Of a DNA stretch of 64,000 nucleotides, positions 1 through 64,000 are shown piece by piece (position 1 is the stretch's first letter; each line of letters begins with the position of its first letter). Under the pieces are notes generated by a model. The model made no database searches. It saw only the letters and a list, made by a program, of their open reading frames with translations, and had not been told where the DNA came from. Where the stretch lies: NCBI GenBank assembly GCA_020283715.1, contig JAIQCW010000204.1:30358-94357 (forward strand), read 5' to 3'. The DNA is from Cytauxzoon felis (taxonomy: Eukaryota; Apicomplexa; Aconoidasida; Piroplasmida; Theileriidae). A program made the position numbers and the translations under genes.

Positions 1-2882
1 TAGTGCGACATCTCCATAGTAAAAAAACCTCTACCCTGACTTAAAGATCGTAATTTAGTCATATAACCTGTCATCTCTTTTAATGGAGCCTCAGCTTGTA
101 ATTCTTTAACGCCACCATAGCCATCTTTTGTGTGTTTTACATGACCACGTCTTCTAGCCAAGTCTCCAATTACATCACCGAAATTTTTGGTAGGGCACAC
201 AATGTTTACTTTCATTATTGGTTCTATTAACTTTATTCCTGCAATTTTAGCACCCTCCCTTATCCCCTGCGCGGTTGCCATTTTAAAAGCGAATTCTGAA
301 CTGTCCACTTCATGAAATGTTCCCTCCAATACTGTAACCAATACATCCGTTACAGGATAATTAGCCAGTAGTCCAGTATTTAATTGTTGTCTAGCACCCT
401 CTTCTATGGCGGGTATATATTCTTTTGGTATGGTACCGCATGTTACATTGTTTGCGAACTGTACCCCGCTTCCTTGTTCCAGAGGTTTAATATGAAGCAT
501 TACATGGCCGTACTGTCCTCTTCCACCAGTTTGTTTGATGTATCTAATATAATAAATATTGTTATTTATATTTCACATACTTTCCTTCAACATATACATC
601 ACTAATAAATGTTTCTCTAAACGCAACCTGTGGTGGCCCTGTTTTTAAATTCAATTTATGTTCCCTTCTAATTCTATCTATGATAATATCTAAATGAAGT
701 TCACCCATCCCACTGATGATCGTTTGTCCAGTTTCCCTATCCTAGAATTGTGTGTATGAATATTTAAGTTTAATACAAACGATGTGCATTTTAAAAGATG
801 GATCTTCTTTCATAAATTTAGAAAGCACTGGTCCAAGTTTATCATCCTCAGATTTGTCCTCCACTTCCACATGTAAGCTAATAACTGGATCGGGGAACTT
901 AATGGTTTCTAGTACTATTTTGTGTTTTTCGTTACACAAAGTATCGCCTGTCGTAGTTTTTGGCCCAACCTATAATTAATTTATAATTTTATACCTCATC
1001 ATACCAGAGATACAATATCGCCAGCACGTGCAGTTTTAATGTGTGTTCTGGAATTGGAATGCATAAATAATATCTTTTGTATCCTCTCTGACTTTTTTGT
1101 CCTTGGATTATAAACAGTATCACCAACATTTACAGTACCCCTATATATACGCACATATGATTGTAATCCTGATTGAGCATCAGTTGTAATCTAAATAGTA
1201 TATGAAGTAATAGAATATTAATACCTTAAAGACTAAAGCGGCAAATGGTAGTGTAAAATCTCCAACATCATAATTCAACTCATTTTTTATCCCTAATTGT
1301 CAATATTACAATAAGTTTAAAATACATTGTTTTGATTCATGTGGAAGCGTTTCAAATAATATATTTTCGTCTTCGCTTTCACTATCTGTATCATCAGATT
1401 TAATATACATTTTGTGAGCTTCACATGGTGATGGTAAATAGTCTATTATCATATCTAGAAATCCTGAATAAATAGTTATTAAATATTATAAATCATACCT
1501 TGAATATTCTTGTTTTTTAGGGAACTGCCACATGTGACAGGAACTATTTTGTTAGATAATGTCAACGCCCTTAAGCCATTCCTTATTTCGATTTCAGATA
1601 GGGTTCCTAAAGTTGTAAATTAATGATATTGGGTTTATTACCTTCGGATAAGTATTTGTCTAAAAGTTCATCAGATGACTGGGCTACAGACTCAAGGATC
1701 AGTGTTCTATTATCTTATAAAAGGTGACAAATCAAGTTTACCTATATTCATTTGTCTTTTCTAACATATTCTTTGGTATTTCTAAATCCTCATAGTTAAA
1801 ATTGTCTTTGTCTCTAGAAAATTTGTAAAACTTCATTCTATAAATTTAGATAATTAATATACAGTAAAAGGTCTACCTAATAATGTCTACAACCCCATCA
1901 AAATCGAGATGTTCTCCTACAGGAATAAACAGCGGCACTGGAAATGCTCCAAGCTTTTCTTTAATCTCATCCAAACATTTTTGAAAACTAGCCCCCATTC
2001 TATCCATTTTATTTATGTAAGCAATACGTGGAATCTGTAAATATAATTTCATATAACATTACACATACATTATATTTATTCGCTTGTCTCCATACTGTTT
2101 CAGATTGAGGCTCAACACCCGCTACACCGTCAAATACAGCACATGCCCCGTCTAATACACGAAGTGATCTTTCAACCTTAAAATTGTCACAATTTATCAA
2201 ACAAAAGTACCTCTGCAGTGAAGTCTACATGACCGGGTGTATCAATTATATTTATGCGATACAGAGGCATTTTACGGTAGCCTCCTCTCCAAAAACATGT
2301 TGTTGCCGCAGCATTTATGGTTATTCCTCTTTCCCGTTCCTGTGGCATATAATCCATTACGGCTTCGCCTATAACAATGCTATGTATAGGGAATGAGACA
2401 ATAAACCATCGTGGACTTCTCCCATTTTATATGTGACCCCTGTCAAATATAGGATTCTTTCAGTAGTAGTTGTCTTCCCTGCATCAATATGCGCCATGAT
2501 ACCTATATTGTGATGCGTTTGTTAATCATGAATTACAGTGTTATAAAGAAAGAAAATGTTAAGACATACCGATGTTTCTATATCTATTAATTGGAACATC
2601 TGTAGAAGGAATATCCACTTTGGCAGCAAATAGATCAATATTACGCTTTGGATCATTTTTAATCCTATCTAACTTGGATAATTTGTATTTTTGGTGGTAT
2701 GTGCTGGGAGATAAATAAGTGAAGTATCCATTTGTAAAAAAATGTCTAGATTGTTTAACATCGTCGATATGATGTTTATACCGATGTTTAAAATTGTCTA
2801 CATTTAATAGGAAGACAAGCTCCGTTGTATAAATAGTAAAAATGCCGCATATAACAAGAATATATGTTTTACAATTAAGCAT
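1..2882 (-). CDS. Organellar (probably apicoplast) elongation factor G, 3' end cut by window
   Basis: Translational GTPase that moves tRNA and mRNA through the ribosome after peptide-bond formation. The N-terminus is a hydrophobic signal-like stretch followed by a basic, Asn/Lys-rich region, the bipartite pattern used for apicoplast import; a mitochondrial location is the alternative. After the first intron comes the G1 motif in [21 protein letters not shown], then DTPGH-region and domain II-V sequence spread over about eight exons with short introns. The most C-terminal part seen is [12 protein letters not shown], which matches the end of bacterial-type EF-G domain V, so only about 20 residues are missing at the window edge. 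The start ATG at 2882 is the first in frame and opens the signal-like segment. Divergent from DRG2, with about 325 nt between. Confidence 0.88.
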
Positions 2883-3207
2883 AGCACATTAGTGATTAGA
2901 GTATATTGTAAAAATACATGAAGATATCAATGCAAATCCAACGGATCAAAACAAAACTCCAGTAGATTATCTTAATACATTTTGGAGGTTTATTGTTGGA
3001 ATTTGCCGTGATTCCCCTCATGTGTAACACACTGAATTATTGGGTACGATGGAATCATATATTCCAATTTGCAATAGGTAAAATGTTAAATTTTCTATAT
3101 TTATTGTTGTGAATAACGTTTTGATTTAAATTGATTAATAAACTTTATTCTTCCCTATAATATTAATACTATAATTACTTTATAATAAATTTAAATTACG
3201 CAATAAA
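2883..3207. other. Intergenic region between divergent EF-G and DRG2
   Basis: AT-rich spacer separating two divergent genes, so it should hold both promoters. I see no ORF, repeat or RNA gene in it. Confidence 0.5.
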
Positions 3208-4446
3208 ATGTCACTATTCCAAAAAATTGCTGATATAGAGGCCGAAATGGCTAGAACCCAAAAGAATAAAGCGACTAATTTTCATCTTGGACTTCTTAAA
3301 GCAAAATTATCCAAGTTGAGAGCCCAATTGATCGAAGGTATGTTAAGTTTAATTACATGATACACAATATCTGGATAATTTTTCATATAAAAAATTTTCA
3401 TAGGAGGTGGAAGTAAAGGTGGCGGTGCTGGTGAAGGTTTTGATGTTTCAAAGACTGGTGATGCTCGTGTTGGTTTGGTAGGTTTTCCATCTGTAGGAAA
3501 ATCAACACTACTAAACAAACTAACTGGTACATTTTCCGAAGTTGCTGCTTATGAATTTACAACTTTAACTTGTGTTCCTGGAGTTATTAGATATAAAGGA
3601 TCCAAAATTCAGCTTTTGGATTTACCAGGTATCATAGAAGGTGCTAAAGATGGGAAAGGACGCGGAAAGCAGGTGATTGCTGTTGCTAGAACATGTACAC
3701 TGATATTAGTTGTTTTGGATGCGGCAAAATCAATGAATCATAAGAGATTGTTAGAAAAGGAGATGGAGGGTTTTGGAATCCGTTTAAATAAATCTCCACC
3801 GAATATAACGTTTACCAGAAAAGACAAAGGTTTGTGGTATTTTGTAGTAAACCATCTTTTCCAGGAGGAATACTAATTTCGCATACGGTTCCCCTTAATA
3901 ATATTGATGAAGATATGATAAAATCGATATGTCATGAATATCGCATAAACAATGCTAGATTCGCAATAAGATGTGATGCTACGGTTGATGACATTATTGA
4001 TGTAATTGAGGGAAACCGCATTTATATTCCTTGTTTATATGTTATGAATAAGATTGATCAAATCACGATTCCCGAACTAGATATATTATCACAGGTTCCA
4101 CATTATGTTCCTATCTCCGCACACCATGAGGTATTTGGTACATTATGTCACATATATTTATATTTAGTGGAATCTAGACGTATTACTTGAAACAATTTGG
4201 AAGTATCTGGATCTTATTAGAATATATACGAAGCCTAGAGGTAAAATACCTGACTACGAAGCCCCCGTCATATTGAGAAGGAGCAACTCGAAGATTGAAG
4301 ATTTTTGTTTGAGAATCCATAAATCATTGTTATCGCAATTTAAATATGCTCTAGTTTGGGGTAAATCGGCGAAGCATAATCCACAAAAGGTTGGCAAAGA
4401 TCACCTACTGGCGGACCAAGACATCGTTCAAATTGTTAAGAAGTAA
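3208..4446 (+). CDS. DRG2: Developmentally regulated GTP-binding protein DRG2-like
   Basis: Cytoplasmic Obg-superfamily GTPase that associates with polysomes through a DFRP partner. Exons 3208-3337, 3404-3829, 3865-4130 and 4168-4446 join in frame. The N-terminus has the DRG helix-turn-helix region ([14 protein letters not shown]); G1 is [10 protein letters not shown]3 is DLPGIIEGA and G4 is NKIDQ. The C-terminal TGS domain ends DIVQIVKK, typical of DRG2 rather than DRG1. Introns are 66, 35 and 37 nt; the second interrupts a Lys-Gly-Gly stretch. Length about 365 residues is normal for the family. Start ATG 3208 follows an AT-rich leader. DRG1 is the main alternative, but the N-terminal segment fits DRG2 better. 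Confidence 0.92.
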
Positions 4447-4602
4447 TTTAATAACTTTAAGTTAATGTTATGTTTTTATTATAATTGCGTATAATAATTA
4501 ACAATTTTATAAAGTGTACGTCAACTGGAGTTGGTGCTTGTTCGTGTAGGGTGTGGTATACTGACCATATTCCTACATCATTTTTAGATTATTTAATATA
4601 TT

Positions 4603-5008
4603 ATGGTATCAAATAATCCCATAGCAAATATAGATGTAGATATAATTAAAGGGCTGAGTCAGCCATCTGCCCTTTATGATGAGTTGGTTCGATACATATT
4701 ATCAACTGTAGGCTGCAAATTACAAAATGAATCAACATTGCGCCTTGTATCGCACGCAGCCCAGGTATCATTAGAAAAGGTGTGTATTATATATCATAAC
4801 ATATCATATTTACTAGTTTTTTGAGGAAGCTAAAAAGATGCAAATGGAAAATCGCATAAACAGAAGTGATGGTGATGGCAAAATGAGTTTATTTCCCACC
4901 GATGAAGTAAAAGAACTAGACTATCAAGTTATATGTGACACGCTGCAGAAAACTGATCCTAGCGTTCACAACTACAACCTCTTTCTAGAACCTAATAAAA
5001 AGATATAA
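4603..5008 (+). CDS. TAF10-like histone-fold protein
   Basis: Two exons (4603-4779 and 4817-5008) with a 37-nt intron give a protein of about 122 residues. The sequence LRLVSHAAQVSLEK followed by FFEEAKKMQMENR resembles the first helices of the TAF10 histone fold (LISLAAQKF...DALQHCK), and the following segment with LDYQVICDTLQK matches its last helix. TAF10 is a subunit of TFIID and SAGA, acting in the nucleus on promoters. It is shorter than animal TAF10, which is common in parasites, and the match rests on pattern rather than a search. The stop lies 27 nt from the stop of the convergent SET gene. Confidence 0.55.
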
Positions 5009-5035
5009 ATTAAATATATTTTTAATAATATTATT

Positions 5036-7657
5036 CTATATATTTTCTCTAATTATCTCGGGCTCCATATCTCCTTCATCCAAGAGAAGTTCTTCACCGC
5101 TGTAATATTTGTTATTATATGAAATGTTGTATCTAACCATTCGATATCCCTTCTTGCTATAAAAATCAATCTAGGGTAGTTACTGTTGCAAATTATTTTT
5201 GGCGATAAATTGGCATTTTTTTTCGACTGATTAATTAACCTTGCGGGACCTAGGCATATATCCTCATCGTTTGCGTCAATTCCATACTTCCGTCCATTAT
5301 ACTTGAAGAAAAATATAAATGACCTAGATATATAATGCAGTTGTTAATATTAACGTTACCTCTTGGAATTCTTAGATTTACTGTATTTTTGATTTCTAAA
5401 ATGAGCTACCTTTTCTGTTATAAGTTCGCCCTTGTATTCTGAATAAGGTTTAAAGAATGGTGGGGAATAACAAACCCATTGTGAAATCCCCCTTACATAT
5501 TTTATAAGCCGCAAAAACACTCCTACCCTTTTGAGCATTAAATTTGATATGAACTGGCACATAAAAATTCCTCTTCATAGCTTCTTTGTATACTAAGAAT
5601 CTTTGTCTACTAGTTAAACATTGAATACGGAACCTATATGGTATTAGAAAAGCATAATAATTACAAACCGCAAAAATCCCTCATCAGACATAATTACACT
5701 AATAAATGAATTATCATCAAGAGTTGAATCAATATTATTCGTGTTATTTTTGCGGTTTATTTCCAATAATTTTTGAACTTTTGCCTCAGCATCTTTTTTG
5801 AATGAATTTTGTATGGCTAGAAATTCATTATCAACGAAACCCAATGATTGTTCAGCATTTTTATACACCGCATTAATATTAGAACCGGATATATCATTAA
5901 TTAATGTAGTCCTTTTGCGCTTAAACATGGATTTTATACAATCGGGGGCAATTTCCCTCAGAACGGATTCTACATCCCCGACGATAGCTAAGTTCCAAAA
6001 TATCGTAGGACAGTATTGAGCCAATTTATTAACAGTAATGGTTAAATCATCCCCTAGAACTAGAATTTTCATCATATTAAAGCATGACTTTATAATATCA
6101 TCCCTATATAATTTAATGGTATCGTGCTCAAAGTGTTTCGTATAGATGGTGGGAAACTTTATCTTTAAAACATCACCTTCATATAAATTTGTATCATTGA
6201 TGTGATACAAAACTTTACTGTCCCTTACTTTAATCAAACTATCAGCCGAATGTACCTCATTACTACTACCATTTAATATATAAACATTAAAATTTCTTTT
6301 AATCACAGATTCACATCTAAAATTTGCTATCGATTCGCTACACCATGTTATATTGTTACTGGATTGTAAACCGGTAATAAGTTTACATTCAGTGAACAAA
6401 TCGTTCGGTAACGTATTGCCATCCAAAGTGTGTTCCATAATCATATTAATTTCGTCGGTATCATGGTCATTAAAACGAGGATTTTTATTTAAATTTATAA
6501 CTTCTAAATCAGTTTGAACATCATTTTGCGATTTTTCAATAGTGCCATTTATATCATTTGAATAATTCCTAAAGTGATATACACGAATGATATGTATTAA
6601 ACTAACTCATAATTGTTTTGTGATTGATACTTAGTATTAAGAATAGGCTTGTTCAATGATTCTATATCAACTTTAATACGAACTGGTTCATTGTTACCAT
6701 CAAGGCTAGATAGAAAACTCCTATAAAAAACGTAACCGGAGTCGGCACTGTCAATGTGTGTAACTTTATTAGAATCGTTCTTTTCAAACGTAACTAAATC
6801 TTCAAAAAGTCCATTTTTGTTTTTATAGAATGAAACTTTATGTATTTTATCGATATTTCTACGCATTACTCTGAAGTGCATGCTTTTGAAATTATATGTA
6901 TAAAGTATAATAAAGGGTGTATGGTTTGGTATAGATTTTATGGATTTAAAATTCTAAAAATATATATATATTCACGTAAAATTTTTAAACTTACGCTCGC
7001 ATCTTGTATAATATCTATACCTATTTGTGTGAATAGCATATATATTTTATCGGTACCCCTATTTTCACCGTTATATATTGAAGATAATGAAGGTATTCTC
7101 ATCAGTCCACTTATCTCTGAATTTTGTAGCCAGAACAATGACATAATACGTTTTTCGCGTGAATATTTGAGTGGCTCTACCAAAAAAGCTGTATTTAACT
7201 TTTTGTTGTCTACAACACCTGTACCAGATGAATCGTTTGATTGTGCATCTTTAAACCGTTTTTTAGGAGTTACAGCCTGAGTCCCATTAGTTATCATCTT
7301 TTTTGATTCGGGAGTGAAGGAATCTTTGCAAATTTCAGGTGTAGGAAACTTGTTACTATTGTCCATTATATCCTTATTTTCCTTTATTAATCCTAATTTA
7401 GTTTTGTGAATTGATGGGTTACTATTGGGGTTATTATTTCCAACATCTGACAAATTGTTGGTGGTTCCAGATTTATTTGATGTATTATGAGACACAAGGT
7501 GTACCGGGATCGGAGTACAAGTGACAGATGACTGAGAATATCTGGATGATAAACAATTATTGTCAAAATCTACAAAGTCATCCTTATAGTATGACTCATC
7601 GGAATCGGTAGAGTATGAAAAACTAATTGGATAACCCGCCGCAGAAGATACGTTCAT
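5036..7657 (-). CDS. SET8/KMT5A-type SET domain protein with altered catalytic motif
   Basis: Multi-exon gene on the minus strand. The first exon (about 7657-6992) is low-complexity and Ser/Asn-rich, as in many apicomplexan chromatin proteins. The last exons encode a SET domain: YKGELITEKVAHFR, YGIDANDEDICLGPARLINQS, then NANLSPKI, RLIFIARRDIECGEELLLDEGD and a stop at 5036. Order and spacing match the H4K20 methyltransferase SET8. Two key places differ: the usual NHS is NQS, and the YDYGD motif is LDEGD, so the tyrosine that normally lines the catalytic site is glutamate. The protein may be inactive or have altered specificity. The splice joins near 5140 and 5190 were chosen because they restore the motif. 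Confidence 0.75.
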
Positions 7658-8304
7658 ATTAGTGTTGTCTATTTCGTTAATATAATACCGTTAAAGCAGA
7701 TATTAATGATGAAAACGTTACACATCCACATATAAAATGTCATAATACAAATAATATAGTCAAAAGTATTATATTTATGATGTTATATGGAATCTATATG
7801 AAAATATTCTAAAAATTAAAATCTTAATATACGTTTATGTCAAAAACAGCAATTAAATCAAAAATCCAAACGCAAACATCAATTAAACCTAAAGCATATA
7901 CTTAAAACATTTTGTAAAAATGAATGTATGTAGAAGTATGTAAATGTGTATAGCTTTTTTAAAAAAAGTAGATTATTGTGATGGGGTATCAGACACTGAT
8001 CAATATAATGTTAAGTCATAAAATTATCCGAGCATTGGACTACCTTCCTTGGAAAATTAGGAATCTCAGTATATCTATATTTACTCATGACGTTTGAAGG
8101 TGTTTACATTGTTAACGTGCTCCACATTATGTGTGTATGGGTAACACTATTTTTAACGGACACATACTAATTTTTTGTTATCTATGTCATTATTATACAA
8201 TACACTTTATAAAGAGATATTTTATTTATGTGTTTCAATTTGTGTTAGTACGTTATGATTACCCAGTTATCAATTTGTCTAACATGTAAAATGGATAGAG
8301 TAAC
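7658..8304. other. Intergenic region, divergent promoters
   Basis: About 650 nt of AT-rich sequence between the divergent SET-domain gene and the 803-residue gene. No ORF, repeat element or RNA gene recognised; it presumably carries both promoters. Confidence 0.45.
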
Positions 8305-10716
8305 ATGTCTTCGTCGAATAAGTCGAAAATCTTTAGAATTTTTCATTCGATGATCAAAAGAAGATCGTTAACTGGAATTAATGACTTCATGGTATCTTTT
8401 GATAACATACTGATTGATTCCTTAAAATGGTCGGGACGCCTTTTTTCCAACTTAAACTATGGTTTTACAAATCACAATGTTAGAAAATCTGGTGTTACAT
8501 CTCTTAGATTACCTATTTCTGATTATACCTTTGTAAATAGCTGTAAAAACTTGGGTGCGGACCTCATTAAACCTTTTGATATAGTTATTGCTTTGCAATT
8601 ATTATCGCTTTATTGCACAAATATTAATTCTACTTTGCCATCTATATCTGATATTGTATCATTTAGATACAGATTGCATTCGTTACTAATAATAACATGG
8701 GTTCAATTGGATACGTTTTCGTTCATTAAAATTTCACTGGTATTAAATTCACTGGCCAATATTGTAAATAGCAATATTCCACACCTTATAAACTTGGATA
8801 ATAAATCCAATAATGCAATTGAATGTCAAATAGAAATCGGTGAAAACTGTTCTAAATTGATTGATATTTGCAAATTGATTGGTGATCATTCTTTGGAGGA
8901 TTTGCTTACTAAATTTAATGATGTTGTAGGATTTCGATTAAAGCAGATACTTTTGCCATTTGTCGGCGACAATAGGGCGTCATTAAATGAAAATGAAATT
9001 GATATACATGGTGTGTGTATGATTTTGAAGTACTATTCTGTTATTAAGGTGATTGATTCGGAATTGTTGTATTTATTGTATTCATATTTAATTGGTGTAA
9101 AGGAGATTAATTTATCGGATAAGAACAATATATTGTTATCCCTCAGCAAAGTATCATTATCTGACAAAGAGCAATTTAAAATATTTCATGAAGGCACATG
9201 CGAGGGTAAATATCATGATACTATACGAAGATATGTTGAATTTACTGGAGACACTGGATATTCGTTATATTCATCATTACTTGCTTTACCAATTAATAAG
9301 GATATTGCAATAAAACAATTAAATGATTATTTCAAAACAATTTTAAACTTAAGTTCGAAATGTGTTTGTAATGGCGTTTTTATATCAAATACTTTCGACG
9401 CTTGTATATCTATTGCTAATGATGCAATTGATAGAATTAATTTTAAAGAAGCTGATCAATTTGTATCACTATTGTATACTCTATATTTGTCATCAATAGA
9501 GTTAAAGATTGTTGATTTTGAAATAATAAAAAGATTCTTCTTTATAAAACCCAGATATGAATTAATACTTTTATATATATTGAAATATTGTGATAATGAA
9601 TCTCCATCTATTAAAAAAATATCAAATTTGTCTTCATTTTTAAACGGAATAAAAATGAATACCCATAAACTGAATGACAACGAATTATGTATTTCCAATA
9701 GTCTATTCAAAGCAATTGAATATGTACTTCCAATAGTCATAAAGAAATCAAATGAATTACTTACTATAACTGATATATTGTCATTAATATCATTCTGCAA
9801 GTTAGATGCCACATTACTAAATCGGATATTTTCTATATACTCTAATGCAGTAACATCAAATTATAATACAATAAGAATACTTTTGAAACATACAAACGAA
9901 TTGTTATTATATTCATTAAATAATCATGTTGAAATACCCTATAATTTACATTGTATTATTGGGGAGTTTATGTACAAAGTACACTTAAATTATGTAAAAA
10001 ATGATATTAAGTTGTTACTCAAAGTTCTACAAACATTATCAAAGATATGTAGACATGATAAAGAACTAATTAGGACTTATAGTATTAGTACTCTTATTTT
10101 AAATATTACTATCAATGTAGATTTGAAACAGCATGTAGATCCCTTAATAAATGTATTATACAACCTGACATTAAATGATCTAATCCAAATAGAAAATTTT
10201 ATTTCAATACCTTATCTTGAAATCCTATCATTGGAATACTTTTCACTTAATATTATGCCAATTTTGAATAATTCAAGTAGTGTTTGTCTGGATATATCAT
10301 TATTCTCCAAATACATACATTTATCATACGTATCAAAAAATATTTCACCACAACTATCGCAAATTTGGAATGAATGTTTATATTTATTGCTAAATAAAAT
10401 TCAGTATTTTACAAATGACTCAAATAATGTAGATTTTTCAAAAAATAGAAATTTGTACTGGCAATCGACTAATGCGATTATTGTATTTAACACATTATCA
10501 AATAATGATATAATAAATAATTATAGAGAAAAGGTTATAAATGCGATAGGTGTTATCTTGACAAAAGTCTCTCAGTCTCTTGACAATTGCGATGATGATG
10601 ATAAAATTGTTACAAAACTGAAGCATATTATTACCAATAAATTCGGTACACAATCGGAGGATTTTATACGATTCTTTGTTAAAGTTGAAGAAAAATATCA
10701 ATTAATCGAAGTTTAG
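8305..10716 (+). CDS. Conserved-looking all-helical protein of 803 residues, function unknown
   Basis: Single long exon, unusual here where most genes are split. I do not recognise the family. The first 25 residues are basic and hydroxylated without acidic residues (SSSNKSKIFRIFHSMIKRR), a mitochondrial presequence-like start. The rest is Leu/Ile-rich with repeated amphipathic helices, like HEAT or other alpha-solenoid proteins, and no transmembrane segment. The length, basic leader and helical repeats would fit a mitochondrial RNA-binding protein of the RAP/FASTK type, but I see no RAP domain at the C-terminus, so this stays a guess. The stop is 12 nt from the convergent next gene. Confidence 0.7.
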   Translation: MSSSNKSKIFRIFHSMIKRRSLTGINDFMVSFDNILIDSLKWSGRLFSNLNYGFTNHNVRKSGVTSLRLPISDYTFVNSCKNLGADLIKPFDIVIALQLLSLYCTNINSTLPSISDIVSFRYRLHSLLIITWVQLDTFSFIKISLVLNSLANIVNSNIPHLINLDNKSNNAIECQIEIGENCSKLIDICKLIGDHSLEDLLTKFNDVVGFRLKQILLPFVGDNRASLNENEIDIHGVCMILKYYSVIKVIDSELLYLLYSYLIGVKEINLSDKNNILLSLSKVSLSDKEQFKIFHEGTCEGKYHDTIRRYVEFTGDTGYSLYSSLLALPINKDIAIKQLNDYFKTILNLSSKCVCNGVFISNTFDACISIANDAIDRINFKEADQFVSLLYTLYLSSIELKIVDFEIIKRFFFIKPRYELILLYILKYCDNESPSIKKISNLSSFLNGIKMNTHKLNDNELCISNSLFKAIEYVLPIVIKKSNELLTITDILSLISFCKLDATLLNRIFSIYSNAVTSNYNTIRILLKHTNELLLYSLNNHVEIPYNLHCIIGEFMYKVHLNYVKNDIKLLLKVLQTLSKICRHDKELIRTYSISTLILNITINVDLKQHVDPLINVLYNLTLNDLIQIENFISIPYLEILSLEYFSLNIMPILNNSSSVCLDISLFSKYIHLSYVSKNISPQLSQIWNECLYLLLNKIQYFTNDSNNVDFSKNRNLYWQSTNAIIVFNTLSNNDIINNYREKVINAIGVILTKVSQSLDNCDDDDKIVTKLKHIITNKFGTQSEDFIRFFVKVEEKYQLIEV

Positions 10717-10728
10717 CGAATTTATAAT

Positions 10729-11607
10729 TTAATATATAATATCCTTTTCTTCTTCAATACCATACGCTACAAATTTACATAATACTGGACGAAACATATA
10801 TATAGGAATCCATCCATTGTATTGCCTATCTTTGAATACCACTCCCCTTCTCATGAATGCTGTTTTATAGAAGTTATTCCAACAAATCTATAATTTGCGT
10901 AAATTTAATTGTTTAAATATACCTGGGCATTAAAATAAATTGATCTATTAGTATCATTATCCAAGGGTAGTTTCCATACTATGTCACCAAAGTCTGTCCA
11001 CCAATATCCTATTATTAATTTCAAGCTCATTAATTAGTGTCTAATACCTTTAATTCCTGAAGATGTGACGACTCTCCCGTCATCAAAAAATTCGATTACA
11101 TCATTATCAATGGCTCTAATTATAGATGTAACGTAATTTTACACTAAAATACCTTTCGGAATATTTGATTGGTGTGTCATATCTAATCCTCCATTTCCTG
11201 TGGCGAAGAGGTAACCTGCAGTTGAGAGACTCGTCCCTGTTGGAGCATAGCTTATAATACTCATCTTTAATTCTGGATACAATGTCAATAAATGGCTCTT
11301 TTATACAATCCAAAATATATTGTGATTGTTCTTTTATGTAATTTTTTATTTGATTCTTGATATAAATTGCGAGTTTGGATTTAAAGTATTCGTGGATTTT
11401 TTCCGTTATTTGTATAGTACCATTAACGGTACATGTAGGTATAATTGAATATTTTAAGCGATTTTGGATAAATTCTGGTCTGTAATCCAGCGGTTTTTGA
11501 ATTTTATGATTAGATAATATTAGACAAGATATACTACGATTATAGCCAATTTGTAACGATAAACTAATGGATATGGGAATGTATATAACAAATTGTATTA
11601 AATTCAT
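10729..11607 (-). CDS. Secretory-pathway protein of unknown function
   Basis: The start at 11607 opens a hydrophobic signal peptide (IQFVIYIPISISLSL). A basic region follows, so apicoplast targeting is possible. After the first exon, a 19-nt intron near 11132 and two further introns join exons carrying VIEFFDDGRVVTSSG, YWWTDFGDIVWKLPL and a final part that ends FVAYGIEEEKDIIY. The Trp/Asp-rich C-terminal half looks like a conserved beta-rich domain, but I cannot name it. Convergent with the 803-residue gene, whose stop is 12 nt away. Confidence 0.6.
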
Positions 11608-11725
11608 TAGAGCTTTTCAAATAACAACAATATACTAATTACCTTCAGAATAACTATACATCATCACTACAGACAGGATGTCAATAAATAATAAGGACAT
11701 ATATAAACTATATCAAAAGAGTTTA

Positions 11726-14700
11726 TTATAATGACTTTGCGATAATTTTTAACTGCATTTGAAGTCTTTTCGATAATGATGGTGCCAACTCCTTTAAAAA
11801 CCCCTGGCCAAGCTGTTTCATGAGGTGTATAATTTTTTTGTTTAATTCCTCGGTAGAAAAATCCGTTTCGTATACTGATATAAATATCTTGGCCAATTGT
11901 CCAAGATTAGAGTTATTAGGGCCAATGATAGATGGATTATTCTAAATATTATAATTATTTTATTAATGACAACAAACCGTTAGTACAAGTTCCATTAATT
12001 CACTGTGTACCCTTTTTCCTTCAGTCTCATCTTGTTTAAGAGGGAGATGCTTCAACCATAAATTTAAATACTTTGCTCCATCATTAAGATGAACACCTTG
12101 ATATCTTATCAAATCACCTAGAGCTGCAACTGCATTGTCTGTCGCAGTTTGCTGATCTTTTGCAGATGATTTAAAATTCAATCTAAGAGCATTTGCTAAT
12201 TTTCCAGCCGCCTCATTTACGAAGGAAGAAAATTCTGGTAACTTGGCTAATTGTCCAACACCATAACAAGCTGATTGTCTAACGCTAGCATCTCTGCATT
12301 CTATGTTCTTCAAAATATGGGGTAAAAACTTATCCCAAAAGGGTACAACACGTGATTTTAAAAATTCAATCATGTCATCACAGAGATAAAGAGCATTAGC
12401 AATGTCATCTGGACAATCCTTTTCTAAGTTCACTACAATGAATTGTAGACACATAGACTGACAACTTTGTATAAATTCCTCGGGATGATACTTCATGATA
12501 ACACCAAATATATCCAATAGAGTAGATCTAAATGATTGCTCTGCCTCTTCATCTTCTTCCAACGCTAATAACTCATCTTGGTCAATGTCACTATCAGATT
12601 TGCACTTTTTATATATATTCTTAATTTTACTTGATTGCTCTATAATTTGTAACACCTTATTACCTACTACAGACAAAATATTAGTGTTCAAAACTCCAGG
12701 ACCCGCGCTATCCAGACAATTATAAAGACCTTGTGCACTAACTACCAATAAATCGACTGGTACAGATAATTCGGTTTCGGAACCTCTCGACTTTTCCAAA
12801 TCACTTATAACATTATCTAACGTGTTTATAACAATCTCAAATAACATTTCCCTATGTGATCCTCTCTTTTCTACCGCGGCACGTTTAGCTTCTATCAAGT
12901 TAGCAACAGCACTCAAAGCTTTCTGTCTCAATTCTGATGACAATACAAGAGATAATAATGGAAGTATAGCCTTTACTGTTGGAGCAATATATTCATCATA
13001 TTGTTCCTTCAACTCTTCAACAATATTAGCAATTAGTGTCAAGGTGCGTTCTTGTTCTTCAATTAACGATGTCTTCAATCCAGCCGAACCCTGTGCACCC
13101 ATCATAAAGGACATATCCTGAGTATAATTTGTAGGACTTATAGTACTAAAATACCTCATCAGACCCAAATGAATTGAAGTTTCTCTCCAAGTTTTTAAGT
13201 AAAATAGGTACAATCTTCGGTAAGAATGGGCAAAAATTTGAGCCCAGAGCAGTACACAAACGACCAAGTGCTTCATCTATATATTCTTTAACAGGATCAT
13301 CAGAATCACTAGGTTGTTCCATGATCTGTATTAAAGCATTCATACATTCTATACCATCATTTCTAAACACATCCTTACCTAAATAAATTTGTTCATCAAT
13401 AATAATAAAACCGACCTATAGTCATTCCTATTATAGAAATGCACTCAATAGCTTTGCCTCTGCATGTCCGTTCTTCAGGAGTAACACATTTAGAGATTAT
13501 TTCCTTCATTAGTGGGATAATTGTGGAATAGTATTTAATAAAATGTTCTTCAAGAACACCTGCAGTTACGGCTATGGATGTAACAGCTTGTTCTCGTACA
13601 GTTCTTTTTGTATGAACATTAATTTTAGATAACAAACGTTCAACAATGACATCTGCGAAGGGCAACAGATGGTCCTTTTGTACCTCTTCTGCATAATTAA
13701 TAAACGCAGATAATGAGTGTGACTGAACTCTTGGTACACTGTCGTCAAACAATGCAATTAGCTGTGGAATAACTTCCTCATAAAAATTTAATTGAACATA
13801 TGGCTGATGATCCAACGCTAATTGGCCAATAGTTTGACAAGCTGCAAATCTAATTCTAAAATCTGGCTCCTTCAACTTTTCTAACATTATTTTAATAATA
13901 GCTGGCATCCTCTCCTCTAATTCTTCATCTGTTAGATACTCGACAGTCTGAGATATTGCCATTATGCCGACAAATTTATGCTGCCAATGAGGTTGTTGAA
14001 TATAATGCGATGCATTGGACAATACCCAATCCATAAATGGGCAATTTTCAATGTTTTCAAGAGCTCTACCCAAGCGATCTAAGCCTTCTTCCCCAGCATC
14101 GTATAATCTTTGGATGTCATCTTCCTCCTCACCAGTTTCCAACCACTCAGCATAACTGTCGTCTTGTATGTCAAGCATGCAATTCATTAAGCACGATATC
14201 ATCCTTATTCCGAAATTTGGAATACTCAATGCCATTTTTGGTTTTTTTTCAGGTAGAGTAATTAAAGATTCTAATGCCATACATCTCAATTCGTGATCAA
14301 CGTTGGAATTTTGGCCTTCACCAAGTGAAATTTCAATCATTCTATCGAAAAAAAGTTGGATATGTGGCTTTAGAATCTTAGCATTATTGTCTACTATCAT
14401 TATAATACTAGCCAGAGAACGTTCAATTTCGTCTCTAGCAGTTGCTTCCGTAGAACACAATAATAGCTTTATGCACTCCAAAATTAAAGGGACAGTCTCA
14501 CTCAAGCGGGTGCTTAAATCAATAACATCGCTTTCTATTATAATTGATATTGCACATATGGCCTCAGTCCTAACAGAAGCATCGTTATTCATCAAACTGG
14601 CTTTGATCAATTGCACAACATTGTCTAAGTGTTGAGACAAATCTTCAGCAAAGTAACTAAAACATTCTCCCAACATTTTAAGCCCGGATTTCTTGTAAAT

Positions 14701-15144
14701 AGGATTGTCGTTTTGAACCAGTTGTAAAGTGCATCTAGCCAATTCTGGCCATTCATAATATTCCAAGCAAGCGGCGCACATATCAGAAATTGTGTCACAA
14801 ATATTACGCCTTATAGACTTGTGCATCTCTGATTCCAGAGACTTTAACAATGATGATTTGACCAAAAGTTTGACATCAGGAGCTACAGTCTTCCATGTGT
14901 TTTTTGCGACACCCCCTGATTTAGAAAAATCCAGTAATATACGAATTAATATAACTGATTGCAACCTTCTTTCATCGTTAGGCTCGTTCAACATCACATT
15001 TAAGGTAAGTTTAAGTGCTTCATTAATATCATTTTTTTTCAATGCACAGATCTTACTATCTGCATCCGACCTCACAGTACTGTCAGTAGAGGATAATGCC
15101 TCCAGCAATGAAACAAATAGCTCGTGATTAATAGTTAGCGACAT
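11726..15144 (-). CDS. Importin-5 / karyopherin beta-3 (RanBP5, Kap121 type)
   Basis: Nuclear import receptor that carries ribosomal proteins and other cargo through the nuclear pore and is released by Ran-GTP. Three exons: about 15144-13415, 13380-11970 and a short last exon. HEAT repeats run from end to end. Recognisable importin-5 blocks are HWQHKFVGIMAISQTVEYL, KEPDFRIRFAACQTIGQLA, VPRVQSHSLSAFINYAEE, YIDEALGRLCTALG, and near the C-terminus SVRQSACYGVGQLAKLPEF. An acidic stretch (LLALEEDEEAEQ) sits at the usual position. About 1,100 residues, the normal length. Start ATG 15144 is the first in frame and matches the family N-terminus. Confidence 0.92.
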
Positions 15145-15593
15145 TATAAAATTTTAACGAATGATATTAATATGTTAAGGCATAAATATTCTTTATTAAA
15201 CTGTCAAATGAAGCAACAGTATGAACATACGAAGGAATATTAATTTACAACCGATATGAATATATATTACCACCTATTTAGCATATTACACGGAACTTAT
15301 AACTGTCATTACATAATGGAATCTTTTCGGGGGGTGCCCCATGGATTATTGTTATTATGTGTAAAAGATCTTCGGTAAAATTCTGTTATTTTCATCAATT
15401 CAGTATATATATAAAGTTATCATGGTATATTCTGTTCCTGGCTCGTATATGGGTTTTTTTAACTATTTTTTAATACACAAACTCGCACAAATTATCTTTT
15501 GTCCATTTTTGTCTAACTTGGTATCATAATAGCAGGCACATTCTTTAGTGATTCATGTATATCGAAATATGTTGGAAATTCTGTAACTAAACA
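15145..15593. other. Intergenic region, divergent promoters
   Basis: About 450 nt of AT-rich spacer between the divergent importin and WD40-like genes. No feature recognised. Confidence 0.4.
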
Positions 15594-17753
15594 ATGCAGA
15601 GTATCTGTACATTGGAGGATCATATTGATAAATCTACTCTTAACCGCCCTAAGGCGAATATTCCCTTAAAAATTAAGTTTGTTCATGTATGTATTATTTA
15701 AATATACTATAAATTTGATCTATGATCCTTTATTATCATAATGTTGTATTTGTAATAATGATTTCCTCGTTATTATGCATTAATTCTTTAGGATGGTGTT
15801 GATGGGATATCAATTAATATATATCCTATGGATATATGTGTTATAAAGGTCGCTAATATCAACAATAACGTATCAGGTACATTAGACAATAGGACAAATC
15901 TGAAGGGATCATTTTGTTCATCATCTGTAACAAGCAAACCTGTTTCGATTCGTGAAAAGACAAAAATTAAAAATGAATGGTCTGAATATAATGTATTTAT
16001 TAATTGTAACAGTTTGGTGGAATGTATTGATTTTTATAACCATTATAAGTTGGAAGATGGAAACATCGCAATTTTAATGCTAGTTGGGACTAGAGATTTT
16101 GAACAGTATTCATATCAGCGCTGTGATTCAGAGAATGTGCTATATTTATATACACTTAGATATGGTAATAATAAGTTAGAATTGAATAGTATGAATTCTA
16201 ATGTGATTACGGAGAAGATCAAAGTTGATATGATTTTCTCTTATTTGTCTAAGGTAGTATAAATTCTGATAATTTCATTATAATTCAGGATGACCCATTA
16301 GTAAATGTAAAATGGATTGATTTTCCAGAGTTGTATGATACTGAAAATAAAAATTTTGTCTTATTTGTTGTTTTATATCGTAGTGGAATAATAAAAATTT
16401 GTTTAATTAATGACAATGAGCTTAATTATCGCATTAACCTTATATCTGTCAATAATATTTCACCAGAAGACAGGTATCTATAAATAGTTTGATAGAATTA
16501 ATTTTAGGGTGAAAAAATTATCTGTAATATGGGAATATGATCATTCAAAGCAGTATAATTCGGATTTTATTATATGCTTTGATATATCTTATTCTTCTAG
16601 TTTGTTTATTTGACCTCATATAGTTATGATTTTAGATCCTCTAACTGCATTTAAACTAGTTTGTGGAACGAACAATGGATTTTTATTGATTTGGGATTTC
16701 GATTTATCTATGTTATATTCTAATTTAACATTTGAGAATACTCCATTGTTGGATGAAATTGGTTGTATAAAGAATGGATGTAGATTAATACCTGTTATAC
16801 ATGGAATTAGTAGCAATAAAATTGGGGTTTGTTGTTGTTTGTTAGCTACAATATAATACAGCGCACGATACTTTGTATTAAATTCATGCCAATATTGGAT
16901 TCATGTATTTTAGCTATCGGTACATTTTCCAATTCAATTATATTATGGTTGGTTATTCATACCATAATTAACACAAACTACAGGGACATATCTTCGAGTT
17001 ATTTAGAAGGCGAAATAAGAACATATAACAATATTACAAAGCCTGTAAATGCTATTGGTTGGTCATTAGATTTAAAACATTTGTTAGGTTGTGGTAATAA
17101 TGGTTATTACATTGATTGGCAACACAACTCATCTGTAGTGTCAATTACTAGTGATAAATTTGTAAAGCAGAAAACTGAAATGCTATTTGATAATATTTGT
17201 TGGAATGTGGACTCAAACATAGATGATGTTAATTTTATATTTGATGATGGGGCGTTAGTTTATCTCAATTACGATTTTATTTTTTAGTATCGTAATTCTA
17301 CCCATTTCGAATCTCAAGAAACGCAGTTTAGATGAGAATTTCATCATGTATAAATGGATATCTTATTTAGATGGTATGTATTGGATATAAATTTAACGTA
17401 ATAATAATTCATCTAGACAATCAAATATTAGTAGAACCGTCATCGAAAAAGATTTCCATATATGAAAAACTACAGAATATGATGTTTGAAAATTTTATGT
17501 CAGATATGAAGACTGTTAAAAATGTTGGTGTTACAATTATTAAAAATACAAAAGAATCAAAAGCTATAGCAGCGGATGTAAAATTCACAAGATCGAAGGT
17601 TCTGTCTCATCATGCGTTAGTTTCAATATATTAGAAACGCAACCATACAGAATAAAATCAACGTGCATTGCAACTTGTGGAGTTAAATTGAAGTTGTTAG
17701 CATATGGTGGCAATCTAGGAATAATACATATTGTAGCTAAAACATATTATTAA
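15594..17753 (+). CDS. WD40-repeat-like protein, function unknown
   Basis: At least eight exons with short introns; a first exon of 32 codons from ATG 15594 is followed by GT..AG at about 15688-15793. Beta-propeller character is visible in repeated strands ending in WD-type dipeptides: FKLVCGTNNGFLLIWDFD, CILAIGTFSNSIILWLV, VNAIGWSLDLKHLLGCG and, near the end, KLLAYGGNLGIIHIV. The spacing would fit a seven-blade propeller, and the layout could be a TFIIIC-type or dynein intermediate chain-like protein, but I cannot decide. The exon joint at about 17615-17635 (a possible 19-nt intron) is uncertain. The stop is 4 nt from that of the convergent RRM gene. Confidence 0.6.
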
Positions 17754-17757
17754 ATTT

Positions 17758-18596
17758 TTAATTAGATGTTTTTTCCTTTGGTAATAGATCTAGTGCATAT
17801 TTTGATCCATATATCTATATTGAATCATAATAATAATGTATAATGTATAGTTACCTCATCTTCTTTCTCGAAATCTGTAGGAGCAAACTCTTCTATAGTT
17901 CTTATAGACCTTCTTTGATATGCCCATGAGCAAGATATTATCTATATTACAAGTTAATGGTTAATGAAATCATACATACACTGCCTCCAGTATTCCAACA
18001 GTCCATATGACATATGAATCCTAATGCATATTCACGTCTTGAAAAGGTAACAAATCCAAATTTCTAATGATTTATAATTAAAATTATTGGACATACCCTA
18101 TTTGGTATTAATGATACACAATCTAATTCACCAAATGGTTTAGCCATGTCTCTAAGATCCTCTTCAGTATCCGTGGGATTAAGATTACTGACGTATACTG
18201 TACAGTTCTTAATGTTTTGTGATTCCTCCTGATTCTTTGAATTTAGAGTAGTAGACGTGAATGGGTAAGCTGCCCTTACGTGAAGAGGAATACCCTTTGC
18301 TGAAATACCCTGCATCTTAGCAATTGCGTCATCCGCATACGATACATCTTCATATTGTATAAACCCATATCCCAAGTGTGAATCAGTAGATGGATTCCGA
18401 ATAACCTATATTATCATATGTTGTGAGTAATTAAGTTACCTTTGAACAAACTACATTGTCGGAAAAACACTTTGCTAGTGTTAAAAGACCCTCATCTCCT
18501 ATAGCTTAAGGCGTAAATTAATCATTTATAAATATACATACAATGATGTAAGCAGCCTATATAACAATGATATTTATCAATTGCGATGTTTTCCAT
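17758..18596 (-). CDS. Two-RRM RNA-binding protein
   Basis: Starts at 18596 (MENIAIDKYHCYIG). The first RRM is split by introns and contains the RNP1-like block GYGFIQYEDVSYADDAI; the second has RNP2 as CTVYVSNL and RNP1 as FGFVTFSRREYALGF. The C-terminal tail is acidic and ends LLPKEKTSN at 17758 when a 40-nt intron is removed. The tandem arrangement is like ELAV/TIA-type mRNA-binding proteins that act in splicing or mRNA stability. I cannot assign the exact orthologue. It is convergent with the WD40-like gene. Confidence 0.72.
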
Positions 18597-18994
18597 TATA
18601 TTAATATCGAAAATCTATTGATGATATAAAACTAATGACATAGTAACTACTTTATAATATGAATACGTGAAATAGTATCCATTGAGTCATTATATTCGAG
18701 CATAAATGAGTTTTATTGTATCATTTATTAATGCATATCTAATATACAATTATATCCGAAATAATGGATTTTTTCCAAGCATCAGCTCTAACGAGTTAGC
18801 ACCATTAACTGATGTTGTCTATTTATTGATTTATTTACATTATGATGTATCATATCATTATCATTGGATTGATGTTTTAAATGTATAGATTATAATACCA
18901 TATTTTAACCGTTTGTTTTATTAGATTTATTTTCATTATTATAACAGTAATGTTACACACAATTGTTGAATAGAATACATTAAGTGAGCTTGAA
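18597..18994. other. Intergenic region upstream of SMC1
   Basis: AT-rich spacer between the divergent RRM gene and SMC1. It holds a 60-codon open frame (18706-18888) with no initiation context, intron logic or recognisable domain, which I do not call as a gene. Confidence 0.4.
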
Positions 18995-21900
18995 ATGGCA
19001 AATTCAGTCGGTAATTTAGTTCATCGTGAATCTCATATTACCAATTATTCTTTGGAGAATATAAGTGATACAGATTCTACGTTTAATTTGGACGATAATG
19101 ATTTTACATCACCCAGTAACGCGAGTGTTATATCGGTCACAAATTCGATATCAAATGAACAGAATAAAAGGTCCCGTAAGGGTACAATACATTCTATGGA
19201 ACTATATAATTTTAAAAGTTATTATGGAAAAGTTGTGATTAGTCCTTTTAGTACATTTAATGCTATAATTGGTCCTAATGGTTCAGGTATGTGTAAAACA
19301 TTAAGAGAATGAAACATACAGGTAAATCTAATTTGATGGATGCTATTTCTTTTGTTTTATGTATTAAAGTATCATCATTGAGAGGGATTAATCTGAAGGA
19401 TCTTATTTGTAGAACAAAAGATACAAGTGGAGATATCGATGATAGGGATGCATATGTGCTGTTAAACTTGTATAACGATGATGGATTGTCTTCCTTTAAG
19501 AGGGTGATAGATTCTAAAGGGTCATTGACATATGTCTACAATGATGATGTGAGTTGTGAACTAAAATATATTAACATATTTATAGGTTGTATCATTTAAA
19601 GAGTATATAGATGCACTAGGTGATCATCGTATAAATACTCTGGGATCTAGTGGTTTAATATTTCAGGATGCTGTAAATGATATAACAATGCGTTCGCCTT
19701 CGGAATTGACCAAAGTATTTGAAGTAATAAGCGGATCGTATGTTTACATTTTATCCATCAATATATGACAGGAATCTTTATGAGAAGCCTTATGATTGTT
19801 TAAAACGTAAACTGGAATGTTTACGTGGAGAATATAAAGGATATGTTTCAAGGAAGAAACAATACAACAATGAAATAAAACACTACAAGTCTATATTGGC
19901 CGTTAATAAAAAGTATGATTCTCATCTAGATGACTATGTGAGTATAGAACTTTTATTATATGATGTTTTTTGCAGAAAAAAAACGAGGCTAGGAAATATG
20001 CCTGCAATTTTATGATTCTATTCCTCAAGTTCAATGATTGTAATTCCGAGTACAAATCTCTATCGTATGTCTAAGTGCCTTTGTTACAACATTAATTTAG
20101 GATGGAATATGATTCATTGGTGCAAAAATTATCTGTAATAAATAATAAAAAGAATGAATTAGAAAATAATAGATCTGTTTTGTATTATAATCAAAGTAAG
20201 ATTAATCGTAATATACAACAAAAATCAATAAGATTGATGAACCTTAAAGAATCCATGGCGGAATTCTTTGATGAAAAAACAAAATTGCAGAGGAGGATTG
20301 ATCAATTACAATCTATGAAATCTTCTTCTATGACTAATGTATCATCATTGAGGGAACATTATGAAGAAATTAAGAAATCTGAATCCGAGTTACAAACCCA
20401 GATTGATGAATGTATTAGTGGTGTGAATAGATTAGAGGATGAGATACATTCTTTAACAAGTGGACAAAGGGAGGAATTTGATTTACTCTTGAAGGACTTT
20501 CATAAAACATCAGCATCTATAAAGATTAAGATTAATATGTTAAAGAGTAATATGGAGGATAAATCTACACAATTACAACAGGTATTATCTATTTCCTAAA
20601 TTTTATTTATTAACATTCAGTGCAAGAGCAAATTGGCTACAATGAAAAAGATTTATGATGAGTCAGATAGGGAGCGTTGCAACAGTGAGGTTCTAGTTGA
20701 TGGTATGAAGAATAAACTTAGGGAATTTACAGATTCAATGGATATTTTGACAACAAAATTAGAGAAACTGAATTTGGAAAGCTCTGAGCTAGATAAATCA
20801 ATAAAAGAAAAGACGATAGAAAAGGAATTGTGTGAGAATAAAATAAAGTCATTAAATATAGCTAAGGGAGAATATTTAAAAATTCTTAAAAGGACTGAAT
20901 TTACAAACGAATTGATGTCTAAATTTTCTGGTGTACATGGTGAAGTATTATCATTGTGTAATATAAACAATTTTTGTTATAGACAAGGTGTAATGTCTGC
21001 ACTAAATATAAGGGCGCAAGCAATTATTACAGATAATTATAAGACTATATCGGAATGTGTAAAGGTTATGAATAATGAAAAGGTTGGCAAACGTGATTTT
21101 ATACCATTGGATGCTGTATCTGATTATGACAGATCAAAAACGAGGAAACATGTTACAGAAATAATGAAATCACTTCCTAATATAGACTATGTCTTTGCCA
21201 TTGAATGTATTGATTTCAATAGTGAATATACCTCACTTTTCGAATATTTATTGGGTGATACGATTATTGTATCTACAATTGACGAAGCTGAGAGAATTAT
21301 AAACTGTAAAAATAGAAGTAGAAATCAGACTTTATTTTCTATAGTAACTCATAAGGGTCAATTGATAACACGTGATAAGACTATTATTCTTGGATCGGCT
21401 ATTGTATCAAAGAATACACGTTTGGAGTTAGAAGTTGCTGAATATACTAAATATGTATCTAGGTTAAATTCAGTCGAACAAGAAATATCAGTTCTTAATA
21501 AAAGGTCTGTACAAAATGACGAAATGCTTCAAGATTCATCTAGAAAGGTAGATAGATATAAAAGAGGTATAGAATTATTGAATTTCAAGTTAACATTTAC
21601 GGATAAACAAAAAAATGCATACGACTTGAAAATTGATGGGATCAATTCGGAAATGCTTAAATTGAATGATGAAATAAAGAATCTTGAGAGGTTGCTGAAT
21701 AGTCTCAATAAGGATTTAACCCGTGAAAATAACAAAATACAGAATTTACAGCGCGATTTTTTTTCTGATTTTAGTAATAAAACTGGAATAAATGATGTGT
21801 ATAATTTCATTACAGACAGAAATGACAAGTTGGAAAAGTTACGCATGACATTGAATTCGAAAAATACAGTTCATAAACGTTACCAAGATGACGTGGCAGA

Positions 21901-23110
21901 GTTGGAGAAGAAGATGGATGACATTGAGACCAAGACTTTACCAGATATTGAATTAGAACTTGAGGAATATACTAAGCAATTGAATAATTTGGTTTCTGCT
22001 AATAAATCACTCTGTAGAGACCTTGAAATTTTAGAATGCCAAATTGCAGATGAAAAGAAGATGTTTAATGAAAATTTAAAGTTAATTGATGAGTGTAATG
22101 ATAATATATCTACAGTAAACGAATCACATGATGATGTACAAACTTCCTCAATATCAACATCACCTTCCAAAGATGAAATTTTTAAGGAAATGAGCCTATT
22201 AGAGGCTAAAATGAGAAGATTACAAGAAGATGCAGTTTCTCTATCTGAAGAATGTCAAATGAAAAATGTACAATGTGAAATTATTGTACCGGATGAACTT
22301 GTTAATAATTCAACTCTCAATTTCGTCCCTAACTTCCCTGAGATAACCAACATTCATGATTTCCCATCTTTGCCTAATGATGTTTCCGGTCTTGAAAACC
22401 ATCTTGCAGCTCTAGATGAGAACTTGAATCAACTCAAGAAAGAACTGTCTTACAATGGAGATGGAATTGATGCTCAAGCTAAATTAGATGATGCGAATGC
22501 TGAAATTGAAAAATTGGATACAGTAATTGTCAATGTTAGAGAACAAATTAAAAAATTGGAGGCTGATTTTGAAAAGATTAGAAAGGAACGTACAGGGTTG
22601 TTTTTAAATTGTTTTAACATGGTTAAACGATATGTTGGTGTAATATATCGCAAGTTATCCTCTACAGATTCATCATTTATGAATGGTGGCCAAGCATTTT
22701 TAAGTATAGACGATGATTTGAATAATGGCAATACAGAGCCATTTCTTTGTAATATAAGATACAATACAATGCCACCTATGAAAAAATATCTGGATATGAG
22801 TTTACAAAGTGGTGGAGAAAAGGCATTATCATCAGTAGCCCTATTGTTGGCATTACATAATTATAGAGAAACACCATTTATAGTATTAGATGAGATTGAT
22901 GCGAATATAGATTCAGTAAAGCTACAAAGCCTAACAAATTACTTAAAGAGTAGTAAATTTCAAGTCGTAATTATAACATTAAAAGATAAAGTATTCTCCA
23001 AGGCTGAAAATCTAATTGGAGTATACAGAGAACAACCACATTCAGTATCCAAATGTATCACACTTGATCTAACCAGCTATAAAGATGAATCCGATGACGA
23101 AGAAGATTAA
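18995..23110 (+). CDS. SMC1: Cohesin subunit SMC1
   Basis: ATPase arm of cohesin, which holds sister chromatids together. The Walker A motif is split by an intron: GPNGSG ends at 19286 and KSN follows from 19322. Long coiled coils flank a hinge (about 20,900-21,450). The C-terminal head has SGGEKALSSVALL and Walker B in PFIVLDEIDANID. RYNTMPPMKKYLDMS before the signature is the SMC1/SMC3 type and agrees best with SMC1. The signature reads QSGGEK where LSGGEK is usual. At least six exons; introns 30-60 nt. The acidic tail ends at 23110, 25 nt from the convergent UFM1 stop. Confidence 0.9.
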
Positions 23111-23135
23111 TATTTTATGAAATTTCATATCTATT

Positions 23136-23563
23136 CTATTTATTTTCATTCCCTACTCTATCTCTAGGTATCAAACGTAAATTTGAGCCATATTTAAGAA
23201 ATACGCCACCTATTACATAATTTTATAGTTCAATCATTCAACAAACCTGCAGTTTGTGTAGGATTCACTCCTACACCATCAGATGTTATACAAGCACATG
23301 TAGCAGGGTTCAACTTAAACTGTAATATTAGTTTAAAACATAAAATTAAACATACTTCCTCTGCACTAAACTTTATAACAGCCGAAAATGGTGCAGACTC
23401 AGGGACAGACAGCCTATAAAATGAATATTATCACATAAATTTACATACACTTTATACGGTTGATTGGGATCCGATGCCAATATTATCTTAAACGTAACCT
23501 TTCTATACAATTATAAATTTAAATTTATATATTTAATTACCCCGTGTTTGAAGAATCGCCCAT
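23136..23563 (-). CDS. UFM1: Ubiquitin-fold modifier 1
   Basis: Small modifier conjugated to lysines (mainly ribosomal protein RPL26 at the ER in animals) by UBA5, UFC1 and UFL1. Five short exons with introns of about 35-45 nt rebuild about 88 residues: [37 protein letters not shown], then [33 protein letters not shown] and a short NENK tail. Every block lines up with animal UFM1, including the Val-Gly that must be exposed by a UFSP protease. Each exon is too short to stand out as an ORF, so the gene is easy to miss. Convergent with SMC1. Confidence 0.9.
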
Positions 23564-23674
23564 TATAATATCTTCGATTCAATATGAAACTTCAAGACAA
23601 CATGTGGGTACAATTTAACATGTATATGTAGATTTTCGTATCATATTCAGTAATTTATACAAATATAGTACTAA

Positions 23675-26648
23675 TTACAGTGTATATTCTAATAATCTAT
23701 TCAATGAAGTACAATTTGACTCGGTAATATTGAATCTCGTCACACATGTATCATAAAAGTCTTGTATGTCCTAAAGTATAATGTTGGATACAAATACAAT
23801 TGTCAACCTGTGATATTTGTTTGTTGACTTCTTCAATGTCTATAATCAAGAAATTCTCTGAAAATGAGTTCAAATGTATACTCTTTGTCCTCATTAATGA
23901 GTCGTTCATGTTTTCCACCGTTTCGTATAATTTTTTAATCTATATATATATATATATAGTTGTTGCAAGATTACACATACATGATTGAAGTAATCATCCG
24001 ATATGTATCCTATGGTCATAGACATAATATGCATCAATACATCCTGAAGAAAAATGTTATAAAAGTATAGGAGATGATACCTCTGGTAGTATGCCTTGAC
24101 TAAATTCAACGAACGAAATTAGTGGTGCGATTAAAAATTTGATATATTCACTAGTTTGAACAGGGCGCTGTATATTTCATTAATGAAGTAAATTCAACAA
24201 ACCCCTTTTTCCGCCGCGCGACATTTAGAGGTCAATAATTGTACAAACTGTAAACTACACCTTGAACTAATATACAATGAATTTGTTATATAATCAACCT
24301 GTATAATATGAGTATACATCAAGTATACATACCAATTTAATCTCAATGAGCTTAATTTGTTGATTAATTACATTACAATAATCGTGAACCATTTTAACAC
24401 ACTCGAATATAAATTTTAACATAGATTGCATCTCATCGTAACTTCCGTCATCTTCATCACCTATTAAAAATCTATCCCACGTATCATTAAATTTTGAATG
24501 CACTTCATCAGATAATTCAATCTTGTACCGTTCAATGAAGATAGTTAGTGGCTCCAAAACAATATTGAAGATTTGCTTAACAATGATGCCCAAATCAGCG
24601 TCTTTATTGTTGCCAAGATAGTAAAGTAGACCATGTGGAAATGTTTCTCTTAAACTCGGATAGAGTTTAAATGAGTTGGTAATTACCACGATATCATGCA
24701 AAACGTACGTCGAATATGTAAAAGATATGCCAGATGGCCACTTCTGCATTAAGTTGTCGGTAGATGACCATTTCTGGGTTAAATTGGCATTATAAGGCAA
24801 TGCTTTATTGGATTTTTCATCAAAAGTTAATGCATTGTCAGTGTGCATATGAGTTATAAATGAGTCTACATGTTCTATATAATATTTAATTATGTCATTC
24901 ATAGCCTTGAGATATTGAGGGAACAAGTGATAAAGTAAACTATCATGGGAGATTAGATTAAAAATTTGTTTATATACAACTAAAGTAGATGAAATGTAGA
25001 ACTTTTTATCCATGAATGAAAATGATATGCCATCAATATCATGTTTCTTCTCCAGATCCTTATTGACCACTGACATTATATCATCAATATAGGTATTGCA
25101 AACAACACTTGTACAAAATTTTCTGTAAAAATTAAATGGTTGTATACATCCACGCCATTTCAATAAATGTGTATTGGACTTGTTGCAAGAGGATTCCAAT
25201 ATTGTAAGTAATTTTTCAACTGATTTGTAATTCTGGAAGAATTGATCAGGATATAATACAGTGAATATGTAGGGATAATTTTCATCGATAACGTCAAAAA
25301 TCATTGGTGGTAGTACATCTAATATACATGTACTCTTAAACACATCATTATTGCAATGTGATGATAAATCATCAAGAAAACGAATCAAGATACTTTGGTT
25401 GGGATCCAATAATTTAGCCCCAATGAAGTCAATAAACTTTAAAAACGTCTCAGAATCCTCATCAAATGAACGTAGCTTATGATTCGATTCAATTTTGACA
25501 AACTCAAAAAATGGTTTAAGGAATTTATCCGTGAATATGTTGATTAATTCATTATCATTTTGTTTATAATGACAACTTAATTCATCATATCCTTTAATCA
25601 TAGACGCTAATCCAGAGAGATATTCAGATGCCTCATATGTTATATTATCAACCCCTGTTGAATTTAAATTGCTATACAAATTGAATAAATGTTCAAATAA
25701 TTCCTGCGCGCATACTTTAATCAAAACCATTAAAGACTCATAAACATCTAATAGAGCACCACTCAATGTATCTTTAGAATATTCACTCTTGAAGTTTTGG
25801 GTCATTGCATCGTTACATAAATGCTCAGTAGTTGATATATATTCCATCAGAGTATTGACTCCAGAGTCATCATTATATCCCACCTCATCATCATTCATAA
25901 AATCGCGCAATTTCCCCTCATAATAATTGCACTTTTCTAGAAGAAAAGAGATGTGTTTGAGTCTTTTAGGTATGAGCTCGAATAATATCCAATTAACAGA
26001 GGCATTACAGTGTGTGAATTTATTGACGGTAAATAAATTGGTCTTAATATTTTTGGTAAATGCTTCAATAATTTTTGTAATTCCCAATACTTTTTTAGAG
26101 TGAATATCATATTTATACTCGTGAGATATATTAAATGTGTCAAAAACTTCATCACAAATACTGTCTAAATTTTCAGATGCTAATATGAAGGATCTGATAG
26201 CTAATTTAGAATACATTACGCATGATAATCTCTTTAATAACGTCTTTACGTTATTTTTAATAATCAGTTGACTATTGGTTAAATCGTCTACAGTTTTGTA
26301 AGAACTTGATATCTTTTCCTTAATTGGCCATAAAGTTGATAAAATTCGCTTGAAATTATCATTGTACATGGAGGCATTATTGAATGTAGTCCTTAATAAA
26401 GCTGAACTTTGGGACTGTGTTGCCAATAATAAAGCCAACAATTCATTGTAAACCTCATCTAGAGTTTCGGATTCTAATCTGTCTGCTATGAATTTCCCCG
26501 GTATAGACATTTGTTGATTCATTGAATGAATCCAATCCAATGATTGAGTATACAAGCTCCTCATTTTAGCCTTTTCCTTGTTACTAATGATCTTGTATTC
26601 CATTTCTAAGTGAAGATAGGACGGCAATTCAAGTAATGCTAGGTCCAT
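23675..26648 (-). CDS. Large helical protein, possibly a vesicle-tethering subunit
   Basis: A long first exon (26648-about 24330) and at least five small exons down to a stop at 23675, with introns such as the one containing the TA repeat at 23941-23958. The protein (near 900 residues) is helical throughout, with coiled-coil-like segments, and no signal or membrane segment. Its general style resembles subunits of multisubunit tethering complexes (COG, Dsl1/RINT1, GARP), but no block is diagnostic and I do not assign it. I chose ATG 26648 (MDLALLELPSY) because upstream frames are closed; a small 5' exon cannot be excluded. Confidence 0.62.
23941..23958. repeat. TA microsatellite in an intron
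   Basis: Nine TA units placed just before the AG acceptor (read on the minus strand) of a small exon of the large helical protein. Likely length-variable. Confidence 0.7.
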
Positions 26649-26870
26649 CAACAAAACGAGCAACAGCTGTCATGTCTGTAAGTATTATCAAATTATAAAT
26701 ACAGTTCCAAGAAGATTCTACTGGTGTTTGGAATTTTAATGCGATAATTTTAAATTATAAAAATATGTACATCACATATGAAGTAACACTATTATGTGTA
26801 AATAATCATTTATTTTAATCCAAATATATTTTGTGTAATATTTATTTAATAAATTATTCTTCTAGTAACC

Positions 26871-28631
26871 ATGGATATACAAAATGAATCCATAGACTTG
26901 GCTGAGGTATTACAGTTGAGTGACGCTGTAGTAAGGGCAAGGATAAATATGATCGACGCTGAAATTAAAATATTGAAAAGTGAGCATACTAGGCTCAAAT
27001 CGCAGCAAAAAATAATACAAGATCGTATAAAAGATAATTTGGAAAAAATTCAACTTAATAAACAATTACCTTATCTTGTCGCCAATGTCGTTGAGGTATC
27101 ATTCCTTTAATGTATAACACCCAATCCATATTTTATAGTTACTAGACTTTGAAGAAGAGGAAGAAGAGTTCGGAGCGTTACAAAATGTTGTAACCAAGAA
27201 GAATAGTAAATCTCTAGTAATTAAAACATCCACTAGACAGGTTTTTATAGAATTTATAGATTATTAATATGTCCCTTAGACCATTTTTCTACCAGTAATA
27301 GGATTGATTCCACATAATGAGTTGCATCCAGGTGAATTAGTAGGTGTCAACAAGGACAGTTATCTGGTACTTGATAAATTACCACCAGAGTATGACAACC
27401 GTGTCAAAGCAATGGAAGTATGTGAAAAACCAACTGAAGACTACTCAGATATTGGTATATTTCTGGAATTATAAATTCTGTATATTCATAGGAGGATTAG
27501 ATAAGCAGATACAAGAATTAATAGAAGCTATAGGTAATTTTACACCAAATAATAATTTAATATCAATAGTTCTACCTATAACACATAAAGAACGCTTTGA
27601 CAAAATTGGTATAAAACCACCAAAGGGTATACTTATGCACGGGCCACCTGGTATGTTTACCTGAAGGGATATAAATAAGAACCGTCATCAATCCCATTTG
27701 AGGTCTAGGTCGTAGCGTCAAATATTCTTCGCACTTGAGGTCCAATCGCTACCTTCGCCACGATCTCTGGGAGTGGCTATACTCTTTAGAGATAGGTAAT
27801 TGGAAGAGCTGACGGCAAGACGAAATAATGTAATCAATGAGATGCAATTGACTCTCTTATTAAATTCTCTATATTGTACTTGTATAGGTACGGGGAAAAC
27901 GTTATTGGCGAGGGCATGTGCGGCTCAGGTTTGTTAAATTATTGTGATGATCTGACATTTATTAGACAAAGGCAACGTTTTTAAAATTGGCTGGACCACA
28001 ATTGGTGCAAATGTTCATTGGAGATGGTTCAAAGATGGTTAGAGATGCTTTCAATTTGGCTAAAGAGAAGGCACCTACGATTATATTTATTGATGAAATT
28101 GATGCTATTGGTACAAAACGTTTTGATAGTGAATTATCGGGCGATCGTGAGGTACAAAGAACAATGTTGGAATTACTGAATCAGTTGGATGGTTTTAGTA
28201 GTGATGATCGTGTTAAAGTTATTGCAGCCACTAATAGACCTTATACATTGGATCCAGCACTGCTACGTTCTGGACGTCTTGATAGAAAAATTGAGCTGCC
28301 ACCACCAAATGAAGGTACCGTACAAATACCTATTGTTTATAATAATTACTTAGAAGCTAGAGCACATATCATACAAATACACTCTAGGAAAATGAATGTT
28401 AATAAGGATACAAACTTTACTGAATTGGCAAGATCCACTGAAAATTTTAATGGAGCACAATTAAAGGTATCCTTTTAATTTATAATTCAATTACTAATAT
28501 AGGCTGTCTGTATCGAGGCGGGTATGGTAGCATTACGTAGAGGAGCAACTGAACTAGAGCATGAAGATTTCGTCGAAGGTATAACAATGGTCCAAGCTAA
28601 AAAGAAAAATCCGCTAAACTACCTTAGCTAG
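26871..28631 (+). CDS. RPT5: 26S proteasome regulatory ATPase Rpt5 (PSMC3)
   Basis: One of six AAA+ ATPases of the 19S base, which unfold substrates for the proteasome. The N-terminal coiled coil (about 26871-27100) precedes the OB domain and the AAA module. Walker A, GPPG|TGKT, is split by an intron; Walker B is [18 protein letters not shown]; sensor and Arg-finger region is [20 protein letters not shown]. The subunit identity comes from [18 protein letters not shown] and [12 protein letters not shown]. Two in-frame introns of about 36 nt (near 27533 and 28317) would otherwise look like insertions. The intron 27651-27887 is 237 nt because it holds a dispersed element. The protein ends NPLNYLS, lacking the usual HbYX tail. 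Confidence 0.93.
27693..27822 (+). mobile_element. Dispersed TIR element copy 1, in Rpt5 intron
   Basis: Forward copy entirely within the intron that splits Walker A of Rpt5. Contains ACTTGAGGTCCAATCG, the core CACGATCTCTGGGAGTGG, CTCTTTAGAGATAGGTAA and the GCTGACGGCAAGA arm. The left side repeats the terminal motif (CATTTGAGGTC), and the right terminus is degenerate. Confidence 0.88.
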
Positions 28632-28706
28632 TAATATTATATAATAATCGTTCAACATATTAAATGCACTATAATTCTTTGTGATGCTTATTGTAAATGC
28701 GATTAT

Positions 28707-29811
28707 TCAGTCAATTAGTGGTGCAAATTGTTCTGGATGCGATGTCAATTCATCCAAACATGTACACTTGTTCAAAACAAATGTCACCGCAATCCAATAA
28801 GAATATATATTAAATAAAAGAACAAGTGTTAAAAAGGCTGCAGCCGTAAATTTAAATGCTAAAAGTCATTATTAATATCGAACTATATACTTACGTCTTT
28901 TTTGTAGTTTATACAGTACTACAACCTCTGACTGCCCCTCTGGTGTTAAATCCTTAGTTTCTGGAGGTAATTCATCCCTAGATACTTCCTCAGTCTCTCC
29001 ATCAGTCTCACCTAAATGTGGCAAAAATGGTATGTTGTCATATAATGATTGATTATTTTCTTTTGATGGACTTGGATTGTTATTCAGAGCACCGTCATTT
29101 TGTTGGCCATTTTTTGCGGCTAATGGTTCTGCAACTGCATCTACCTTGGTTGTATTTTGTACTTGAGGCTGTACATTCTCATTGTCTTTAGAATCAAGTA
29201 CAAGTGGAACAAGTGGCTGTTTATATACAGAAAGTGGTGTCATTATCTTGGCGTTGGGTAATTTCAAATTTATTGAAGTTGGTGAGTATATATTAGTCAA
29301 TCCAACATTCTGTAATAAAAGGTTCATTAATTGAAATAATAAAAACTAACGTGAATTTCAGGGGCTTTAGGTAGGAAATGGACCAATTCTGATAGATCCA
29401 GTATAGTCATGAGCACAAATAACAAAGATATCAATGATAGTACCAAATAAATGGATTCCAGTAGTATGTCGCGTTTTAATGCGCCAAAAAATCTGTATAA
29501 TTTATAATTTTACGGGAATAATATGTATATTCACCCTATTACTCCACAAGCTAGTTGTAGAGATAGTAACATACAAGATACATAATAGAAACTCGGGTGT
29601 AAATAGTGTAATATAGTATATAGACATAACCCTAGTAATGCTTGTGCAGATGCTATGAGGAATAGACCCTATGAAATTTTAAATTTAACATGATTAATAT
29701 ATTATACACATTAATTAATAATTTGTGAATTATAAAATAACTTACAGTTCTAACACTAAAAACACCCAGAAAATTTTTGGCCTTGAAAGTACTATAAGCG
29801 TCCTTTTCCAT
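28707..29811 (-). CDS. Four-transmembrane protein with large hydrophilic loop
   Basis: Five exons joined through introns at about 29745, 29505, 29335 and 28880. The N-terminal part has three hydrophobic segments (GLFLIASAQALLGLCLYTIL, FYYVSCMLLSLQLACGVIGF and LESIYLVLSLISLLFVLMTI), followed by an acidic, Asn/Gln-rich loop of about 150 residues, and a fourth segment (FTAAAFLTLVLLFNIYSYWI) near the C-terminus. There is no cleavable signal peptide. I do not recognise the family; it resembles small tetraspan proteins of apicomplexan membranes only in layout. Its start is divergent from the glyoxalase gene. Confidence 0.65.
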
Positions 29812-30172
29812 TTTATATGGTCAACTATATAACATTTAGATGTGTATATAACAATGTAATAACTATTAAATATTAAGGCGAGTACAGTACTTTATACCTA
29901 ATTATAAATTTGTTCCATATTACTTTGATGTCGTTTTATGCTAGGATTTGTCTACACATTTATGGGGAGTGAAATTCATATAAATATACCAGTATAAGAG
30001 ACTTCTCCCTTAAATTAATCTTTAAAATCGACAATGAGTATCCATATAAATGTTTTAATACTTACTTAACTGCCAAATATGGAAATGGTATTTTCCTCAT
30101 AAATTATATTACATACACCACATTAATTCATTCATTCATTGAGCCTACAACTATGTTAAAGTCCATTGGATA
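29812..30172. other. Intergenic region, divergent promoters
   Basis: AT-rich spacer between the divergent four-TM gene and glyoxalase II. No ORF or repeat element seen. Confidence 0.4.
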
Positions 30173-31342
30173 ATGAGATTGTTCTGTTTTATTACTCTGA
30201 ATGTATGTATCAGCAGGACTTCTCCCTTCATTTTTGGTGATTTTCAGCCATTATTTAATAAGATAACATTGTCACGTACTTGTCGTAGAGTATTTCATAC
30301 AAATTCACTAGTCATGCCGTCAAATGCTTTTGATAAAATTATAAAGGTATAATTGCTATGAGTTTATATATAATCCACTGTAGAATCCATGTGCTAGAGT
30401 TTTATTGGTGCCTACATTGAGGGATAACTATGCTTATATACTAACGGACAGAACTAGTAATTTATCATTATGCGTGGATCCAGCTGAGCCGGAGAAAGTG
30501 TTGAAGCTTGCGAATAGTGAAGGAATAGTTTTATCGATGGTTTTATGCACTCATAAACATAGTGATCACAGTGGTTTGTAACAAGTTATACTCATCATAT
30601 ATACTGTAGGTGGTAATGAGAGAATAAGGAAATTGGTTCCGGATATTACTGTTGTTGGATCATCATACGAGAGTGTACCAGGTGTTAATAAGCCTGTAAA
30701 TGATGGTGAAATTTTAAATTTTGGTGGGTATTATAGTATAAATGATGATATTTTATAGGTGATCTTGAGATTAAATGTATAAAAGCATCCTGTCATACTA
30801 TAGGTCATATTATGTATTATATATATTCTCCTGGAAATGCAGACTTACAACCTATACTATTTACAGGTAATCCCGTATATTTCTTATATAAACATCCTGA
30901 ACTAAATTAGGTGATACAATATTTGTTGGAGGATGTGGAAGATTTTTTGAAGGTAATGCTAAGATGATGTTGGATATAATGTATAAAGTTAAAAAGTTAC
31001 CACATGATACTCTTGTATATTGTGGACATGAATATACAGTAAAGAATTTGGAGTAAGTTTATACTATTCCTATCATTATAATTAAATTCAGATTTGCTTA
31101 TGGTGTTGATACATCAATAGATGTTAAGGATAAATTAGAATGGGCTAAAATTCAACGTGTCAACAATCACCCAACCATACCATCAACTATTGGTGATGTA
31201 AGTCTAATATATAAATATAAGTATCAATCAGGAAACAAAATACAATCCATTTATGCGTACTGAAAAACTTATGGCGAACTTAAAGGAGTCAAATGAAGAG
31301 TCAACAATGATGAAATTAAGAAATATGAAAGATGTATTCTAA
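30173..31342 (+). CDS. Glyoxalase II (hydroxyacylglutathione hydrolase), probably apicoplast-targeted
   Basis: Metallo-beta-lactamase-fold enzyme that hydrolyses S-lactoylglutathione to lactate and glutathione in methylglyoxal detoxification. The metal motif is THKHSDHSG (family THxHxDHxG), followed by [29 protein letters not shown] and [15 protein letters not shown], all metal or substrate ligands of glyoxalase II. The C-terminal helical domain ends MKDVF at 31342. Six or more exons with introns of 35-50 nt. ATG 30173 gives a signal peptide ([13 protein letters not shown]) and a basic Ser/Thr-rich transit region before the catalytic domain; a downstream ATG at about 30315 would give a cytosolic form. 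Confidence 0.88.
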
Positions 31343-31425
31343 AAAAATCACTCTAAATTTATAATTAACATATAATAAATTAAATAGTTTCAATCTATAT
31401 TATCAATTTTAATAGATTATACAGT

Positions 31426-31662
31426 CTATTTCTTACTAGTAATCACAGTCTTCTCCAAACTACTAGGGATAGTAGCCTCTATCTTGGCAGCCTTGGCACT
31501 ATTCGTTACCACCAAAGTATAAATATATTTTGAGCATCGTACCTTAAATTTCGAATATGCTACGCCACTCTTACCCTTCTTCTTATATACGGTAACAGAT
31601 TTGGCATCGGGACGTTTCAATACGCTCAAATAATCCTTAAGATCCCTCAATTGTTTAGGCAT
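31426..31662 (-). CDS. RPL38: 60S ribosomal protein L38 (eL38)
   Basis: Single-exon 78-residue basic protein, the normal length. It begins [20 protein letters not shown] and carries the family blocks [15 protein letters not shown] and a Lys-rich tail. Part of the large ribosomal subunit. About 84 nt downstream of the convergent glyoxalase II stop. Confidence 0.95.
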
Positions 31663-32060
31663 TTTCTATAAAATTATACCAAATGAATATATATATGTTA
31701 AACTTTATAACAAAATTAATATAACTTATATCTTAAATCATCTATAATAGTAGAAGGCTACAATCAATATAAACCCCACCCATAAACAAGATCAAAATCT
31801 AACAAAACTAACAAAGTATTTAAATATAAATTATTATTATATTCAATTTTAAATTTTAAATGCTCAGAAGTAATAATATCATCAAAGGCAGCACCATATG
31901 AGCAAACTGCGAATGTTAGATGTATTATTTCATCATAGCATGAAGATTAACGGTCTATCATAATAGTACAATAAGAATATCACTTCATCAGAACAAATAA
32001 CTTCATATCAACGTTACCCAGATAAGGATATTACCAATTGAGGTAGAATTTATATCTTTT

Positions 32061-32300
32061 ACACCTGAATTCCAATCCAACCCTCCTTCCACTAGGCCCC
32101 ACCTGATGTCGTCTTGCAGACAGCTTCTTCTATTTATCTCCCCCTTCGCTTCCCTGAGATCAGCTTCGGGTAGTACACTTGAGGTCCAATCACTATCTTC
32201 TTCACCGCCACGACCTCCGGGAGTGGCTCTACTCTTTAGAGACAGGTAAATAGAGAAGGCTCCACGCCGAGTGGGATCAGAGGCTGTAACCTCAGGTGGA
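32061..32300 (+). mobile_element. Dispersed TIR element copy 2, 3' of RPLP0
   Basis: Forward, nearly complete copy between RPL38 and RPLP0, ending 29 nt from the RPLP0 stop. It shows, in order, the GTCTTGCAGACAGC arm, the Pro/Arg-type module CTTCGCTTCCCTGAGATC, an internal CACTTGAGGTCCAATC, the core CACGATCTCCGGGAGTGG, CTCTTTAGAGACAGG, the CACGCCGAGTGG arm and the right terminus AACCTCAGGTGGA. Useful as a reference copy. Confidence 0.9.
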
Positions 32301-32328
32301 ATGGATGTATAACCTTTCGTGTAGTTAT

Positions 32329-33266
32329 TTAATCGAATAATGAGAATCCCATATCATCATCTTCCTCTTCGACTTCTTCTTCTTCGACTTGTTGTGTTTC
32401 GGTTTGTGTGGGTGCAGCGGATGCTGGTGTTGATAGTGTGGCGAGTGCGTCTGGATTTTCTAGTATATCTTTGAGTGTTTTAATTTCTGGGAATGCGAAG
32501 TCGGATTCGATAACTAATCCTACGCAATTCTTGAATGCTGATATAACAGAATGATCAATTGATAGTGATGTTGGGAATCCTAATTCGAGTGAGAATGCAT
32601 TTGCAAAGGTGATACCAGATTTCATACAATCTAGGATATCATCATCGGTAACATCCAATACACTTGCATCACAAATATCCCCACTATCATAAACTTTTTC
32701 AACTTTAAGACCGTATGAAAATGGTTTAATATTTAATTTTGTAATAATGTAGCACCAGATGCTGATACTTTATCATCTTTTTTAATTAAATGTACATCAT
32801 TTTGTATTTCAATTTGGCCTTTAACAATTTTAGTAGATATACCAAGCGCTTGAAAGAATGAAGTCTGTGATGGATCTAATCCTGTAGAACCAGCTGGTAT
32901 AAATACATCAACAGGTGCTATTACACCTTGACGTGCAGGTGCTGGTACGCGATTTTCTAAAATTACTCTACGTACATCCATAGGATCAGCTTCACAAAAT
33001 ACAAATCCAGTATTTAATTTTATACATTGTGAAAATCTTTCAATCTCTGGTGAATCTCCAAAATTCATACTTAATGCACGTCTTATCATTGTGTTTTTAC
33101 CCATCAATACCGTAGCCATACCTCTTAATGAATGACGTACGGTAGCCATCTGTTTAGATCCAACATGGTCGACACTAACAATCAGTATTCTTGGGTACGT
33201 CTTCATACAGTGGGTCAACTTCTCGAAGTATAATTTCTTCTTTTCTTGTTTACTCAATTTAACCAT
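32329..33266 (-). CDS. RPLP0: 60S acidic ribosomal protein P0 (uL10), frame broken once
   Basis: Stalk base protein that binds 28S rRNA and the P1/P2 dimers and recruits translation factors. The first part (33266-32740) has RILIVSVDHVGSKQMATVR and GKNTMIRRAL; the second (32738-32329) has ITFANAFSLELGFPTSLS and the stalk tail EEEDDDMGFSLFD. The family runs straight through ATLLQ-KLNIKPFSYG, but the frame shifts there: the minus strand reads CAAAATTAAAT where CAAAAATTAAAT is expected, a missing A at the run 32737-32740. No GT..AG pair can remove the break. As P0 is essential and single-copy, an assembly error is the likeliest cause. Confidence 0.92.
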
Positions 33267-33850
33267 TTTAATAAATACGATAAGATAAAATATATTAAAT
33301 CTAAATTAATATTATTATAAATAGGTTATGAAAATATGGAAATCTATTACGGAATGTATGGAATCATGTCGGCATTAGCAAATATATAGGATTTTATGTA
33401 TAAAAACATAAATTATACTTACCAATTAATAAATTTAATATAAATACTTATAATTTATATTAGACAAATTATATTTATACATATACTAAAACTCATAATC
33501 ATAGTTCATTCATCTATATGAGGTCAGTATCCGTCGTCTACAATGGGGTGGTCGATCTCCTATGTAATGGCGGTGATAATACTACACATTATTGTCTGAA
33601 TTGTCACATAACTTGTTAATATAAATAAATTCTGATATTATATTAAATCTAATATCAAAGTATAGATATTATAGTATAAAATATACATTTGCCATTAAAA
33701 TCATTTCTAATGTATACTAATACCTAATAATTCCTTGTATTTACATCAGTTTATAAATTTTTGATATTTATAACCGAATTTTACAATTAATTTAATATAG
33801 TGTTTGATTTTAACAAAATTTGTTATGATGTATATAATCACTTTATATAA
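33267..33850. other. Intergenic region, divergent promoters
   Basis: About 580 nt of strongly AT-rich DNA between divergent RPLP0 and the coiled-coil gene. No ORF or element copy. Presumably holds the strong RPLP0 promoter. Confidence 0.4.
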
Positions 33851-36800
33851 ATGTCATCAGATGATAGATATAAGTCTCTGAGGTCCAAGTATGGTAATTC
33901 TATTTAGATATTTGTCATATATTTACATTTTAGATTTGTTGAAGGATGCATTTAAGAAATTATATAATGATTATGAGGCGTTAAAGAGTGATTTAGTGAT
34001 TAAAATAGATGAGTATGCAAAATTACATGATGAAAAGACTAAATTACATGAGACATGTGAACAAATTACAGGTGAAAAGTTATCTATACAAGTAAATTTA
34101 TTAATTGATTATTATTTTTTTATTAATGATTTCAATGTTATAGAAATCATCAAAGTTACCTAGTACATCATGGGTTAATTCATTGGGTTTAATTTCATCT
34201 AAAAATGATGATGATATTAATAGATATATAGATGAGATTACATGTCTTAAAGAGAAACTTGATACATCAATTAAAGAAAATGGTATGTTTATTATTAATA
34301 ATTTTATAAAAATTATTTATAATTAGAATTATTAAAGAATCAATTTAATAGAGAATTAGAAGATAATAAAACAGAATATAATTTAATTATTGATGAACTT
34401 AAAGAAAGATTAATGGTGCACTATAAAATGTTGTTCTTTATTTTTTTATATTTATAGGTCTTAGAATGTATACTTAGAGATACACAAGAACAATTTAATA
34501 ATAATGAAAATAAATTAATTACAATTAATAATAAATTATTAAATTTATCCAATAAATTAAAAGATAAAGAATTAGAGATTGATTTATTAAATAAGAGGTT
34601 TTTATATTTTTTTATATATAAAATTTTCAATTTTTAGATTACAAATTGAAAAACAGCAGCAAGAAAATGAAACAAATTATTGGAAAATTAAATTATACAA
34701 TAAATTAAAATTTGATTTAAAATCTATCGATAATTTAAATAATAATAACATTTATCAAAATAATGTACACATTCTATAATTATCACAATATAATTATAAT
34801 ACAGATCTCATCCATCAATTATAATACACAAAATTTCAATCATACCATCAACCTCATCACACATCTACTCAAATCCTGGATCAAATGCCTCAAATTTAAT
34901 GACAATAACCATTTTATAACACATATCGCAAATAATATTAACGATGATAACATTCCATCTGAACTCCAATCCACCTCTCTTCGACTTGCAGACAGCTCTT
35001 CTAATTACCTATGTCTAAAGAGTAGAGCCACTCCCAGAGATTGTGGTGATGATGAAGGTGGAGATGAAATAAAGAGTAGTACTGGACCTCAAGTGGAGAC
35101 CTCAAGTGGAATACCTGGAAGCGATCTATGGGAGCTGGAAGGGGAAGTAAATAGAGGAAGCTACCACGGCGAGTGGAAGACCTCAGGTGGAGAAAATGGG
35201 GTAAAGGAGGGTTATGGGGATAATTTACCCCATGATTTGGATAAGAAACCTCATTATGTACCTGTGGAAGAAGGTGATGTAGTTAATATACCTCAGGTGG
35301 AACTCGAATGTGATCTACGGGAACTTGAGAGGGAGCTAAATAAAGGATCTGTCTGTAAGATGAAAGATAGTGATATAACCTTGAGTGGCCTACCCGAGAG
35401 CGATCTACGGGAGCTGGAGGGGGAACTAAATAAAGAAAGCTGTATGCAAGACGAAGATAAGGTTGTAACCTCAGGTGGAGCTGCGAGTCAGCACGATCAT
35501 TTGATTAGTAAATTGGATGATATATTATTGAGGGTGTGTTTCATTATTATATTAATGATATTTATAGATTACTGTTGTATTGGATGATACATGTGTTAAG
35601 ATAATGGGTATTTATGATGGTGATTGTATAAAATTTCAGAATTTACCAATGATATTAAATGTATTTTGAATATATTATAATAATTATTGAATTATTATTA
35701 ATAGGGTTTGAATAATTTTATTAGATTACAACGTTTATATTTATGTATTGAAGAGTATATATCACCTTGTTTATCATTTAGTACAAAAAATTTCATGTAT
35801 GTTGTATGATGTATTTTATATTTATAATTTATATAGTGTTTTATTAAATGAATTTAAATATTTATTAAAATGTTTATATTATAAATTTAACATAATTCTA
35901 TGTAAGTTTTTATATATAAAAATTTTATAATTACTTCATAAAGTTATATTATGGTATAAAAATAAATATGATAATGAATTAATATTAAATATTATTACAA
36001 ATTATAAATTAAAATTAGATTATAATAATAATAATAAATTAAATAATTTATTAAATTTATTAATAAAAAATTTATTTAATATATTAAATAATTTTATTAT
36101 TTTATTAAAAAATTTAAAAGAATATTTATCATATAGAATATGTTATCCAAAATTTATTAATAATAAATTTTATCCTTTATGTGGTGGTATTAATAATATG
36201 ATTAATTTAATAAAAATTATAAATTTATTATATAATAATTTATTATTATATAATAAATCATATTTATATTATCTATTTATTTACTTACAAAAATATTTAA
36301 AATTTAATATTGTTTATGAGAAAAATTTTTTATTATCAAATTGTTATATCAATCAACATCCTAATATTAATTATATTTCTAATATCAATTATAAATTAAA
36401 ATATTCTAATCAACGTATCAATCTTAATAATATCAATAATAATCTAATCATATCAAATTATAATATCAATCAATGCAAATCATTAAAAATAAAATAAATA
36501 ATCTACAAAATGAATTATACATCTATAATCTCAAATACAACAAAATCAATAATGAACTCAATCAAATCAAAAATCTAGACAAGTTACAAGAAATATGCAC
36601 CAATATCTTCAATCAATTACATCACACATACCAATCATATTATAACTCCACCAAAGATTCAAACACCTTCCCACTAGACGTGGAGCCTTATCCACCAGAA
36701 GTCAGTCCTGCCGTTAGCTCACGACCTGAAATTACAACCACTGTTGGTCCTGCAGACAGCTCCCCTAATTACCTATCTCTAAAGAGTACTGCCACTCCCG

Positions 36801-37450
36801 GAGATCGTGGCGGTAATGAAGGTAGTACTGGACCTCAGGTGGAGACCTCAAGTGGATTACCTGGAAGCGATCTACGGGAGCTGGAAGGGGAAGTAAATAA
36901 AGAAGCTCCATGCAATGGGAAAGATGGACCTCGGGTGGAAGCTGACGGCAGGACGACGGCAGGTGATAAGGAAATGACTCCGAGTGTGGTTGATTTGAAT
37001 TTATCATTACAAGAGGTTCAGAATAGTTTATGTGTTGAATTGGATATGGCCAACGATCGTATAAGGAAGTTGACGGTGCATTTGAAGAGGTTATTAAAGA
37101 GGATAGATCATTTGGAGGATTCAAATGAGCAATTGAAAAAGTTACTAGAGATAAAAAAGGAACAATATGAAATAATTAAAGACAATGAAGATTCTATTCA
37201 TTCAAATTATAATGAACAAATAGTATTAATGAGTGAACATATTAATGAACTTAATAATGCAATCCTATCAAGTGAAGTCAATATAGCAGAATATCGACAA
37301 TTAAGAATACCATGCAATTCGTGCGGATTCATTAATATACTAGGTATCCTATCACATAGCATCATCACAATTATCATAGGATCCATGATGAGCATCGATG
37401 ATAAAGGTAAATGCACCTCCTGTAGAAGCCTACTCATACACCTCAACTAA
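33851..37450 (+). CDS. Coiled-coil protein with extreme AT-rich exon, two element copies and C-terminal zinc ribbon
   Basis: Starts MSSDDRYKSLRSKY at 33851. Short introns join several coiled-coil exons (ALKSDLVIKIDEYAKLHDEK and others). An exon of about 500 nt at 35985-36497 is nearly all A/T and encodes runs of Asn, Leu, Ile, Lys and Tyr. There the frame ends at TAA 36495, and a second frame (36473-37450) goes on with coiled coil and ends in a CxxC...CxxC pair (PCNSCGF, KCTSCRS). One extra A in the runs at 36485-36494 would fuse them into one protein; two genes are the alternative. Reverse copies of the dispersed element lie in open frame in both halves. I do not recognise the family. Confidence 0.5.
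34955..35480 (-). mobile_element. Dispersed TIR element copy 3, compound, inside coiled-coil gene
   Basis: Reverse, enlarged copy of about 525 bp. The usual terminus is degenerate at the left (CCATCTGAACTCCAATCC) and intact at the right (AACCTCAGGTGGA). The module GATCTACGGGAGCTGGAGG occurs three times in imperfect tandem, each followed by a Glu/Asn-coding stretch. The whole copy is open in the frame of the host gene. Confidence 0.85.
35985..36480 (+). repeat. Low-complexity, nearly pure A/T coding stretch
   Basis: Roughly nine bases in ten are A or T, built of AAT/ATT/TTA/TAT codons, with only a few stops in the coding frame. Flanked by ordinary introns and coiled-coil exons of the same gene. 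Confidence 0.75.
36670..36965 (-). mobile_element. Dispersed TIR element copy 4, in open frame
   Basis: Reverse copy inside the second half of the coiled-coil gene. It reads through as SSPNYLSLKSTATPGDRGG, then TGPQVETSSGLPGSDLRELE, followed by GEVNK, and ends with the GCTGACGGCAGGA arm. No stop codon interrupts it. Confidence 0.85.
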
Positions 37451-37469
37451 AACCATATTTGCCTACTAC

Positions 37470-37694
37470 ACTCGGAGTTCAAACCAACTCTCTTCCACTC
37501 GTATCCACCGTAGGTCTTGCAGACAGCTCTTCTACTTATCTATCCCTGAAGGGTAGTGCCACTCCCGGAGATCGTGGCGATGATGGAGTGGTAGATTGGA
37601 CCTCAAGTGGAATACCTGGAAGCGATCTCAGGGAAGCGGAAGGGGAAGTAAATAGAAGAACTACATGCAATGGAAATGATTGACCTCAGGTGGA
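37470..37694 (-). mobile_element. Dispersed TIR element copy 5, intergenic
   Basis: Reverse copy lying just after the coiled-coil stop at 37450 and before the next gene. Left terminus is degenerate (CGGAGTTCAAACC), right terminus GACCTCAGGTGGA intact. Also open for about 75 codons in the direction of the neighbouring genes. Confidence 0.85.
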
Positions 37695-37829
37695 TGACCC
37701 CTCTTATGTAGGAGTAATTAGGGTGATATTCCTAGTAAATTACACTATAATTGATAAAATTGACCCAATATATAGTATTTAATATTATCAGGTTTAATTT
37801 AGTTTATTATTTTGTGGTAGTGTATATAA

Positions 37830-38280
37830 ATGCTGGAGAAACCGGATTTTAAAATTGATAGTGTCGTTGACGATGGTTGTTTGCGTAGATGTAGAGAATT
37901 TCTGCCGAAATTACGGGAAAAGAATGAAGAATTGAGATTGAACTCTAAACTTGGAAATATTGCCGAGACAATTGATGGGAATATAGAGTTGTATACGAAT
38001 GAAATACAACATGATGTAGTTACAAGGGATGAAAATACACAACAGATAGTATTAGGTATGATTAAATTATTATTTTCAATATGTTATCATATAGATGTAG
38101 GAGTAGGTGTCTATGATGTTGAAGGGAAACTGCCGGATGATAAATCACTTGAATCCGCGGGTATTACAGTTATTGATGTAAATGAGAATTCAATGGTATA
38201 TATAAATTTATATAAAATTAATAAGAATATTATAGATTCTTAAAGAACAAGAACCTTTAATAACTGAATTGGATAAATAA
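37830..38280 (+). CDS. Small NOPCHAP1-like (DUF4598-type) protein, tentative
   Basis: Three exons with introns of about 40 nt at 38056-38094 and 38196-38236 give about 125 residues. RCREFLPKLREKNEEL matches the pattern of the snoRNP-assembly factor NOPCHAP1 (FLPQL..AN.EL), and VGVGVYDVEGK is like its second block (MDLGLGV.E). If correct, it helps load box C/D proteins onto the R2TP chaperone in the nucleus. The match is by motif only. The C-terminus ends KEQEPLITELDK. Confidence 0.45.
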
Positions 38281-38576
38281 AGCGGAGATGTTGAGAAGTC
38301 GTTATACAAGCTCAACTACACCAACATCAATGATATATAAATTATTACCTCAATAGACATTATAATTACAATGATTATATGATAGAGATATCGTTCAACA
38401 TTTAATATATCAATAATAACACCTTATCAAATTACTATAACATATACTTTTGAATCCTACACACTACCTGTGGTGCAATATACCGATACACACTGTAACT
38501 CATCTCTGTAATTTATTAATTAGCTTACAAGTAGTGTCAATATAAATATATTTCAATTAACTATTATATATAAAAA
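38281..38576. other. Intergenic spacer
   Basis: Just under 300 nt between two genes on the plus strand, AT-rich, with nothing recognisable apart from the presumed promoter of the EF-hand-like gene. Confidence 0.35.
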
Positions 38577-38972
38577 ATGGAATTAAAAGATAGATTAAGA
38601 AATACATTCCTAATTATGGATGTAAAAAAAGAAGGTGTACTTAATGAATTAAATGTTATTACAGCATATCAATCATTAGGTTTTGTATTAAATAATGATT
38701 TGAAAACAAAATGTAAATCAATGAATTGTGAACAATTTATACAATTTGGTGAAGAATTATCAAAAACATTACCGCAAGACGGTGGCTTAGCACAATTATT
38801 TGAATGTTTAGCAGGTAAAAATAAAAGTATCGATACAAATGAATTAAAACAAGTAATGAATACTATGCAAAATTGTAAAGAAGAAGATTTCAATAAAGTA
38901 TTAAACGTGCTTGATCCTAATAATACAGGTAAATTCGATTGTAATTCATTATTAAATGCTTTTAAAGTATAA
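38577..38972 (+). CDS. Calmodulin-like protein with degenerate EF hands (possible myosin light chain)
   Basis: Single exon, 131 residues. Four helix-loop-helix units are suggested; the last loop is DPNNTGKFDCNS and the first DVKKEGVLNEL, neither with all calcium ligands. Size and degenerate loops fit an apicomplexan essential-type myosin light chain, part of the motility motor, but a centrin or calmodulin-like role is not excluded. Codon use is very AT-rich. Its stop codon directly abuts the stop codon of the convergent Obg gene. Confidence 0.62.
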   Translation: MELKDRLRNTFLIMDVKKEGVLNELNVITAYQSLGFVLNNDLKTKCKSMNCEQFIQFGEELSKTLPQDGGLAQLFECLAGKNKSIDTNELKQVMNTMQNCKEEDFNKVLNVLDPNNTGKFDCNSLLNAFKV

Positions 38973-41222
38973 TTAATCTAATTCACCTATATTAAATATC
39001 ATTTCACCTATATGTAATATATCACCACATTTTATACCAAATTTATTCATCTTATCCTTTATACCATTATTTTTTATCATACGTCTTAATTTCTCTATTG
39101 TTTCTGGTAGATCAAATCTCATCATTGATACCTTACGTTCCAAATATTCTGATATTATTCTATATTCATTATTAGATTCTCTAACAATTTTAAATCTTCT
39201 AGGATTCAATGATCTAAAGTCATCCAACATTTTGATGTTTGTATCATTAATCTTTTCCAAATATCCTTTAGGATCATCAATAAAATTTTGATGTACACGT
39301 GCAAAAATGCAACGAATTTCATCAATATTCTCCAATGTCTTGGCTGATTTAAACATGGGATTAAAATATTCTTTAAATTCCATACCTGAGAGATGATAAA
39401 TATTACAGTGTCCAGATTTGTTTTTAAATTCATCAATTAATTCCACAAGTCTATCATTAGAAATCAAGTCAATTTTATTGAGTAATATAATCTCTGTCTT
39501 TGATATCAATGTCTCATCATACAATTTAACTTCTCTCTTTACAGATTCATAATCCTCCAATGGGTCCTTAAAGAATAAATAAAGAAGGAAATTTTAAAAA
39601 AAACGTACTTTTGAGCTGGAATCTATTACATAAGATAATACATTACAACGTTCAATATGTTTTAAAAAATTATGACCCAGCCCACGACCCTCACTTGAAC
39701 CCTGTATCAAACCAGGTATATCAGCCAATACCAAATTTTCGTAAACATGTTGATCACTATTATTTACGGTTATAATATCATCTTGATATTCTTCGTTATA
39801 TGTATCATATTCATCGTCTGATATAGGGTAATTATCTTCTAAAGTTGACCTCATTTCCTTGTCTTGCAGACAGCTTCCTTTATTTACTTCCCCCCCCCGC
39901 TTCCCTGAGATCAGCAACGGGTTCCACTTCGACCTGAGGTCCAATCATTACCTTCTCATTGCCACGATCTCTGGGAGTGGCATTACCGTTTACGGGAAGT
40001 GAATTAGAAGAGCTGACGGCAGGATGGACCTCGAGTGGAGTAGATGTATGATCATCAATGGGGGTTTCATCAGTATAATTCTGTTTTATAATTGTGTAAT
40101 TTGGTGTTAAAAATACCCTAGTGTAATTCATGACACCATGTATGGGTTTTAATGTGCTAAATGGATAATTTGCTACCTTTGGTTTCGCATTTGTTAAACA
40201 ACGTAATATCGAACTTTTCCCTATAAATGATTAAATTATCGGGTAAATAATCCCCACCTGAATTAGGTTTTCCTATTAACGCTATGTGGCCTGGTATTTT
40301 ATATATTAAATTTATTATGCGTGATATCCCCTGTTCACCACGTTCACATATATTAGGTGCAGTATTACTGTATGATAAATATTTTGACACCACAATTTCA
40401 CATACAATTTAGACATGAAATATTTATTACCTTTACCACCTCTACCACCTCTTGCTATTCTTATCTTATCATCTTTATATCAATTAAATATATTAAATTT
40501 AATTATTTTCAAATTACCTGTTCCCATTAAATTCGCATACAACTCACCATCATCACTCATCACCACCGTACCAGATGGTACATAAATATACAAATCACTA
40601 CCCTTAGCCTGATAATTATAAATAATTATGTGGATAAATTACCCCATTACAACGTGATCCTTGACCATTTTTACCATTTTTAGCTCTATAAACAAAATTT
40701 TGTTTAACATGACTTAGAGTATTTAATGTTGGACTACATTTAATATAAACGTCACCACCAGGTCCACCATTACCACCATTAGCACCACCTAATGGCACAT
40801 GTTTCTCACGTCTAAATGATAAACAACCATCACCACCCCTACCACCAATCACATTGATCCTACACGAATCAATCAAATTATAATAATGAGATTCCTGATC
40901 CAAATCTATAGAATGAAATATAATCCACCAATAAACTACCATCAGTTACATCAAATTCAGACTCTTCTACACTAGATATGCCATTAGATGTCCATTCATC
41001 CTCATATACAGCACCTGATGTTGCCCACTCGCCGTGGTGGCCTACTCTATTTACTTCCGCTTCCGCTTCATGTGGATCAGCTGCGGGTAGGACAGTTGAA
41101 GTTACATCATCGAGTCCTCCAACAGTTTCTGATGATGCTTTAATGATACATGATGTTATAATTGTGATTTTATTTGGATACGAATGTAAGAATCCGAATT
41201 TATTAGCGACATTATTATACAT
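38973..41222 (-). CDS. Obg/CgtA-type GTPase with two element insertions
   Basis: Organelle-type ribosome-assembly GTPase. The glycine-rich Obg fold is clear: [37 protein letters not shown], then GGRGGKG. The G domain has G1 as GKPNSGKSS (split by an intron), G3 as [20 protein letters not shown] and G4 as LLNKIDL. ATG 41222 is the first in frame but the leader is unverified. Element copies lie near the N-terminus (about 40981-41125) and between G2 and G3 (39847-40040). In the family about 20 residues separate those motifs, whereas here about 130 would, and the frame breaks at a run of nine G; an intron removing the element is therefore likely, though its sites are not fixed. Confidence 0.82.
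39847..40040 (+). mobile_element. Dispersed TIR element copy 6, in Obg gene
   Basis: Forward on the plus strand, so opposite to the Obg gene. Shows GTCTTGCAGACAGC, a run of nine C (39890-39898) where other copies have mixed C/T, GAGATCAGC, the internal CGACCTGAGGTCCAATC, the core CACGATCTCTGGGAGTGG, the GCTGACGGCAGGA arm, and ends GACCTCGAGTGGA. Confidence 0.85.
40981..41125 (+). mobile_element. Dispersed TIR element copy 7, partial, near Obg 5' end
   Basis: Truncated copy lacking the core. Shows CCCACTCGCCGTGGTGG, TATTTACTTCCGCTTCCG, GGATCAGCTGCGGGTAGG and GTTGAAGTTACATC. Lies in a frame that stays open with the first Obg exon; a donor follows at about 40945. Confidence 0.7.
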
Positions 41223-41657
41223 AAAGGGCTCATTACATACGCCATGCGATATAAAATTACAGTTCGAGGCTGTTAAAGTCGATTTGTCGTAATTTACGCA
41301 GTCAACTCACGTGTTATCGACCAATATATCAAACGTTCAAGTGAACGAGTGAACAGTCCTAAACGACATGACATTAGACAATTTAAAAAATTAACATACT
41401 TAATCTCAGTGATAAACAATAATCATTTACAAATAAAAAAATATATACAAACCAATTAAGTAGATGAAATATCATCAACATTAAATGGAATGGTCAGTAG
41501 ATCATATAGAAAAGCCAAAGGATACTAAAGGGGGTATTAAATGAATAATTAAACAGATTAATATTTCATTATTAAATTGCTTTAGTTTATTATACAAGTG
41601 ATTGTTAAATGCGATTATAACTCAATGTTACATACAATGTGTTAAACATAATAATCA
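41223..41657. other. Spacer between Obg start and CHIP stop
   Basis: About 435 nt between two genes on the minus strand, containing the presumed Obg promoter. AT-rich; no element copy. Confidence 0.4.
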
Positions 41658-42787
41658 TCAAATGCCCAAGGATTCCTGAAGTTTAGTATTGAATAACAAA
41701 TGAACATACTCTTCTAGGAACGATTCAACAGCTTCTTTAATGTAATAATTCGGTATTAAATCACTAAGCCTACATGGTTCTCTAATTTTCATAATAAATT
41801 ATGTCATACACGTTACCTTACCTTGTAACAGGGTCAAATTCTCCATTAGATTTCAAATGCTCCTCTAATAATGACCTCTCGTATGTTATACCACTAGGAG
41901 ATATAACAGGATCCCTCATCAATGACTAAATGATGATATATAAAAGTTCAATCAAGTTACCATTGATATTTTACACGATAAATAACTTGGTATCTTACGA
42001 TCTGTTGATTTTATAATTCTATCCATAATAATATTAAGCTGATCTTTCCTATCTGTATAACCCTCCTCTGTTAAATTACCAGCGGCGTGCTCCTTATCAA
42101 TCAAATCCTAAGATAGAGATGAAATTGATAATAAAAGTAAATATACTGTAATATAATCTTTAAATGAATTTAATACTTCTGTAAATTTAGCATCATCTGA
42201 GAACCATATATCCCTCTTGGCTCTTAATATCTCATTATCTATGTCATCTATGTATGGTACATGATAATGCTCTGATAGACATTTAGCCTTTTTAAGTTTT
42301 CTTAACCCTTCAATTGGATTGCCTAATTGTATTAATGCTTGACCTAAATAATAATGTGCCTTGACTGAATCTTCATCTAAATTCAAGGCATGTCTAACAT
42401 CAGATTCAACCTGTGATGATAAAAAAAATATAAAACCAAGTGAATTCAACATACTAGATCCCATTTATTTTGACGTTTAAAGCATAATGCTCTATTAGTA
42501 TAAAATTCATGATTATCTGGATATATATTAATAGCCTTTGTATAATACTCTATAGCGGATTCTAAATAACCCCTCTTAAAACTCTCATTACCCAATGTTC
42601 TATAATTTTCTGCTGTTTTTATCTTATCTTGTTTATCTTGCCAAGTATTTACATCCGGTTTCTTAAGGATTGATAAATCCACATCCGTATTTACATCAGA
42701 TGTAGAGATCAAATATGGTGAACTCCTCTTACTATAATTTATATCTGATATATCATATATATATTCATTATCATTATCATTAGACAT
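41658..42787 (-). CDS. STUB1: CHIP/STUB1-type U-box ubiquitin ligase with TPR domain
   Basis: Chaperone-linked E3 ligase: TPR repeats bind the C-termini of Hsp70/Hsp90 and the U-box recruits E2. TPR blocks are [40 protein letters not shown] and [21 protein letters not shown] helical linker follows. The U-box reads [40 protein letters not shown] then DPVTR, almost identical in order to animal CHIP. Five exons, introns about 30-45 nt. Length near 310 residues is normal. The stop codon at 41658 closes ...TKLQESLGI. Confidence 0.92.
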
Positions 42788-42847
42788 TATTATATAATTA
42801 AATTAATTAATATAAATATGTACTCCCCATACATTTATAACTTTAAA

Positions 42848-44483
42848 TTATTTTATCGGCAATAATACATCAGTCTATATTAATAATCCCAATAATTATT
42901 ACGTTAAATAAACATACCGATAAATGCTTAATCATTTCTGATGGATCCAATGAATTAAATGATATCTGATATGTAATATGGAATAATGGGAACTCATCCA
43001 ATTTGTTACAAGCCTTCAATACATGAAATACCTCAGCACATGTAGATACACCCTAAATTCATATATTTAAATATTATAATAGTATAACCAACCTGTAATT
43101 TTTGACCATTCAAAAATTCCTGCTCTATATCAGACCATGATTTAACACCCCTCTTAGATGCAAACTCAGCTGCACATCTAACATTCCTACCACCAATACA
43201 TGTAGTTATCAAATCCGCAACACCAGCACTCTCAAATACAATATCCTATGATATTATATAAATATAATACAATTAACACTCCAGACATCCACGTGAGCTA
43301 ACAACCATTGTTCCACTAGCCCTAGAGGCTTCTATATTTACTTCCCCTCCGCTTCCCTGAGATCAGCTATGGGTATAATGTCTACCCCTAAGAACAGGAA
43401 ATATACCCGGAAGAACAAACCTCTGGTATAGTAGATGTAACCTCAAGTGGAGAACCCAAAAGCGATCTACGGGAATTTGAGGGGGAAGTAAATAGAAAAG
43501 GCGCCACGCCTAGTGGAAGAGCTGATTGTACTGATTGGACATCAGGTGGAGGTGGAAGACTGTTCATGTAAGCATACCATAGAAACGTTTGGGAAAAAGG
43601 TGACGGCGAATTGGTGTATTTCCTTGAGTCCGATGCGCATTACGGCAGCTTTGGTATTGGAACCTAGACCGAGCCCGTCACAGAATCCTGCGGATAATGC
43701 AACGACATTTTTAATGGCGCCATAGACTTGTATCCCTGCGACATTCTTCAGGCAGCTTATTTTAAAAAATGGTCGATCAAATAACTTTTGCCATATTTTT
43801 GCATGCTCCAATTCATTATAACCAATGGTTGCTTCACTAAATTCTTCATTGGCAATACACTGTGATTGGACGATTACTATAAGGTTTCTGCAACAAACCT
43901 GAGCAACATTAGCTCCAGATAATGCACAACATGGTAGACCCAGAGTATTTTCTAGGATATCAGATATCAAAACTGGTTTATTATCGCGTATAGTTAGACC
44001 TTTAATTAGTGTTATAGCGAGTGCATCAGGTTTTAAAACCCCAGATGTCTTAACCTTCATGGCAGTGGACTAATGAAATATAGAATAATGTATAAATCTT
44101 CAACTAACCTCAACAAATTGATGTGGTATGACAAAAATTAACAAGTCTGCGTCTTTTACTGCTTCATTCAGATCAGGTACAGCCAACAAATTATGAGGTA
44201 ATTTAACAGAGGGTAAATATTTGACATTCTCATGTTCGGTATTAATAATCTCACTCAACTTCCTATCATTTACCATCTCTTCCAATACCCAAACCCTGAC
44301 CTAAAGTGGTTAAATAACGAGATATATATGAATGTATACATACTGTATTGTCAAATAAATCATATTTCTCGGCATTAGGAGCTATAGTTTTAGCAGCCGC
44401 AGTACCCCAGTTACCACATCCAACAACGGTTACCTGAAATTTTATAATCATAATCAAAGTCTACCAACCTTCTTTCCAGACAT
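42848..44483 (-). CDS. NAD-dependent glycerol-3-phosphate dehydrogenase
   Basis: Reduces dihydroxyacetone phosphate to glycerol-3-phosphate for phospholipid synthesis and redox balance. A five-codon first exon (MSGKK) splices to [18 protein letters not shown], the dinucleotide-binding Rossmann motif GxGxxG region. Later blocks are [41 protein letters not shown], then after a long intron [20 protein letters not shown] and [10 protein letters not shown]. The C-terminus ends LLPIK. The intron 43246-43577 (332 nt) splits [12 protein letters not shown] at a place where the family is continuous, and holds a dispersed element. Other introns are about 30-60 nt. Confidence 0.93.
43289..43550. mobile_element. 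Dispersed TIR element copy 8, in GPDH intron
   Basis: Rearranged copy wholly within intron 43246-43577. It has two inverted copies of the purine-rich module: CTCCGCTTCCCTGAGATCAG on the left and GCGATCTACGGGAATTTGAG on the right, with a degenerate core between. Ends in GGACATCAGGTGGAGG; internal AACCTCAAGTGGA. The best example of a head-to-head module pair. Confidence 0.85.
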
Positions 44484-44999
44484 TATGAATAACTATGTAA
44501 TAACAGAAGACATAAAAAATCCTTCCTAACTCAACTGAAATTTGTGTTCAAAAAATTATAATATCATTGAATTTTACTACTTAATATATTATTAGGACTT
44601 AAAACCGAAATTTTAAGGTGTAAAGTCGATATACTAGGTGTAATTCAATGATGTTGTCTTAATAATCCACGCCTAAAGTTGAGGATGAGGTCTAGTAAAC
44701 GTTCATGGTATGTATTTGATAAATAATTTATAAATATATCTGTGTTCTTTGAGTCAATTCCCCATCTAGTACGATTTATTAATAATTTAGGTAGACCCCA
44801 TAGCAGTAGTATAATTTTCTATGATTGTGGACATTTTGAGTTACAAAATGTATGCATATAATGTAAATAATGATTAAAAAATTAGGCAATTTTTGTGTAT
44901 TATTAAGTGTTTATTAGTAAGTAAACTAATAATTGTATTAGTTACTATCTAACAGAATCATGTATAAATCGACCCGTAGTGTTTTAAAATTATATTATA
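44484..44999. other. Intergenic region, divergent promoters
   Basis: About 515 nt, AT-rich, between divergent GPDH and PRP4 kinase. No ORF or element copy noted. Confidence 0.4.
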
Positions 45000-47887
45000 A
45001 TGGTTGAAAGTAGAAGACGTACGCATAGTTCTTTAAGTAGTAGTTCAGATCGTCATTATAAACGTCGTTTACACTCTCCGAGGCGTCGACACTCATCTTC
45101 TACTGATTCAAGTAGGCTACTATTGTTGTAATTCAATTTAAATATCATAGGAAATGACAATATATACTCTAAAAAGCGTCATTTTGGTTATAGTAGACGT
45201 GAAAGAAGACATTATGATCGTCATGATGATTCTTCTGATGATGGATATCGTCATGCATCTAATTCACATCATAATCATGCCCGTGGTAGGCATGAAATGG
45301 TATGAACATTAAACTGGTTCACTTAATAATATTCTATAGGATAAATATCGCAATGGTTTTATAGATGATGATAAATATAAACGTAATACAGTACCATCAT
45401 GTCATGATGATATAAAATATACTTGTAAGTTTTATAAATTTTTATATATTAAAAAACATTTAGCTGAAGAAGGAGAGATTGATGAGAGTATAAATATAAT
45501 TGAAGAAGATGATGATGTAGAAAAATTTTTAGAGAGTAGAAGAAAATTAAGAGAAAGTTTATTAAAAAAACATGAAATTAATCAATCGCAAAAGTTAAAT
45601 ATATCTGATGCTTCTAATAATACCGGTATTACATCTAAAATTTTTAATAAGCAGTCTGATATATCTGATAATCCTAATAGGAACATGGAATCTATTGAGA
45701 ATGTTAATGTTATATCGACAATACCTCAATCAACTATACGTTGTTTAAATCCATTTTCTATGTTTTTTACAAATAATGTACAAAATGATATTAATAATAC
45801 TGGTATGATAACATTAGATAATAATAAACAAGACATTAAAACTAATCTTAATATAGTTGAAGATAATTCAAATATTCCAAATGCATTTGCTGTTTCATCT
45901 GATGGTATACTTGATGAATTTATATCACCATTTACTTCATCGGATATTAGTTCACCTATAGAAGAAGATATTAAAAAATCTGATAGTACCAATGTTAACA
46001 TAGATTCTAAAGTATATAGTGAACTACAAAAAAAGATATTACAAGAAAAAATGATGTTGAGAAATTTTATAATCAAAATGAAACAAGAACATCAATATTC
46101 ACCCAAAGTATTTTATAATTTATATTATAATATAATATTTCAGGGTAATGATGATAATGATGTAGTGGAAGATGATGAGGAAGAGGTAGAAATTTCAGAT
46201 GAAGATGAAGAAGTTGATATGTTCTCATCAGTACCAGAAAATGTATCAAATGTAAAACTTAAAGTTAAAAAAATAAAGAAGAAAAATAAAAAGCTCGTCA
46301 ATGATATACTCTTAAATAATTCACTCGCCGAAAATTGGAATGATGTTGAAGGATATTATAAGGTAAATATTTACATCAGAACCCGTCTTGTAGATAACTC
46401 TCTACCTGAGGTTACGACCTCTTTTCCATTGCATGGAGCTTCATCTATTTACTTCCCCCTTCCAGCTCCCGTAGATCGCTTCCAGGTATTCCACTCGAGG
46501 TCCAATAACTACATTCCGCCACGATCTACGGGAGTGACTCTACTCGTTAGAGGGAGGTAAATAGAAGAAGCTGATGTCATGACCTCGTGTGGATCTATTC
46601 GTTGATACAATATATATTATATAGGCTACAATTGGTGAGATTATGAATGATCGTTATCGCGTTGTATCAGAGATGGCTGGTAAAGGTGTATTTTCATCTG
46701 TATTGAAATGTTTTGATGATCAGGAGAATATAAATGTTGCTATTAAGGTGATAAGGACGAATGATATGATGATACGTGCTGCGAAGAAGGAGATGAGTAT
46801 ATTGAAATTATTGAATGATAATGATAAAGAGGATAAACGACACATTATAAGATTGATTACATCGTTTGAATATAGGGGACATTTATGTATGGTATTTCCA
46901 TGGTATTGGGGTAATCTTCGTGCAGCATTGAAGAAGTTTGTATAAATTATGTATATATATTTATATTTAGGCATGGTAAAGGTGGTGGATTAAGTTTACC
47001 TTATATACATTCATATACAAGACAATTGCTTGTAGCATTAAGACATATGAATAAATGCAAGATTATGCATGCAGATTGTAAGTTTTTTATTATCAATTTA
47101 CCCCATTTTTATATTATTTTTCCCCATATAGTGAAACCCGATAATATGTTGGTTAATGATAATTTTACCTCGTTAAAGGTCTGTGACCTTGGTAGTGCTA
47201 GTGATGAGTCAGAGAATGATATTACAGCTTATTTAGTTAGTAGATTTTATAGAGCTCCTGAAATCATATTGGGTTGTAAATATGATTGTAAAATTGATAT
47301 GTGGAGTGCCGCAACAACTATATATGAATTAGCAACAGGTGAAATACTATTCCCGGTATGTTTACATATAATACACTATAATTGTTGGAGGGTTAAAAAT
47401 GTTATCCTCATTATAGTACCCTATAATTACATGAGGATGTAAAAATATCTACAATGTAACACCCTATAATTATAAATGAAAATTATTAAATATCCATCTT
47501 CAACATATTAAACTTCAGGGTCGTACGAATAATCACATGTTGAAGTTAATAATGGAATTAAGGGGTAAGATACCAAATAAGATGATAAGGGGTGGTCAAT
47601 TATCTTCACAACATTTTGATGAAAATATGGATTTTATTTATGTGATGCGTGATGATTTTACGAAAATGGATGTAACACGTATAATACAAGATTTAAGACC
47701 GACAAGAAATATAACAGAATGTCTATTAGAAAAACAACCATGGATGAAGACAAATACACCAAAAAAAGATGTGATGATTAAAAAAATGAGACAACTTGGT
47801 GAACTATTAGAAAAATGTCTTATCATCGACCCTACCAAAAGATTTTCACCCGAAGAAGCCCTTCAACATCCCTTCATTAGAGGATAA
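45000..47887 (+). CDS. PRP4: PRP4-type serine/threonine kinase (PRPF4B)
   Basis: Spliceosomal kinase that phosphorylates tri-snRNP proteins for assembly. The N-terminus is Arg/Ser-rich (ESRRRTHSSLSSSSDRHYKR), then acidic and Asn-rich, as in PRP4. The signature linker ENWNDVEGYYK leads into IGEIMNDRYRVVSEMAGKGV, the glycine-rich loop. VAIKVI holds the catalytic Lys; the catalytic loop is HADC|VKPDNMLVN and the DFG region is DLGSASDES, a PRP4-type change. ATAYLVSRFYRAPEIILG-type activation loop is present (ITAYLVSRFYRAPEIILG). The C-lobe ends LQHPFIRG. The intron 46363-46624 (262 nt), between the linker and kinase domain, contains an element; the others are 35-90 nt. Confidence 0.92.
46402..46593 (+). 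mobile_element. Dispersed TIR element copy 9, in PRP4 intron
   Basis: Forward copy inside intron 46363-46624. CTACCTGAGGTTACGACC at the left, TTGCATGGAGC arm, CCAGCTCCCGTAGATCGC, internal CACTCGAGGTCCAAT, core CACGATCTACGGGAGTGA, and GACCTCGTGTGGA at the right. Forty nt to the donor and 31 nt to the acceptor are not element-derived. Confidence 0.87.
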
Positions 47888-47951
47888 TAAATATTTTAAT
47901 AATCATAACAAATTTATATACATATTATAAATAATCCCTCGTCATACCACT

Positions 47952-48112
47952 CCACTTGAGATTACATCATCAACACTAGTTCCATCTTCGCCATGATCTC
48001 CGGGAGTGATATTACTGTTTAGAGATAGGTAATTAGAAGAGCTGACGGCAGGACTAACCTCGGGTGGAGCGGTGAGTGGAAGAGGAGAAGGTAGTGATTG
48101 TAACCTCAGGTG
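47952..48112 (+). mobile_element. Dispersed TIR element copy 10, between PRP4 and Rieske gene
   Basis: Forward intergenic copy occupying most of the 387-nt gap after the PRP4 stop. CCACTCCACTTGAGATT left terminus, core CATGATCTCCGGGAGTGA, TGTTTAGAGATAGGTAATT, GCTGACGGCAGGA arm, ACCTCGGGTGGAG and a final GTAACCTCAGGTGTA. Confidence 0.85.
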
Positions 48113-48274
48113 TAATGTTATCTACAAGGCAAGGAAAGATGTAATGAAAAAAGAGGTGCAGTAGGCAACATCAAAGTAGTAATTATTCTATTGGTATAAA
48201 CCCTATTATTAATGTTTATGTTGTGGTATAATATTTCATCTAATGTGTGATATGTCATAATTATCTTCTTGCTG

Positions 48275-48848
48275 ATGATTTCATGTAATGGAGATTTAAT
48301 ATCACTGGGATATGTTGATGTTGGTTTATTATCAGAGGTACGAAGTTATTCATAAATATTTCATAATTCTTAGTATATAGGACGACCAAAGAGGATAAAA
48401 ATTGAGAAGCGTAATGGTTTGTTCTTATTTGAGTTATTAATTTATTATACAGTTGCTGTTTGGATTTATAATAATGAACCATTTGCTTTAGATGCAAATT
48501 GCTATCATTCAGCTGGTGCCTTGGAAAATGTAAATTTTTATACCTTTAAATAATCTTATGCGAATTTAGCACGTTGAAGATATAGAAGAGATCGATGGTA
48601 ACCCGTGTATTAGATGCCCACAACACAAATATATAATCTCACTTCGAACCGGTGATTCATATTACGAACCAGTAAAAATACATAGGGACGCCGAAAAAAA
48701 TACAATTAAAGTCGAAAAATTGGACTGGAAATCCAAGGGTATTATGCAAAGAGTACATGACGCCAAAATATTCAAAGACCGCCTATACATCAAATTAAGT
48801 GAGGTCAAAGAAGAACTTCCATCAGATAGATACGCGTTTAAATTATGA
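48275..48848 (+). CDS. Rieske [2Fe-2S] domain protein, RFESD-like
   Basis: Soluble Rieske protein resembling animal RFESD rather than cytochrome bc1. Three exons (48275-48336, about 48373-48528, 48569-48848). Cluster ligands are CYHSAG in exon 2 and CPQHKY in exon 3, giving the Cys-x-His...Cys-x2-His pattern. The downstream block DWKSKGIMQRVHDAKIF matches the RFESD segment after the cluster. No signal peptide or transmembrane anchor, so cytosolic. Start ATG 48275 (MISCNGDLISLGYVD) was chosen because it splices in frame to YIGRPKRIKIEKRNG; a second start is not excluded. Confidence 0.82.
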
Positions 48849-48907
48849 TATTTTATAATTTGTTTAATAATGTTGTTGTCTAGCGGATTAATTGTTCGTA
48901 CCTATTT

Positions 48908-49084
48908 CCACTTTAAGTTCGACCCATCTCTTCCACTCGCCGTGGTGGTCTTTAATTACTTCCCCTCGACTCCAATTGATCTTCTTGGATAGTTGCCACA
49001 ATCTCTGGGAGTGTCTCTACTCTTTAGAGATAGGTAATTGGAAGAGCTGTCTGCAAGACAATGTGTGATTGTACCTCAGGAGGA
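48908..49084 (+). mobile_element. Dispersed TIR element copy 11, intergenic
   Basis: Forward copy between the convergent Rieske gene and the next gene. CCACTTTAAGTTCGACCC, CCACTCGCCGTGGTGG, core CACAATCTCTGGGAGTG, CTCTTTAGAGATAGGTAA, arm GAGCTGTCTGCAAG, and GTACCTCAGGAGG at the right. It would lie in the 3' UTR of one or both genes. Confidence 0.87.
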
Positions 49085-49112
49085 ACATTCATACTTCGTA
49101 GATGAATGATAT

Positions 49113-49735
49113 TTATATTTCCATTGAAGTATCTGAGATATTTAGGCGCTCTATGAGGCCTTGTTGTATATTCTGTAGATGTGTAATATGAGGAAGTAAA
49201 CTACATACGTGTATAAAGGTTAATTTGTTATCTAACATCTTCATTGATGTACTACATTTGTCGGTGATGTTTTTGTATAACCAGTCGTATGGATTATCAT
49301 AGTTGTCTACAGCTCTGTGGAGGATAGTGATATCGCATACAAGTTTAAACATACCTTATTAAGCCCTTTATAACTGTACCATTATCTAAAGAGTTATCGA
49401 TATTGTGTTGTATTGTTTTTTGGAGCTTCTTTAGCGATTTTTCAAATTTATAACTTAATAATAAATAATTCTTTACGAAAAAACATACATTTGCTTCATT
49501 AGAGTCTTGATTGATGAAGAATCTGAGGTCGAGTTGCCTTCACATATTACAGTTATCTTAGTTAGGCGTTCCACAACTAATAGGAAATAAAATGAAAATT
49601 TTGGAAATGAAACATACTAGATAATATTAAGTGAGATATTATCTTATCGTTATTGGAATCACTCGATGATTGACCAGATTTTACACCCTCAGACTGATGT
49701 TCATCATCGGTACTCGAGTCTGAATCCTTTCCCAT
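49113..49735 (-). CDS. Small helical protein, function unknown
   Basis: Five exons with introns of about 35-50 nt give roughly 145 residues. The start at 49735 opens an acidic, serine-rich stretch (MGKDSDSSTDDEHQSEG). The remainder is helical with coiled-coil character (FEKSLKKLQKTIQHNIDNSL, DNPYDWLYKNITDKCSTSM). Size and style recall kinetochore or Mediator subunits, but I see no diagnostic motif. Convergent with the Rieske gene. Confidence 0.55.
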
Positions 49736-51200
49736 AGGAATTTGAGGATATATAATACTTTAATGACTTGAAATATATGTCGTATAAGGAAATGTTTGTA
49801 TATTTCATTGAGCGAACTGTTATATATATGAAGTTCTGAGTGACTCACTACACCTCAGTGCCTTCTTATGTCTACACATCCCCCAGTATTAGTTAATATT
49901 TTTGACCTAATAATTTTCATATTGTTGAAAATTTATCGAAAATTATATACTTCACTATTTTTATAGATGATTCATCAGTCTAATTAACCTTCTGATGATT
50001 AAAATGTGTAATGATTTTAAAATTAATTTCATAATATAAATAATAAATTATTAAATGTGCTATTTAAATTATAAATTTCATCATCCACTTAAATTGAGTA
50101 ATTTTATTTAATCTTATGGTAATTTAAGTGATTTACAATAATTCCTATAAAACATGTCAAAATGTGTATACAGAGAGGTATAAGTTTTCCAAACTACACT
50201 TCATTACATATCATTCAATGTCATAATATATCGACCAGTTACTATAAGCTATACATTTAAGGTCTGTAGCTTCTGTTTTATTAGCCGTCTAGTATATGAC
50301 TGTGTAAAAGCGCTGAAATATCTTGTATAAGATCATTAATTCACGAAATTGTGTTGTCGTTTCTAGTATAAAACATCGGTATATTTATGTTATTCATAAT
50401 AATAATTTATATTCTGGAGATGAAATATACCACATAACATGAATATATTTAATATTTTTTCATCAAAACATAATAGTAATACAAATAAGTTTGTATTACT
50501 ATAAGTTGTAATCGTTATAAATATACCATTTATTGATAAATAAGTATTATCTCTTACTAGATGTTTCCATCATGATACAAAATATAAAATTATTAAATTT
50601 GCCCAATATTGTTATGGGGTATAAACCCCATGTATGTAGTTTGAGTGTTAATAATGTAATTTGTACAGATACTAATGACTTAAACAATAGCAGAGATCTA
50701 TTATAATGTGAATTTTAACTTATATTTAATATTAAAGTTGTAATAACAATTATAAAAAAAAATTGAATATAAGCTAAAAAGTATGTTGTATAAAATAACT
50801 AATAATATTATTATAATATGAAGCAATAACAATTAATAAAAATCATATATATTGTTATTTATCTGAGATTCAATCTACCTCTTCTTCCAGCCCTACTCTT
50901 TTCGTCTTGAGACAGCTCTTCTATTACATATCTCTAAAGAGTAATGCCACTCCCGGAGATTGTTATCTGAGGGTGAAGGTAGTAATGATTGGACCTCAAG
51001 TGGAACCCGCAGCTGATCTATGGGAAGCGGAGGGGGAAGTAAATAGAAGAGCTGATGACATACTTGAGGAAGATACCTCGAGTTGATAGTTATATACTAA
51101 TTGACGGCAACCAGTATATTCCTTAGTGTGGGTTTATGTACTTCATTTATGGGTAAATATAATTATAATAAATAGATTACACATTAATTATATATATAGA
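49736..51200. other. Largest gene-free stretch of the window
   Basis: About 1.46 kb between divergent genes. 49736-50860 is AT-rich, with no frame over about 60 codons, no introns I can pair and no element copy; it may hold promoters or a noncoding transcript. 50861-51085 is an element copy listed separately. Confidence 0.45.
50861..51085 (-). mobile_element. Dispersed TIR element copy 12, upstream of CSL4
   Basis: Reverse copy ending about 115 nt before the CSL4 start, so it may be in its promoter or 5' UTR. TATCTGAGATTCAATC, CCACTCCCGGAGATTG core, internal GATTGGACCTCAAGTGGA, GATCTATGGGAAGCGGAGG, and ATACCTCGAGTTG at the right. Confidence 0.85.
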
Positions 51201-52472
51201 ATGTGTGATAATTTCGTATATCCTGGTTCATTTGTAGGTTTTACGAGTGATTATTTACCAGGAGACAATGTATATGTTCGTGATTCTGTAATTTATTCCA
51301 GTGTTTTGGGGAATTTATTTACAACTCCAGATGAAAAAAATGTAAATTTGAAAAATATATATTTAAATTTTATTTAATTTCAATTTAGAAAGTGATTGTA
51401 AGTGTTACCTCCAAAAATGTCAAAATACCATACGTTGGTGCCATTGTTATTGCACAGATCGTTAAATTATATCGCAAACAAGCGGATTGTATAATAATAT
51501 GTGTAAATGGTAGAATATTGAAGGATGTATACAAGGGGATCTTAATGTATGTTGATGATTTTATCTATTATTTCCTAATTCCATCTCATCATCATCTGTG
51601 GATAAACATGAGGTTGAATACACTACAAATTATTCACCTGAAATTTAATCCTACTCTTCTTCCACTCGGAGTGGAGCCTCTTCCTTTTATTTCCTCTTCC
51701 AACTCCCAGAGATCGTGGCAGTTATGTAGTTAGTACAAGACCTCGAGTGGAACCCGCAGCTGATCTCAGGGAAGCGAAGGGGGAAGTAAATAGAGAAAAC
51801 CACCACTTCGAATGGAAAAGTATATATACTGCACTTTATCTTAGATAGACAATGTTTATATCACGGATTTTTCTACTTTTCATCCATACTCTTAGGTCTA
51901 ATAATGTACACGAATCCAAAAATATTGACATTGTTTTATATGATTGGTTCAAGCCTGGTGATATTATAAGGGCTAAAGTCGTAAGTTATAATAACACTTT
52001 ACACATTTCCATTAGATCTACGCAAGTTCTAGCAAGCAAATTGTTCTAAGCACCGCACAACTAAATCTTGGTGTCATTAAAACGAAAGCACTCAATGGTA
52101 TTTATTCCCACACATTTCAATATTTCACGAGTCTCATTTTGCATTCCAGTTTCACTTGAAGTTCAATTCACTTCTCTTCATCCTGTCGTCAGCTCTTCCA
52201 ATTATCTATCCCTAAAGGGTGATGTCACTCCCGGAGATCGTGGCGGAAGAGTAGTGATGAGATAGAAGGTGGTGATTGGACCTGTTAGAATTGTGTATAT
52301 AATGATGGATTTTATTATGGGATTTTAATATATAATTTTATAGGTGAAGATATGATTCCTATATCATGGAAGTATTTTATGTCCATTAAATCAGGCGCAA
52401 TAGAAAAAAGGTATATTTTCATATGATAAATTTAATATAAATTATAGAAAAGTAGCAAAAATTGAAAATTAA
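51201..52472 (+). CDS. CSL4: Exosome cap subunit CSL4 (EXOSC1)
   Basis: S1-domain cap protein of the RNA exosome, which degrades and trims RNA 3' ends. Exons: FVYPGSFVGFTSDYLPGDNV, YVRDSVIYSSVLGNLF; then VGAIVIAQIVKLYRKQADCI (S1 start) and ILKDVYKGIL; then NIDIVLYDWFKPGDIIRAKV; then IVLSTAQLNLGVIKTKALNG; then EDMIPISWKYFMSIKSGAIE, then KRKVAKIEN. Order and spacing follow human CSL4 closely. Two introns (51547-51895, 349 nt; 52098-52343, 246 nt) contain element copies, whereas the others are about 25-45 nt. The zinc-ribbon cysteines of yeast-type CSL4 are absent, as in animals. ATG 51201 is preferred; an upstream exon adding MYFIYG is possible. Confidence 0.9.
51633..51816 (-). mobile_element. 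Dispersed TIR element copy 13, in CSL4 intron
   Basis: Reverse, shortened copy inside intron 51547-51895. CACCTGAAATTTAATCC, CCACTCGGAGTGGAGCC, CCAGAGATCGTGGCAG, ACCTCGAGTGGAACCC, GATCTCAGGGAAGCGAAGG. The core is partly deleted. The acceptor lies in a pyrimidine-rich tract 75 nt beyond the copy. Confidence 0.83.
52151..52283 (-). mobile_element. Dispersed TIR element copy 14, in CSL4 intron
   Basis: Reverse, compact copy inside intron 52098-52343. TTCACTTGAAGTTCAATTC, CCCTAAAGGGTGATGTCA core, CTCCCGGAGATCGTGG, ending GTGATTGGACCTG. At about 130 bp it is the smallest copy with recognisable ends. Confidence 0.83.
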
Positions 52473-52482
52473 TTAATCTTAA

Positions 52483-53674
52483 TCACATTATTATCGCATC
52501 TATCAAATTCATCGGTATATCTTCACCAGAACTATCACCAACAATATTTTCAACAGAAGCCTCCTCATTAGAGTCTACCTGAATTCCTTTCCTTGTCTTG
52601 CAGACAGCTTCTCTATTTGCTTCCCCTTCCAGCTCCCGTAGATCGCTGCGGGATCCACTTGAGGTTACATAAGTACCTTCACCACGATCTCTGGGAGTGG
52701 CTTTACTCTTTAGAGATAGATAATTGGAAGAAGCCACCACGCCGAGTGGAACAGAGGTGGATTGGACCTCAGGTGGTTCTGTAAGATTATTGTTATATGA
52801 TTTATGTTTATTTTTTTTCATTGATTTAAATTTTAATTTTTTTTTCTATATCGAGTTGATTGAGGTAGTGATTATTAATTTTTTTATCATTAGCGATTAG
52901 TACACTTAATTTTTCTTTCCTTTCACGTTTATGTTTAGACCAATATTCTATTAGATGATGCCATTTAAATTTTGGTAGATATGTAATATTCCATAAATCT
53001 TGGCTCCAGAATGCGTGCTTGCGTTTATCACCTATCGGTTTATTGTTCAATAATTTCGATACACTTTTGGCTATACCCTTATCTTCAAATTGTATCCATG
53101 CATGTGTAAATTTCAATTTCTTATTACCACCCAATTTTATACGCTTCTTATAATCATTTTCTGATTCTGGATGAGCATATATCTTACCAATTCTACCAAA
53201 ACCACTAAAATATGAACGTAATTTAGATACACCCATATAAGGAGGTAAACGAGATATATATATTATACCACTTTTATCCATGTCTTTCTCACCAGATAAC
53301 AACATATGACAATTTATTCCTACATCCACTTCATTAGGAAGTGAACTATCCACCTGAGACCCATCAATATCTTTTCCTCTTGCAGACAGCTCTCCACCTG
53401 AGGTCCTTCCACTAGGCATGGTACCTCTTCTATTTAGTTCTCCCTTCGCTTCCCTGAGATCAGCTACGGGTATTCCACTTGAGGTCACATCCTCACTTCC
53501 GCCACGATCTCCGGGAGTGGCTCTACTATTTAGAGATAGGTAATTGGAAGAGCTGTCTCCAAGAGGAAGAGAGTTGGATTGGACCTCAGGTGGAGAGTCT
53601 CCACGGCAAGTGGTATACAGGATTCTGACTTCAGGTGTATATACATGGCCTTTGGTAAATTTAGACCTTTTCAT
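52483..53674 (-). CDS. ESF2/ABT1-type ribosome biogenesis protein, with possible homopolymer frameshift
   Basis: RRM protein of the 90S pre-ribosome that activates a DEAH helicase. Diagnostic blocks: SGIIYISRLPPYMGVSKLRS, GKIYAHPES, KFTHAWIQFEDKGIAKSVSK, HAFWSQDLWNITYLPKFKWH and HLIEYWSKHKRERKEK. The frame stops at 52826, but just before it is a run of nine T (52837-52845); with one fewer, the frame continues through KLKFKSMKKNKHKSYNNN to 52483. The two halves are listed as one gene on that basis. Elements occupy 53350-53638 and 52576-52776, both open in frame; each can also be removed by phase-0 GT..AG pairs (for example GGCCAT|GTATAT with CTCAG|GTGGAT). ATG 53674 replaces a GTG at 53689. 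Confidence 0.82.
52576..52776 (+). mobile_element. Dispersed TIR element copy 15, in ESF2 3' part
   Basis: Forward on plus, so reverse to its host gene. CTACCTGAATTCC, GTCTTGCAGACAGC, CCAGCTCCCGTAGATCGC, CACTTGAGGTTACAT, core CACGATCTCTGGGAGTGG, CTCTTTAGAGATAG, CACGCCGAGTGGA and ATTGGACCTCAGGTGG. Read on the host strand it has CCACCTGAG|GTCCAATC at the 5' side and ATTCAG|GTAGAC at the 3' side, a phase-0 pair. Confidence 0.88.
53350..53638 (+). mobile_element. Dispersed TIR element copy 16, in ESF2 5' part
   Basis: Forward on plus, reverse to host. CCACCTGAGACCC, TCTTGCAGACAGC, CCACTAGGCATGG, CGCTTCCCTGAGATCAGC, CACTTGAGGTCACAT, core CACGATCTCCGGGAGTGG, GAGCTGTCTCCAAG, GGACCTCAGGTGGAG and a second end ACTTCAGGTGTA. 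Two nested right ends suggest a copy inside or beside another. Confidence 0.87.
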
Positions 53675-53828
53675 TACTTTAATCGACACTCTAAGGCATT
53701 ATACTAATGTACATGATTAAAATTATTTACGATATACAATTTATTTACATAGTGATTGGGTGCGATGTTTTGATAACAAGTGTGGTATTAGGAGCACGAG
53801 GTTAAAGTTGATAAGATATGGATATATA

Positions 53829-54855
53829 ATGCACATTAGTAGAAAATTAGGCTTAAGATGTAATAATTTAATTTTAAAGAGATATTATTCGAAAATTAAT
53901 GATTCATTTATAAAAAATTTGAAATTAGGTAAGGTCACATACTACGACGTACTGGATGTTCCAAAGAACGCTGATCAAGAGGTTATAAAGAAGGTAAGAT
54001 CTATCACCTGATCGCAATTGTCATGGTTATAGGCATATTTGAAGCTCGTGAAAGAATATCATCCCGATCATAACAAGAATCCAGACAGTAGGACTATATT
54101 CATTTGTATTAAAGAAGCCCATGATATACTGAGTGATTATAAAAAGAGGGCTCTATATGATGCCGAATTGAAGAGGTGAGCTTTATAATTAAGATGAATG
54201 CATTACTTTAGGGTCAATAGACTCAAGACCATGGATGATATTGGATGGACACCTGATCATGAAGGTATGTTGACATTATTATTACTTATGAAGAAACTTC
54301 AGATTATATAAAGAGATATGAGAGGTACAAGAGATATACAACAGGTGGGGGAATAATTTTATTGAAAAATTAAATTTGTGAAAAATTCAGGCATAAAGGA
54401 TGATGAAGAAGATAAATTTCTATGGATAAAATTGGTATATATCATTATATATATAAAATTTATTAACAACATCTACAGTTTGTCGCTCTTCTGTTATCCT
54501 GTGGTACTATGTTTATCCTCTGTATATTAACTGCTGGATTATATATAAATCATCAAGATGATGATGAAGCGATGTCCATCAAGGATGATCAAATGGTCAA
54601 TGCATATTTTAATCCAATTTCATTCCAATGGGAACGAATAATCGAACCATTTACACCTCCATCACCAGAACTCTTGAAAAAACACTATAACATCATATCC
54701 GATCAAGGAATACCCAAACATAAACTGACAACTATAGAGGTGATTATACACTAATATCATTAAAAAAAATTCAGATGCCTCACAGCTTAACCACCGAACC
54801 AACATTACTATACGATAATAAGTCACGGAAATTAGTCATATTCAATGGGAAATAG
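53829..54855 (+). CDS. DnaJ (Hsp40) protein with one transmembrane segment, probably mitochondrial
   Basis: ATG 53829 opens a basic, acid-free leader (MHISRKLGLRCNNLILKRYY) typical of mitochondrial import. The J-domain follows: VTYYDVLDVPKNADQEVIKK, then after an intron AYLKLVKEYHPDHNKNP with the HPD motif, and EAHDILSDYKKRALYDAE. No Gly/Phe or zinc region, so class III. Near residue 170 a hydrophobic span (LLSCGTMFILCILTAGLYIN) is a membrane anchor. The C-terminus continues over a small exon to a stop at 54855. Seven exons, introns mostly 35-50 nt. It stimulates an Hsp70; the client is unknown. Confidence 0.85.
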
Positions 54856-54889
54856 ATCGAGATAATATAATGTACTAGACTTGTATACT

Positions 54890-55025
54890 CCACTAGAGGT
54901 CCAATCCAACTCTCCATTTCACTCGCCTCCACCTGAGGTTACATCTACAAATTATCGCCACGATCTAGTGGACCTGGAGGGGGAAATAAATAGAAGAGTT
55001 GACGGCAGGACGACCTCGAGTGTAA
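54890..55025. mobile_element. Dispersed TIR element copy 17, degenerate, intergenic
   Basis: Damaged copy between the DnaJ stop and the convergent ELM2-like gene. CCACTAGAGGTCCAATCC, CCACCTGAGGTTACATC, CACGATCTAGTGG, GGGGGAAATAAATAG, arm GTTGACGGCAGGA and ACCTCGAGTGTAAC. Confidence 0.75.
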
Positions 55026-55165
55026 CATTTAGTGGATTGACCCTAGGAAAATATAATATAGTATAGAATCACCTTAGGTTTATGAACTGACGGCGGGGCT
55101 GGGGCCTTGATAAATCAGTTAAATAAATTAAATATACCACAATGGTGGTTTAAATTATTAGCAAT

Positions 55166-55471
55166 TCACTTTGAAATTTTATTTTTATCGTCGTTGATGT
55201 TTGAGTTCGCAGAACTGAACTTAAGATGGGTGATGATATCACCATCATTATTTTGATCATCGGCGATAGAATTATTAACATATGATTGCATAAATCCATT
55301 AGTATTTTGATTTAAATTAGATGGGACATTATCTTTATTATTATTAAGACGATATTGCGATGAGTTGAAATTATTTCGACAAAATGGTGGTATCATAGCT
55401 TGATATTCGGGTCCGACACGGATTCTACCTTCGAATGATTGCATCCATTGCCTTTTGGTTTCTTTTTCCAT
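55166..55471 (-). CDS. Small protein with an ELM2-like motif
   Basis: Single exon of 101 residues. Near the start, GRIRVGPEYQAMIPPFC fits the ELM2 core (I.VG..yQA.iP.f) found in chromatin corepressor proteins, where it recruits HDACs. The remainder is Asn/Asp-rich low-complexity sequence. There is no SANT domain, so it may be a truncated or stand-alone form. The short size leaves real doubt about function. Confidence 0.5.
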   Translation of the reverse strand: MEKETKRQWMQSFEGRIRVGPEYQAMIPPFCRNNFNSSQYRLNNNKDNVPSNLNQNTNGFMQSYVNNSIADDQNNDGDIITHLKFSSANSNINDDKNKISK

Positions 55472-56022
55472 TTTAAAATATATACAATAGAAATAGAATC
55501 TTGAATGATAAATTCAATAGCTACATGTAGCTGAGGTAAATATAGTGCAATTAAAATCTACAAATTATATCATCTGCATTGAGTAATATTTATGGGTATA
55601 AAAGTATATATATATGTTGACCGGGTATATGGTATCAATGGTTGATAGGTTAATGGTAGGGTATAATAGAATCATATATATATATATATGCGGAAAAAAC
55701 ACACCAATTATATGATAATTGGTATTATATGATTTTATTATTTATACCATTGATTATTATTACTCTAATAATTAGATGATTTTTATGTATAGATTTTATT
55801 AGCCTTGGGGTAATGGGATAAAAAGTATGTTATATATAAAAGGGGGTATATAACCCATAAAGATATAAATTTATATATAAAATTGGAATCTGGACTATTA
55901 TATATCAAATTAAATTTTATAATTTTTTATTTTTAATAATCTTATAAAAAATCCAATTTATATCCAATTTTTTAACATTTTCCTCATATTACACCATATT
56001 ATTATATATTTTACAATATATT
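55472..56022. other. Intergenic region with TA repeat
   Basis: About 550 nt of highly AT-rich DNA between divergent genes, with a TA/TATA microsatellite at about 55674-55689. No ORF or element copy. Confidence 0.45.
55674..55689. repeat. TA microsatellite
   Basis: About eight TA units in the spacer between the ELM2-like gene and the membrane-protein gene. Confidence 0.65.
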
Positions 56023-57464
56023 ATGCCCAGATTTACACATTTTTATATAACCATTTATTATTTATCTTCAATTAATTGTAATTTAATACCTTCACTTGAA
56101 TTTAATAATCAGTCATGTGTCACCTTAACTAGCCCCAATTCATTATTTAACCGGAGACTTTGTGAGGTATTTCTATCCATTCTAGTACGATATCACTTCT
56201 GTAGGAGGTTGGATTAACCCCTTGTAGCTCCACCACTGCCATATGTAATGTCAACTCCATCGTTTTACAAAATTCCAATGATAAACAACGATGTTTAGCC
56301 ACACTGTTAGGCCTTTTCGCTACAATTTCATGTATATTTATAAGATGTGCACGTCGATTTTCATTCTTTACACAGGCCAACATGATTTAAAGCCCAAAGA
56401 TTATATTCGTTATGGCAAAAATAACATCACCGTCGTCTATGTATGTAAAGACGTTTGCAAGTCACTCTGGAAAGGTTAGTTCTACTAAACACACTGAAGA
56501 ATCACGACTCTAAAGAAGTACAACAACTAATATGTTAACCACTTCCACTTGAAGTCCAATCAACTTCTTCACGTATTCCCATTGCATGGAGCTTCTCTAT
56601 TTACTTCCCCCTTCGCTTCCCGTAGATCAGCTCCAGGTTCCACTTCCACTTAGGTCCAGTACTAGTCTTCCGCCACGATCTCTGGGAGTGGCTATACTCT
56701 TTAGAGATAGGTAATTGGAAGAGATGTCTGCAAGAGAAAGAGAGGTATATTGACCTCAGGTGAAGGTGGACAACATTTATTTATTGTGTTTATGATTTAC
56801 ATTTTATATTTCTTACAGCGTGTTCACCTCGTGCGGAGACGTTTTTTGCGGATATTTTATCAGAGGACGAATCTAAGCAGTGAGTTTCATTAGACGTGGG
56901 TATTATTTGCACTATTATTTATCAGATTCTGTAAAGATTTGACATTGACTTCTAGTCGTGTTCAAATTAGATCAAGAGATGACAAGCCTTGTCTATCAGA
57001 AGGTATTAAAATGTCCGACGAAGGTACATTGAAATTGAGTACTCTATCATCCCTTAATTTCCTTAGAAGTAGAAGAACTGAATTGGATTCTCGGAGATTC
57101 GGTATGTTGATTATAGAATAATATCTCATTACTGCCTTAGATTAGTTGGAGCCTTTTGAGATCCAAATGGAAGGGTGTGTTTGTTGGTGGATAAGATGAA
57201 TAATAAAAAATTTTAATTAGGTGTATTTATAATATTATTTATAATATTCCTAACATTTACAACAATATATTTAAGAAATGGTAAGGACTTTATGGATATA
57301 TTTAGCCATTGATACTCTTAGGTTATCTAAATCGCAAGAGGGTATTATTGGATGATGGAGCTGATGTTAGTCTTTGTTAATATTATAAATGTTATGAAAA
57401 ATATTTTTAGATTGATGATGAGATTGATAATTTCATAGAGTTGGATCTCAATAATTATAGATAA
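56023..57464 (+). CDS. Putative type I membrane protein with cysteine-bearing ectodomain
   Basis: ATG 56023 opens a signal peptide (FTHFYITIYYLSSINCNLIP). After a 19-nt intron at about 56166-56184 and others, exons carry spaced cysteines (VVYVCKDVCKSLWK, KACSPRAETFFADIL, QFCKDLTLTSSR), then a hydrophobic span VFIILFIIFLTFTTIYL and a tail ending DLNNYR at 57464. Layout: signal, luminal domain, one membrane segment, short acidic tail. The joint near 57105-57170 is not resolved; the gene could end at 57121 or be two genes. Family not recognised. Intron 56475-56818 (344 nt) holds an element. Confidence 0.5.
56545..56765 (+). mobile_element. Dispersed TIR element copy 18, in membrane-protein intron
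   Basis: Forward copy inside intron 56475-56818. CCACTTGAAGTCCAATC, TTGCATGGAGC, CGCTTCCCGTAGATCAGC, core CACGATCTCTGGGAGTGG, CTCTTTAGAGATAGGTAA, GAGATGTCTGCAAG, and TGACCTCAGGTG at the right. Confidence 0.87.
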
Positions 57465-57548
57465 CATAATAATATGTCTATGGGGGACTAGTATAATCTC
57501 TTTGTATTATATACCTATATATTTAGTATTATAAATGCACTTTTTAAA

Positions 57549-58946
57549 ATGAGGATAATTGATAGTATGTTGATTGAATCCTTTTCATCCTTTAATATAA
57601 TTTCATTCCATAGATGATTCCATATCAGAAACTAAATGGGCAGATATCGAAGCCGATGAAGATTATGATGAAAGTATAAGCGCCCACAACCTTCTGGGAT
57701 TTGAATCAGCCGCCGATTCACAAGGTATTAAAACTATAATCTCATATTCCAAAAATACACGCGGCCAATCTGTAAAAGTATGTTTTATCTGGAATCACAA
57801 GTGAACTATTGACCAATCCACTCGAGGTTACGACCACCTTAGGTTCAATCCTACTCTTCTCTACCACATCTCTCTTTCCACTCGCCATGGAGGCCTCTCT
57901 ATTTACCTATCTCTAAAGAGTAAAGCCACTCCCAGAGATCGTGGCAGTGGAGAGGATAGTCATTGGACCTCAGGTGGAATACCTGGAAGCGATCTACGGG
58001 AGCTGGAAGGGGAAGTAAATAGAAGAGCTGTCTGCAAGAGGAAAGTAAGGTTGTAACATAGACTGGATCACATGTTAATTCTATATCCCTTCGGAATTTA
58101 ACATCTTTTTTTAGATAACAAAGAGGGTTAAGGAGATACGTATTAAGAAATTGACGAATCGTGCAGTATTTAATCGTAAGGATTTGCGTCCTTTTAATTT
58201 GAATGAGGATAATGATACTGGTGTTGTGATTGTATCTAATGAGGATATAATGATAGAGGTACCAAAGGGTAATAGAAGATTTCAAGAGGATGACTTTGAA
58301 TGTATCTATATGGTATGCATATTATTAATTATAATTCATTACTAATAATATTTTTTTAGCCACCTGATACAAATTTATTGAGATTAACTAGAGAATTAAA
58401 AATGAAATTTAAAAGTCTTAAAGATGATGATGATACTGTATGTATTTTTTTTGTTAAAAACCTCACAATTTATCCCCATTTTTATCAGGTTGATGAAATT
58501 GATGAGAAAGAGACTACAGCTAAATATGTACCACCATCACGTAAAGATGGCGATAGAAGAAGTTTTGTAAGTTGATTTTATATCTATCCCCATAGAATAT
58601 TCCCATTTTATAGGAAGAGTTTACTATACGTATTACTAATTTAAGTGAAGATGTTAAAGAAAAGGATCTTACAGATCTATTCGGTACTATAGGACGTATA
58701 CATAGGGCATATTTAGCTAAACACAAGTGGGGTTTAATTTATTATTAATAAAAAATTTAATTAGGGAAACACAAAGTTCAAAAGGATTCGCATTCATAAC
58801 ATACACAAATAAAGAAGATGCACTCAATGCAATCAATAAATTCAATCGTTGGGGTTATAATAACCTACTACTAAATGTACGTTACCATAAAACAAAATCA
58901 CACTCTTCAGGTTGAATGGGCCAGACCACCCGCCAGAGATCGATAA
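57549..58946 (+). CDS. EIF3G: Translation initiation factor eIF3 subunit g
   Basis: Scaffold subunit of eIF3, acting on the 40S subunit in scanning. Exon 1 (MRIIDN) splices to DSISETKWADIEADEDYDES, the usual eIF3g opening (SWAD). Middle exons have ITKRVKEIRIKKLTNRAVF, NRKDLRPFN and, before the RRM, KYVPPSRKDGDRR. The RRM has IRITNLSEDVKEKDLTDLF, GRIHRAYLAK, KGFAFITYTNKEDALNAI and ends NVEWARPPARDR. The CCHC zinc knuckle of animal eIF3g is missing; its place is taken by an acidic linker. Intron 57778-58114 (337 nt) contains an element; the others are 30-50 nt. Confidence 0.92.
57818..58060 (-). mobile_element. Dispersed TIR element copy 19, in eIF3g intron
   Basis: Reverse copy inside intron 57778-58114. 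Its reverse complement is nearly the same as copy 21 in USP5, including the spacer around GGTCCAATGACTATCC and both arms (GCAGACAGCTC and CTCCATGGCGAGTGGA). Left end CCACTCGAGGTTACG; the right end is less clear (AAGGTTGTAACA). Confidence 0.88.
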
Positions 58947-58997
58947 ATTAAGGTATGAACCCGAATCAATATTACCACCCATAATTCAAGACCCGGT

Positions 58998-59127
58998 GTC
59001 CAGTCCTCTACTTTCTACTACACCTTCACCACGATCTCTGGGAGTGGTTCTACTCTTTAGGGATGACTAAATAGAAGAAGCCTCCACGGCGAGTGGAATG
59101 AAGAGTTGGATTGGACCTCGGGTGGAG
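58998..59127 (+). mobile_element. Dispersed TIR element copy 20, intergenic
   Basis: Forward copy between the convergent eIF3g gene and the next gene. CACCACGATCTCTGGGAG core, CTCTTTAGGGATGACTAAAT, CTCCACGGCGAGTGGA, ATTGGACCTCGGGTGGAG. The left module is deleted. Confidence 0.83.
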
Positions 59128-59184
59128 AGCTGCCGGTAGGGAATCTCTAATGGATGATGTTTGCCTGAGGAAATTAATTAGTCT

Positions 59185-60420
59185 TTAATGCTTTACTTTA
59201 ATTTTTTCAGCTACATGTGCTGGTAATAAATTTGTTATAACTAAATGTTATTGTTTATTATTTTATATATAATACTTACTATTTGGTATAATTGATGTTG
59301 GTAACATGTGAAATAATATCTTCGTCAATAATACACCCGGCCTTGTTTGCCCCACAATCATAATTATGGGGGCAGCTAATAATAGGTTTGATGTAACTTT
59401 ATTATGATTGATTGTGTTTCTGATTAATAGACATGTAATGGTGAATTTGAGTGTAGATGATATATCGATGGGGAATTGATGTTTGATTGCATGAATAATG
59501 CGCTTTTCGATATCATCAGAGTATGGTGGATAATCTTTAAAATACAAAAGGTATAGTCTTTTATTTAATTTAATGAAGTGGGGCTGATTTATTTCATTTG
59601 ATATTAGTTCATCATTAATTGGAGAGAGATTATGAGATTCTTGAATAAATGAATTAATATTATCCCGACAATTTTGAGACGATTTAAAATCATTATTAAT
59701 TAATTGCAATTTTTTAATGATATTATAGTGCCTAGTCAATGCCGCCAGATATTCTCCAACCTTATCCTCGGAAATTTTATTAATATTATAAATTGGTGCT
59801 GGTAAATCCAATAATAAATGCATTTCTAATTCTTTATTATTATCATTTAATATTAATTTATCTATAAACACTTCTAGTTTTTGGTCATCTCTTAATAATT
59901 TACCCTCTGGTATATCATTAATTACAGGACCGTTACAGACATACAAGGTCTGTATAACCTTGGGTATACACAGCTTCTTACTAATTGAGTCCTTAATGTC
60001 TAGACCTGTGTTGCTAATGGAACCGTCTATTGATAACACCGAATTAAATGACGATTCATGACCCCAAAACGAATACACCAGAATAGTTATAGGTTTTCCA
60101 ATGGGAGGAATTGTACAATTGTGTTTATAAACCCCTCGTGCGTTGTATATGGACTTGGAACCATGTATTTTAGAGATTCCATAGTGCCCATGTGCGATTC
60201 TACTATTATCTCCTCCTTTATCCAATTTATCACTGGGTATTGAAGCTATAGAGTGATTATATGGCAATCTGGAACAGCATATAATAGGGATTCCATGGTT
60301 CCCAGGGGCGATTCTACCATTTATACCAATGGATGTACAAAATTTTAAACCAATACAATACAAATATAATACAAGGCGAAAAATTAAAATATTTCGACTG
60401 ACATTCTTCTTAGTTAACAT
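59185..60420 (-). CDS. Secretory-pathway protein of unknown function
   Basis: Two exons: 60420-59273 and a 19-codon final exon ending KVKH. The start gives a hydrophobic signal (ILIFRLVLYLYCIGLKF). Residues about 35-90 contain an imperfect duplication, INGRIAPGNHGIPIICCSRL versus NSRIAHGHYGISKIHGSKSI. The middle is acidic and helical (QKLEVFIDKLILNDNNKELE). Near the C-terminus one or two hydrophobic spans occur (LKFTITCLLI and LLLAAPIIMIVG), suggesting a membrane anchor. I do not recognise a family. It is divergent from USP5, with only about 140 nt between the starts. Confidence 0.6.
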
Positions 60421-60559
60421 ATCTAAACATTTCGGTAGTACTGGATGATTTTATGGAGAGACGGTTGTCATGGGGGATATATACTATAAATCTCCTTAAT
60501 TATGTGTTACATGTATTTATATTCTATTACATTAAATAATAATTTAGTAATAATTAATT

Positions 60560-63500
60560 ATGAATGATGTTTGTAATATCCTTAATCAATTGTGTGAATC
60601 ATTGTCACTCTATGTCCCTACCGAGCAGACAACGGTATATAAATCTGAGTGTTTATTCAGGTTTGTTTATTATACTACATAATTCTGTTGTAAAATATCG
60701 TTATTAATATAAAACTCGCATTTATTTAAAAATGTGTTGTTGATTTCTGCATTGAATCGTCATGTCTTTCCCCAGTTCATATCCACGTCTATAGTACCGA
60801 TAATGAGTACTCGCCTTACGGTCTATATATAAATTTATCAACATTCGAATCTTATGGAAAGGAATTATTAATGTATGATAGGTATTACGTAAATTCCATA
60901 TACCTCCATGTCACGAAGATACGTACCCCTATACCGGAAACTGAACAAATTATCGGTGAAATTAATGAGGATAACAACACTACAGTGTGAGTTTTGTATT
61001 ATTAATCCCCCATCTTTCATTGTTGTAGTTTTAAGGAGAAAAGATTATATAATGAGGTCGTCGAGTATGAGATATTCTCCCCGAACATTGGTACAATACC
61101 ATTAGAGGAAGCTAATGGTCTACTATTAGATGTAATTCACTTGTTATAAATACACATAAGCCTATTATAGGTCTGCAAAGGAGTCATCGAACATGGTGGC
61201 TCATCTATCGACGCTAACACGTTGTCTTGGATCAACACTGTACAAGTATGTTGAAATTTAACGAACATATTTAATGAAATGTTGGAGTTAATCTTCTATA
61301 TGAATTATTATTATCCTTTTCTTTAGACAAGTAAATATGCGATGGATTTAGTGCAGGTTGATGATCCTATTAAGATATCTCCATCGGATTTGAGGTGTAG
61401 GAGATGTGGTTCTGAGAAGAATATATGGTTGAATTTATATGATGGGTATTTATAATATATTTGGAATTATAATTTTATAGGTATATTGGTTGTGGGCGTA
61501 AATATCACGATGGCAATGGTGGTTGTTTAGATGGTAATGAAGGAGCGTCTATAATTCATTATAACGTATGGAGTTTTTAAATATAAAAATTGATGATTAC
61601 AATTAGGAAACGGGTAAAATTTATCATTTAGTTGTTAAGATTGGTACTATAACTCAAAATAGTGCAGATGTATACAGTTATGCTCCTGTAAGTCTATTAC
61701 TTATCATGAATTTATATTTATAGGATGAGGATTGTCTAGTATATGATCCATTATTAAAGAAACATTTACTCAAGTTTGGTATCGATACATCGTATGTCAA
61801 ATTAAACTATAAGAAAATAAAACTCAATCTAGAGATTTAAGCGTTACCGAAAAAACAACCATGGAATTAGAATACGAAAAAAACACCAGATACGACTGGA
61901 ATGATGTATCATCCACGGAAGAAACCATATATAAACGAGGGTTTGTTGACTAAACACAATAACACAGATATTGTCCACTCCACTTGAGGTTGTCTTGCAG
62001 ACAGCTCTTCTATTTACCTCCCCTTCCAGCTCCCGTAGATCGCTTCCAGGTATTCCACCTGAGGTCCAATGACTATCCTCTCCACTGCCACGATCTCCGG
62101 GAGTGGCTATACTCTTTAGAGATAGGTAAATAGAGAGGCCTCCATGGCGAGTGGAAAGGAGAGTCTGACTGTAACCTCAGGTGGAGTTGAAAAGTGGAAC
62201 TTGAGTTAGCTTCATTGATAATATGATGTCAGGACAACATTTTATTTGTAAATCTTTTGGATTATATTGGCTAATTTATTTATAGGTTGATTGGTATGGA
62301 GAATTTGGGTAATAGTTGTTATATAAATTCTGTAATACAAGTGAGTTTAGATTGTTATAAATGAATTAATTCAAGGTTCTTGTATCAATTGATGAATTTT
62401 CTAATTATTTTGTTGATCATTTTCATGATTTAGCTTTATATTCATCTCAGGTTGGTATTTGAATTGTTATTAAAGTCGTAAATATTTATATATAGATTGG
62501 TATAATAAGTGATGATATTGTATTACAATTTGCAAAGATTTGTATTGATTTAAAGACGGATAGGTATATAAATTTACATTTGGAGAGTATAAAAATGTAT
62601 AAAGATAAATGTTTAAGTTTTAATATTGAATACATTGAACCAGAATGTAAATTTAATATTATAAATTATATACAATTTTAATAGGTTATAAAATATTTTC
62701 AATAAAATCAAACTTATTTAAATATGCTATTGGTAATTATAATACATCATTTAGTACTAATGAACAACAAGATGCTGAAGAATTCTTAAGTCTATTAATA
62801 AATTTATTTAATGATATGGAAAATGATATTAATTTAAGATGTAATAATAATAAATTTAATGTCAAACCACTCTTTTACTTCAAGGTATATCAATTATAAT
62901 CTTAAATTATAAATATATTTACATAAATAGACCAGACAAAGTGTTATTATAGAAAATCTCCAAAAAATCAATCATACCAATATAAATACACATATACTCT
63001 CACTACCCGTACATAATAATCAAGTCAATGATGAAACTTACAATCACAATCAAGAAATACACCTAAATGTATGTTTATTAATAACAAAAAAGAACATAAC
63101 AACTGTAATGGCATCCACTCCACCTGAGGTCCAATCACTATCATCTCCCTTTCCACTCGGCATTCCAACTGAGATCGTCTTGCAGACAGCTTCTCCACTT
63201 ACTTCCCCCTCCGCTTCCCAGAGATCAGCTACGGGTATTCCACTTGAGGTCCAGTACTCTTCACCTTAGCACCATCTTCCATCATTCCCATAATGGATGA
63301 TCCATCACTACCTTCACCACGATCTCCGGGAGTGGCTATACTCTTTAGAGATAAGTAAATAGAGAAGCTGACTGTACGACTTTCGGTTTATGAATCCTCA
63401 ATGTAATGCTTATATTAAATATTTAGGAATGTCTATCGATGTGGTTGAATGATCATGAGATTGTATATATATCGGAATCTGATAAGAAGCGACATCATGC

Positions 63501-64000
63501 AGTATTGAGGAATAGTTTTATAACGTTGCCGAAGTATTTGATATTGAAATTGGAGAGATTTTATATGAAGAGTGATTGGACCGCAGGAAAATTACAGAAT
63601 CCTATAATTGTACCAGAGTTTAATATAAAATTTGATTTTTTTTAATGCCAAAGAATATAGTAAATTGGGTTATACCATTGAGTATAATGACGATGAGAAT
63701 GTTAGTATCGATTATAATTTACTAAAAATATTAATATCAATGGGATTTCCTGAAGATTTGTCCAAGTATTTTTATATACATTACAATTTTATAATATTAA
63801 ATATAGGAAATCAATTATTGCTGTAAAATCTAGTAATATTGATTCATGTATTGAATGGATATTGAATCATAATAATTCATCTTCAAATTATCAGGTTTAT
63901 TTTTAGCTTATTATAAGTGGGGGAAAATATCAATTATTATAGGGCGAATATGGGGTTAAAATGTATGATAATATAGAGGATGAACAAGGTGAGTATAGTA
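60560..64000 (+). CDS. USP5: USP5/isopeptidase T deubiquitinase, 3' end outside window
   Basis: Disassembles free ubiquitin chains. N-terminal variant ZnF region: VYKSECLF|STDNEYSPYGLYINLSTF. The ZnF-UBP follows, with RCRRCGSEKNIWLNLYDG, IGCGRKYHDGNGGCLDGNEG and IIHYNETGKIYHL. The catalytic Cys box is GMENLGNSCYINSVIQ; the QQDAEEFLSLLINLF block follows, then YLILKLERF. The UBA-like segments include LKILISMGFPEDLSKY and IDSCIEWILNHNN, split by an intron. The His box is beyond the window. More than fifteen exons with introns of about 30-60 nt, except 61941-62285 (345 nt) and 63069-63426 (358 nt), which contain elements. The first is between the ZnF and catalytic Cys box. Confidence 0.92.
61980..62185 (+). 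mobile_element. Dispersed TIR element copy 21, in USP5 intron
   Basis: Forward, well preserved copy inside intron 61941-62285. CCACTTGAGGTTG left, GTCTTGCAGACAGCTC, CCAGCTCCCGTAGATCGC, internal CCACCTGAGGTCCAATG, core CACGATCTCCGGGAGTGG, CTCTTTAGAGATAGGTAA, CTCCATGGCGAGTGGA, and GTAACCTCAGGTGGAG right. The best full-length reference copy; near-twin of copy 19 in inverted orientation. Confidence 0.92.
63120..63385 (+). mobile_element. Dispersed TIR element copy 22, in USP5 intron
   Basis: Forward copy inside intron 63069-63426. Perfect left terminus CCACCTGAGGTCCAATC, then CCACTCGGCATTCC, GTCTTGCAGACAGC, CGCTTCCCAGAGATCAGC, CACTTGAGGTCCAGTAC, core CACGATCTCCGGGAGTGG, CTCTTTAGAGATAAGTAA. The right terminus is missing beyond GCTGACTGTACGA. 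An extra 50-nt insertion lies before the core. Confidence 0.9.

Follow-up and report, generated by a model that had tools for sequence, protein, structure and literature searches.

Miniature inverted-repeat elements (MITEs) and foldback transposons are short, non-autonomous, carry inverted ends and reach high copy numbers. To our knowledge, selfish DNA resembling the Rickettsia palindromic elements (RPEs) and lying within protein-coding genes is known only from bacteria, archaea and organelles. As far as the account in PMC2229807 goes, RPEs are stem-loop repeats of 105–146 bp with inverted ends, which occur between genes and also in frame in conserved genes, and their target-site duplication is marked there as unknown. 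Coding palindromes of Wolbachia appear there as the title of a reference, and a Rickettsia guanylate kinase is described as having been compared with and without its insert for stability and activity. Palindromes inside eukaryotic protein-coding genes are described, in the consulted part of PMC6649704, from the mitochondria of Nematomorpha and from Magnusiomyces. For the apicomplexans, the survey of 64 genomes by Rodriguez and Makalowski, in the portion available, reports no class II transposon and no transposable element in Cytauxzoon felis.

The 64-kb stretch of C. felis DNA analysed here (the window) contains 23 related elements of 100–295 bp, which span positions 27,727–63,381 on both strands as delimited by an all-against-all depth method. 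Exact primer matches and a 100% match to cf76 identify the species as C. felis. This agrees with the original prediction of about 22 related sequences at 27.7–63.4 kb, while the length range given there, 130–530 bp, was somewhat high at its upper bound. The element is rich in GC and consists of small hairpins strung together, which form two half-units: B (GCTCTTCYAATTACC-hairpin-GCCACTCCCGGAGATCGTGGC) and A (ACCYG..AGC-GATCT..GGGA-GCT..GGAAGTAAATAGAAGAGC). The strand of an element is defined by the core motif CACGATCTCYGGGAGTGG, and the peptide is read from the opposite strand. In the outer slots, hairpins can replace one another (GTCTTGCAGACAGC, GTCCTGCCGTCAGC, CCACTCGCCGTGG, CCACTAGGCGTGG and CCATTGCATGGAGC), and CCACCTGAGGT palindromes frequently flank the element unit. 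The copies in the window are the following.

27727..27828, plus strand: B half only (depth method), core on this strand and peptide on the other
32056..32312, plus strand: B+A, one frame open on the peptide strand, flanking extensions short (14 and 17 codons)
34946..35194, minus strand: B+A, in frame within ORF 34763-35587(+)
35264..35488, minus strand: two A halves, in frame within ORF 34763-35587(+)
36671..36965, minus strand: element in frame within ORF 36473-37450(+), 325 aa
37466..37697, minus strand: element directly downstream of the stop codon that ends ORF 36473-37450
39847..40050, plus strand: element in a candidate Obg-type GTPase gene (minus strand), peptide frame open from either side
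41012..41111, plus strand: A half, in frame within ORF 40881-41306(-), opposite strand open too
43288..43557, no strand assigned: two A halves facing each other
46384..46593, plus strand: B+A, ORF 45685-46560 entering on the core strand outside the peptide frame; possibly in an intron, by eye
47946..48128, plus strand: B half
48907..49087, plus strand: B half and a degenerate second half (by eye)
50886..51055, minus strand: B+A, peptide frame open, extensions of 23 and 10 codons
51631..51820, minus strand: mosaic of B and A halves
52145..52268, minus strand: B half
52574..52786, plus strand: B+A, in frame within ORF 52486-52845(-), by eye the C-terminal end of an ESF2 orthologue
53346..53639, plus strand: B+A, in frame within ORF 52826-53689(-), in the N-terminal part of the ESF2 orthologue
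54881..55036, minus strand: A half with border palindromes
56539..56781, plus strand: B+A, by eye intronic
57817..58067, minus strand: B+A, by eye intronic, complementary to the copy at 61,993 (98% over 166 nt)
59014..59140, plus strand: B half
61958..62192, plus strand: B+A, by eye intergenic, strongly folding (see below)
63111..63381, plus strand: B+A, by eye intronic, in what we take to be a ubiquitin-hydrolase-like gene (candidate)

The gene holding the copy at 39847..40050 is presumably an Obg-type GTPase, the element sitting between two stretches that are presumably GTPase motifs; PF09269 matches its 3' exon, and the two open frames meet within the element, in a run of C.

The window contains 29 matches to CCACCTGAGGTCCAAT with no more than three mismatches, against 0.25 expected from shuffles, and CACGATCTCCGGGAGTGG occurs 19 times against 0.00 expected. 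The original prediction had called for a genome-wide search, and the family is not confined to this contig: the exact end motif was found 687 times and the exact core motif 2,536 times (0 for the reversed control), the latter count scaling to an estimated total of roughly 4,100–4,200 elements. Elements make up about 11% of the 174 kb of sampled DNA, and their predicted GC-richness was borne out (0.49 within the 179 elements of the sample versus 0.28 for the remainder of C9:1-80000). One stretch of 57 kb is free of elements yet carries ordinary genes; in a test of foreign origin its tetramers deviate, and its codon usage does not set it apart. The genome-wide spread and the readability of copies as protein within genes had both been overlooked earlier. 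No Rfam family matched the window at the gathering score, by which a structured RNA family was ruled out, the sole snoRNA match being sub-threshold and outside the elements; a tRNA-like identity was likewise dropped, as no tRNA was found. The available portions of PMC6310948, PMC10058880 and PMC3748084 and the open-licence literature that was searched do not describe the family.

The two arms of one element carry the same module in 19 of 86 cases, where 21.2 are expected, which indicates independent assortment; a single inherited pair of terminal inverted repeats predicts matched left and right modules and was rejected on these counts. An association links the left module to the A subfamily (V 0.38, p 2e-5), and the elements are thus mosaics of largely, not fully, independent blocks. 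These features bear on the possibility that the family is a conventional non-autonomous transposon of the MITE or foldback type, the transposase of which has been lost or is unrecognised and the mosaicism of which arose later by gene conversion. Terminal inverted repeats are indeed present, the arms are related and inverted, and the copies are dispersed on both strands. Moreover, a longer class, in which two A arms enclose an AT-rich centre of roughly 300 bp (84–100% identical in the 40 places scored of 402 candidates; five of the 12 loci fetched could be aligned), resembles internally deleted transposon families. The context shared by some repeats, at first a candidate for empty sites, turned out to be the centre of this class. 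However, neither the 70 elements with clear ends nor, in a boundary-free test, 156 elements revealed a target-site duplication, with the reservation that true ends may be indistinct and one could have escaped detection; terminal direct repeats lie slightly above the shuffled mean at every length and within the shuffled range. Furthermore, in 123 elements the left end resembles the right end no more closely than shuffled ends resemble each other, the genome was found to lack matches to the transposase profiles PF10551, PF13358 and PF01797 with controls working, and the 64-genome survey likewise speaks against a class II element. We consider such a transposon unlikely. Of the predicted non-autonomous DNA element, the dispersed, mobile-type and non-autonomous character stands as far as it was tested, but a conventional transposon with terminal inverted repeats is not supported, given the lack of a detected duplication, the independent arm modules and the three unmatched profiles.

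Other mobile classes were also considered. REP sequences moved by RAYT were excluded by the absence of PF01797, and a SINE or retroposon was rejected since the only match to the reverse-transcriptase profile PF00078 lies in an open frame carrying Telomerase_RBD. The Helitron profile PF14214 gave zero matches, its controls being likewise silent. An introner-type origin was discarded, as the three introns read in the window, at 56.5, 57.8 and 63.1 kb, overrun the element on both sides (by eye). No empty orthologous site was seen at the DNA level, and we therefore infer movement of the elements from their dispersion.

The elements are short palindromic stem-loops of the kind that characterises RPEs. 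The median folding z was -3.1 for 125 elements versus -0.06 for 60 controls, and the window segment 61,976-62,192 reached -4.7 when folded as single-stranded DNA. In the A stems, three pairs show 63–67 double changes per pair over 147 copies where shuffles give 30–33, a covariation that largely reflects two subfamilies and the count of which could be inflated by relatedness; the B-stem alleles are compensatory (CTC/GAG, CCG/CGG and CCC/GGG).

Of the 23 copies in the window, six sit in frame within ORFs extending at least 20 codons beyond both ends. In the sample, 22 of 142 elements lie within ORFs extending at least 20 codons past both ends, versus 5.4 with shuffled flanks (sd 2.3, largest 18, 200 runs) and 5.7 with swapped elements (sd 2.2, largest 11, 200 runs). 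A peptide-strand ORF of this kind is found for 24 elements, 23 of which are in the standard frame throughout (by eye). With few exceptions a single frame on a single strand is used, and the element peptide in these ORFs, which includes DLREAEGELNREA, is rich in Ser, Thr, Pro and Glu by conceptual translation. The spacing between A and B is divisible by three in 17 of 18 in-ORF copies versus 43 of 93 elsewhere. The hosts of in-frame copies include ESF2, Yju2, CAF1B, Sec23/24 and cf76, several of them conserved genes as judged by orthologue comparison at the protein level, the ESF2 insert lying in a poorly conserved region. In-frame insertion in conserved genes thus occurs together with placement between genes (the latter by eye), as in RPEs.

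The gene cf76 contains two element copies. According to the part of PMC3748084 available, it is a single exon and its published clones derived from cDNA; two of the published cloning primers match exactly within the first copy, which is therefore transcribed. Between the alleles of 723 and 706 aa, a strain comparison of one gene with two protein clusters that shows module changes rather than presence or absence, the first copy differs by gaps of 23, 5 and 1 residues and the second is identical. When the element peptide was compared with a 5.8-billion-protein database, cf76 was the sole match among 884 candidates of similar length with shared words.

The fragment of cf76 best recognised by feline sera contains one element copy, which would suit a repeat kept by selection for a function, as a regulatory, insulator or RNA element or as a useful peptide such as an antigenic decoy. 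The hairpins are conserved, and many element positions vary by only 0–4% beside nearby ones that vary by 35–60%, which would also suit a functional repeat. Nevertheless, of the 111 B-bearing copies that lie in no detected ORF, 90 are interrupted by a stop in the peptide frame (the other 21 are open, being undetected exons or young copies), the copies occur on either strand, in housekeeping genes and antigens alike, and 57 kb of ordinary genes do without any copy. A third-position excess in the codon-position variability of coding copies was not clear, and selection on the element peptide was not clearly positive by this test. We regard a functional repeat as very improbable.

We favour, with a probability of about two in three, a genome-wide C. 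felis family of short palindromic repeats that behave like the coding palindromes of Rickettsia. Copies would land more or less anywhere, and those that break genes would be removed by purifying selection, leaving exonic survivors with one open frame and frame-preserving lengths, the inserts being tolerated in loops and linkers. Less surely, spread and reshuffling may proceed through the cell's own repair without a dedicated transposase, with hairpins provoking breaks or stalling forks and copies exchanging sequence by template switching and gene conversion; such spread would explain the largely independent blocks, the compensatory hairpins, the lack of detectable duplications and the module differences between the two cf76 alleles. 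A bolder version, which we put forward tentatively and at somewhat less than even odds, is a eukaryotic nuclear genome overrun by coding-compatible palindromes that multiply and recombine by hairpin-driven template switching, with no transposase involved. The swappable slots would all keep one frame open and so let the family enter exons, where it would add disordered segments to essential proteins and diversify antigens such as cf76 as modules are exchanged among loci.

The survey of 64 genomes, in the part available, reports C. felis as free of transposable elements, but roughly 4,000 copies of a single family seem to occupy about a tenth of its genome; anyone predicting genes or comparing strains of this species should mask or model the family. 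It also opens to testing the spread of hairpin repeats without a transposase and the absorption of inserted segments by proteins. Moreover, cf76 is a vaccine candidate for cytauxzoonosis with one of its two copies in the most sero-reactive fragment, and if antibodies see the element peptide, many unrelated parasite proteins could be recognised.

Compared with the known systems, the C. felis elements share with MITEs their shortness, non-autonomy, inverted ends and high copy number, but differ in the lack of a detected duplication and of a transposase among the families searched, in the independent outer modules and in the readability in one frame. The palindromes of Nematomorpha are organellar and perfect inverted repeats, whereas those of C. 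felis are nuclear; the ones in Magnusiomyces are organellar too and are bypassed in translation, whereas the C. felis element frame is open. Like RPEs, the C. felis elements are small stem-loops with inverted ends that lie between genes and are fused in frame with them; unlike RPEs, they reside in a eukaryotic nuclear genome with introns, not a rickettsial one, and have an ordered two-half architecture with swappable slots and an estimated 4,000 copies making up about 11% of the sampled DNA. We suggest that they work like RPEs, the likeness being one of build and placement, and do not class them as such; this would bring RPE-like selfish DNA inside genes into a eukaryotic nucleus.

The inverted-end elements of the window belong to a palindromic repeat family that is dispersed genome-wide, filtered for frame in exons and probably spread by the cell's own repair; to this statement as a whole we assign a probability of about 0.68. 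Where about 22 related sequences had been predicted, a BLAST all-against-all depth method found 23 in the window, between 27,727 and 63,381. The predicted end motif occurs there 29 times at up to three mismatches (0.25 expected) and the predicted core 19 times (0.00 expected), and the elements are indeed richer in G and C than their surroundings, with 49% GC across all 179 sampled elements versus 28% in the rest of C9:1-80000, part of another contig. A full-genome search, of the kind proposed in the original prediction and covering 181 contigs (8.62 Mb), gave 2,536 exact matches to the core CACGATCTCYGGGAGTGG and 3,260 to the A half of the element at up to two mismatches, with none in the reversed control in either case. 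The published genome of C. felis is described as 9.1 Mb with 31.8% GC from 454 reads (PMC3748084). In 174 kb (C119:358-94357, on the window's contig, plus C9:1-80000) there are 83 elements and 50 exact cores. The genome copy number is about 4,100 scaled by length, which could be biased because C119 is the window's contig and C9 was chosen as a long contig with known hits, and about 4,200 scaled by cores, a figure set solely by how many elements there are per exact core. Elements make up 18.8% of C9:1-80000, 5.1% of C119 and about 11% of both combined. The catalogue (n = 179, 167 oriented) was drawn from C119, C9 and 34 loci of 1.7–3.2 kb, which lean to full copies since 33 of them came from element searches.

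The contig's first 57 kb (G000:C119:358-30357, fetched as loci L056-L058, plus window 1–27,700) hold no element, no end-motif remnant and one core-like match with two mismatches, and adjoin 36 kb with 23 copies. Its tetramer composition is different (L1 0.15–0.20 versus 0.09–0.10 among element-bearing parts), GC3 is 0.255 versus 0.18–0.21, and long-ORF cover is 0.62–0.67 versus 0.28–0.48, the latter lowered by element masking. It holds ordinary genes, for example those for an importin and an SMC protein. Elsewhere in the window, a weak match to the snoRNA SNORD14 lies at 31860–31941 on the minus strand (29.3 bits, below the gathering score of 64).

On the peptide strand, opposite the core, a full copy reads border palindrome CCACCTGAGGT, outer hairpin slot, half B, spacer, half A, second slot and border palindrome. 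The spacer frequently holds CCACTTGAGGT or its inverse, and the B and A halves also occur singly, doubled or face to face. In a longer class, two A arms flank an AT-rich centre of about 300 bp; of 402 candidate places, the 40 scored share 84–100% identity with the query, and 12 loci were fetched and five of them aligned. This centre is seen at L018:2690-2890 and in the fetched loci L060-L071. Folded as single-strand DNA, 125 elements of 150–330 bp have a median z of −3.1 (66% below −2), against −0.06 in 60 control stretches of C9 (8% below −2) and −0.22 in 40 stretches of the element-free part (15% below −2). Variants of the B stem retain pairing (CTC/GAG 97, CCG/CGG 8 and CCC/GGG 7 in 124 copies), and three A-stem column pairs in 147 copies show 63–67 double changes versus 30–33 from shuffled columns, with 7–10 broken, a signal perhaps inflated by relatedness because it is largely that of two subfamilies.

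The copies look reshuffled by blocks. Left and right outer modules are unmatched within elements (the same in 19 of 86, 21.2 expected), and resemblance between the two ends of an element does not exceed that of shuffled ends (n = 123). Association is strong within one 20-nt block of A (Cramer V 0.60–0.85) and mostly at or below 0.30 between blocks. The left module departs from this, being associated with the A subfamily (V 0.38, p 2e-5) and with a neighbouring A column (0.41), and V is 0.36 for two B sites 2 nt apart.

Some copies lie within genes, taken here as ORFs rather than annotated models. Of the 142 elements flanked by 300 bp, 22 sit in an ORF extending at least 20 codons beyond both ends, versus means of 5.4 with shuffled flanks (sd 2.3, maximum 18) and 5.7 with swapped elements (sd 2.2, maximum 11), in 200 runs each; since these controls give 5.4–5.7 such cases, some individual copies in ORFs are there by chance. 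When the flank condition is dropped, the peptide strand carries such an ORF in 24 elements, 23 of them in one standard frame throughout and one with its B part out of frame (by eye); five have it on the opposite strand, three of these on both. The B–A spacing is divisible by three in 17 of 18 copies within ORFs, versus 43, 26 and 24 by remainder modulo three in the other 93. Among B-bearing copies outside detected ORFs, the peptide frame is open in 21 of 111, with a mean of 2.25 stops versus 4.4 and 4.7 in the strand's other two frames, and the five common outer modules are all open in the peptide frame (by eye). The host genes assigned by Pfam or homology are the following:

ESF2, element host
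Saf4/Yju2, element host
CAF1B/HIR1, element host
Sec23/Sec24, element host
CW zinc-finger protein, element host
FAINT-domain protein, element host

No family was assigned to four of nine hosts in one Pfam set and three of five proteins in another. PF09269 matches the last exon of a GTPase gene at 39–41 kb of the window, which we take to be of the Obg type; its element sits between what are presumably switch I and the DxPG strand, and two open frames join at an internal C run. The ESF2 and Obg frames break near single-base runs (window 52,830–52,850 and 39,880–39,945), which may be 454 errors, and the number of coding copies may therefore be too low. The element peptide was not seen in five Theileria ESF2 orthologues, in a poorly conserved region. 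By eye, the window copies at 56.5, 57.8, 63.1 and possibly 46.4 kb are intronic and that at 62.0 kb is intergenic. A 1,307-codon ORF with three elements (L050:7338-10000 and L051; G000:C9:27338-31258, plus strand) has an identical 40-residue centre, DLYPEEQRMSTPKNKECQPLRTGNLPGRTKNVNPEEQECN, in two of them, which suggests recent copying inside one gene.

With the element peptide of another host as query, cf76, a C. felis surface antigen and vaccine candidate, was the only match at E ≤ 0.1 when 884 candidates of comparable length were searched. The published cf76 forward primer (PMC3748084) has a single exact match in the genome, with the reverse primer exact downstream, and the 722-residue translation of this locus (L059) is 100% identical to the database entry Surface antigen cf76. 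The gene (723 aa, one exon) contains two copies. Its ORF and three fragments were amplified from cDNA (PMC3748084), and since the fragment 1 reverse and fragment 2 forward primers match exactly within the first copy, this element is present in mRNA. Protein was made from the cloned fragments by cell-free translation; sera from cats that survived gave strong reactions with the C-terminal fragment and with full-length cf76, and weaker ones with the other two fragments. The accessible portions of that article make no mention of a repeat family (PMC3748084). The C-terminal fragment, whose reactivity is that of the whole fragment, takes in the second copy, as it starts at L059:3534. A second protein cluster (706 aa, four member sequences) has gaps of 23, 5 and 1 residues in the first copy, with substitutions also concentrated upstream, over about 60 residues; the second copy does not differ between the clusters. 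The top-scoring tandem of cf76, a 33-bp unit present in two copies in the C-terminal part (L059:3944-4010), consists of outer hairpin module plus border palindrome and illustrates tandem duplication of modules. It is probably the published 30-bp C-terminal tandem repeat, polymorphic among isolates and single in one of 11 samples (PMC3748084).

No target-site duplication is detectable in 70 elements with clear ends, and in a boundary-free test of 156 elements direct repeats slightly exceed the shuffled mean at each length, inside the shuffled range. The elements had been predicted to encode no transposase; PF10551, PF13358 and PF01797 have no match in the genome, and each was matched by its controls. 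The Helitron profile PF14214 matched neither the genome nor its controls, and the sole reverse transcriptase match falls in an open frame also bearing Telomerase_RBD. An alternative is a MITE with its transposase lost or unrecognised and gene conversion afterwards; the longer class with the AT-rich centre could point to an autonomous relative. In repair-driven spread, hairpins would cause breaks or stalled forks whose repair from other copies would create new copies and would shuffle modules too. Dispersal, the exon frame filter, hairpins, mosaicism and the lack of detectable duplication are shown or strongly indicated, and we put spread by repair, within the whole statement, at a little over even odds.

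In the accessible portions of their survey, Rodriguez and Makalowski (PMC9141347) report no transposable elements in C. felis and discard MITE candidates as likely false positives. Coding palindromes are known from mitochondria (PMC6649704). Nearest in behaviour, by which and not by sequence kinship the likeness is drawn, are the Rickettsia palindromic elements, stem-loops of 105–146 bp with inverted ends and in-frame gene fusions, for which target-site duplication is described as unknown (PMC2229807).
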